From assembly GCF_014490485.1 (NCBI RefSeq), contig NZ_JACTVA010000048.1:1-40745 (forward strand): DNA of 40,745 nt. The letters are read 5' to 3'. How positions within the stretch are numbered: the first letter of the stretch is position 1; every line of letters starts with the position of its first letter. Positions 1 through 40,745 of the stretch are shown in pieces. Source of the DNA: Teichococcus aerophilus (GTDB lineage Bacteria; Pseudomonadota; Alphaproteobacteria; Acetobacterales; Acetobacteraceae). Below the pieces are notes generated by a model. It worked only from the letters and a program-made list of their open reading frames with translations. It was not told where the DNA came from and ran no database searches. The position numbers and the translations under genes are program-made.

Positions 1-315
1 GGCGGGGGCCGCCGGCTGGGCCGGGGTGGGGCTGGCGGCAGGCTGGGCGGCCTGAGCCGGCATGCTCTGGGCTGCGGGGGCCTGGACCGTGCGGGGCTGG
101 GCCGGCGCAGCGGGAGCTGCGGGGCGCGGGGCCGGCGCGGTGCCGATGGTGGCCTCGCGACGGATGGGGCTGGGGCGGGGCGGCAGGGTCAGGCGATGCG
201 CCTTGCCCACCACGGCATTCTTGGAGATTCCCATGCGACGGCCGATTTCAGCGGTCGAATGGCCTTCTGCCCAAAAGCCGCGCAGGGCCTCGATCGCCTC
301 TGGTGTCCAGTCCAT
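1..315 (-). CDS. gcrA: GcrA cell cycle regulator, C-terminus cut by window edge
   Basis: GcrA works with sigma-70 at promoters methylated by CcrM and drives cell-cycle transcription in alphaproteobacteria. The visible 105 codons begin MDWTPEAIEALRGFW and continue through a helix-turn-helix with the family core GISKNAVVGKAHRL at residues 29-42. After about residue 45 the chain becomes a long Pro/Ala/Gln-rich linker that runs off the window, as expected for GcrA, whose small C-terminal sigma-binding domain follows such a linker. The start is the ATG at 315-313, preceded on the gene strand by a GGCGGAG-like ribosome site. The gap to the next gene (316-421) would hold its promoter; no GANTC methylation site was noticed there. 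The family call is secure; the missing C-terminus is not assessed. Confidence 0.93.
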   Translation of the reverse strand, partial: MDWTPEAIEALRGFWAEGHSTAEIGRRMGISKNAVVGKAHRLTLPPRPSPIRREATIGTAPAPRPAAPAAPAQPRTVQAPAAQSMPAQAAQPAASPTPAQPAAPA

Positions 316-421
316 GGGCTCCGCCTTCCGCATTCGCTTCTACAAGATACGGTAGTTGCAGCGGCGGGGTGAACACAAGATGGGCCGCCCGCTGCCAGGG
401 CGGAAAGTTGTGGAAAACTTG

Positions 422-1504
422 TTACGCTCGCTGCCAGGTGATGCCGCGGGCACTCGCGGCTTCCTCCAGCAGGGCACGCTCATAGGTCGGGTAGAGCTGG
501 TAGCTGCGCCAGACGAACTCCTCGGCATCCATCATCGCCGTGTTGTTGGAGTACACGTGCGCGGTGGAATAGCCCAGCCCCAGCTTGCCCGCCAGGGCGG
601 GCAGGATGGGCCAGATGGCGCCGAAGCTGAAGGTGGTGGGATACACGTGGTCGCTGCCCTCCCGCACCGGCAGGCCGAGCCTGGCGCACAGGCGGCGGAC
701 GGATTCCACCAGCATCGCGCTGGTCGGGTGGTTGACGCTGTAGAGCAGCGGCTGTTCCAGCACGTGGTCCAGGAACCAGTCGCGCAGTGTCAGGTCGCCC
801 GGCACCAGCCGTTCCTCCCGCCGCCGCCATTCGTCGCGCGCGGCCTCGAACTGCGCGAAATAGCCGAGGGTGGCGAAGGTCTCCTCGGTGAAGCTGGCCA
901 GGCATTCCTCGGGCGTGTCGCCACGCAGGTAGCTGCGCACCACCACTCCGGAATTGTAGTCGCCGATGGGTGAGGCGAGGCGCTGGCCGCGCGGCAGCAG
1001 GTAGGTGATGTCCGGGAACAAGCCGGTGAAATGCAGCGGCACGTGGCCGACCACCTCGGCCCGCGTCGTCGTGCGCAGGGTGGCGGCGGCGATCTCGGCG
1101 AATTCGGGCGCGCGGGTGGCGGCGGTCACGATGATGTCGGCGCCTGCCGCCGCGCGCAGGAACGCATCCCGGTCCCGCGCGAAATGAGTGATGTCGAGCG
1201 CCATGATGGACAGCGGCCGGGCACAGACGCCGAGCAGCGCGCGGGCCATGTTCTGCGCCTGGCAGTTGCTGAGGATCAGCACGCGCGGGGCGCCGGAGCG
1301 CCAGGAGAAGAAGCTGCCGGCCGGGGGCGGCGGCGTGTGCGGGGAGCGCTTCAGCGCATCCGGATGCGTGCCGATGATGCGGCGCAGCGCCTCTGGCTCC
1401 CCGGCCGCTTCAGCCAGCGCGGCCTGAGCTTCCTTGGGTGATGGGCGGCGGCCCAGGTGGACCTGCCACAGCCATTCGGCATCCAGCAGGTCCGGCGGCG
1501 TCAA
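422..1504 (-). CDS. WcbI-like polysaccharide biosynthesis protein
   Basis: A 360-residue protein with the LILSNCQAQNMARALL segment at residues 76-91, the hallmark N-C-Q motif of the WcbI family (putative acyl/acetyltransferases with an SGNH-like fold, first known from capsule clusters). The residues before about 70 are a low-complexity, family-variable N-terminus. No signal peptide or membrane segment is evident, so it is probably cytoplasmic. The start is a TTG at 1504-1502 that overlaps the TGA of the upstream formamidase (TTGA), so translation is probably coupled. The substrate cannot be told: no capsule or LPS genes lie nearby. Pairing with a formamidase is unexpected. Confidence 0.72.
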   Translation of the reverse strand: MTPPDLLDAEWLWQVHLGRRPSPKEAQAALAEAAGEPEALRRIIGTHPDALKRSPHTPPPPAGSFFSWRSGAPRVLILSNCQAQNMARALLGVCARPLSIMALDITHFARDRDAFLRAAAGADIIVTAATRAPEFAEIAAATLRTTTRAEVVGHVPLHFTGLFPDITYLLPRGQRLASPIGDYNSGVVVRSYLRGDTPEECLASFTEETFATLGYFAQFEAARDEWRRREERLVPGDLTLRDWFLDHVLEQPLLYSVNHPTSAMLVESVRRLCARLGLPVREGSDHVYPTTFSFGAIWPILPALAGKLGLGYSTAHVYSNNTAMMDAEEFVWRSYQLYPTYERALLEEAASARGITWQRA

Positions 1505-2472
1505 AACATCAGGCCCTTCTTCAGCATGCCATGCACGCCTTTCTCGCCGTTCACCGTCTGCGTGACGTGGAAATCCACCGCCAGGGAGCAGAACTGGTAG
1601 GCATCGGCCTCCGACACGCCGGCACGGGCGACGATGAAGGCGATCATCTCACGCAGCGCCTGCTTCATCGCCAGGTCGAGATCCTCGTGGATGCCCATCG
1701 AGATGTAGTGGGTAGGTGTCTCGGCGCGCGGGAAGCGCAGCACCGGGCTGCGCGCGCCGCCGCCCTTGTGCAGCGTGAAGCGGAAATGCCCGGTCAGGCA
1801 CATCTCCAGCGCGGTAACGCAGACCTCGCCATCGCCCTGCACGCCGTGGCCGTCACCGGCGCTGAACAGCGCGCCGGGGGCGTGCACGGGCAGCCACAGC
1901 GTGGTGCCTTCCACCAGTTCCTTGTTGTCCAGGTTGCCGCCATGCGCGCGCGGTTCCTTGGTCGAGATCTGGCCCCACTCGATCGGCGGGGCGACGCCCA
2001 TGACGCCGAAGAAGGGCGAGAGCGGCAGGCTGAGGCCGCCGCCCGGGCCGAAGGGCAGCTTGCAGGTGTTGGCCGCGCGGTCCACCGGGATATGCAGCAG
2101 GCGGCGATAGGGGAAATCTTCCGGCAGGGTGCCGACCAGCGGGCGGAAATGGTTGTAGCCCCAGTCCGCGCCCAGCTCGACCTTCTCGATGAAGACCTCC
2201 AGCGCATCGCCGGCCTCGGCTCCCTCGATGGCGACGGGGCCGGTGACGATATGCGGGCCAAGTCGCGGGATACCGGCGGCATGGATGGCAGCCAGGGCCG
2301 GCGGCACCTTCAGGCCGCTTTCCGGCGGCGGCATGATCTCGGCATGGCCGGAGACGCATTCCATCACCACCGTGTCGCCCGACTGGACCGTCAGGACCGG
2401 GCCGAAACTGGCGTCGAAGGCGCCGAAGCGCACCGTCTCCGGCTTCGCGGGCAGGGTGTGGGTGGTGCTCAT
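1501..2472 (-). CDS. acetamidase/formamidase family protein
   Basis: A 323-residue protein of the FmdA/AmdA family, which hydrolyses formamide, acetamide or related short amides to ammonia and the acid in the cytoplasm. Family features seen are the N-terminal beta-rich half with MECVSGHAEIMPP, the glycine-rich stretch GPVAIEGAEAGDALEV at about residues 78-93, and the AGDGHGVQGDGEV segment near residue 205, which contains conserved acidic and histidine metal-site residues. Length fits the shorter bacterial members (about 310-320). It is the first gene of a two-gene unit with the WcbI-like gene, overlapping it by 4 bp. The upstream gap is occupied by a 250-bp repeat element. Substrate specificity is not readable. 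Confidence 0.86.
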   Translation of the reverse strand: MSTTHTLPAKPETVRFGAFDASFGPVLTVQSGDTVVMECVSGHAEIMPPPESGLKVPPALAAIHAAGIPRLGPHIVTGPVAIEGAEAGDALEVFIEKVELGADWGYNHFRPLVGTLPEDFPYRRLLHIPVDRAANTCKLPFGPGGGLSLPLSPFFGVMGVAPPIEWGQISTKEPRAHGGNLDNKELVEGTTLWLPVHAPGALFSAGDGHGVQGDGEVCVTALEMCLTGHFRFTLHKGGGARSPVLRFPRAETPTHYISMGIHEDLDLAMKQALREMIAFIVARAGVSEADAYQFCSLAVDFHVTQTVNGEKGVHGMLKKGLMF

Positions 2473-2622
2473 GGCGAGGCTCTCCGTCCGGGGCGGGCAG
2501 AGTCCCGCGCGGAGAGAATGGGGTCAAGAGGCCGTGGGCATCCGGCCAGGGCATTCGGGCAAGTTTGCGGCGGGCCCGCCCTGGCTGGCAGATGTTCGGT
2601 GGGGCGGGAGCAAGGCGAAAGG

Positions 2623-2872
2623 GAAGGCCGGGGAAAGGAATTCCCCGGGCCCCTTCTTTTCTTTTTTCGAGTTTTTTGCGTGGGGCTGTTGAAGCCGTGC
2701 GCTTGAGAGACGGCTGGGTGCGCCGGAGGTCTAGGACCTCCGGCGACTGAGGGTTCAGCCCGCGCGGCCCATTATCAAAGTCATCAAGCAGCACCCCCTC
2801 CCAGTCCTGAAGTGCCTCGCCAAACTGGCAGAAAGAGAAGAAGGGGGCCGGGGAATTCCTTCCCCGGCCTTC
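2623..2872. repeat. family I intergenic element, copy 1 (inverted orientation)
   Basis: A 250-bp element filling most of the 425-bp gap 2473-2897. It begins GAAGGCCGGGG and ends with the inverse. Each end forms a hairpin (arms CCGGGGAA/TTCCCCGG with a GGAA-type loop, lower stem GAAGG/CCTTC) followed on the inner side by a T-rich run, so each end reads as an intrinsic terminator for transcription entering the element. At 2721-2745 lies a perfect palindrome with 11-bp arms CGCCGGAGGTC and loop TAG. The right end lies 25 bp past the stop of the TctC gene (2898) and is probably its terminator. Reverse-complemented, the interior aligns along its length with 11959-12206 and 28109-28355. Confidence 0.88.
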
Positions 2873-2897
2873 CGCTCCCTACGTCCAGCGCGGCGCT

Positions 2898-3890
2898 TCA
2901 GCCTTCGAGTCTCACCCCGGCCGCCCGGGCGACGTCGCCCCATTTGCGGATTTCGCTGGCGACGAAGGCGTTGGCTTCCTCGATCGTCTGGGGCGCGGCG
3001 GCGCCGCCGAGTTCCAGCACGCGGGCGGCGATGCGGGGGTCGCGCAGCAGGGCGGTGACGTCGGTGTTCACGCGTTCGGCGATGGCGCGCGGCGTGGCGG
3101 CGGGGACGCAGAGGCCGGCCCAGCCGATGGCGTCGTAGCCGGGCAGGGTCTCGGCGATGGCCGGGACGTCGGGCAGCTGTGGCGCGCGGCCGGCGGAGGT
3201 GACGGCGATGGCCTTGATGCGGCCGCCCTGGATGTGCGGCAGGGCGCTGGCGACGCTGTCGAACATCATCGGGATGTTGCCGCCGAGCAGGTCGGCCATG
3301 GCGGGGCCGGAGCCGCGATAGGGCACGTGCGTCAGCTTGACCCCGCCGCGCGCGGCGAACATTTCCGCCGAGAGGTGCTGCGAGGTGCCGGGGCCACCGC
3401 TGCCGTAGTTGATGCCGCCGGGGTCGGCCTTCGCCGCCGCCAGCAGTTCCGGCACCGTGCTGGGCGCGAAGGCGGGGTTGGCCACGATCACCAGCGGCAC
3501 GGTGAAGACCGTGGTGATGTAGGTGAAGTCCTTCACCGCGTCGTAGGGCAGGTTCGGGATGATGCTGGGGTTGATGCCGTTGGTGCCACTGGTGGAGGCG
3601 ACCAGCGTGTAGCCATCGGCCGTGGCGCGCGCGCCGGCTTCCATGCCGACGACACCGGCGCCGCCCGCGCGGTTTTCCACCACCAGGCGCTGCGGCCACT
3701 GGCGGGAGAGTTCGTCGGCGATATAGCGCAGGATGGTGTCGGTCGCCTGGCCTGGCGGGAACGGGATGAGCAGGCGGACGGGGCGGGTAGGCCAGGGTTC
3801 GGCGGCCAGCGAGATGCCGGAGGTCGCGGCGGCGCCGGCGAGGGCGAGGCCGGCGCCGAGCAACTGGCGGCGGGCCGGGTGGCGAAGCAT
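2898..3890 (-). CDS. TctC/Bug family periplasmic solute-binding protein (orphan)
   Basis: A 330-residue tripartite tricarboxylate transporter substrate-binding protein. The N-terminus (ATG at 3890) has two arginines in ARRQLLGAG followed by a hydrophobic stretch and LAAEPWP, a Tat-like signal peptide. Mature-protein family hallmarks are WPTRPVRLLIPFPPGQATD near residues 32-50, VVENRAGGAGVVG, the HVPYRGSGPAMADLLGG ligand-loop region and a C-terminal GVRLEG. These proteins bind carboxylates or other small acids in the periplasm. No TctA or TctB membrane gene is adjacent, so it is an orphan, as is common for the large Bug expansions in Roseomonas-like and Bordetella-like genomes. A longer reading frame upstream lacks a plausible signal peptide. 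Ligand unknown. Confidence 0.93.
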   Translation of the reverse strand: MLRHPARRQLLGAGLALAGAAATSGISLAAEPWPTRPVRLLIPFPPGQATDTILRYIADELSRQWPQRLVVENRAGGAGVVGMEAGARATADGYTLVASTSGTNGINPSIIPNLPYDAVKDFTYITTVFTVPLVIVANPAFAPSTVPELLAAAKADPGGINYGSGGPGTSQHLSAEMFAARGGVKLTHVPYRGSGPAMADLLGGNIPMMFDSVASALPHIQGGRIKAIAVTSAGRAPQLPDVPAIAETLPGYDAIGWAGLCVPAATPRAIAERVNTDVTALLRDPRIAARVLELGGAAAPQTIEEANAFVASEIRKWGDVARAAGVRLEG

Positions 3891-4027
3891 GAGCAGTCTC
3901 CGGACAGAAAATCCGCACCGGTATGCTGTTGGCCGAAGGGGCCGATCAAGTGAGTGGGGCTGTCCTATCTGTCGGCGGGGCGCGCTGAAGAGCAGGGCGC
4001 TGCCCATGTTCCGGCCAGCAAACCGGC

Positions 4028-4092
4028 AGAAAAAAGAAGGATCAAACCTGTAGGTTTGATGGGGAGTTCCCTCCCTGGCCTTTCTTTCGCTT
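4028..4092 (-). terminator. terminator for the ABC exporter gene; solo family II-type repeat end
   Basis: Read on the minus strand, this has GGCCAGGGAGGGAACTCCCC followed by a hairpin with arms ATCAAACC/GGTTTGAT (4041-4060, 4-nt loop) and then CCTTCTTTTTT, an intrinsic terminator about 85 bp past the ABC exporter stop. The layout (GGCCAGGGR box, perfect hairpin, YTTCTT run) is the same as the right ends of the repeats at 6534-6819 and 20608-20890, but the hairpin sequence differs completely while pairing is kept. No matching left end was found, so it is called a solo or decayed end. Confidence 0.68.
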
Positions 4093-4176
4093 CCGGCGCT
4101 GACCGGCGGCGGATCGACGCGGCAGGCAAGCCCCGATCGTCTGCCTGACCGCGCGAGGGGCGTCGTCGGTGATGCT

Positions 4177-6042
4177 CTAGGCGCCGATGAAGCCGCCGGA
4201 TTGCCGCTGCCACAGCCGGGCGTAGGGGCCGTCCTGCTCCAGCAGCTGGGCGTGGGTGCCTTGCTCGACGATGCGGCCGTGTTCCAGCACCACCAGCCGG
4301 TCCATGGAGGAGAGGGTGGAGAGGCGGTGGGCGATGGCGATGACCGTCTTGCCCTGCATCAGCCGGTCCAGCGACTGCTGGATGGCGGCCTCGACTTCGG
4401 AATCGAGCGCGCTGGTGGCTTCGTCCAGCACCAGGATGGGGGCGTTCTTCAGCAGCACGCGGGCGATGGCGACGCGCTGCCGCTGGCCGCCGGAAAGCTT
4501 GACGCCGCGTTCGCCCACATGGGCGTCGTAGCCGGTGCGGCCGCGCCAGTCGGACAGGTCGTGGATGAAGGCTTCGGCCTCGGCATCGCGGGCCGCCTGC
4601 TCGATCTGTTCCTGGGTGGCGTCGGGGCGGCCGTAGCGGATGTTGTCGCGGATGGAGCGGTGCAGCAGGGCGGTATCCTGCGTCACCATGCCGATGGCGC
4701 CGCGCAGGCTTTCCTGCGTGACAGTGCCGATATCCTGGCCATCGACCAGGATGCGGCCGCCCTCCGGGGTGAAGAAGCGCAGCAGCAGGTTGACCGCCGT
4801 GGTCTTGCCGGCGCCGGAATGGCCGACGAGACCCACGCGCTCCCCCGGCCGGATGCGGAGGTCGAGGTCCTGCAGCACGCCGCTGTCCCGCCCATAGGCG
4901 AAGCGGACATGCTGGAAGTCGATCTCGCCCTTGGTGACGCGCAGCGGCTGGGCGCCTTCCGGGTCCGGCGCCGTGGGGGGCACGGCGATGCTGCCGGTGG
5001 CTTCCTGCACCACGCCGATATTCTCGAAGATGCCGGCCACGTTGAAGGCGACCCAGCCGGAGATGTTGGCGATCTGCCAGGCCATCGGCAGCGCGGCGGC
5101 GACGGTGGCGACCGGGATGTCCCCCCGGTTCCACAGCGTCAGGGAAATGGCCGCCATGCTGGTCAGCATGATGGCGTTGAGGGTGGAGAGCATCAGGCTG
5201 TTCAGCGTGACCAGCCGCATCTGCCGCTGGAAGGCGGCGGTGAGGCCGAGCATGCCTTCGCGGACGAAGGCGTCCTCCTGCTCCGACTTTGCGAACAGCT
5301 TGAGGGTGAGGATGTTGGTGTAGCTGTCGACGATGCGTCCGGTCAGCAGGCTGCGCTGTTCGCTGGCGACGCGGGCCCGCACCCGCATGCGCGGCACGAC
5401 GTAGCGCAGCAGGCAGGCATAGGCGACGAACCACAGCAGGATGGGCGCGGCCAGCCACAGATCGGCGGTGGCGAGGTAGATGATGGCGCCGGTGCCGTAG
5501 ACCAGGATGTACCAGACGGCGTTGATGGACTGCATCACGCTCTCACGCAGCGCCGGGCCGGCCTGCATGACGCGGTTGGCGATGCGGCCGGCGAAATCTT
5601 CCTGGAAGAAGGCCCAGCCCTGGCGGACGACGTGCCAGTGGCTCTGCCAGCGGATCAGGCTGGTGACGGTGGCGTTGATGGCCTGCTGGCCGACCAGGTT
5701 CTGCGTGAAGATGGCCAGCGGGCGGGCGATGAGCAGCACCGCGGCCATGCCCAGCAGCGGTGCCCAGGCCTCGGCGAACAGGGTGCCGGGGGCGTGGCTG
5801 CCGAGCAGGCCGATGACATGGCCGATGAAGACCGGGATGAGGCCGTCGAGCAGCGCGACGGCCAGGCCCGCGATGAACAGCAGCACGAAGAGCAGCCGCG
5901 CCTGGCGGATGAAGTACCAGTAGAAGCCGAGCAGGTTGGCCGGCGGCGGCTGCACCGGCACGGGGACGCCGAAGGCCGCGCTGGCGTTCTGGCCGGGTGG
6001 CGTGACAGGGTCGATCAGCGATTCGAGGGGGAGGCGGGGCAT
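4177..6042 (-). CDS. ABC exporter, fused membrane and ATPase domains (MsbA-like)
   Basis: A 621-residue half-transporter of the type I ABC exporter class. About six transmembrane segments lie between residues 35 and 340, beginning GFYWYFIRQARLLFVLLFIAG. The C-terminal ATPase has Walker A GHSGAGKT near 407-414, the signature LSGGQRQR, Walker B ILVLDEATSALD and the switch histidine in AIAHRL. Such proteins work as dimers in the inner membrane and flip lipids, peptides or drugs outward. The start is taken at ATG 6040-6042 (MPRLPLESL); longer upstream frames have no family match. The stop TAG lies inside an ATGCTCTAG-type repeat end. It is transcribed divergently from the small membrane gene at 6131. 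Substrate is not predictable. Confidence 0.9.
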   Translation of the reverse strand: MPRLPLESLIDPVTPPGQNASAAFGVPVPVQPPPANLLGFYWYFIRQARLLFVLLFIAGLAVALLDGLIPVFIGHVIGLLGSHAPGTLFAEAWAPLLGMAAVLLIARPLAIFTQNLVGQQAINATVTSLIRWQSHWHVVRQGWAFFQEDFAGRIANRVMQAGPALRESVMQSINAVWYILVYGTGAIIYLATADLWLAAPILLWFVAYACLLRYVVPRMRVRARVASEQRSLLTGRIVDSYTNILTLKLFAKSEQEDAFVREGMLGLTAAFQRQMRLVTLNSLMLSTLNAIMLTSMAAISLTLWNRGDIPVATVAAALPMAWQIANISGWVAFNVAGIFENIGVVQEATGSIAVPPTAPDPEGAQPLRVTKGEIDFQHVRFAYGRDSGVLQDLDLRIRPGERVGLVGHSGAGKTTAVNLLLRFFTPEGGRILVDGQDIGTVTQESLRGAIGMVTQDTALLHRSIRDNIRYGRPDATQEQIEQAARDAEAEAFIHDLSDWRGRTGYDAHVGERGVKLSGGQRQRVAIARVLLKNAPILVLDEATSALDSEVEAAIQQSLDRLMQGKTVIAIAHRLSTLSSMDRLVVLEHGRIVEQGTHAQLLEQDGPYARLWQRQSGGFIGA

Positions 6043-6130
6043 GCGGGCAGGCAGGACCCGACCCGTGCCGGAGTCAAGGCACGCGCGAGTGACAGGGCGC
6101 TCACCCCTGGGCGCCTGGCGGAGGAATGGC

Positions 6131-6460
6131 ATGCGGCGACCCGGCTTCATCCTGCTGAACGGCCTGGCCTGGGTGGGCATCCTGGCGCTGGCGGGGCTGG
6201 CGCTGGCGGTGGTGCGGTTGCTGGGCTTCCCCGGCGTGCTGATCCTGGGGCTGCTGACGACGCTGATCTGCGTCAGCGCCGACCTCTCCCGCGACGTGCC
6301 GACCTGGAGCCGGGGCATGTTCGAGTCGCGTGGCACGCGGCGGACGGAGGCGGAGCGGGAGGACGGGCGGCAGGATGCGGCGAGCCTGGGCTACTACCGG
6401 GGCTGCGGCTTCGTGCTGATCGCGGCCGGGTTGGCCGGGACGGTGTGGGAGCTTTGGTGA
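6131..6460 (+). CDS. small membrane protein, unknown function
   Basis: A 109-residue protein starting MRRPGFILLNGLAWVG, with a good ribosome site GGAGG six bases before the ATG. It has two adjacent hydrophobic segments (about residues 7-28 and 32-50), a charged middle (RTEAEREDGRQD) and a third hydrophobic segment near the C-terminus (CGFVLIAAGLAGTVWELW). I do not recognise a family. It shares an 88-bp intergenic region with the divergent ABC exporter. A family II repeat follows 74 bp downstream. Coding is supported by the ribosome site, the membrane pattern and the lack of a better frame. Confidence 0.66.
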   Translation: MRRPGFILLNGLAWVGILALAGLALAVVRLLGFPGVLILGLLTTLICVSADLSRDVPTWSRGMFESRGTRRTEAEREDGRQDAASLGYYRGCGFVLIAAGLAGTVWELW

Positions 6461-6533
6461 GGCTGCCGCCTTGCCGGTGAGAGTGCGGAGGCGGGCTGCC
6501 TGGGTCGAGGGGCCACGGGCCCGTCCAAGCGGG

Positions 6534-6819
6534 GTCGACATTCGGCCCTGGATAGGAAGGCCAGGGGAGGAATTCCCCGGACCCCATCCTTCTTTTGCGA
6601 GTCTTTCGGGCGTGGCTGTGGCGGCGTTGGCCTTTTCAGGCCAGGGGCGGGGTCATGCCGGAGGCTGATGGTTCAGCCGAGATGACTCTTTCTCACGGCT
6701 GCAACTGCCGGTTCCGAAGCCCCACGCCAACTAACAGAAGAAAGATGGCGTAAACGTATACGTTTACGCAGGTGAATTCTTTCCCCTGACCTTCCCTCTC
6801 GCCTAAGCCGAATGTCGAC
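6534..6819. repeat. family II intergenic element, copy 1
   Basis: A 286-bp element filling most of the 6461-6891 gap. Its outermost 12 bases are a perfect inverted repeat, GTCGACATTCGG at 6534-6545 and CCGAATGTCGAC at 6808-6819. Inside the left end is a terminator-like hairpin GGAAGGCCAGGGGAGGAATT with a T-rich tail. The right end has the matching GGGGAA box in inverse plus a perfect 22-bp palindrome at 6748-6769 (half GCGTAAACGTA). The segment 6653-6676 has a CCGGAGGCTGATGGTTCAGCC block resembling the core-flank of family I. It lies between convergent genes ending at 6460 and 6892 and probably terminates both. It aligns with 20608-20890. Confidence 0.84.
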
Positions 6820-6891
6820 TGGCCCGAGCCGGGAAGGGGGCGAATGCGCCCACAGGGCAGGCATGGCGCGCCGCATTCCTGGCCCGCGTGT

Positions 6892-8064
6892 TCAGTGCTC
6901 CATCGCCCGCGTCTCGGTCCGCACGGCCTGGGAGGAGAGGGAAGCTTCGGCGAGGGCGGGGAAGGTGCCGGGGGATACCCAGCGCACCATGTCCGTCTCG
7001 CCGCTGAAGAGGTCCGGCACCTCGGCGGCTTCCGGCGCGGTGCGGACGACAATGCCGTGCAGCATGAGCTGCGAGGGCGGGTCCGTCTCCCGCGCCGGGG
7101 GCAGCACCCGCAGGCCGAGCGTGCCGTCCGGCAGGTCCGCCTCCGGCGTCAGCGGGCGGAAGGAGAACAGCATGCCGGCCTGCGGCGCGCGCCAGTCCGG
7201 GCTGAAATAGATGTTGGTCAGGCGCTGGGGGTGCGTCTGCCGCCCCTGCAGCTCGGCGATGCCGTGGGAGGATTTCTGGTCCAGGCAGAGGGCGACGGCG
7301 CGGGAGGCCGGCGGCACCTGGAAGTGCACCGCGCCGTCCCGCGGCGTCAGCAGGGCGAATGTTTCCTGCAGCAGGGAGGTGCCGCGCGTCATCGTCTCCC
7401 CGCCGAACTGGGCGGCGAGGTCGACCAGGCTGTGCCGGGCGATCGATTCCAGGATGACGCGGGCGGCGGGGCGGCGCTGGGCCTGCAGGCGGGGCAGGCT
7501 CTCGACGATCAGGCGGGAGATCTGCTGGCCGAACCATTCGTGCACATGCACGGGGTCGCGGAAGAAGCCGTCGGGGCCGGTGCCCGGCCGGGCGGCCATG
7601 GCCTGCCGGAGCAGATCGTAGCCATCGAAGAAGGGCAGGTTGAGGCGGCGCGCGACGTCCCGCGCCCGGGCCTGCACTTCCGGCGGCCGTGCCAGCAGGT
7701 TGGGGGAGGGCAGGATCAGCAGCACCGGCAGGCAGCCGGTGGCGAGTACGCGGCGGCACAGATCCATCACCGCCTGGGTCCAGCTTTCCGGCTCCACATG
7801 GCCGGTATCCATCCAGCGGCCGTCATTCACGCAGAGGTCGAGGATGCAGAACTGGTAGCGGGAGAAATCCACCCTGTCCGCCCGGTAGAAGACGAAGCCG
7901 CTGGTACTGGCGCCGAGGGAGTAGTTGTCGAAGCGCGACAGCGCGGCCGAGTGCCGGAAGTAATCCGCGTAGCCACCCTTGATGACGCCGTTGGAGGTAC
8001 CGAGCAGGCAGACGGAGAAGGCATCGTGCCCCGGTGTCGCTTCGGCGCCTTGCTGGGGCTGCAT
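6892..8064 (-). CDS. SGNH/GDSL-hydrolase-like protein
   Basis: A 390-residue protein whose first 200 residues resemble the SGNH hydrolase fold: block I LLGTSNGV with the candidate nucleophile Ser24, block II glycine in SLGASTSG near 49-56, block III asparagine in LCVND (Asn80), and block V DPVHVHE with Asp170 and His173. The C-terminal half (about 210-390) is a beta-rich region of unknown type. There is no clear signal peptide, so it is probably cytoplasmic. The architecture resembles carbohydrate O-acyl esterases or transferases acting on surface glycans, but no glycan cluster is present here. The ATG at 8062-8064 is used; no strong ribosome site is seen. Confidence 0.7.
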   Translation of the reverse strand: MQPQQGAEATPGHDAFSVCLLGTSNGVIKGGYADYFRHSAALSRFDNYSLGASTSGFVFYRADRVDFSRYQFCILDLCVNDGRWMDTGHVEPESWTQAVMDLCRRVLATGCLPVLLILPSPNLLARPPEVQARARDVARRLNLPFFDGYDLLRQAMAARPGTGPDGFFRDPVHVHEWFGQQISRLIVESLPRLQAQRRPAARVILESIARHSLVDLAAQFGGETMTRGTSLLQETFALLTPRDGAVHFQVPPASRAVALCLDQKSSHGIAELQGRQTHPQRLTNIYFSPDWRAPQAGMLFSFRPLTPEADLPDGTLGLRVLPPARETDPPSQLMLHGIVVRTAPEAAEVPDLFSGETDMVRWVSPGTFPALAEASLSSQAVRTETRAMEH

Positions 8065-8139
8065 GAATCTTCCTTCGTATGGACGGGCCGGAGACCGTGG
8101 TCCGGCGCAGGCACGGGGCTGGTGGGCCAGGGTGGGTGG

Positions 8140-8236
8140 CTAGAGCGTGATGGCCTGCGGTGACATCACCGGGAAGCCTGAATCACGCGGTCAGGCAAAG
8201 GCGTGGAGCGGGGTGCGCGGACGCATCATGCTCTAG
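8140..8236. repeat. short palindromic element with CTAGAGC ends
   Basis: A 97-bp sequence with near-perfect inverted ends, CTAGAGCGTGATG at 8140-8152 and CATCATGCTCTAG at 8224-8236 (one mismatch). Repeats with CTAGAGCATGATC-like ends are scattered widely in alphaproteobacterial intergenic regions; this looks like a local version. Its right end supplies the TAG stop of corA (8233-8235). Related ends ATGCTCTAG and GCTCTAG lie exactly at the stops of the genes ending at 4177 and 22171. Confidence 0.68.
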
Positions 8237-9225
8237 AGCCAGCCCTTCCGCTTGAAATACACGATCGGCAGCACCGCACTGCAAATCATCAACAAGATCG
8301 CCAGCGGATAGCCGAAGGAGAGCTGCAGTTCCGGCATATTGGCGAAATTCATGCCGTAGATGCTGGCCACCAGGGTGGGCGGCATCAGCGCCACGCTGGC
8401 GACGGTGAAGGTCTTGATGATGCCGTTCTGGTCGATGTTGATGATGCCGAGCACCGCATCCAGCAGGAAATTCGCCTTGCTGGAGAGGAAGTTGGCGTGC
8501 TCGACCAGGGAGCGGACGTCGCGCACCAGGATCTTGATCATCCCCTGGTTCTCCTTGCGCACGGCAGTGGCCTTCTCGGCGCCGACGAAGGTGAGGATGC
8601 GGGTCAGGCCCAGCAGCGTCTCACTGGCGCGGCTGGTGACCTCGCCCACCTGGCCGAGGGCGAGCAGCACGGCCTTGAGGTCGGCGTCCCGCACATTGGC
8701 CTTCTTCTTCTGGTTGCCGCGGGCGATGCGGAAGGCGGACTGGCTGGCGCGGTCCATGTCCGCGCCGATCCGCTCCAGGATGTCGGCCAGCCGGTCCACC
8801 ACCTGCTCGAACAGGTGCAGCATCACGCCGTCGGCGCTGCCGAGCAGGGCGGCGGGCGTGCGGCGGGCGCGCAGCGCGAAGGTGGTGAAGGCCTTGGGGG
8901 TGGCGTAGCGCACCGTCATCAGCGTGTTGCCGGCCAGGACGAAGGTGATGGCGGTGGAGCCGTACTCGCCCTCATCGGCGCCGTAGAGGAAGCTGGCGGT
9001 GAGGAACAGCGCGTCGTCCTCCCGATACAGGCGGGAGGAGCTTTCGATCTCCTGCATCTCCTCCCGCGTCGGCATCTCCAGCCGGAAGGCGTCCTGCACG
9101 GCGGATTCCTCCTCCCGCGTCGGCGTCAGCAGGTCGATCCAGACGGCGGCGCGCAGCGCCTCGGCGGGAAGGATGCCGTCCTCCACGCGCAGGCGCCCCT
9201 CGGCCAAGGTGTAGGTCGTCATCAT
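8233..9225 (-). CDS. corA: CorA-type magnesium/cobalt transporter
   Basis: A 330-residue protein with the CorA layout: an acidic and helical cytoplasmic N-terminal domain and, at the C-terminus, two membrane helices joined by the signature YGMNF. The last residues FKRKGWL form the basic tail. CorA works as a pentamer and lets Mg2+ (also Co2+ and Ni2+) into the cell. The usual start is ATG at 9225 or, equally possible, the next ATG at 9222; no strong ribosome site discriminates. It lies downstream of mtnBDC with a 76-bp gap and could be read through from that operon. MtnC is Mg-dependent, but a functional tie is only a guess. Its stop codon lies in a repeat end. Confidence 0.94.
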   Translation of the reverse strand: MMTTYTLAEGRLRVEDGILPAEALRAAVWIDLLTPTREEESAVQDAFRLEMPTREEMQEIESSSRLYREDDALFLTASFLYGADEGEYGSTAITFVLAGNTLMTVRYATPKAFTTFALRARRTPAALLGSADGVMLHLFEQVVDRLADILERIGADMDRASQSAFRIARGNQKKKANVRDADLKAVLLALGQVGEVTSRASETLLGLTRILTFVGAEKATAVRKENQGMIKILVRDVRSLVEHANFLSSKANFLLDAVLGIINIDQNGIIKTFTVASVALMPPTLVASIYGMNFANMPELQLSFGYPLAILLMICSAVLPIVYFKRKGWL

Positions 9226-9301
9226 GGCAGGTGGTTCCCGGCAGAGGAGGGGGCGGGCAAGCGCGAGGCGCGCGCCGGCGGGCGGGGCCGGCGCGGCCGG
9301 T

Positions 9302-10024
9302 TCAGGCGGCGGCGCCTTCGGTGTGGCCGCGCGGCTGTGGCAGGCCGAACAGCGTGGCGACGCCGGGGAAATCCGCCGCCTGGCGATGGCCCGGTGCGGG
9401 CTGGGTGCCGTCGGCGGCGCGCACCAGCTGGCAGGTCAGCAGCCCGGCCGTCGCCGCCGCATCCAGCTCCTGCGCCACGTCGGAGAGGAACAGGATCTCG
9501 GACGGCGAGAGGTGCAGGCCGCGGGCGATGGCGGCGTAGCTGGCGGCTTCCCGCTTGCCGCCGACCTGCGTGTCGAAGAACCCGCCGAACAGCGGGGCGA
9601 GGTCCCCGGCCACCGAATGGCCGAAGATCAGCTTCTGCGCGGAGACGGAGCCGGAGGAATAGACATGCAGCCCGATGCCGGCGCGCGACCAGGCGCGCAG
9701 GCAGGGGGCGACATCCGGCCACAGATGGCCTTCCAGCCGGCCATCCAGGTAGCCCTGGCGCCAGATGAGGCCCTGCAGGGCTTTCATCGGCGTCACCTTG
9801 GCGTCTTCCTCCATCCAGCGGCGGAGGGCGGCGGGGGCGTCCTCGCCCGGATTGGCCAGGCGGCGGGCCTCGGCCAGGCACGCGATGACCTCGGGGTCAT
9901 GCGCGTGGGTGGCCAGGAAATCCTCCAGCGCCGCCTTCGCGAAGGGGAAGAGCGTGTCCTTCACGAAGGCGATGGAACTGGTGGTTCCCTCGATATCGGT
10001 CAGGATGGCGCTGATGGGTGCCAT
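9302..10024 (-). CDS. mtnC: enolase-phosphatase E1 (acireductone synthase)
   Basis: A 240-residue HAD-family enzyme of the methionine salvage pathway that enolises and dephosphorylates 2,3-diketo-5-methylthiopentyl-1-phosphate to acireductone. Family marks are the modified HAD motif I ILTDIEGTTSS near residues 7-17, VYSSGSVSAQKL (motif II) and the FLSDVAQELDAA motif near 188-199, plus GGFFDTQVGGKREAASY. The start ATG overlaps the stop of mtnD by one base (TGATG), so translation is coupled. It is the last gene of mtnB-mtnD-mtnC; the other salvage genes (mtnA, mtnK or mtnP) are not in the window. No clear T-tract terminator follows. Confidence 0.96.
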   Translation of the reverse strand: MAPISAILTDIEGTTSSIAFVKDTLFPFAKAALEDFLATHAHDPEVIACLAEARRLANPGEDAPAALRRWMEEDAKVTPMKALQGLIWRQGYLDGRLEGHLWPDVAPCLRAWSRAGIGLHVYSSGSVSAQKLIFGHSVAGDLAPLFGGFFDTQVGGKREAASYAAIARGLHLSPSEILFLSDVAQELDAAATAGLLTCQLVRAADGTQPAPGHRQAADFPGVATLFGLPQPRGHTEGAAA

Positions 10025-10563
10025 CAGCCGATCACCGCCGGGAAGCGGTCGGCCATGTCGGTGCCGGTGTAGTGCGGCGTCCAGCCCGTGGTGTCGGTGA
10101 AGATGCGCAGCACGGTGAAGGACGGCTCCAGCCCCGCATCGAACCAGTGCTGGGCGTTGGCGGGCACGCTGATCAGGTCACCCTGGGTGCAGTGCGCGTC
10201 GTACACCTTGCCGTTGGCATGGATGACGAAATTGCCCACGCCTTCGTGGAAGAAGCGGACCTCGTCCTCGGTATGGGTGTGCTCGGACAGGAACTTGGCC
10301 CGCATCGCATCCTTCTGGGGATGGGAGGGGTCGAGCTTGATGACATCGGCGGTGCCGGCGCCGGTGGCACCCATGAAGCTGTCCAGCTGCGGGCGGTAGG
10401 CGGCCAGCACCGTTTCGGCATCGGCGCCGGCGGGCAGCTCGGCCACCGGCCAGCGCTCGAAGCGGACATTGATGGGGGCCAGGGCCGCGGCGATCTCCGC
10501 CGCGTCGCTGGTGCTGACTTCGAGGGCGCCGGTGGCGGCGTTCTTGACGGTGAGCAGGCTCAT
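10024..10563 (-). CDS. mtnD: acireductone dioxygenase
   Basis: A 179-residue cupin enzyme that oxidises acireductone, giving the methionine precursor 2-keto-4-methylthiobutyrate and formate with Fe(II), or an off-pathway product with Ni(II). The metal motif is EHTHTEDEVRFF (two His and the Glu) with the fourth ligand in ANAQHWFD. The start at 10563 has a strong ribosome site AAAGGAG seven bases upstream. A longer frame to 10710 is a read into mtnB. Its ATG overlaps the mtnB stop (ATGA) and its stop overlaps the mtnC start, so all three genes are coupled in the order dehydratase, dioxygenase, phosphatase; genes 2 and 3 are inverted relative to the reaction order. Confidence 0.96.
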   Translation of the reverse strand: MSLLTVKNAATGALEVSTSDAAEIAAALAPINVRFERWPVAELPAGADAETVLAAYRPQLDSFMGATGAGTADVIKLDPSHPQKDAMRAKFLSEHTHTEDEVRFFHEGVGNFVIHANGKVYDAHCTQGDLISVPANAQHWFDAGLEPSFTVLRIFTDTTGWTPHYTGTDMADRFPAVIG

Positions 10564-11231
10564 CGCGCACTCCTTTCGTGGAATTCGCATTCTAGCATGA
10601 ATTCCAGTGCTTCCATGCGGATCAGCGCGGAATCCATGTCGCGGCCCCATACATAGATACCGTGGCCGCGCAGCACATACCCGGGCGGAATCTCTTTCAT
10701 CGAATCCCACCGGGCTTCGACGGCTGCCTGCAGGCGGGCGATGTCCTGGTCGTTGTCGAACACCGGCAGGACCACCTCGGCCTCATGCGTGGCAAGGCCG
10801 GGGAAAGCCTTCAGCAGTTCATACCTGGCGAGGGTGATGTGGTCCCCCACGGCGCGGGACAGCACGGTGTTGGCGATGGAATGGCCGTGCAGCACGGCGC
10901 CGGCTTCCGGGAAGCGGCGGTAGGCGCCGCAATGCAGCAGCGTCTCGGCCGACGGGCGCAGGCCTGGCTGCTCCGGCCGGCCATCGAGGTCCACGACCAT
11001 CAGCGCGTCGGCGCTCAGCTGGCCCTTGTGGAAGCCGGAACGGGTGATGGCCACGCGGCCTTCGGGCAGGCGGATGGAGATGTTGCCGGCGGTGGCGGGC
11101 ACCCAGTTGCGCTGGTCCAGCCTGCGGCCGGCGGCGACAATGGCCTGGGCCACGTCTTCCGGAATGCCAGGTGAGATGGGGGTATCGAGGCCGGTAGGGC
11201 CTGGGGTGCTGACAATCTGCAAGGCTTCCAC
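10560..11231 (-). CDS. mtnB: methylthioribulose-1-phosphate dehydratase
   Basis: A 223-residue class II aldolase-fold Zn enzyme that dehydrates methylthioribulose-1-phosphate, the step before mtnC. Seen are PATAGNISIRL near residues 45-55, the zinc motif HGHSIANT near 115 and the later GHGIYVWGRD. The frame opens with GTG at 11231, directly against an AGAAGG stretch, which is too close for a normal ribosome site. The TTG nine bases further in (11222) is better spaced from GAAGGTGG and may be the true start, giving 220 residues. It is the first gene of the salvage operon. Three 13-bp direct repeats lie 55-93 bp upstream. Confidence 0.94.
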   Translation of the reverse strand: MEALQIVSTPGPTGLDTPISPGIPEDVAQAIVAAGRRLDQRNWVPATAGNISIRLPEGRVAITRSGFHKGQLSADALMVVDLDGRPEQPGLRPSAETLLHCGAYRRFPEAGAVLHGHSIANTVLSRAVGDHITLARYELLKAFPGLATHEAEVVLPVFDNDQDIARLQAAVEARWDSMKEIPPGYVLRGHGIYVWGRDMDSALIRMEALEFMLECEFHERSAR

Positions 11232-11285
11232 CTTCTACCGGTAAGCGCGGCAGGGGGCGTAGCAGCGCCGGCCGGGAGGGGCCAG

Positions 11286-11324
11286 TGACAAGAGCGCATG
11301 ACAAGAGCGCATGACAAGAGCGCA
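11286..11324. repeat. three tandem copies of a 13-bp repeat upstream of mtnB
   Basis: TGACAAGAGCGCA occurs three times head to tail without error. On the mtnB strand each unit reads TGCGCTCTTGTCA, which contains a TTGTCA resembling a -35 box, but no convincing -10 partner was found at the right spacing. It is either a binding-site array or a simple slippage expansion. Confidence 0.9.
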
Positions 11325-11441
11325 ACAGGCTAGGGAGCAGAACACACGTCGACGGCCAGCGCCCGTGGCGCTGCCCGCATGCCGAAGCCGGGCTAAGCCC
11401 AACTGGATCGCGCGGGGCCGCGAGGCCCCGCGCAAACCGGT

Positions 11442-11705
11442 TCAGGCCGCCGGGCGGGTCGGGTTCGGCTGCGGTGCGGCCTGCGTGGGCTGCACGGTCG
11501 TCGGGCCGGCAATGTTGCCGGTCTGCTGCGGCGGATGCGCCTCGGCCGCCATGGAGGCGTCGGGCTCGTCTTCCTTCATGTTATTCTTGAAGGATTTGAT
11601 GCCCTTGGCGAAATCGCCCATGAGGGTGCTGATCTTGCCGCTGCCGAAAAGCAGCAGGACAACGAGCAGCACGATAACCCAGTGCCAGATGCTGAAGGAA
11701 CCCAT
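11442..11705 (-). CDS. tatA: Sec-independent translocase subunit TatA
   Basis: An 87-residue TatA/E protein: one N-terminal membrane helix ([15 protein letters not shown]), the FGSGKIS hinge, an amphipathic helix with [18 protein letters not shown] and a flexible Pro/Gln/Ala-rich tail. TatA oligomers form the pore that carries folded twin-arginine proteins across the inner membrane. The ATG at 11705 is preferred over the in-frame TTG at 11711 because MGSFSIWHW is the family start and GAGG lies upstream. TatB and TatC are not adjacent. Several neighbours (both TctC proteins and the amino-acid-type binding protein) have twin-arginine-like signals and could be clients. Confidence 0.95.
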
Positions 11706-11958
11706 CGCCAAGCCTCGATCCAGTGGGGCATCCCTGGCGCAGGGGCTTCTTCCCCCACGCGTGGACGCACATTCATTCGTGCTACGGAGGCAATCCTACC
11801 GTCCCGGCGGGCTCCGCGCAAACTTGCAGATGGCCCGAATCGGGGGTGGAAACAACCTGTCACCAACGCTTCTTCGACCGATGCGGCGCAGAAACTCGCG
11901 CGGCTTGGCGGCAGCTTGGCTGCTTGCCTGGGCGGTTGGCGCGGTGGGCGGAAAGGCG
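11706..11958. other. intergenic stretch before family I element
   Basis: A non-coding stretch between tatA and the repeat at 11959. It should carry the tatA promoter. No convincing gene, RNA or operator was found in it. Confidence 0.5.
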
Positions 11959-12206
11959 GAAGGCCGGGGAAGGAATTCCCCGGACCCCTTCTTTATTTTT
12001 GCGAGTTTAGCGTCACGCCTCAGGATTGAGAGCGGGCTCTGCTTGATGAATCAATGATGGGCCACGTGGGCTGAACCGTCAGTCGCCGGAGGTCCAGGAC
12101 CTTCGGCGAACCCAGCCGTGCTTAAGACCAGAGCCCTCAGCAGCCCCCGACCGAAGACTTGGAAAAAAGGAAAGAAGGGGCCCGGGGAATTCCTTCCCCG
12201 GCCTTC
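11959..12206. repeat. family I intergenic element, copy 2
   Basis: A 248-bp element with the same ends as 2623-2872. The left end has CCGGGGAAGGAATTCCCCGG followed by a CTTCTTTATTTTT run; the right end is its inverse. The central palindrome at 12084-12108 has arms CGCCGGAGGTC and GACCTTCGGCG, so one pair becomes G-U if transcribed on the plus strand. Shared interior blocks include CTGCTTGATGA and GGGCTGAACCGTCAGTCG. The right end lies 16 bp past the stop of the TctC gene at 12223 and is probably its terminator. Confidence 0.9.
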
Positions 12207-12222
12207 TCTTCTTCGCTGCCCC

Positions 12223-13236
12223 TTACTCCGCGCGGATACCGAGGCGTTGGATGAGGCCGCCCCAGCGGGCTGTCTCGGTGGCGATGAAGCTGGCGAATTC
12301 CTCGGGGGTGTTGGTCACCACTTCGAAGCCGGCGGTGGCCATGGCCAGCTTGGCCTGCGGGGCAGCCAGGGCGGCCTGGGCTTCCCGCGCCAGGGCCTGC
12401 ACGCGGTCTGCCGGCGTGGCGGCGGGGGCGATCAGGCCGATCCAGGCGTAGGATGTGGCGCCGGGCATGCCGGATTCTTCCAGCGTCGGCACTTCAGGCA
12501 GTTGGGGCAGGCGGCCCTCGGCGGTGACGGCCAGGGCGATGGCCTGGCCTTCGCGCACCTGGGGCAGGATGCCGGCGACGGTGATGATCATGGCGTTGAT
12601 GCGCCCGGCCACCAGGTCCAGCGTCGCTTGCGGGAAGCCGCGATAGGGCACGTGTTCGGCCTGGATGCCGGCGCGGGCCTTCAGGTCCTCCATCGCCAGA
12701 TGGCCGCCGGAGCCGGGGCCGACGGAGCCGTAAGTCAGCGCGTTGGGGTTGGCTTTGGCGTAGGCGACGAACTCCGCCAGCGTGCGGGCGGGGACGGAGG
12801 GGTGCACCACCAGCACCTGCCCGGCGCGCACCAGCAGCGAGACCGGCGCGAGGTCCTTGGCCGGGTTGTAGGGCAGGTTGGGGTAGAGCGACGGCGCGGT
12901 GGAGAGCGGGCCGTTAATGGAGACGCCGATGGTCAGGCCGTCCGTTGCCTTGGCCACCGCGTCGGTGCCCAGGTTGCCGCCGGCGCCGGCGCGGTTATCC
13001 GCCACGAAGGGCTGGGCGAAGACCGTGCTGAAATGCTGTGCCACGGTGCGGGCCACGATGTCGGGCGTGGAGCCGGCGGGGTAGGGCACCACCAGCCGCA
13101 CCGGCCGGTCCGGCCAGGGATGAGCGGCGGGATGAGCGGCAGTCTGGGCGGCGGCGGGCCGGGCCAGGGCGCCCGGAAGCAGGGCGGCGCCCGGCAAGGC
13201 GGCGGTGAGCGCCAGCAGGGTACGGCGGGGCAGCAT
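12223..13236 (-). CDS. second TctC/Bug family solute-binding protein (orphan)
   Basis: A 337-residue homologue of the TctC protein at 2898. It starts MLPRRTLLALTAALPG, a twin-arginine-like signal peptide ending near AAAQT. Mature features are HPWPDRPVRLVVPYPAGSTPD, VADNRAGAGGNLG, EHVPYRGFPQATLDLVAGR and a C-terminal LGIRAE. The ATG at 13236 has GAGGAAC about nine bases upstream. It has no TctA or TctB neighbour and is transcribed divergently from ppc. The two TctC proteins in this window share only family-level similarity, so they are paralogues rather than a recent duplication. The ligand is not known. Confidence 0.93.
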   Translation of the reverse strand: MLPRRTLLALTAALPGAALLPGALARPAAAQTAAHPAAHPWPDRPVRLVVPYPAGSTPDIVARTVAQHFSTVFAQPFVADNRAGAGGNLGTDAVAKATDGLTIGVSINGPLSTAPSLYPNLPYNPAKDLAPVSLLVRAGQVLVVHPSVPARTLAEFVAYAKANPNALTYGSVGPGSGGHLAMEDLKARAGIQAEHVPYRGFPQATLDLVAGRINAMIITVAGILPQVREGQAIALAVTAEGRLPQLPEVPTLEESGMPGATSYAWIGLIAPAATPADRVQALAREAQAALAAPQAKLAMATAGFEVVTNTPEEFASFIATETARWGGLIQRLGIRAE

Positions 13237-13397
13237 GACGGTGGTGTTCCTCAACGGTCGGCTTGCTTCGGGGTTGAGCATGGGGCGGCAGGGCCGTCCA
13301 GCGGCTTGGCGCATCGCTGGGCCGCGCCGTTTCCATTGTGCGGTGCGGTTGGCTCTGCCAGCCTGCCGTGTCCAAGCGTCGTCCAGGGAGGCCTGTT

Positions 13398-16193
13398 ATG
13401 CCCGATACCACCCGGTCCCTCGTGGAGGGGGCGTTCGCCACGGAGCCTGGGGCGCCGCGCGGCGGGGAGCGTGACCAGAAGCTGGTCGAGGACGTGCGCC
13501 TGCTGGGCCACCTGCTGGGCGAGGTGGTGCGGGAGCAAGAGGGCGAGACCACCTACGAGCTGATCGAGGCCATCCGCCGCTTTTCCGTGGCGTTCGAGCG
13601 GCATGCGGATGCCGAGGCGGGGCAGGACCTGGACCGGCTGCTGACGCGGCTGAGCCCGGCGGAGACCGTCTCCGTCATCCGCGCCTTCAGCTATTTCTCC
13701 CATCTGGCGAACCTGGCGGAGGACCGCAACAATCTACGCCGGCAGGCAGCCAGCGAGGAGAGCGGGGCGCCGGAGGAGGGCAGCCTGGCCCGCAGCTTTG
13801 CCCGCTTCCAGGAGGCGGGGATCGGGGCGGAGCAGATCGGGCGGGCGCTGTCCCGCAGCTGGGTCTCGCCCGTGCTGACGGCGCATCCGACCGAGGTGCA
13901 GCGCAAGAGCACGCTGGATACCGAACGGGCGATCGCGGAGCTGCTGGCGGTGCGGGACGGACTGCGCGGTGCCGGCGCGCGGGCGGAGAACGAGGCGCTG
14001 CTGAAGACGCGCATCACCCAGTTGTGGCAGACGCGCATCCTGCGCTTCGTCAAGCTGACGGTGCGGGACGAGATCGAGAACGTCCTCAGCTACTACAACA
14101 CCACCTTCCTGCGGGAGATCCCGCGGCTATACGCGGACCTGGAGCGGCAACTGGGCCGGCGGGTGGCGCCGTTCTTCCGCATGGGCAACTGGATCGGCGG
14201 GGACCGGGACGGCAACCCCAACGTCAATGCCGGCACGCTGACCATGGCGCTGCAACGCCAGGGTGAGGTGGTGCTGCGGCACTATCTGGCCGAGGTGCAC
14301 GCGCTGGGGGCGGAGCTTTCCGTCTCCCGCACCCTCGCGGGGTGTTCCAGCGACCTGGATGCGCTGGCCGCCCGTTCCGGCGACGCGAATGCGCGGCGGG
14401 ATGACGAGCCGTACCGGCGGGCGCTGACGGGGGTATACGCGCGGCTGGCCGGTACGCTGAAGGCACTGACGGGGACGGAGGCGCTGCGCCATGCCGTGGC
14501 CCCGGCCGAGCCCTATGAAGGGGCCGCCGAGTTCCTGGCCGATCTGCGCGTGGTGGAGGATTCGCTGCGCCGGCACCACGGCGCGGCGCTGGCCGCCCCC
14601 CGGCTGGTGCCGCTGATGCGGGCGGTGGAGGTGTTCGGCTTCCACCTGGCCACCACCGACCTGCGGCAGAGTTCCGACCAGCATGAGGCCGTGCTGGCCG
14701 AGTTGCTGGCGACCGCGCGGATCGAGCTGGATTACTCCGGACTGGAGGAAGCAGCGAAGCAGAAGCTGTTGCTGGAGCTTCTGGCCGACCCGCGCGGCCT
14801 GCGGGTGCGCAACGCGGTGTATTCCGCCAACACCGAGAGCGAGCTGGCGATCTTCGAGATGGCGCGGCAGCTGCGCGCCGGTTTCGGCGCGGACGCCATC
14901 CGCCACGCCATCATCAGCCATACCGAGAGCGTCAGCGACCTGCTGGAAGTGCTGGTGCTGCAGAAGGAGTGCGGGCTGATGCACGGCACGCTGGCGCCGC
15001 GGGAAGCGGCGACGGCGAAGGTGGACCTGATCGTCAGCCCGTTGTTCGAGACGATCGAGGATCTGCGGTCGGCCGAGCCGATCATGCGCGAATTCTACGA
15101 CCTGCCGGGCATCGAGGCGCTGATCCGCCATTCGGGCGGCGAGCAGGACATCATGCTGGGCTATTCCGACAGCAACAAGGATGGCGGCTATTTCACCTCC
15201 ACCTGGGAGCTGTACCGGGCGACGACGGCGCTGGTGGCGTTGTTCGAGCGCAAGCCGGGGCTGACGCTGCGGCTGTTCCACGGCCGTGGCGGCGCCGTGG
15301 GGCGCGGCGGCGGGCCAAGCTACCAGGCCATCCTGGCGCAGCCGCCGGGCACGGTGAAAGGCCAGATCCGCCTGACTGAGCAGGGCGAGGTGATCAACGC
15401 CAAATACGCCAACCCCGAGATCGGCCGCCGCAACCTGGAGATCCTGATGGCGGCGGCGCTGGAGGCCACGCTGCTGGCGCCGGAGGAAGCGGCGACGCCC
15501 GAGTTCCTGGCGGCGGCGGCCTCGCTCTCCGCCCGCTCCATGGCTGCCTACCGGGCGCTGGTCTACGAAACGGCGGATTTCGCCGACTATTTCTTCAGCG
15601 CCACGCCGATTGCCGAGATCGCCGAGCTGAATATCGGCTCCCGCCCCGCCTCCCGGAAGGCGAACCGGCGGATCGAGGATCTGCGGGCGATTCCGTGGAG
15701 CTTCTCCTGGGGGCAGAGCCGGGTGGCCCTGCCGGGCTGGTACGGTTTTGGCGCGGCGGTGGAAGAATACCTGGCCGGGGATGACGGCGGGCTGGCGCTG
15801 CTGCGGCGGATGAACGCCGAATGGCCGTTCTTCCGCACCATGCTTTCCAACATGGACATGGTGCTGGCCAAGGCCGACCTGGACGTGGCGCAGCGCTACG
15901 CCGGCCTGGTGCCGGATAAGGCACTGGGCGAGCGCGTCTTCGCCGCGATCGAGGCCGAGTGGGCCAGGACGGTGAAGGCGGTGGAGGCCATCAACGGCCA
16001 GTCCCGCCGCCTGGCCGACAACCCGGCGCTGGAACGCTCCATCGCCCACCGTTCCGCCTATATCGCGCCGCTGAACCACCTTCAGGTGGAATTGCTGCGG
16101 CGCTGGCGGGCAGGGCAGGTGGATGAGAAGGCGCAGAACGGCATCCTCATCTCGATCAACGGCGTGGCGGCGGGGTTGCGGAATACGGGGTGA
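13398..16193 (+). CDS. ppc: phosphoenolpyruvate carboxylase
   Basis: A 931-residue cytoplasmic enzyme that carboxylates PEP to oxaloacetate, refilling the TCA cycle. Hallmarks are the catalytic-histidine motif [12 protein letters not shown] (His163), the [10 protein letters not shown] substrate loop, the mobile [15 protein letters not shown] motif and the C-terminal tail LRNTG, which holds the allosteric-site end of the family (usually QNTG). The start ATG 13398 has GGGAGG six bases upstream; the frame extends further 5' but without family match. Length is typical. It is divergent from the TctC gene. A terminator hairpin in the repeat at 16216 begins 23 bp after the stop. Confidence 0.98.
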
Positions 16194-16215
16194 GGGGAGG
16201 AAGGCTGGAGCGAGA

Positions 16216-16602
16216 GAAGGCTGGGGGAAGGAATTCCCCCAGGCCCCCATCTTCTTTTTTCGAGTTTGGGCGGGGGTGGGGTCGTGGCGCTGGGAGTTCG
16301 ACGGTTGTGGGTTTTTGGCCCGGCGGATTGTTTGAGGCGGCTCTAGAAGCTTGATGGGCTTACCCGTGGCTACCTGCTTCGATGGGGCTTCGCCCAGTTG
16401 TTTGTGCTTCGGTTTCGCGTTGGTACGGAGCATTCCCGGTTAACCCGGAATTTTTTACAGCAGTCCCACAGGCGTCGGGCGAAGCGCCTAGGCCCCAAAG
16501 GGCCATGGGAGAGCTTCACCACGTTCCAACTTCTCCCTGAAGCGCCCTCCCAGACTCGCAAAAATAAAAGAAGGGGTCCGGGGAATTCCTTCCCCGGCCT
16601 TC
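16216..16602. repeat. family I-end element with a different core
   Basis: A 387-bp element that fills the gap 16194-16622 between the convergent genes ppc and the CHAP protein. The ends are family I (GAAGGCTGGGGGAAGGAATT on the left, the inverse of GAAGGCCGGGG on the right), each with a T-rich inner flank ending in a CGAGTTT or GCGAGTCT box. The core lacks the 11-bp-arm palindrome; it instead holds an imperfect hairpin with a T6 tail near 16434-16459 (ATTCC and GGAAT arms). Stops lie 23 bp and 21 bp outside the ends, so it probably terminates both genes. Confidence 0.78.
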
Positions 16603-16622
16603 TCCCCAACCCAGAGCGCGCC

Positions 16623-17156
16623 TCAGCGAGACGCGATCAGCGCCCGGCGGTGGATGAAGCCGGAGACGGGGTAGGAGGAACTGCCGAGGTTGTTGATGGG
16701 TGGGTACCAGACCCGGACCATCGACCAGTCGTTGCGGGGGGAGACGTCGATCACCGGTTGGTCCAGCGTGATGCGGCCTTTGGCGCTGCCATTGGCCCAG
16801 TTGGCGTGGTCCACGCGGATTTCGCGGGCGGAGACGACGCGGCTGACGACGGAGAGATGGCCTTCGCGCAGGCGGGAGGTGCGGCTGAGGACGAGCAGGC
16901 TGCCTTGCCGTGGGTTGGTACCGCGTTCGTAGCGGCCATCGGCGGCGTTCCACCATTCCCAGGCGTCGCCGCTGAGCTGGATGCCGGATTCGGCGCGGGC
17001 ATAGGGCACGCACCACATGAAGCCGCCATTGCCGGCGCCGCCGCCGGTAGCGACGCGGCCACCGCCGCCGCCACAGGCGGCCAGCAGCAGCAATGCCAGA
17101 AGGCAGGCGATGCGCCTGGTGCCCCCGCCGGGCCACGGCGTCGCTGGAATACTCAT
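16623..17156 (-). CDS. CHAP-domain lipoprotein (putative peptidoglycan amidase/endopeptidase)
   Basis: A 177-residue protein. Residues 1-29 form a lipoprotein signal ending in the lipobox LAAC, so it is probably anchored to a membrane by Cys28 or so, followed by a glycine-rich linker. The CHAP fold follows, with the catalytic cysteine in MWCVPYARAESGIQL and the histidine in REGHLSVVSRVV, then the typical REIRVDHANW strand. CHAP enzymes cleave peptide or amide bonds of murein. The role in this cell is unknown; a cell-division or envelope-remodelling role is only plausible. It ends 21 bp from a repeat-borne terminator and lies 84 bp downstream of dnaA on the same strand. Confidence 0.86.
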   Translation of the reverse strand: MSIPATPWPGGGTRRIACLLALLLLAACGGGGGRVATGGGAGNGGFMWCVPYARAESGIQLSGDAWEWWNAADGRYERGTNPRQGSLLVLSRTSRLREGHLSVVSRVVSAREIRVDHANWANGSAKGRITLDQPVIDVSPRNDWSMVRVWYPPINNLGSSSYPVSGFIHRRALIASR

Positions 17157-17240
17157 CGGGCAAGTCCGTGCCTGAACGCCGGGCGGGGGCTCCGGCGGTG
17201 CTGTGGTCAGTGCCCCTGGGGGAGGGGGAGCGTCAGCTTA

Positions 17241-18761
17241 TCAGGTTTCCAGCATGCGGCGCAGCAGTTCCACGTCCTCGGCGAAGGAGACGTCGGCTTG
17301 CATGAGCTCGGAGACGCGGGAGACGGCGTGCATGACGGTGGTGTGGTCACGGTTGCCGAAGCGGCGGCCGATCTCCGGCAGCGAGCGGGAGGTGAGCTGC
17401 TTGGCCAGGTACATGGCCACCTGCCGCGGGCGCGCCACGTTGCGGGCGCGGCGGGCGGAGGACATGTCGGTGAGGCGGATGTTGTAGTGCTCCGCCACCT
17501 TGCGCTGGATTTCCTCGATGGTGACGCGGCGATCATGGGCGCGGAGAATGTCGTGCAGGACTTCCTGCGCGGATTCCAGCGTGACCGGGCGGCCGAAGAG
17601 GTTGGCGTGGGCGATCAGGCGGTTCAGCGCGCCTTCCAGCTCACGGACATTGCTGGTGATCTTGTGCGCCAGGAACTCGAGGACGCGGGACGGCACCTCG
17701 ACCTCGGCGGTCTGTGCCTTGGCCTGGAGGATGGAAATGCGGAGTTCGTAGGTGGTGGCGTGGATGTCCGCCACCATGCCGCAGCCGAGGCGGGTGCGGA
17801 GACGGTCCTCCAGCCCCGACAGGTCGCTGGGCGACTTGTCGGCGGAGACGACGATCTGCTTCCCGGCATCCACCAGCGCGTTGAAGGTGTGGAAGAACTC
17901 TTCCTGCGTGTTGTCCTTGCCGATGAGGAACTGCAGGTCGTCGATCATCAGCACGTCCACGGAGCGCAGGCTCTCCTTGAACTGCATGGTGGACTGGTTC
18001 CGCAGCGCGTTGATGAAGCGGTACATGAAGGTCTCGGCCGACATGTAGGTCACGTGCCGCTCGACGCCGCCTTCGCCGTTCTGGATGGCCCAGGCCACGG
18101 CGTGCATCAGGTGCGTCTTGCCCAGGCCGACGCCGCCATACAGGAACAGCGGGTTGAAGCCGGGGCTGGCCGGCTTTTCCGCCACGCGGCGGGCGCAGGC
18201 ATAGGCGAATTCGTTGGGCTTGCCGACGACGAAGCTGTCGAAGGTGAAGCGCGGGTCCAGCTTGGCCGACCAGTCGTTGTTGCGCGAATCGGCCTTGGGC
18301 GCCTCGGCGCGCGCGGGGGCGGCAGCGGCGGCTTGCTGGCGCGGCGGGGTGGCCAGCGACTCGGCCAGGCCACCGGCGCGGGGGGCGGTGGAATCCTCGC
18401 CCTCGGCTTCGGCCGGGCGGGCTTCGGCGGCGACGCGGATATCGACACGGCGGACGCCCGGGTGCTCGCCCTGCCACAGCAGGCGCAGGCGGTCCCCGTA
18501 ATGGGTACGGACCCAGTCCCGCAGGAAGCGGGTGGGGAGCAGGATGACGACCTCTTCGCCCTCGATGGCGGCCAGGGTCATCTGGCGCAGCCAGCTGCGG
18601 TACTCGACCTCGCCGACATCCTCGCGCAGGCGGCCACGGATCCGGGCCCAGGCCTCGGCGACAGGGTCGTCCGCTACCTGGCTGTGTCCCATCAGTTCCT
18701 GCCCTGTGTGGTCTTGTGCGGACGGCGACGGCATGCCGAGCTCATTCTCCATGCGAAGCAT
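17241..18761 (-). CDS. dnaA: chromosomal replication initiator DnaA
   Basis: A 506-residue AAA+ protein that binds DnaA boxes and opens the replication origin. Domain I (about 30-110) is followed by an Ala/Pro-rich linker, then the ATPase core with Walker [12 protein letters not shown] (near 208-218) and Walker [12 protein letters not shown], and the C-terminal DNA-binding domain with the signature [12 protein letters not shown]. The ATG at 18761 is preceded by GAGGGT at good spacing. Neighbours rpsT, an enoyl-CoA hydratase and mutM form a gene order conserved in many alphaproteobacteria, including Caulobacter. Confidence 0.98.
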
Positions 18762-19143
18762 CTGCCACCCTCTGATCTCAATCGCGCCCTGGCCGGAGGT
18801 CCGGCGAAAGCGTTCGGTCGGATATCGGGCTCCGAAGGCCCGATTATTCCCCCCTGCCGTCCGACTTTCGAGACTTGAAAGTGGGATGGGCGCAAAAAAT
18901 CATGAACTGCCAGGAGCAACCCAAGAAATGCGCACAGGTTCGCGATCCGTGCTTCACTGACAGGAAAATAATAGTCCTGCCGGCGGTACGGCCGAATTTA
19001 CGGAGAGGGTCGGATAACTTGCAGAAGAAGCACCTGCTCTTGAAGGCTATTCCGCTGCGCCACGGGGCGCAACGGGAATATCCATCGGGCAGGAGCCTCA
19101 GCGGTCAATCCCGCGGGAGAGCCCCGCGAGGAACCGCCAGGCC
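18762..19143. other. dnaA-rpsT intergenic region
   Basis: A 382-bp gap that must hold the dnaA promoter and the end of the rpsT transcript. I found no perfect DnaA box (TTATCCACA or its inverse), no GANTC site and no AT-rich unwinding stretch, so it does not look like oriC. A GC-rich hairpin at about 19107-19131 just after rpsT (arms GCGGG/CCCGC) has no T-tract. Confidence 0.5.
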
Positions 19144-19419
19144 TCAGGCCTGGGCGGCGGCCAGCGACTTGATGCGGGCGGCCAGGCGCGACAGCTTCCG
19201 CGCCACGGTGTTGGTGTGCATCACGCCCTTGGTGGCGGCGCGGTGCAGCTCGGGCTGCATGTCCTTGAAGGCGGCCTGGGCGGCGGCCTTGTCGCCACCC
19301 GAGATCGCCTTCTCCACCTTCACGAGGTAGGTGCTGACGCGGGAGCGGCGGGCGCGGTTGCGCTCGTTGCGGGTGGCCGTCTGCAGGATGCGCTTACGCG
19401 CGGAAGCCGTATTCGCCAT
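19144..19419 (-). CDS. rpsT: 30S ribosomal protein S20
   Basis: A 91-residue basic helical protein that binds 16S rRNA early in 30S assembly. It starts [27 protein letters not shown] and ends with [19 protein letters not shown], both typical. The ATG at 19419 is chosen because MANT is the family start; the frame extends six codons upstream. The location next to dnaA is conserved. No strong ribosome site is visible; S20 genes often have weak initiation regions. Confidence 0.97.
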
Positions 19420-19548
19420 GGCGTGTGTTCGGACCAATTTCTAAGATGTACGCGGGCCGTTCAGCCCCACGGGAAGGCGCCGCTTCTACCCGCCCCTGGG
19501 GATAAGAGTCAATGCGCGGTGCATAACTTACGTCCCGCGCCTTGCATC

Positions 19549-20322
19549 TCAGCCCCCGAAGTTGGGCTTACGCTTCTCGTTGAAGGCGGCCATTCCCTCC
19601 TGCTGGTCGGGCGTGCCGAAGGCGGAGAGGAACAGCCGGCGCTCCAGCCGCACGCCTTCGCGCAAGGGCAGCTCGAACGCCGCGTTGACTGCTTCCTTGG
19701 CCATGGCGACGCCGGCGCGGGAGTGCTCGCCGATGCGCTGGGCCAGGGAGACCGCCTCCTCCACCAGCGTATCGGCCGGCACGACGCGGGAGACGAGACC
19801 GGTGCGCTCGGCCTCCGCCGCATCCATCATGCGGCCGGTCAGGATCATCTCCATGGCCTTGGACTTGCCGATGGCGCGGGTCAGGCGCTGGCTGCCGCCG
19901 GCACCGGGCAGGATGCCGAGCTTGATCTCGGGCTGGCCGAACTTGGCCGTATCGGCCGCCAGGAGGATATCGCACATCATCGCGACCTCGCAGCCGCCGC
20001 CCAGGGCGAAGCCGGCCACGGCGCCGATGACGGGCTTGCGGACCGTCAACACGGCCTCCCACGGCGCGATGAAATCGTTCAGGTAGGTGCCGGGCCAACT
20101 GCGGGGCTGCATCTCCCGGATATCGGCCCCAGCGGCGAAGGCTTTCTCATTGCCGGTGAGGACGATGGCGGCGATGGCGGGGTCCGAATCGAAGGCCCGC
20201 AGCGCCTGGGCCAGCTCGTCCATCAACTGGTCGCACAGGGCATTCAGCGCCTTCGGGCGGTTCAGGCGGATGATGCCGGCACAGCCCTGGGTCTCGGTCA
20301 GGATCATCTCGAACTCGGCCAT
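19549..20322 (-). CDS. enoyl-CoA hydratase/isomerase family protein
   Basis: A 257-residue crotonase-fold enzyme that probably adds water to 2-enoyl-CoA in fatty-acid breakdown. Seen are the CoA and oxyanion-hole segments [12 protein letters not shown] (about 60-71) and [15 protein letters not shown] (about 100-114), followed by the catalytic-region [19 protein letters not shown] with its conserved glutamate just before, and a C-terminal [14 protein letters not shown]. The start ATG 20322 fits the family; the frame extends 60 codons upstream into Pro-rich noise and a repeat. Its place between mutM and rpsT matches alphaproteobacterial synteny. Confidence 0.95.
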
Positions 20323-20394
20323 GGCGCTTTGGGTCCCCCTTCGCTGCGACTCGGGGGCTGTTGTCGGCTGGCTGGGGGCGGCTGTCGAGGGGGA

Positions 20395-20470
20395 TGGAGG
20401 GGCAGGCAGGGGGCGCTGCGCCCTGTCCTCCGCTGGCGTAGCAGTGCTACCCCAGACCCCGCCGGGTGTT
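20395..20470. repeat. family III-type repeat end (left)
   Basis: GC-rich hairpin block GGGGGCGCTGCGCCC at 20409-20423, then CTACCCCAGACCCCGCCGG and a short T run near 20468. It matches the left end of the 33301-33582 element and, in inverse, the block at 21071-21123. It lies upstream of the enoyl-CoA hydratase. Confidence 0.65.
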
Positions 20471-20607
20471 TTAGCGCGGGCGGGTTTGGGCGTGTGCGCC
20501 ACAGGCCGGCGGGGATTTCGTCTTGGTGCCTATGCCTCATCGCGGTCCGCCTGACTGCAATGCGGTAGGGCTTGGCATTCAATAGGGCTTGGCATTCATA
20601 AGAATGG

Positions 20608-20890
20608 ATCGACGTTCGGTTTGGACAGGAAGGCCGGGGAAGGAAATCCCCGGACCCGTTCTTTTTTCTGCGGGTCTTTCGGTCGTGGATGTGGCGGCGT
20701 CGGCTTTCCCGGCCCGGACCAGGGTGACGCCGGAGGCTGCTGGTTCAGGCCAGATAGGCTGTGATCTTTGTCACGCCGCACCTGCTGCTGAGTCCCACGC
20801 CAATGACAAAAGAAATGGCGTAAACGTATCCGTTTACGCAGGGGAATTCCTTCCTCTGACCTCCTCTTCCACACTGAACCAACTGTCGAC
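20608..20890. repeat. family II intergenic element, copy 2
   Basis: A 283-bp element in the 805-bp gap 20323-21127. It aligns with 6534-6819 from the left border ATCGACGTTCGG to the right border TGTCGAC. The left terminator-like hairpin GGCCGGGGAAGGAAATCCCC is followed by a CTTTTTT run. The 22-bp palindrome at 20818-20839 has one mismatched base pair compared with copy 1. No gene is supported inside; open frames here are the same repeat-borne frames seen in copy 1. The rest of the gap (20891-21070) shows nothing convincing. Confidence 0.84.
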
Positions 20891-21070
20891 CAGCCATATT
20901 GCATCCGCTTTTAGCGGCTTTTGCTTCCAACATGATCATTAGCCAGAGCGTGGCTTTTGCTGGCGTGCGTTTGAGATGATTCAGGCCTTCGGCCATCTCA
21001 CCTCAGGCAGGCTTGTTCCAGTTTCTCAAAGAAGGATGCCGCTCCCACCACAGGGCGGGCAACTCGCAGC

Positions 21071-21123
21071 GGGGTCCGGGGTGGACTTTCCACCCCGGCG
21101 GGGGCCAGGGGGCAGCGCCCCCT
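21071..21123 (-). terminator. repeat-borne GC hairpins after mutM (family III end)
   Basis: Directly past the mutM stop on its strand: a GGGGGCGCTGCCCCC hairpin, then a second one with arms CCGGGGTGG and CCACCCCGG around AAAGT. It matches the right end of 33301-33582. No long T run follows, so it may be a stability or attenuation structure rather than a classic terminator. Confidence 0.62.
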
Positions 21124-21127
21124 GCCT

Positions 21128-21970
21128 TCACCGCTGCGTCTTTGCGCAAAAGAACGTGCTGCGGCCGGACTGCACGATGCGGGAGACGCCGTGGCAGCCG
21201 GGTGCGCCGGGGCAGAGCGGGCAGGGCTGCCCTTCGCGGTCGTAGACGGAGAAGCGGTCCTGGAAGTGGCCGAGTTCCCCATCGGCCTGGACGTAGTCGC
21301 GCAGGGAGGAGCCGCCGGCGTCGATCGCGTCGTTCAGCACGGCCTTGATGGCGGGCACCAGCCGTTCGGCGCGGGCGCCAGGGATGGTGCCGGCGAGGCG
21401 GCGCGGGGAGAGGCCGGAGCGGAACAGTGCTTCCGCCACATAAATATTGCCGAGGCCGGCCACCACGCCCTGGTCCAGCAGCGCCGCCTTGATCGGGGTC
21501 TGCTTGCCGGCGAGGGCGGCGCCGAGGATGGCGGGGGTGAAGGCGTCGTCCAGTGGTTCCGGCCCCATGGCGGCCAGCAGGCGGTGGGTATCTTCCTCCG
21601 CGGTGGGGATCAGGTCGACGCTGCCGAAGCGGCGGGGATCCACGAAGCCGACATGGGTGCCGCCAGCGGTTTCCAGCAGCAGGTGCTCATGGGCGGGGGG
21701 CGGGGTGTTGGCGCCACGTGGGCGGGCCACCATGCGGCCGGACATGCCCAGGTGGATCAGCACCGACTGGCCGTTGGAGAGGCGCATCAGCATGTACTTG
21801 CCGCGCCGGCGGAAGCCCTCGACCCGGGCGCCGGTCAGGGTGGCGGCGAGGCCGGCGGGGAAGGGCCAGCGCATGCCATCGCGCCGCGTCTCCGCATGCT
21901 GGATGGTCTGGCCGGTCAGGATGCCGGCCAGGCCGCGCATCACGGTTTCGACTTCGGGAAGCTCGGGCAT
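21128..21970 (-). CDS. mutM: formamidopyrimidine-DNA glycosylase
   Basis: A 280-residue base-excision enzyme that removes 8-oxoguanine and formamidopyrimidine. The catalytic N-terminus PELPEVET follows the ATG at 21970; the H2TH region contains [12 protein letters not shown]. The C-terminal zinc finger is unusual: CPLC (Cys250, Cys253) is followed by an insertion PGAPGCHG, and the last pair is CAKT, with Thr278 where the fourth cysteine usually stands. Cys259 or His260 in the insertion could replace the lost ligand. The RSTFFC loop is kept. The frame extends upstream through a repeat but MPELPEVET fixes the start. It keeps its place near dnaA. Confidence 0.96.
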
Positions 21971-22021
21971 GGGGGCGATGTAAGCCGCGTGCCGGGTGCT
22001 GGCGAGGGGAGTGGGATACGG

Positions 22022-22055
22022 AAAAGGCCGGGGAAGGATATCCCCGGCCTTTTTC
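22022..22055. terminator. bidirectional intrinsic terminator
   Basis: A perfect 13-bp stem AAAAGGCCGGGGA / TCCCCGGCCTTTT with a 6-base loop and A/T tracts on both sides. It lies downstream of the minus-strand gene ending at 22171 and upstream of mutM, separating the two units. The stem sequence is the same as the family I repeat ends, so it may be a solo end. Confidence 0.82.
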
Positions 22056-22170
22056 ACGCATTTGGATGGAGCCAGCCGGGCCTGGAGCATGATGCATCCG
22101 CACCATGCTTCATGCTTGTGTTTGGCCGCTCAATTCAGGCTTTCGGTGCTTCCACCTCAAGCCAACAGCT

Positions 22171-22554
22171 CTAGCGGCGCCGGCGACGGCGGAGCTGGCC
22201 GAAGGCCAGCGGTATGATGCTGATGCCAATGCCGTTGCGGGCCTCCACCAGGGCGGTGCGGCGGATGGAGAGAGCCTCCAGTTCCGCGCGGCTGGGGCGG
22301 TTCCGCATGGCGACCAGGCCGAGGATCAGGGCCAGGAGGATATCCACGCCGAAGATGATCAGGGCGCGGCCGAGCGGGCCCACATGGGGCCCAAGGGCGA
22401 TCCAGGCCACCAGGTGCAGCATGGCGAAGGCGGCGGCTGCCATGACCCCCGCGGCGGCGAAGAGGATGCCGCGGCGCAGTTCACGCTGGACCCTGAGGCC
22501 AAGCCGGGCGCGCTCCGCCTCCCAGGCGACGGATGCGAGACGAAGCGCGCGCAT
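22171..22554 (-). CDS. phage-holin-superfamily-like (DUF1469-type) membrane protein
   Basis: A 127-residue protein with an N-terminal amphipathic, Arg-rich helix (MRALRLASVAWEAERARLGLRVQREL), two hydrophobic helices (about 30-56 and 62-84) and an Arg-rich tail LRRRRRR. The layout resembles the holin-X/DUF1469 proteins often found beside DUF883 (YqjD/ElaB) genes in the YqjD-YqjE pair. It is the second gene of such a pair, 3 bp after the DUF883 gene. These proteins are frequent members of stress and stationary-phase regulons. Function is unknown. Confidence 0.72.
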   Translation of the reverse strand: MRALRLASVAWEAERARLGLRVQRELRRGILFAAAGVMAAAAFAMLHLVAWIALGPHVGPLGRALIIFGVDILLALILGLVAMRNRPSRAELEALSIRRTALVEARNGIGISIIPLAFGQLRRRRRR

Positions 22555-22557
22555 GGA

Positions 22558-22830
22558 TCAGCGCCCCAGCAGGCGGGCGAGCAGGTAGCCGGTACCGGCG
22601 GCCATCAGGATCGCGGTGAAGGGGCGCTCCTTCACGAGGCTGGCGACGGTGTCGGCCTCCTTCTGCGCGGTGTGGCTGACATGCCCGGCAAAATCCTGGG
22701 CGCGGCCGGCGGCGCGGCTGACGGCAGGCGTCACGCGCTCTTCCATCAGGTGCTCGACCTTGCGGCGAAGGTCGGCGATGCGCTCCTCGACGGGCTCGAG
22801 GTCGATGCCGTGGATCGGGTTCGAAGCCAT
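22558..22830 (-). CDS. DUF883 (ElaB/YqjD-like) membrane-anchored protein
   Basis: A 90-residue protein: a long charged amphipathic helix (residues 10-68, with EERIADLRRKVEHLMEERV) and one C-terminal membrane segment FTAILMAAGTGYLLARLLGR. E. coli YqjD and ElaB of this family tether ribosomes to the membrane in stationary phase; whether this homologue does is not known. The start has AGGAGA about five bases upstream. A weak EcfG-like pattern (GAAGC, 17 bases, CGTT) lies at 22867-22892, matching the -35 in only 3 of 5 positions. It forms a unit with the holin-like gene. Confidence 0.82.
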   Translation of the reverse strand: MASNPIHGIDLEPVEERIADLRRKVEHLMEERVTPAVSRAAGRAQDFAGHVSHTAQKEADTVASLVKERPFTAILMAAGTGYLLARLLGR

Positions 22831-22952
22831 GTCGTCTCTCCTAGTGAATAAAAGGATGAGCGGGATAACGGGTCGGGCCGCTGGCCAGCTTCAGCTTGGC
22901 CGGTCTCGCGGCCATTTCCAACCCCTCCCGCAGGAGGGGCCGGAGGGATGGA

Positions 22953-23144
22953 TCAGCGGGTGGCGCGGTCGATGCTACGGCCGGCGCGCTCGGCGGGGCC
23001 CGGCGGATCGACCGCGTCGCGGATGGCGGTGCCGGCATTGTCCAGGCTGCGGCCGGCGCGTTCGGCGGGGCCAGGCTCGTGGCAGGCGGCCAAGGGGGCC
23101 AGCAGCGCCAGGGCCGTGAGGGCTTGCAGGGTCAGTTTGCGCAT
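22953..23144 (-). CDS. small lipoprotein with an internal duplication
   Basis: A 63-residue protein with a signal peptide ending in the lipobox LAAC (Cys21), followed by two copies of GPAERAGRS(L/I)D at residues 25-35 and 49-59. This resembles entericidin-like and other short stress lipoproteins, but I do not assign a family. A ribosome site AAGGAG lies about eight bases before ATG 23144. An EcfG-type promoter candidate ends about 30 bases upstream. Location in a stress island supports a stress role. Confidence 0.74.
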   Translation of the reverse strand: MRKLTLQALTALALLAPLAACHEPGPAERAGRSLDNAGTAIRDAVDPPGPAERAGRSIDRATR

Positions 23145-23174
23145 TCCGGTGTCTCCTTCGCCGTATGCCGCCCT

Positions 23175-23200
23175 AACGCGGCGTCAGCGTGACAAGTTGC
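23175..23200 (-). promoter_or_regulatory. candidate EcfG-type promoter for the small lipoprotein
   Basis: On the minus strand: GCAAC (23200-23196), a 17-base spacer and CGTT (23178-23175). The alphaproteobacterial general stress consensus is GGAAC, 16-18 bases, CGTT; one mismatch in the -35. It lies 30 bp before the start codon. Confidence 0.55.
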
Positions 23201-23337
23201 GGAAAGCGTGAGCAGTGGCGTTCAGTTTTGCCATCTGGAGTAGGATCTGGGGGCCGTCAGCCGGGTGCGGCCGGGTGGTCCGGGCCAGGGCGGCGGCTGG
23301 GGCGCAGCGGCAGCCCGGCAGCGTTCGTAACGGGCTG

Positions 23338-25152
23338 TCAGGCCTGGTGGTTGCCCATGGCGCGGCCGGACAGGTCACCCTCCCGCCGGCGGAGCGGGAA
23401 GCGGACGCGCAACTCGGTACCGGCGCCGGGGGTGGCCTGGCGTTCGATCTCGCCGCCCAGATGTTGCGCGAAGCCCTGGATGAGGCGCATGCCGATGCCC
23501 TGCTCCTCCTCGTGCGGGCCAAGGCCCAGGCCGTCGTCGTGCACCAGCAGGATGACGGCTTCGAATTCTTCGTCCTCGCCTTCCGGGGTCATGACGCCGT
23601 CATGGCGCACGGCAATGGTGATGGTCCCGGTGCGGGTATCGGGGAAGGCGTGCTTGATGCTGTTGGTCACCGCCTCGGTCACCAGCAGGGCCATGGAGAC
23701 GGCCTGGTCGGTGACAATCTCCATGTCCTCCGCCTCGACCACCAGGCGGATGCGGCGGTCGGGGATCTCGCCCAGCGCGTTGAAGAGCTGCTTGGACAGC
23801 TCCTCCAGGAACGGGCGCAGCGCGATCGCCTCGAAGGTGCGGTTTGTGTAGAGGTGGCGGTGCAGCGTCGCCAGGGCCTGGACCCGGTCCCGCGCCGTGC
23901 TGAACTCGGCCCTCGCGGCGGGGTCGCGCAGCCGGCCGGCCTGCAGGTTCAGCAGGGAGGCGACAATCTGCAGGTTGTTCTTCACCCGGTGGTGGATCTC
24001 GGCCATCAGCAGGTCACGCTGGCGGAGGGCGCCGTTCAGCTGCTCCTCCCGCGCCGCGATGGCGATGGCGGCGTCGTTGAAGGCCTGTTCCAGCGCGCGG
24101 ACCTCTTCCGGCTCGCCCCGGCTGGGCAGGCCGGGGAAGGGCAGGCCGGGGCGCCAGCCCCGCACGCGGCTGGCCAGCAGGCGCAGCGGGCGGGCGATGG
24201 CGATATCGGCGCCGACGACGATGACGATGAGGCAGGCCAGCAGGAACACCGCCAGTTCCAGCGCCCGGCGCAGCAGCAGGCTGCGGGCATTGTCGCGGAT
24301 CTCGGTGGTGGGCAGGCCGACGACAAGGCGCAGCCCCTGCTCCAGGTCCGAGATGGCGTAGGCGAAGTGGCCGCCGCCGCGGGAGAAGCCTTCCAGTGCC
24401 TGGTTGGCCTGCAGCGCGAGCAACTGGGTCATCAGCGGGGCGGCGGGCAGGTCGGATTCCTCCGCGCCGGTCAGCGGCAGCGGGGTGTTCTGTCGGTCCA
24501 TCAGCCAGACATGGTCCGGCGTGACCGCCATGGACTGGCTTTCCTTGCGGATGAACACGTCCAGCAGCAGGCCGGCGGCGACGATCATCTCCACCCGGCC
24601 GTTGCGGATGATGGGCACGGCGCCGGTCAGGATCGGCCGGTTGGTCAGGGTACCGGTCTTGAAGCGGTTGATGACAAAGGGGGGTGCGCCTTCGGTGACG
24701 GGCGCGCGGGCGGCCCGCTGGGCGAGGTCGACATATTCCTGGTTGCCGCGCGCCATGTCGGTCGGCACGCCGCTGCACATCATCCGGCCTTCGCCATCCA
24801 GCAGCCAGATATTGGAATAGCGGTTGCGGTGGATGCCGAGCAGGGTGGCCAGCCGGCGCTGGCATTGCGGGGAGGCGGCGTCTACCAGCACGTCGCTGGT
24901 GGCGACGCCCTGCAGCAATTCCCGCATGCCGGACAGGGCGGCGCCATGGCGTTCGGCCGCAACCTCACCCAGCAGGGTGACGGTACGGAGGCCTGAGGCG
25001 CGTTCGGATTCGTAGCCGAGGATGGCATTGGCACCGGCGATGCCGATGACGGGGATGCTGGCGACGATGAGTAGCAGCAGCATCCGCCCCCGCACTGAGC
25101 GGAGTAGGACCCACGGCCCCCACCTTGAAGGTGGGGACTGTGGGGACGTCAC
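23338..25152 (-). CDS. membrane sensor histidine kinase, HisKA_2/HWE family (PhyK-like)
   Basis: A 604-residue sensor: TM1 (about 23-45), a periplasmic Cache-like domain (46-290), TM2 (about 297-318), a linker with HAMP-like features and the HisKA_2 motif EIHHRVKNNLQ with the phospho-histidine at His388, followed by an ATPase domain with EAVTNSIKHAFP and DDGLGLG. In related bacteria kinases of this type, encoded beside nepR, feed phosphate to PhyR. The start is GTG 25152-25150; its GTGA overlaps the nepR stop. A strong hairpin (arms CCCCACC/GGTGGGG, 25118-25136) lies just inside the coding start. No receiver domain is attached. Specific PhyR partnership is inferred from location. Confidence 0.9.
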   Translation of the reverse strand: MTSPQSPPSRWGPWVLLRSVRGRMLLLLIVASIPVIGIAGANAILGYESERASGLRTVTLLGEVAAERHGAALSGMRELLQGVATSDVLVDAASPQCQRRLATLLGIHRNRYSNIWLLDGEGRMMCSGVPTDMARGNQEYVDLAQRAARAPVTEGAPPFVINRFKTGTLTNRPILTGAVPIIRNGRVEMIVAAGLLLDVFIRKESQSMAVTPDHVWLMDRQNTPLPLTGAEESDLPAAPLMTQLLALQANQALEGFSRGGGHFAYAISDLEQGLRLVVGLPTTEIRDNARSLLLRRALELAVFLLACLIVIVVGADIAIARPLRLLASRVRGWRPGLPFPGLPSRGEPEEVRALEQAFNDAAIAIAAREEQLNGALRQRDLLMAEIHHRVKNNLQIVASLLNLQAGRLRDPAARAEFSTARDRVQALATLHRHLYTNRTFEAIALRPFLEELSKQLFNALGEIPDRRIRLVVEAEDMEIVTDQAVSMALLVTEAVTNSIKHAFPDTRTGTITIAVRHDGVMTPEGEDEEFEAVILLVHDDGLGLGPHEEEQGIGMRLIQGFAQHLGGEIERQATPGAGTELRVRFPLRRREGDLSGRAMGNHQA

Positions 25153-25358
25153 TGAGACCGGTCCTGCTCAATCAGTTTCAAGAGTTCCTCGGGGATCGGC
25201 TCACGGGCGATGTCGTCATACATGGCGTGCAGGCTGCGTTGCAGCCACAAGTCAAAGGCGGCGTCGGGCGTGCCCTTCCGGGCACGTCCCTCAGCCGTGC
25301 GTTCGGAGGCATCGGCCTCCTCCGCCGCTAATGCGCGCTTGTCAGACTGATCGTCCAT
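25149..25358 (-). CDS. nepR: anti-sigma factor NepR
   Basis: A 69-residue protein. NepR holds EcfG inactive until phosphorylated PhyR, through its sigma-like domain, lures it away. The family core is visible from residue 38: FDLWLQRSLHAMYDDIAREPIPEELLKLIEQ, the two helices that grip sigma; the N-terminal 35 residues are variable. The start ATG 25358 shares a base with the ecfG stop (TAATG) and the stop overlaps the kinase start (GTGA), so sigma, anti-sigma and sensor are made in coupled order. Confidence 0.94.
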   Translation of the reverse strand: MDDQSDKRALAAEEADASERTAEGRARKGTPDAAFDLWLQRSLHAMYDDIAREPIPEELLKLIEQDRSQ

Positions 25359-26029
25359 TAGCTTTCCAGGTGCAGACCCTGCTCGCTGGCCATCTTGTTG
25401 CTCACACGGTTCGTAGCACTCCGGCGGCGGGTTTCGCCAGCCTGGGACTGAGCCGTATTGCGCTTGGCGGCCTTGGTGGGCTGGTCGCCCGTCAGCCAGG
25501 CCTCGAGCTGCCGGCGAGCACGGAACACGCGGCACTTGGCGGTGCCGACGGCGCAACCCATGACTTCGGCGGCTTCCTCGTAGGACATGCCCTGCACCGT
25601 CACCAGCAGCAGCGCGGTACGGTGGTCGGCGGGGAGGTCGGCCAGACGCATGCGGAGCTCCCGCAGGGCCAGGCTGTCTTCCTGCGCGGCGGGGCGGGCC
25701 AGCGCCTCAGCGGGGGCGTTGTCCATGTCGCAGGTGTCGCGGCGGCGGCGGATATCGGACAGGAAGCGGTTCCGCAGGATGCGGAACATCCAGGCGCCGA
25801 AATTCGTGCCGGGGGTGAAGCTGTGCTGGGCTGCCAGCGCGTTGCTGACGGCGGCCTGCACCAGGTCGTCGGCATCCGCCCGGTTCCGGGTCATGGACAC
25901 GGCCTGCACGCGCAAGCGCGGCAGCAGGGCCACCAGCTGGTCGTGGAAGCTGGGACCTTCATTCACGGTGACGGCTTCTGCGGTCTCGGACGTGGCCACG
26001 TGATGGGTATCCTTGTGATCGCCTTGCAT
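25358..26029 (-). CDS. ecfG: general stress sigma factor EcfG
   Basis: A 223-residue ECF sigma factor. Region 2 covers about residues 25-95 with RNRADADDLVQAAVSNAL and FRILRNRFLSDIRRRRD; region 4 is near 122-175 with YEEAAEVMGCAVGTAKCRVFRARRQLE. It directs RNA polymerase to GGAAC/CGTT promoters under general stress. Compared with the roughly 180-residue family it has an extra N-terminal 25 and a C-terminal tail of about 45 basic residues. The ATG at 26029 (MQGDHKD) is chosen; an alternative start at 26065 (MQPALR) would add 12 residues. Pairing with nepR marks it as the EcfG proper. Confidence 0.93.
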   Translation of the reverse strand: MQGDHKDTHHVATSETAEAVTVNEGPSFHDQLVALLPRLRVQAVSMTRNRADADDLVQAAVSNALAAQHSFTPGTNFGAWMFRILRNRFLSDIRRRRDTCDMDNAPAEALARPAAQEDSLALRELRMRLADLPADHRTALLLVTVQGMSYEEAAEVMGCAVGTAKCRVFRARRQLEAWLTGDQPTKAAKRNTAQSQAGETRRRSATNRVSNKMASEQGLHLES

Positions 26030-26203
26030 GTCCGACCAATGCCGCAGCCGAAGAGCCGGTTGCATCGCCGTTAAGGGAGTCACGGGATTCACCCACACTT
26101 TTTTGTGATGAAACCCTGCCACGCCGGCGCTCATTACGCCAGAGAACCATGCCATCCAACGGACGAGACACTGTTACCAGCGACCCGAGCCGGACCAGGC
26201 ATC

Positions 26204-26710
26204 TCACCCCCGCGGCGCCCGTTCAGGAAAGCTGCGTGCCAACGCGGCGCGGGCCCGCGCAACCCGTGCCTTCACGGTGCCCACCGGCGCACCCACGATG
26301 ACGGCGGCTTCCTCATGCGACAGCCCATGGGCGCCCACCAGGATCAAGGCCTCCCGCTGCGGCAGGGGCAGGGTCTGGAGGGCGCGCCCCAGATCGTCGA
26401 TCTCGCCGTGACCCTCCTGCGGGGAGGGGCCGGCTTCATCGGCCGGCGGCATCCGCTCCAGCGCCCGGCGCTCCGTGCCGCGGCGACGGATCTGTTCCAG
26501 GAAGACGTTCCGGAGAATGAAGAACACCCAGGCCCGGGGGCTGGTTCCCGGCTCCCATTGCGATTCCGCCCGCAGGGCTCGCAGCACGGCTTCCTGCACC
26601 AGGTCGTCCGCCAGGGCGGTGTCCCGTGCCAGGAAGCGCGCGAAGGCGCGCAGGTCCGGCAGCAGCCTTGGCAAGGCGTCGCGAATCGTCTCGGCACGCG
26701 TCTCGGTCAT
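26204..26710 (-). CDS. second EcfG-like ECF sigma factor
   Basis: A 168-residue ECF sigma factor of the same group as EcfG: region 2 with DTALADDLVQEAVLRALRA and FFILRNVFLEQIRRRG, region 4 with HEEAAVIVGAPVGTVKARVARARAAL. It lacks the long tails of its neighbour and is nearer the usual EcfG length. It shares a 99-bp control region with divergent phyR. Several alphaproteobacteria keep two or more EcfG paralogues with distinct target sets; which one leads here cannot be told. A 17-spaced TGAAG/CGTT pattern upstream (26762-26787) matches the -35 in only three of five bases. Confidence 0.9.
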   Translation of the reverse strand: MTETRAETIRDALPRLLPDLRAFARFLARDTALADDLVQEAVLRALRAESQWEPGTSPRAWVFFILRNVFLEQIRRRGTERRALERMPPADEAGPSPQEGHGEIDDLGRALQTLPLPQREALILVGAHGLSHEEAAVIVGAPVGTVKARVARARAALARSFPERAPRG

Positions 26711-26809
26711 TCAGTGTCTCGGACATCTTGCGATAAACAACGCCTTGGCGACCTTTCCCACAACGCGCAAAACAGTGCCAGACTTCAGGACTGACATGAG
26801 GTGCCCTCC

Positions 26810-27535
26810 ATGAACGCCGTCACCCAAGCCGATCTGCTGCGGAGCCTGCCGCCGGCCCGCCGTTACGCCCGTGCCCTGACCGGCGGCCAGAGCGCCGGCG
26901 ACGCGCTGGTGGGCGCCGCCCTGAAGGCCGGGCTGCCGGACCTGCCGGCCCGCCTGGCGCTATATGCTGGCGTGACCCGGCTGGCGCCGCCGCCGGCCAA
27001 GCCGCCGCAGGGCGCGGTGCTGCCCGCCCGCCAGCGCCAGCTTCTGCTGCTGACGGCGCTGGAGGAACTCTCGCTCGACGAGGCGGCCGCCGTGCTGGGC
27101 ATCACCACCGAGGTGGCCGAGACCGAGCTGGAAGAGGCCCGCACCGCCCTGCGCAGCGCCGCCGCGACGGACGTGCTGGTGATCGAGGACGAGCCGATCA
27201 TCGCCATGGATGTGCGGCAGCTGGTGGAAGCCTGCGGCCACCGCGTCGTCGGCGTCGCCGCGACCGAGGCGCAGGCGGTGCGGCTGGCGGAGACCAAGCG
27301 CCCCGGCCTGATCCTGGCCGACGTGAACCTGGGCGCGGGCGGCGACGGCATCACCGCCGTGGGCCGTATTCAGGAACAGCTGAAGGTGCCGGTGATCTTC
27401 GTGACCGCCTACCCCGAGCGGCTGCTGACGGCGGAACGGGTGGAGCCGGCCTTCGTCATCTCCAAGCCCTTCGAGCCGCTGGCGCTGGCGATCGCCACCT
27501 ACCAGGCCGTGTCCTCTACGGTGCCGATCGAGTGA
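26810..27535 (+). CDS. phyR: general stress response regulator PhyR
   Basis: A 241-residue protein. The N-terminal 115 residues are a sigma-factor mimic (region 4-like DEAAAVLGITTEVAETELEEART at 90-112). The C-terminal receiver has acidic Glu126/Asp127, phospho-acceptor Asp171 (LILADVNLG), Thr199 and Lys219. When phosphorylated, the mimic binds NepR and releases EcfG. The ATG at 26810 has TGAGG eight bases upstream; a GTG at 26801 falls on that site and is rejected. The mimic domain is slightly shorter than usual (PhyR is often about 265 residues), with a Pro-rich gap PPPAKPPQG at 60-68 where region 2 ends. Confidence 0.96.
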   Translation: MNAVTQADLLRSLPPARRYARALTGGQSAGDALVGAALKAGLPDLPARLALYAGVTRLAPPPAKPPQGAVLPARQRQLLLLTALEELSLDEAAAVLGITTEVAETELEEARTALRSAAATDVLVIEDEPIIAMDVRQLVEACGHRVVGVAATEAQAVRLAETKRPGLILADVNLGAGGDGITAVGRIQEQLKVPVIFVTAYPERLLTAERVEPAFVISKPFEPLALAIATYQAVSSTVPIE

Positions 27536-27550
27536 GCGAACAGCGAAGCT

Positions 27551-27576
27551 GAAACCGGGGCGTCATCCGTCACGTT
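27551..27576 (+). promoter_or_regulatory. candidate EcfG-type promoter for csbD-DUF1328
   Basis: GAAAC at 27551-27555, a 17-base spacer and CGTT at 27573-27576, one mismatch from the GGAAC/CGTT general stress consensus. It lies 58 bp before the csbD start and downstream of phyR, so the two stress genes may be induced by EcfG itself. Confidence 0.6.
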
Positions 27577-27633
27577 GCTCTGCCATCGTACCACCGGATG
27601 GGCCGGGCGGGGACGGAGCGGAGGACAGGCCCG

Positions 27634-27831
27634 ATGACACGGGACCGCATCGCCGGCAGCTGGAAGCAGATGACGGGCATGATGAGGGAAGGCTGGGGCA
27701 GGCTGGTGGCGGATGAGACCGCCATCCGCCGGGGCCAGCGGGACCGGTTGATCGGGCGCATCCAGCATCGCCACGGCGTGATGCTGGACCTGCCGCCCCG
27801 GCACGCGCACGGCACCGCCGGTCGGGCATGA
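27634..27831 (+). CDS. CsbD-family stress protein
   Basis: A 65-residue hydrophilic protein with the CsbD pattern DRIAGSWKQMTGMMREGWGRLVADE near residues 4-28, then a basic RGQRDRLIGRIQHRHG. CsbD is a general stress protein of unknown mechanism. The ATG has GGAGGA eight bases upstream. It follows phyR and the EcfG-like promoter. The C-terminal PPRHAHGTAGRA is not part of the family domain. Confidence 0.88.
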   Translation: MTRDRIAGSWKQMTGMMREGWGRLVADETAIRRGQRDRLIGRIQHRHGVMLDLPPRHAHGTAGRA

Positions 27832-27866
27832 CCCCGATCCACCCCGGCCTCTAAGGACTCCCTGCC

Positions 27867-28034
27867 ATGCTCTACTGGACTCTCATCTTCCTGGTCATCG
27901 CCCTGGTGGCCGGCGTACTTGGCTTCAGCGGCATCGCCTCGGCTGCCAGCGGCATCGCCAAGATCCTGTTCGTCGTGTTCCTGGTGCTGTTCCTGATCTC
28001 GCTGATCGCCGGGCGCGGCTGGGCCTTCGGTTAA
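27867..28034 (+). CDS. DUF1328 small membrane protein
   Basis: A 55-residue protein, [20 protein letters not shown] then [19 protein letters not shown], the typical two-helix DUF1328 (YtjA-like) form. These tiny membrane proteins are commonly found in stress regulons beside csbD genes. It starts 35 bp after csbD with AAGGA nine bases upstream and is followed by a strong terminator, so csbD and this gene form one unit. Confidence 0.93.
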
Positions 28035-28062
28035 GCGCTCTCCCACATCGTTTGACGGAAAA

Positions 28063-28093
28063 GGCGGGTCCCGGTTGGGGCCCGCCTTTTTTT
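28063..28093 (+). terminator. intrinsic terminator of the csbD operon
   Basis: Stem GGCGGGTCCC / GGGGCCCGCC with loop GGTT, followed by seven T residues. It lies 28 bp after the DUF1328 stop. Confidence 0.93.
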
Positions 28094-28108
28094 GGCTGCT
28101 GAAGGGGG

Positions 28109-28355
28109 GAAGGCCAGGGAATGAATTCCCCGGACCCCTTCTTTATTTCTTCGAGTTTGGTGTGGCGCTTCAGAACTGAGGGCGGACGCTGCTTGATGAT
28201 TTTTAAATGGGCCACAAGGGCTGAACCGTCAGTCGCCGGAGGTCTAGGACCTCCGGCGCACCCAGCCGTCATTCAGGTGCACCGTTTCGACAGCCACGCC
28301 CCAAAAACTTGAAAACAGAAAAGAAGGGGTCTGGGGAATTCCTTCCCCAGCCTTC
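28109..28355. repeat. family I intergenic element, copy 3
   Basis: A 247-bp element directly after the csbD terminator. It has the same ends, interior blocks (CTGCTTGATGA, GGGCTGAACCGTCAGTCG) and central palindrome as copy 2 (28234-28258, arms CGCCGGAGGTC/GACCTCCGGCG, loop TAG), in the same direction. The right end lies 23 bp past the stop of the solute-binding protein at 28379 and is probably its terminator. Confidence 0.9.
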
Positions 28356-28378
28356 CTCTTCCCCCCTCCCCAGGGCGA

Positions 28379-29185
28379 TCAGGTCTCGCGGTTGATCAGG
28401 TCAGCCGGCAGGTCGCGGTTGTGGAACTTCTTGAACATCGTGTTCAGCTCGCCGCTGTTGAACGAGGTGCGGATCCATTCGTTCAGCCAGGTCTTCAGCG
28501 TGTCTTCGCCCTTGGGCAAGGCCATGCCGAGATTCAGCTCCTGCTGCACGAACTTCACGTCCAGCGTGTTGCCGGCGCGCTTCTCGTTCATGCTGGCCAG
28601 CACGGCGGTCTGCGTGGAGACGAGGTCCAGCTGGCCGGAGACGACGGCGGTGATCAGCGTCGCGTCATCCTCAAAGCGGATGATCTCGGCGCCGCGGGCG
28701 TTCTGGGTGACCATGACGTCGTTGACGGTGGCGCGCGTCACGCCGATGCGCTTGCCGACGAGGCCGGCATAGTCCTTCACCGCCAGGCTGGGGATGCCGG
28801 CCACGATGATGTCCAGCGTCGCGTAGGGGATGGTGAAGTCGATCGCGCGCTTGCGTTCCGGCGTGATGGCGAGCGAGGCGATGAGGATATCGGCCTTGCG
28901 CGTCTGGATGGTGGGGACGCGGGCGGCGTTGGTGATCTGCACCAGCTCCAGCTCCGCGCCCAGGGACTTGGCGACCATCTTCGCCGTCTCGACATCCGAG
29001 CCGGTGGGGTTGAGGCCGGCATCCATGAAGGCGAAGAGGGGGATGCCCATCGCCACGGCGATGCGGACCTTCTTGGCCTTCTGGATATCGGCCAGGCTGT
29101 CCGCCCACGCGGGCAGCGCGATGAAGCTGGTGGCACCGAGGCCGGCGGCGCCGGCGAGCAGGGTGCGGCGGTTGATGGTGGTCAT
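28379..29185 (-). CDS. periplasmic solute-binding protein, family 3 (amino-acid type)
   Basis: A 268-residue binding protein with a twin-arginine-like signal (INRRTLLAGAAGLGATSFIA, cut near AWA-DS). The mature part has KVRIAVAMGIPLFAFMD, GSDVETAKMVAKSLGAELELVQ and RADILIASLAITPERKRAIDFTIPY-like strands of the SBP_bac_3 fold. It is the last gene of an ABC importer operon with two permeases and an ATPase. The family takes polar amino acids, opines and some sugar acids; its co-regulation with a sugar-acid dehydratase suggests an acidic sugar or related ligand here. The start ATG 29185 is set by the signal peptide. Confidence 0.92.
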   Translation of the reverse strand: MTTINRRTLLAGAAGLGATSFIALPAWADSLADIQKAKKVRIAVAMGIPLFAFMDAGLNPTGSDVETAKMVAKSLGAELELVQITNAARVPTIQTRKADILIASLAITPERKRAIDFTIPYATLDIIVAGIPSLAVKDYAGLVGKRIGVTRATVNDVMVTQNARGAEIIRFEDDATLITAVVSGQLDLVSTQTAVLASMNEKRAGNTLDVKFVQQELNLGMALPKGEDTLKTWLNEWIRTSFNSGELNTMFKKFHNRDLPADLINRET

Positions 29186-29240
29186 TCCTGTGGTCGTCCT
29201 CTGTTGATTCTTGATTTGGGCCGGTCGGTGGGTTGCGGGC

Positions 29241-30005
29241 CTAAAGCTCGCTGCCCAGGAAGCTCTGCAACTCAGGGGTCCTGGGGGCGGCGAACATCTC
29301 GGCGCCGCCGACTTCCCAGACCAGGCCGTCGCGCATGAAGATGGTGCGGTTGGCCACGCGGCGGGCAAAGCCCATCTCGTGCGTCACGGTGATCATGGTC
29401 ATGCCGTCCCGCGCCAGCTTCTCCATCACGCGCAGTACTTCGCCGGTGAGGTGCGGGTCGAGCGCCGAGGTCACTTCGTCGAACAGCATGACCTTGGGCT
29501 GCATCGCCAGGCTGCGCGCGATGGCAACGCGCTGCTGCTGGCCACCCGAGAGCTGCTCCGGGTAGGAATCCGCCTTCTCCGCCAGCCCGACCTGGGCGAG
29601 GCAGGCGCGGGCGAGATCCTTCGCCGCTGCGTTGCCGATGCGCTTCACGCGGCGGGGGGCGAGGGTGACGTTCTGCTCCACCGTCAGGTGCGGGAACAGA
29701 TTGTAGCTCTGGAAGACGATGCCGACATCCTGGCGCAGGGCGCGAAGTTCCGCATCGCTGCGCTGGGTGCCGACATGGTGGCCGCAGACCTCGATGCTGC
29801 CGGCCTGGATGCTCTCCAACCCATTGATGCAGCGGAGCGCGGTGGACTTGCCGGAACCGCTGGCGCCGATGATGGCGACGACCTCGCCCGGCGCGACGTC
29901 GAAGGAGACGCCTTTCAGCACTTCCAGCGGGCCGTAGCTCTTGCGGACGTCCTTGAGAGCGACAGCGGGGAGCGCGACAGCGGGGGCGTTAACGGCGGCC
30001 GACAT
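29241..30005 (-). CDS. amino-acid-type ABC importer ATPase
   Basis: A 254-residue GlnQ/HisP-class ATPase with Walker A IGASGSGKST near 46-55, Q-loop VFQSYNLFPH, signature LSGGQQQRVAIARSLA, Walker B VMLFDEVTSALD and switch THEMGFARRVA. It powers import through the two permeases beside it. The start ATG 30005 has AAAGGA six bases upstream and lies 17 bp inside the end of the permease gene. The 55-bp gap to the binding-protein gene has no clear terminator. Confidence 0.95.
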   Translation of the reverse strand: MSAAVNAPAVALPAVALKDVRKSYGPLEVLKGVSFDVAPGEVVAIIGASGSGKSTALRCINGLESIQAGSIEVCGHHVGTQRSDAELRALRQDVGIVFQSYNLFPHLTVEQNVTLAPRRVKRIGNAAAKDLARACLAQVGLAEKADSYPEQLSGGQQQRVAIARSLAMQPKVMLFDEVTSALDPHLTGEVLRVMEKLARDGMTMITVTHEMGFARRVANRTIFMRDGLVWEVGGAEMFAAPRTPELQSFLGSEL

Positions 30006-30642
30006 TCAGCGTCCTTTCGAGGGAGCGGCTCCACGCCGTCAGCGGGTAGCACAGGACAAAATACATCGTGCCGGCGATGCCGAAGACGAGGAAGGGCTGG
30101 ATGGTGGAGTTGTTGATGACCTGCGCCGCGCGCGTCAGCTCCACGAAGCCGACGACGGAGGCGAGGGAGGTGTTCTTCAGCATCTGCACCATGAAGCCGA
30201 CGGTCGGCGGCGTGGCGATGCGCGCGGCCTGCGGCAGGATGACATCGACGAAAGCCTGCCAGCGGGTCAGCGCCAGGCATTCGGCGGCTTCGCGCTGGGT
30301 GCGCGGCACGGCTTCGACGCAGCCCTTCCAGATCTCGCCGAGGAAGGCACTGGCATTGATCATCAGCGAGATGGCGGCGGCGACCAGGGGCGGCACCTCG
30401 ATCCCGAAGACGCCAAGGCCGAAATAGGCGATGAACAGGAGCACCAGCAGCGGCGTGCCCTGGATGATTTCGACGTAGACCAGCGCGATCTGGCGGATCA
30501 GCCGGCTTTGCGCCGTGCGGGCCAGCATGACCAGGAAGCCGGCGGCGCCGCCGAGCACGAAGGCGCAGGCGGAGAGCACCAGGGTCCACATGGCGCCGTA
30601 GAGCAGGTAGCCGAAGTAGCTCCAGTTGAAGACGATATCCAT
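29989..30642 (-). CDS. ABC importer permease (HisM/GlnP-like)
   Basis: A 217-residue inner-membrane protein with about five helices and the permease EAA loop (REAAECLALTRWQAFVDVILPQA-type, near 137-157) that docks on the ATPase. It follows the first permease by 12 bp and overlaps the ATPase gene by 17 bp. Together with the neighbouring permease it forms a heterodimer pore of the polar-amino-acid uptake type. Confidence 0.93.
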   Translation of the reverse strand: MDIVFNWSYFGYLLYGAMWTLVLSACAFVLGGAAGFLVMLARTAQSRLIRQIALVYVEIIQGTPLLVLLFIAYFGLGVFGIEVPPLVAAAISLMINASAFLGEIWKGCVEAVPRTQREAAECLALTRWQAFVDVILPQAARIATPPTVGFMVQMLKNTSLASVVGFVELTRAAQVINNSTIQPFLVFGIAGTMYFVLCYPLTAWSRSLERTLNVGRR

Positions 30643-30654
30643 GATGCCGGGCCC

Positions 30655-31338
30655 CTACAGCGCGGTGCCGAGGCGGCGTCGGCGGGGGAAGGCGAACAGG
30701 CCGATGCCCCAGAAGGACAGCTTCAGCAGCGCCGCCAGCGCCAGATACATCGGCGCGATGGCCAGGAAGGTCTCCAGGCTGCGGAAGGTGAAGGACTGGA
30801 CGTTGTTGGCCACCGCCGTCAGTTCCTCGGTCGAGATCTGCGAGGCGACGGAGGAGGAGAGCATCATCAGCACGAACTGGCCAGTCAGCGCCGGATAGAC
30901 GCGCTCGATCGCTGGGCGGAGGATGACGTCCCAGTAAATGGTGGGGGTGGACATGCCGAGGGATTGCGCCGCCTCGATCTGCCCCGGATGCACCGTGTCC
31001 ATGCCGGCGCGGATGATTTCCGAGCAATAGGCGGCGACGTTGAACACCATGGCGATGACGGCGGCGGTGAAGACCGGCAGCCGCAGCCCGGCGCTGGCGA
31101 GGCCGAAATAAAGGAAGAAGATCTGGATGAGGAACGGCGTGTTGCGGATGATCTCGACATAGATGCCGATGGCGCGGGCCAGCCAGCGGCGCTTGCCGCG
31201 GGCGCCGATGGCGCAGAGTGTGCCGATGGCCATGCCGAAGACGGTGGCCAGGAAGGTCAGCTGCAACGTCACCCAGGCGCCGGCCAGGAAGTCGGGCCAG
31301 TAATCCAGCAGGACGGCGAAATCGAAATCGTATCTCAC
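30655..31338 (-). CDS. ABC importer permease (HisQ/GlnP-like)
   Basis: A 227-residue permease with several membrane helices and an EAA loop (IEAAQSLGMSTPTIYWDVIL). The family start is VRYDFDFAVLLDYWPDF, set at GTG 31338-31336. The region just upstream has only a weak ribosome site, but a short open frame ends on this GTG (GTGA), so translation may be coupled. A longer frame to 31425 is possible but lacks family match. It is the first structural gene of the importer operon. Confidence 0.9.
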   Translation of the reverse strand: MRYDFDFAVLLDYWPDFLAGAWVTLQLTFLATVFGMAIGTLCAIGARGKRRWLARAIGIYVEIIRNTPFLIQIFFLYFGLASAGLRLPVFTAAVIAMVFNVAAYCSEIIRAGMDTVHPGQIEAAQSLGMSTPTIYWDVILRPAIERVYPALTGQFVLMMLSSSVASQISTEELTAVANNVQSFTFRSLETFLAIAPMYLALAALLKLSFWGIGLFAFPRRRRLGTAL

Positions 31339-31388
31339 GGGGTCAGCCTGACGGGCAGCCCCACGGCGCGTTGACGCGACGTGTCCAT
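31335..31388 (-). CDS. putative 17-residue leader peptide upstream of the permease
   Basis: A short frame encoding MDTSRQRAVGLPVRLTP. The ATG (31388-31386) is preceded by GGAGGA ten bases upstream, the best ribosome site in the control region, and its TGA overlaps the permease GTG start (GTGA). It may raise or regulate translation of the importer by coupling. No evidence of a known leader type; it could be chance. Confidence 0.42.
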   Translation of the reverse strand: MDTSRQRAVGLPVRLTP

Positions 31389-31435
31389 CCTGTCCTGTTC
31401 CTCCGGTGCGGTAGCTCCGCACCATTTGTCGTCTG

Positions 31436-31446
31436 TTGTCAGACCA
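31436..31446. promoter_or_regulatory. GntR/FCD operator candidate, importer-gntR control region
   Basis: TTGTCAGACCA fits the FadR-type consensus TNGTNNNACNA exactly. It lies between the divergent importer operon and gntR, 75 bp before gntR, in position to control either. Confidence 0.66.
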
Positions 31447-31520
31447 ATTATGCTAGGCAGATAACTCTGCCCCGCAGCCGATGCAAGCCCCTTGCTGCCG
31501 CGCCCACTTCAAGGTTCTCC

Positions 31521-32285
31521 ATGTCCGCCGATCGTGTCTCACTTGTCATCCCCCGCATCCAGGAACCCCGCCGGCTGAGCCTGACGGAGCAGGTGACGCA
31601 CGACCTGCAGAGCCGCATCACCCAGGGCGAGCTGAAGCCGGGCGACCAGTTGCCGACGGAGCGGGAGCTGATGCAGCGCTACCATGTCAGCCGGACCGTG
31701 GTGCGGGAGGCGATATCCAGCCTGCGCGCCGCCGGGCGGCTGGCGACGCGGCAGGGCCGGGGCGCCTTCGTGCTGGACCCCGCTTCACAACCCCTGAGCT
31801 ACCGGCTGGAACATTCCGAGATCGGCGCGGCCGAGGATGTGCTGAAGCTGATGGAGATCCGCATCGCGCTGGAGTCCGAGGCGGCATCGCTGGCGGCGCA
31901 GCGGCGGGGGGAGGCGGCGGTGGAGCCGCTGGAGCGGATTGCTGCCCAGTTCGACGCCAGCGTGGAGACGCCGGAGCAGTCCACGGTGCATGACCAGGCC
32001 TTCCACCTGTGCATCGCCGACCTCTCCGGCAACGCCTATTTCCGCACGCTGATGACCGGGCTTTCCCCCCATCTGCTGCCGCGCCTGCGGATCGACCTGT
32101 TCAAGGACGATGCGGCCGCCAAGGTGCTGTATCTGCGCACTTTGCAGGTGGAGCACGCGCATATCCTGGACGCCATCAGGCGCGGGGATGCGGAGGGTGC
32201 GCGGGGCGCCATGCGGCTGCACCTGACCAACAGCCGGGAACGGCTGCGCAAGGCCTTGGTACAATTGGCCTCTGCCGAAAGCTGA
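31521..32285 (+). CDS. GntR-family transcriptional regulator, FadR/FCD subfamily
   Basis: A 254-residue regulator. The winged helix-turn-helix is near residues 22-85 (LKPGDQLPTERELMQRYHVSRTVVREAISSL), followed by the FCD effector domain with metal-site residues in TVHDQAFHLCIADLSGN and a late histidine in LQVEHAHILDAI. FCD regulators usually bind a small organic acid and act as repressors. It is divergent from the importer and upstream of kdgD, with operators in both control regions. The start ATG 31521 gives the family N-terminus; a much longer frame upstream crosses the control region. The acid dehydratase next door suggests a sugar-acid effector. Confidence 0.93.
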   Translation: MSADRVSLVIPRIQEPRRLSLTEQVTHDLQSRITQGELKPGDQLPTERELMQRYHVSRTVVREAISSLRAAGRLATRQGRGAFVLDPASQPLSYRLEHSEIGAAEDVLKLMEIRIALESEAASLAAQRRGEAAVEPLERIAAQFDASVETPEQSTVHDQAFHLCIADLSGNAYFRTLMTGLSPHLLPRLRIDLFKDDAAAKVLYLRTLQVEHAHILDAIRRGDAEGARGAMRLHLTNSRERLRKALVQLASAES

Positions 32286-32312
32286 GGCGGGCTTGCGGGG
32301 TGGGAATGGAAC

Positions 32313-32323
32313 TTGTATGACAA
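32313..32323. promoter_or_regulatory. GntR/FCD operator candidate before kdgD
   Basis: TTGTATGACAA is a perfect fit to TNGTNNNACNA and a perfect inverted repeat (TTGT/ACAA). It lies in the 75-bp gap between gntR and kdgD, 37 bp before the kdgD start. Confidence 0.7.
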
Positions 32324-32360
32324 CTGACAAATTCGCCATCCCAACGAGGACGCCATACGG

Positions 32361-33287
32361 ATGACCGCCCAGTTTACCCCCGCCGAGCTCAAGGCCGCGC
32401 TGCCGACCGGGCTGCTCTCCTTTCCCGTCACCGACTTCACCGCCGCCGGTGAATTCGATGCGGCCGGATACCGCGCCCGCCTGGAATGGCTGGCGCCCTA
32501 CGGCACCGCCACGCTGTTCGCCGCCGGCGGCACGGGCGAGTTCTTCTCGCTGACCCAGCGCGAATATTCCGACGTGGTGAAGACGGCGATCGAAGGCTCT
32601 GGCGGCCAGGTGCCGATCGTGGCCGGCGCCGGCTACGGCACCCGCATGGCGATCGAGTACGCGCAGGAGGCCGAGCGCCTTGGCGCCGCCGGCGTGCTGC
32701 TGATGCCGCCCTACCTGACCGAGACCTCCCAGGCCGGGCTGCGCGCGCATATCGCCGCGGTGTGCAAGTCCACCAAGCTGGGCGTGATCGTCTACAACCG
32801 CGCCAACTGCAAGGTCTCCGCCGAGACGTTGCTGGCCGTGGCCGACGAGTGCCCCAACCTGATCGGCTTCAAGGACGGCGTGGGCGAGATCGAGGCGATG
32901 GTCTCGGTCCACAACGCGCTCGGTGACCGGCTGACCTATCTGGGCGGCCTGCCTACCGCCGAAGTCTACGCCGCCGCCTACCTGGCGATGGGCGTGCCGA
33001 CCTATTCCTCCGCCGTGTTCAACTTCATCCCGCGCACGGCGTTGGATTTCTACAAGGCCGTGACGACGGGGGACACCGCGACGGTGGACCGCATCCTGCG
33101 CGACTTCTTCTTTCCCTACCTGAAGATCCGCAATCGCCAGCCGGGCTATGCGGTCTCCATCGTCAAAGCCGGCGCGACCATCGTCGGGCATGGCGCCGGG
33201 CCGGTGCGCTCGCCGATCAGCGACCTGACGGATGTGGAACTGGAAGAACTGCGGCCGTTGATCGAGGCGCTCGGCTCTCAGGCCTGA
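32361..33287 (+). CDS. kdgD: 5-dehydro-4-deoxyglucarate dehydratase
   Basis: A 308-residue DapA-superfamily class I aldolase-fold enzyme that dehydrates and decarboxylates 5-keto-4-deoxyglucarate to 2-oxoglutarate semialdehyde in D-glucarate and D-galactarate use. Seen are the [10 protein letters not shown] loop, [10 protein letters not shown], the Schiff-base lysine in IGFKDGVGE and [15 protein letters not shown], which is typical of KdgD rather than DapA. GAGGA lies ten bases before ATG 32361. The other glucarate genes (gudD, garD, aldehyde dehydrogenase) are absent here. The upstream operator links it to the GntR protein. Confidence 0.93.
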
Positions 33288-33300
33288 AGGCACGGCGTCT

Positions 33301-33582
33301 TGGCCAAAGGGGGCGTTGCCCCCTCTGGACACCCCTACTGGGGTGACAGGGTCACCCCAGACCCCGCCGTCTGTTTTTGCTTTTGGTATGGTGGGGATGC
33401 GCCGAGGATCGATGATCCTCGGCGACTGAGGGTTCAGCCCGCGGGGCCTTTTAGATATCTCTTGAATGCGCCATCCGTCCGGCGCCGCGCCTGGGCATCT
33501 AGGCCCCAGAAAAACTGGCAGCGGGGCCCGGGGTGGACTTTCCACCCCGGCGGGGGTTCCAGGGGGCAGCGCCCCCTGGCCA
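33301..33582. repeat. family III intergenic element (family I-like core, different ends)
   Basis: About 282 bp that fill the 33288-33587 gap. The ends are inverted: TGGCCAAAGGGGGCGTTGCC on the left and its near inverse ending GGGGGCAGCGCCCCCTGGCC on the right; both carry a second hairpin (GGGGTGAC...CACCCC type). The centre (33400-33424) is a perfect palindrome with 11-bp arms CGCCGAGGATC and loop GAT, then ACTGAGGGTTCAGCCCGCG as in family I copy 1. It lies 13 bp past kdgD and 5 bp past the GNAT stop. Confidence 0.85.
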
Positions 33583-33587
33583 CGGCC

Positions 33588-34034
33588 TCAATCCACAGCC
33601 GCCCGCATATAGACGCGGAAGAATCCATTCTCCTCCCGCCGGTCGTATTCCGTGAAGCCCAGCCGCTGGTAGATGCCGATGTTGCGGGTCATCAGCGCAT
33701 TGGTCAGCAACCGCACTTCCGGCACGCCGCGCTGTCTGGCTTCATCGAAGACGAAGCGCATCAGCAACTGGCCGAGGCCTTTGCGGCCGAGGTCGGGGTC
33801 GAGGGCGATGTTGTCCAGCCAGAGGTGGTCCGGCGCATCTTCCAGCACCAGAAGGCCGAGGATGCGGGCGTCGTCCTCCAGCACCCAGGCCTGGCCGGCG
33901 GCGATGCGGGCGGCGTAGTCGTCGTCCATCGGGGCGGGGCGGCGGCCGATGACGGGCAGGTAGTGGGCGTAGGCGCGTTCGACCAGCGCGGCCAGCAGGG
34001 CGTCTTCCCCGGGCCGCGCCGGACGGATGCTCAT
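33588..34034 (-). CDS. GNAT-family N-acetyltransferase
   Basis: A 148-residue acetyltransferase with the acetyl-CoA motif DPDLGRKGLGQLLMRFVFDEA near 77-97 and the later NIGIYQRLGF. Substrate could be an amino group of a small molecule or a protein; nothing nearby fixes it. ATG 34034 overlaps the tldD stop (ATGA). It is the last gene of a four-gene overlapping unit. Confidence 0.92.
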   Translation of the reverse strand: MSIRPARPGEDALLAALVERAYAHYLPVIGRRPAPMDDDYAARIAAGQAWVLEDDARILGLLVLEDAPDHLWLDNIALDPDLGRKGLGQLLMRFVFDEARQRGVPEVRLLTNALMTRNIGIYQRLGFTEYDRREENGFFRVYMRAAVD

Positions 34035-35454
34035 ACGGCGGTGCCGCCGACGGTCAGGCCGTTCATCTTCAGCGTGGGCTGGCCGACGCCCACGGGCACG
34101 CCCTGGCCCTGCTTGCCGCAGGTGCCGATGCCGGGATCCATGCCCATGTCGTTGCCGATCATGGAGATCTTGGTCAGCGCATCGGCGCCGGAGCCGATGA
34201 GGGTGGCGCCCTTCACCGGCGCGCCGATCTTGCCGTTCTCCACCAGATAGGCCTCGGAGGCGGAAAAGACGAACTTGCCGCTGGTGATATCCACCTGGCC
34301 GCCGCCGAAATTCACCGCGTAGATGCCGCGCTTCACCGAGGCGAGGATCTCGTCCGGGCTGTGCTGGCCGGCCATCATGACGGTGTTGGTCATGCGCGGC
34401 ATGGGGGCGTGGGCGTAGCTCTGGCGGCGGCCGTTGCCCGTGGGTGCCACGCCCATCAGCCGCGCGTTCTGCCGGTCCTGGATGAAGCCTTTGAGGATGC
34501 CGTCCTCGATCATGACGGTGCGGCCGGTGGGGGTGCCTTCGTCGTCGATGGTCAGGCTGCCGCGGCGGTCGGGGATCGTGCCGTCATCGACGACGGTGAC
34601 GCCGGGGGCGGCGATGCGCTGGCCGAGCAGGCCGGAAAACGCGGACGTCTTCTTGCGGTTGAAGTCGCCTTCCAAGCCGTGGCCGATGGCTTCGTGCAGC
34701 AGGATGCCGGGCCAGCCCGGGCCGAGCACGACTTCCATCTCCCCGGCCGGCGCGGGCACGGCGTCGAGGTTCAGCAGCGCCTGGCGCAGCGCCTGCTCGA
34801 TGGCGTCCTTCCAGGTGGCCTCGCTGGTGATCTGCCCGTAGGTGAAGCGGCCGCCGAGGCCGTGGCTGCCGGTCTCCCGCCGTCCATCGGCCTCGACCAC
34901 CACGGCGATGCTGAGGCGCACCAGGGGGCGGAGGTCGGCGACCCGGGTACCGTCCGCGCGCAGGATCTGCACCGCCTGCCATTCGCCGGTCAGGCTGGCC
35001 ATCACCTGGGTGACGCGCGGGTCCCGCGCGCGGGCATGGGCATCGATCGCGGCCAGCAGCGCGGTCTTGGCGGCGAAGTCCATCTCCGGCAGCGGGTTGT
35101 CCGGCACATAGAGGCGGGCATTGGTGGCACGCGGCGCAACGGCGAGGCTGCCGGAGGCGCCGGAAGAGATGGCGCGCACCGTCTCCGCCGCCCGCTTCAG
35201 CGCGGGTTCGGAGATGTCGCCGCCATGGGCGTAGCCGGCGGCTTCCCCCTTCACGGCGCGCAGGCCGAAGCCGCGCGTGGTGTCGAAGCTGGCGGTGCGG
35301 ATGCGGCCGTCATCCAGGCTGATGGCCTCGCTTTCCCGGTATTCCAGGAACAGCTCGCCATCCTCGGCGCCGGCCAGGGCGTTCTGCAGGATGCGGGTGG
35401 CGGCGGTCGGGTCCAGCTCGCGGAAGAACAGGCGGTCGGTGGTGTCGAGGGCGC

Positions 35455-35458
<4 letters not shown>
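34031..35458 (-). CDS. tldD: metalloprotease TldD
   Basis: A 475-residue cytoplasmic protease subunit. The zinc motif HEAIGHGLEGD sits near residues 253-263 and the C-terminal GIGTCGKQGQGVPVGVGQP carries the third ligand region. TldD works with TldE/PmbA as a heterodimer that cuts unfolded or modified peptides; tldE is not in this window. In many alphaproteobacteria tldD lies next to the cytochrome oxidase genes; here heme A synthase is two genes upstream, which agrees. Both ends overlap neighbours by 4 bp (ATGA). Confidence 0.96.
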
Positions 35459-37703
<2,245 letters not shown>

Positions 37704-37707
<4 letters not shown>

Positions 37708-38777
37708 GCTGTCCTGGGCCGGCGGAGGGCGTGAAGGGTGGCGAGCGCCGCCGTCAGCACCGCCACCGCCACCGCCTGGTGCAGGGTACCGAGCCAGGCG
37801 GGGACGACCAGCAGCAGGGTGGCGACGCCCAGCGCGTATTGCAGCGCCACGGTGCCACCCAGCGCCAGCAGCGCGGTGCGGGCGCGGCCGGCGGGCAGCA
37901 CGCGGGCGCCCCAGAAGGCCAGGGCCAGCGCGCACAGCCCGGCCAGGGTGGCCAGCAGGCGGTGGTTGAACTGCACGGCGGCGATGTTGGCGGTGAAGTT
38001 CAGCCAGAAGGGGGAGAGCATGGCGTAGCCGGCGGGCACCAGCCGGCCATCCATCAACGGGAAGGTGTTGTAGTCCAGCCCGGCCTTCAGCCCGGCGACA
38101 AAGCCGCCCGCCAGCATGGCGAGCACGACCAGCCCGGCGGTGGGGTGCGCCAGGCGGCGGAGCGGGGCGGCGGCCGCGGGGGCGTCGCGTTCGGGGTGGC
38201 GCAGCGTCATCGCCGTCCACAGCAGCACGCCGTAGAGCAGCAGCGCCAGCCCAAGATGCACCACGAGGCGGTAGGGGGAGACGGCGGTGCGGTCCGCCTC
38301 GAACCCCGAGGCGACCATGAACCAGCCGACGGCGCCCTGCATGCCGCCCAGCAGGAACAGCACCACCAGGCGCGGCTTCAGCCCGGCGGGGATGCGGCCG
38401 CGCACCCAGAACCAGATGAGCGGTAGCAGGAAGGCCAGGCCGATCAGCCGCCCCCACAGCCGGTGGGACCATTCCAGCCAGAAGATGCGCTGGAAGCCTT
38501 CCAGCCCGAAGCCCTGGTTGACCAGCTGGTATTGCGGAATGGTGCGGTACAGGTCGAACAGCCGCTGCCATTCGGCATGGGAGAGCGGTGGCAGCGTGCC
38601 GGAGAGCGGCGCCCATTCCATGATGGAGAGGCCGGAGCCGGTCAGCCGCGTGGCGCCGCCCAGGGCGACCATCACCCACACCATGCCGGCCACGGCCAGC
38701 AGCCAGCGGGCGATGGCCTGCCGGTCAGCGGCATCGCGGGAGAGAGGGGCTGGGGAGGGGGGCACATCGAAGGGCAT
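37704..38777 (-). CDS. ctaA: heme A synthase, COX15/CtaA family
   Basis: A 357-residue inner-membrane protein with about eight helices in two similar halves. It oxidises the methyl group of heme O to the formyl group of heme A for aa3 oxidases. Conserved histidines are in WSHRLWGR, VVHLGLALL, QFNHRLLATLAG and GTLHQAVAV. The proteobacterial (type 2, COX15) form is recognised by GGATRLTGSGLSIMEWAP near the start. ATG 38777 is used; a GTG at 38798 would add seven residues. It is the first gene of a unit with the PAS kinase, tldD and the GNAT gene. Confidence 0.95.
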
Positions 38778-39045
38778 GATAGGGCGGCTTCTTAGCACAG
38801 CCGGCGGCGCTTGTGCCTCGCCGGTATGTCGGGGCTCTCAGGCGCTTTGCGGCTGCGCGGCGGGGGGCGGGCCTGGTGGCGCGCTGATCTTGCGGGTGCG
38901 GATGCCTCACGCGCCAGGGGCGCGTCGGCGGTTCGGGGTGCGGCCGGACATTGCCGGGGAGGCCAGGCCCCGTGGCCTCGTTGGGCAGGGCTGCATGCCA
39001 TGTGGCTTGTTCGGTGCTGCGGTGCCTGCTACGCCGCGCCTCCAC
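38778..39045. other. divergent control region, heme A synthase / glycosyltransferase
   Basis: A 268-bp gap that must hold both promoters. No repeat of the families above, no known operator and no RNA were seen. Confidence 0.5.
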
Positions 39046-39807
39046 ATGTCAGACGTAATCCCCTCGGCGCAGATGCCGGCCTCTCCCCTGCTGGCGGTTG
39101 TCGTCCCCGTGCGCAACGAGGCGGAGAACATCGCCCCCCTGGTGGCCGAGATCTCGGCGGCGCTGGCGGATGTGGCGCATGAGATCATCTATATCGACGA
39201 CGGTTCGACCGACGGCACGGCGCAGGCGCTGGCCAGCGTGGCGGCGGTGACGCCCACATTGCGGGTGCTGCGGCATGCGGCGTCCTGCGGCCAGTCCGCC
39301 GCCATCGTCAGCGGCGTGCGCGCGGCGCGGGCCGAATGGATCGCCACGCTGGATGGGGACGGGCAGAACGACCCGGCCGATATCCCGGCGATGTGGGCCT
39401 TCGTGCAGGCCGAGCCGGAGAATGCCCGGCTGTTGGCCGCCGGCTGGCGGGTGACGCGCAAGGACACCCAGGTGAAGCGGCTCTCCAGCCGCTGGGCCAA
39501 CCGCATCCGCGCCGGGCTGCTGGGCGACGAGACGCCGGATACCGGCTGCGGCCTGAAGCTGTTCCCGCGCGCGCTGTTCCTGGAGCTGCCGCCCTTCGAT
39601 CATATGCACCGCTACCTGCCGGCCCTGGTGCTGCGGGTGGGTGGGCGCGTCGTCAGCCGCCCGGTGAACCACCGGCCGCGCACGCGCGGCGTTTCCAATT
39701 ACGGCACGCTGGACCGCGCGCTGGTCGGCATCACCGACCTGATGGGCGTGATGTGGCTGCAACGGCGCTGGAAGCGCCCGCAACTGCTGCCCGCCCGGGA
39801 TCAATGA
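39046..39807 (+). CDS. family 2 glycosyltransferase (dolichol-phosphate-mannose-synthase-like)
   Basis: A 253-residue GT-A fold enzyme with VVVPVRNEAENIAPLV near 17-32, the metal-binding region IIYIDDGSTDGT and TLDGDGQNDPADI, and the GCGLKLFPR loop. There is no C-terminal membrane domain, unlike polyprenol-linked ArnC or GtrB forms. It may transfer a sugar to a polyprenyl phosphate. The start ATG 39046 is chosen; a second ATG at 39073 (MPASPLLAVVVP) is also reasonable. Its TGA overlaps the next start (ATGA). Confidence 0.9.
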   Translation: MSDVIPSAQMPASPLLAVVVPVRNEAENIAPLVAEISAALADVAHEIIYIDDGSTDGTAQALASVAAVTPTLRVLRHAASCGQSAAIVSGVRAARAEWIATLDGDGQNDPADIPAMWAFVQAEPENARLLAAGWRVTRKDTQVKRLSSRWANRIRAGLLGDETPDTGCGLKLFPRALFLELPPFDHMHRYLPALVLRVGGRVVSRPVNHRPRTRGVSNYGTLDRALVGITDLMGVMWLQRRWKRPQLLPARDQ

Positions 39808-40526
39808 CCGGCAAATCTACGACCGGCAGGCCCGCCATTCCGCCCCGGCTGGCCTCCCTGGGCAAGCTGGCCCTGCTGGCGGCCGGGCTGGCGCTGGGTG
39901 GCTGGCTGGTGCGGGAGCTGGGCGGCGGCCGGCCGGAAGCCTGGGTCGAGCGCTTCGGCCTGCAGCAGACGCTATGGGGCGAGACCGCCTTCCTGGTACT
40001 TGGCACGCTGGCCTGCGCCGTGGGCGTGCCGCGCCAGGCGGTGGCGTTCCTCGGTGGCTATGCCTTCGGTGCCTGGATCGGTGGCGGGCTGAGCCTGCTG
40101 GCGCAGCTGCTGGGCTGCGCGGCGGCGTTCGGCTGGGCCGCGCTTGTCGGGCGTGGCTGGGCGGAACGGCGGCTGGCCGGGCGCTTCGGCCGGCGGCTGC
40201 GGGCCTTGCGGGACGTGCTGGCGGCCAGCCCCTTCAACACCACCCTGGCGCTGCGGCTGCTGCCGATCGGCAACAACCTGGCGCTGAACCTGCTGGCCGG
40301 GCTTTCGGGCCTGCCGCTGCTGGCCTTCCTGGCCGGTTCCGCGGTCGGCTACCTGCCGCAGACGGTGATTTTCGCGCTCGCCGGCAGCGGCGTGGCGGTG
40401 GACCGGCAGGGGCAGATCATCCTGGCTGTGGTGCTGTTCGTCGTCTCGGCGGCGCTGGGGCTGTGGATGCTGCGGCGCCACCGCGCCGGCCGCGCCATGG
40501 ATGATGCGACGCAGCAGCCAGAGTGA
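39804..40526 (+). CDS. VTT/DedA-like membrane protein
   Basis: A 240-residue protein with several hydrophobic segments and the VTT (SNARE-associated) pattern: VGVPRQAVAFLGGYAFGAWIG near 70-90, the cytosolic basic segment and RLLPIGNNLALNLLAGLSG near 150-168. DedA/TVP38 relatives are flippase-like proteins for polyprenyl or phospholipids. Being coupled to a polyprenol-type glycosyltransferase fits a lipid-carrier role, by inference. The stop is followed by 45 bp before an Smr-type gene. Confidence 0.87.
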   Translation: MTGKSTTGRPAIPPRLASLGKLALLAAGLALGGWLVRELGGGRPEAWVERFGLQQTLWGETAFLVLGTLACAVGVPRQAVAFLGGYAFGAWIGGGLSLLAQLLGCAAAFGWAALVGRGWAERRLAGRFGRRLRALRDVLAASPFNTTLALRLLPIGNNLALNLLAGLSGLPLLAFLAGSAVGYLPQTVIFALAGSGVAVDRQGQIILAVVLFVVSAALGLWMLRRHRAGRAMDDATQQPE

Positions 40527-40571
40527 ATCCGGCGGTTTATCCCGCCGCCCGCCGCCTGTAAGACACGGACC

Positions 40572-40745
40572 ATGGCCCGCCGCGCTCGCACCCTGACAGA
40601 CGAGGACCGCGCGCTGTGGCGTGCCTTCGCCTCCCACGTGCTGCCGCTGCCCGGGCATGCGTTGCCGCCGCCACCCCCTGTTCCGGTAGCCCCGCCGCCG
40701 CCCGCGCCCACCGCCCCGGCCCCCGTGCCGCCGCCCGCCGTGGCG
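40572..40745 (+). CDS. Smr-domain-type protein, C-terminus cut by window edge
   Basis: The visible 58 residues are MARRARTLTDEDRALWRAFASHVLPLPG and then a Pro/Ala-rich linker. This N-terminus (R-x-LTDEDRALW, then PLPG) is typical of the alphaproteobacterial Smr/MutS2-C-type nuclease-domain proteins, where the Smr domain follows the linker outside this window. The call rests on the N-terminus only. Confidence 0.68.
   Translation, partial: MARRARTLTDEDRALWRAFASHVLPLPGHALPPPPPVPVAPPPPAPTAPAPVPPPAVA

Follow-up and report, generated by a model that had tools for sequence, protein, structure and literature searches.

What kind of DNA recurs, at nearly constant length, in the gaps between the genes of this locus, and how did it come to lie there? 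The window, by which we mean the whole 40,745-nucleotide stretch of DNA that was analysed, contains copies of an element that the original prediction described as a MITE-like or REP/BIME-like repeat that had become terminator hardware. We propose that it is best read as a REPIN/MITE-like non-coding, non-autonomous mobile element of Roseomonas and Pseudoroseomonas with inward-facing intrinsic-terminator ends, a reading to which we give a probability of about 0.6, and that the elements at the 3' ends of genes are tolerated and probably used there.

A dense repeat family with inverted ends and a common core

The three full-length copies first noted, here called A-type, lie exactly where they had been placed, at 2623..2872 on the minus strand (copy 1, matched by nhmmer over positions 1-248 with an E-value of 3e-77) and at 11959..12206 and 28109..28355 on the plus strand (copies 2 and 3, found by alignment and nhmmer alike). 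They align from end to end, outside the end hairpins as well as within them, with a mean column identity of 87%, and they share the ends, the T-rich runs, the central hairpin with 11-bp arms and the common interior blocks that had been described. The consensus A-type copy is 248 nt long and, as had been noted, these elements of about 250 nt hold no transposase-sized open frame. Each end is built from a stem topped by an NGAA loop and from a three-base bulge, which GAAGG/CCTTC closes; a T-rich run follows. The loop had been assigned to the GNRA kind, but this does not extend to the family: its first base is variable, the commonest one accounting for less than 50% in 51 copies, and we therefore write the loop as NGAA. 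In copy 2 the intrinsic-terminator-like hairpins with their T runs are the left end at 11959..12000 on the plus strand (fold of -21.2 kcal/mol, z -3.25) and the right end at 12165..12206 on the minus strand (-21.2 kcal/mol, z -1.39), both reading inward; within one copy, the 42-nt terminal inverted repeats are 93% complementary. The 150-nt interior is also conserved among copies. Folding and covariation delimit its inner core, in copy 2, as a small hairpin, GGCTGA-NNNN-TCAGTC, at 12069..12084, followed by the 11-bp-arm hairpin at 12084..12108, both on the plus strand.

Three copies proved to be too low a count for the window, which holds further A-type elements. One of them, a related element at 6556..6794 on the minus strand, belongs to a subfamily with extra outer arms, with GTCGACATTCGGC near 6534 and its inverted partner near 6807. 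A long element of 387 nt with an inward pair of A-type ends, at 16216..16602, fills a convergent gap and lies 22 and 20 nt from the two stops. The third, at 20629..20863 on the minus strand, sits in an apparent nesting between a pair of inverted ends of a second kind, which we call C-type (at about 20399-20470 and 21061-21136, together spanning 20399..21136). A C-type element with the same core as the A-type copies occupies 33306..33588 on the minus strand, a lone bidirectional hairpin of the same kind at 22022..22054 probably lies on the 5' side of an Fpg-type gene's true start, and there is a weak single end at 4061-4083.

Allowing up to three mismatches, the 20-nt end hairpin has 11 matches in the window and none in each of 100 shuffles, and 858 matches in the genome that carries the window (hereafter the own genome; 5,663,844 bases in 140 contigs, 99.9% complete) against 0 for a reversed control. 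With 427 of these matches forward and 431 in reverse, a dense family in two orientations had been rightly foreseen, and the whole-genome search reveals a large family, well above a handful of copies. A first look at the own genome raised 535 candidates, of which 40 were scored; each of the 40 is matched over no fewer than 241 of the 248 positions, 39 of them at 81-84% identity and one, the query itself, at 100%. The most similar pair of copies within the genome is 95% identical.

We counted elements as pairs, meaning inward-facing ends less than 700 nt apart, in a first sample of 440,745 bases (the window and 20 stretches from contigs that already had hits) and a second sample of 400,000 bases, together 840,745 bases or about 15% of the genome. 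Sample 1 contains 65 inward pairs and 23 single ends (88 units) and the second sample 24 pairs and 9 single ends, which makes 89 paired elements in both. Extrapolated to 5.66 Mb, the two samples together correspond to about 600 paired elements and the second by itself to 340. Sample 1, with its stretches drawn from contigs with known hits, gives about 840, a figure that is biased upward; we estimate that the genome holds about 340-600. Density is uneven, with 5 pairs and 10 ends in 200 kb of contig C1 and 19 pairs in 200 kb of other contigs. A secondary replicon was considered as the reason for the low density on C1 and is unsupported, a RepB-type gene having been found only on contig C50. Repeats fill 17,429 of the 69,328 intergenic bases of sample 1, about a quarter, so that they could break assemblies and mislead the prediction of terminators and small RNAs; in two other sets the intergenic share is 20% and 6%.

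The C end type has an outer sequence unrelated to that of the A type and follows a similar plan of hairpin, ACCCC and T's. The core lies between two A ends at 36 loci and between two C ends at 5 loci, and mixed ends surround it at none of these 41 loci with both ends seen (at one more locus one end is unseen). Seven of 20 further, previously uncounted C-type loci also hold the core between C ends. Core pairing covaries in 41 mixed-species cores (17 double changes compared with 3.9 when shuffled, maximum 9), and no core covariation is found among 51 A copies alone (2 double changes compared with 2.7).

The full-length query has matches in 15 of 16 congeners, G008 being the exception, as well as in the own genome, and in none of 21 genomes of other genera. 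With up to one mismatch, the A hairpin occurs 571 times in the own genome and 12 times in genome G006, and no other of 120 genomes of the taxonomic family, only three of which belong to this genus, has more than 7. For the C hairpin the counts are 34 in the own genome, 15 in G006 and 17 in a genome from another genus, with three further genomes at 1-2. Exact matches in named genomes number at least ten, and those listed come from Roseomonas, Pseudoroseomonas, Plastoroseomonas and an Acetobacteraceae strain. Rfam has no match at gathering score in the window and, for one copy, only sub-threshold microRNA-like hits and lncRNA noise (E 0.02-0.89). Phage records have no match, and plasmid records have one partial match each for the A and the C element, on Pseudoroseomonas cervicalis plasmids. 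No description of the family in Roseomonas or Acetobacteraceae was found in the open-licence literature, searched by titles and abstract openings.

Predicted terminator character and position relative to genes

A simple terminator rule, a GC hairpin followed directly by a T run, was applied to 135 of 148 own-genome ends (E <=0.001). Reading inward, 124 of the 135 ends pass the rule, compared with 28 of 135 reading outward. In three mononucleotide shuffles 13, 17 and 29 of 135 pass, and in five dinucleotide shuffles, a high control, 43, 45, 62, 47 and 55. The prediction of terminator-like ends is thereby supported at the level of this rule, with inward as the predicted direction of termination. 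For the six ends of the three original copies the folding energies range from -13.9 to -22.2 kcal/mol and the z-scores only from -1.1 to -3.3.

Stem pairing is conserved through changes in both partners. The 135 own-genome ends show 111 double-change cells against a shuffle mean of 30 (maximum 42) and 37 congener ends show 43 against 11.9 (maximum 23), counts in which cells are not independent events, because the copies are related, and in which some cells stem from stem-length variants. One stem pair is seen as C-G 75 times, as T-A and as G-C 19 times each and as A-T 11 times; stem partners pair at 88%, and at 45-68% when slid by 1-2 columns. The end hairpin and the T run are separated by a different palindrome at 22 genomic sites, and the 7 of these sites that the samples cover are without exception within elements. 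Folding of the entire element on itself is also possible (-140.1 kcal/mol for copy 2, z -9.5). Pairing of the two ends over this long range was tried as a conserved structure and rejected (22 double changes over 54 pairs in 51 copies, compared with 14.4 when shuffled, maximum 27); the end-hairpin columns alone give 8 compared with 3.0 (maximum 7) in the same copies, so that a weak long-range signal remains. Local pairing within the ends is clearer, with 6 and 8 double changes compared with 1.0 (maximum 4) in the 51 copies.

Beyond the ends, ungapped inverted pairing of the outer flanks is absent, and gapped inverted pairing scores 5.95 where 5.69 is expected (sd 0.15), a slight signal that perhaps comes from the outer-arm subfamily. 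The motif of that subfamily, GATCGACATTCGGC, has 26 matches in sample 1, of which 14 lie within 30 nt of an element tip; a single shuffled version of the sample yields 9 matches in all. Both flanks bear a tract of about 10 nt rich in purines, on stop-facing and start-facing sides alike (0.70 and 0.69); the tract thus seems to be part of the element.

Genes were taken from a simple codon-usage predictor made for this analysis, with start codons unrefined. Sample 1 has 21 pairs between convergent genes, 40 between tandem genes, 3 between divergent genes and one at an edge, in 46, 281 and 47 gaps of the three kinds, and the second sample has 11, 11 and 2 pairs in 54, 217 and 55 gaps. Pooled, this gives 32 pairs in 100 convergent gaps, 51 in 498 tandem gaps and 5 in 102 divergent gaps (convergent over divergent, p 3.7e-7; convergent over tandem, p 2.3e-7), where elements are counted and a few gaps hold more than one. 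None of the 65 pairs of sample 1, or of the 89 in both samples, lies inside a predicted gene; single ends do so once per sample. From the tip of an element, the median distance is 35 nt to a facing stop codon (n=82) and 149 nt to a facing start (n=46) in sample 1, and 19 nt (n=33) and 139 nt (n=15) in the second sample. Of the convergent stops, 42 of 92 in sample 1, 19 of 52 in the second contig set and 6 of 56 on contig C1 have a correctly oriented A-type end no more than 150 nt away. By the same measure in sample 1, this is true of 39 of 110 tandem stops and 22 of 110 tandem starts, both counted in gaps of at least 100 nt, and of 4 of 94 divergent starts. Where the distance from stop to tip is below 45 nt, as in 49 of 82 cases, another terminator-like hairpin is present in none of the 49; 4 of the 33 longer distances contain one. 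Copy 3 in the window is separated by 74 nt from the stop of the gene before it, with a native hairpin of terminator-like form in between.

Hypothetically, a transcript leaving either flanking gene would meet the nearest of two inverted ends around the conserved core, each with its GC stem, NGAA loop and T run, and would stop inside the element, which between convergent genes would act as a two-way terminator. Blocking transcription from either side, such an element would be expected to persist chiefly at the ends of operons, and the copies do lie there. We hypothesize that the position bias reflects survival at operon ends only, where elements would be tolerated at first and then used, and that copies spread by means of an enzyme acting in trans that is not a recognisable Y1 transposase. 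Termination in vivo, the mobilising enzyme and the benefit to the host are the parts of this scheme that we infer.

That the repeat has become terminator hardware is plausible. In 39 tandem pairs, stop-facing ends fold slightly more strongly than start-facing ends (dG -18.3 versus -16.9, p=0.08) and the difference in model score is not significant (p=0.14). As stop-facing ends are not significantly better preserved, domestication is a step that we infer. Selection on the stop-facing end only was considered as a candidate and is not significant in these 39 pairs. Tandem gaps show no orientation preference (13 to 9, p=0.52).

Indications of mobility and competing explanations

The original prediction had pointed to filled and empty sites in sister strains as a way of following the element. 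Such sites are seen between species, and occupancy differs at metH, at polA and at two L057 sites. Orthologues of metH and polA are found in all 17 genomes. In 12 of these the gap after metH has the same next gene, a different gene being present there in G001, G002, G006, G012 and G013; the own genome, G010 and G011 show a clear pair of A ends in this gap, G003 shows part of a pair, and the other 8 of the 12 genomes have no A-end match. The elements in the metH gaps of G010 and G011 are similar to each other. Where polA is followed by the same next gene, an A pair occupies the gap in the own genome and C pairs occupy it in G001, G007 and G013; a single A end is found in G015 and no match in G002. 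An A pair also follows polA in G006, where it is oppositely oriented and the next gene is a different one. At L057:6032-6901 an element begins 6 nt past the stop in the own genome, and in G001, G002 and G007 the space up to the same next gene is free of elements; G006, G013 and G015 are little informative, their contigs ending 27, 103 and 112 nt after the gene. At L057:10958-12679 the native terminator is kept in three species and is followed by an A element in the own genome, a C element in G002 and nothing in G001. These differences in the occupancy of orthologous gene ends indicate mobility, at a divergence of intergenic sequence between species that is too great for exact insertion junctions. 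The nearest neighbour of a copy is in the same species for 51 of 51 and 17 of 19 copies, with long terminal branches, and in the copy tree neither species' copies are monophyletic; part of the clustering by species follows from the choice of copies, for which a query from the own genome was used.

Which kind of mobile element this is, and whether the pattern could arise without mobility, depends on several competing explanations. The one that survives best, which we consider unlikely, is a classic MITE, that is, a shortened insertion sequence moved in trans by a DDE transposase. Long terminal inverted repeats, the lack of a transposase-sized open frame, the subfamily with extra outer arms and the nesting are all consistent with such an origin. 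However, a target-site duplication of at least 3 nt is found in 0 of 93 copies (0.37 expected at 3 nt), and duplications of 2 nt number 2 where 1.41 are expected. An autonomous relative is likewise not seen in about 15% of the genome, as no adjacent inward ends, the form that a possible autonomous parent might take, lie 700-5000 nt apart in sample 1 or 700-4000 nt apart in the second sample. The MITE-like architecture of the original prediction is supported, and a classic transposase-derived MITE with target duplications is not.

It is very unlikely, in our view, that the repeat is a REPIN or REP/BIME family moved by a RAYT (Y1) transposase. REP sequences carry a GTAG mark. The element is an extragenic, inverted doublet of imperfect hairpin palindromes, inward pairs making up 65 of the 88 units of sample 1, and REPINs are described in such terms in one account (PMC3116915); the absence of target duplications and the closeness of copies to others of the same species would also fit. 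Against this, the REP-type Y1 transposase (PF01797) has no match in the own genome, despite its completeness of 99.9%, although 5 of 14 control genomes are positive, and 16 of the 17 genomes of the genus are without a match, the single match being a fragment of 36 positions. The REP/BIME half of the original prediction is for this reason unsupported. According to a second account (PMC8049555), REPINs also occur in E. coli genomes that have no RAYT, so a RAYT could have been lost here as well.

Also quite improbable is the proposal that these are terminators made by the host and kept alike through concerted evolution or gene conversion, without any mobility. The position right past stop codons, the structural constraint on the end hairpins and the similar-looking hairpins after metH in some congeners (GGCCGGGGG...CCCCCGGCC) all point in this direction. 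However, the interior is conserved too, orthologous gaps differ in occupancy, the 41 core-bearing loci are free of mixed ends, and an insertion lies beside a retained native terminator. Least probable of all is a structured non-coding RNA or protein-binding chromosome element with incidental terminators, since the compensatory core changes in the mixed cores and the core common to two end types, which would suit it, are set against a core without covariation within the A copies, no Rfam match and no orientation preference.

A REPIN/MITE-like mobile element with terminator ends is thus the reading that we prefer. More tentatively, we suggest that it could represent a new class of mobile element, a mobile double terminator in which one core lies between exchangeable, unrelated pairs of ends, and which spreads without Y1 transposase or target duplications while supplying a large share of the terminators of convergent genes; we regard this as possible rather than probable. 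If it is true, transposable DNA would be turned over as a major source of terminators, visibly so from species to species at orthologous gene ends, and both REPIN-like spread without a Y1 transposase and selection on inserted terminators would become open to testing.

Comparison with known systems

The following likenesses are drawn from excerpts of the published accounts. The inverted DNA uptake sequences of Neisseria are, like the family described here, abundant genomic repeats able to form intrinsic terminators, but the uptake sequence is a word of about 10 nt, whereas here the repeat comprises an entire unit of about 250 nt. Correia elements and other prokaryotic MITEs resemble the family in being short, non-coding and structured, with inverted-repeat ends and many intergenic sites (PMC10969869). 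Correia elements are described there as lying immediately upstream of genes and having promoter activity, in contrast to the rarity of our pairs in divergent gaps (5 of 102), and in the same excerpt a terminator function of MITEs is presented as merely conceivable, with SPRITE cited. REPINs and REP doublets (PMC3116915, PMC8049555) share with the family a mobile unit that is an inverted pair of hairpins, extragenic and non-coding; the family differs in that no RAYT was found, that its ends are predicted to be directional terminators and that a conserved core lies between them.

The nearest described kind, and the closest in behaviour, appears to be the pneumococcal SPRITE, a likeness of description. 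SPRITE is also a dispersed intergenic repeat resembling an intrinsic terminator, found near the 3' ends of genes and enriched between convergent genes (here 32 pairs in 100 convergent gaps and 5 in 102 divergent gaps), for which co-option as a terminator has been suggested and no duplication established. SPRITE itself is AT-rich, being formed by one 18-bp duplex and a T-rich tract, and the context table of that paper counts 15 + 15 copies. The family described here, by comparison, has two inward terminators around a conserved core, is about 250 nt long, numbers hundreds of copies and combines one core with two end types.

Apparently nested repeats and a palindrome beside the end hairpins

Two C-type ends, whose outer sequence is unrelated to that of A-type ends, enclose one A-type element at 20399-21136 of the window, and this arrangement suggests that one repeat was inserted into another. 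A further inverted repeat, AGAGGCTGTTATGGAC ... GTCCATAACAGCCTCT, lies within a C-type element of the fetched stretch L169 (interior G000:C49:34940-35760, where G000 is the window's own genome) and is possibly a second nested element. The near-perfect 22-nt palindrome GCGTAAACGTATACGTTTACGC occurs at 22 places in G000 (for example, window 6748-6769 and 20818-20839), where it sits after the end hairpin and before the T run of some elements.

A lone hairpin near an Fpg-type gene

A single bidirectional hairpin at window 22022-22054 resembles the element ends in kind. Because the Fpg domain begins about 30 residues into the predicted frame, this hairpin is probably intergenic.

Distribution within the genome and beyond the genus

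Only 10 A-type ends were found in 200 kb of contig C1 (positions 1-200000, L126-L135), whereas in the other fetched sets of G000 there is one per 3-5 kb. A RepB-type gene was found on contig C50 only. In G043, a genome of another genus in the same family, a C-type hairpin occurs 17 times with a loop of its own, which suggests an independent population in that genus.
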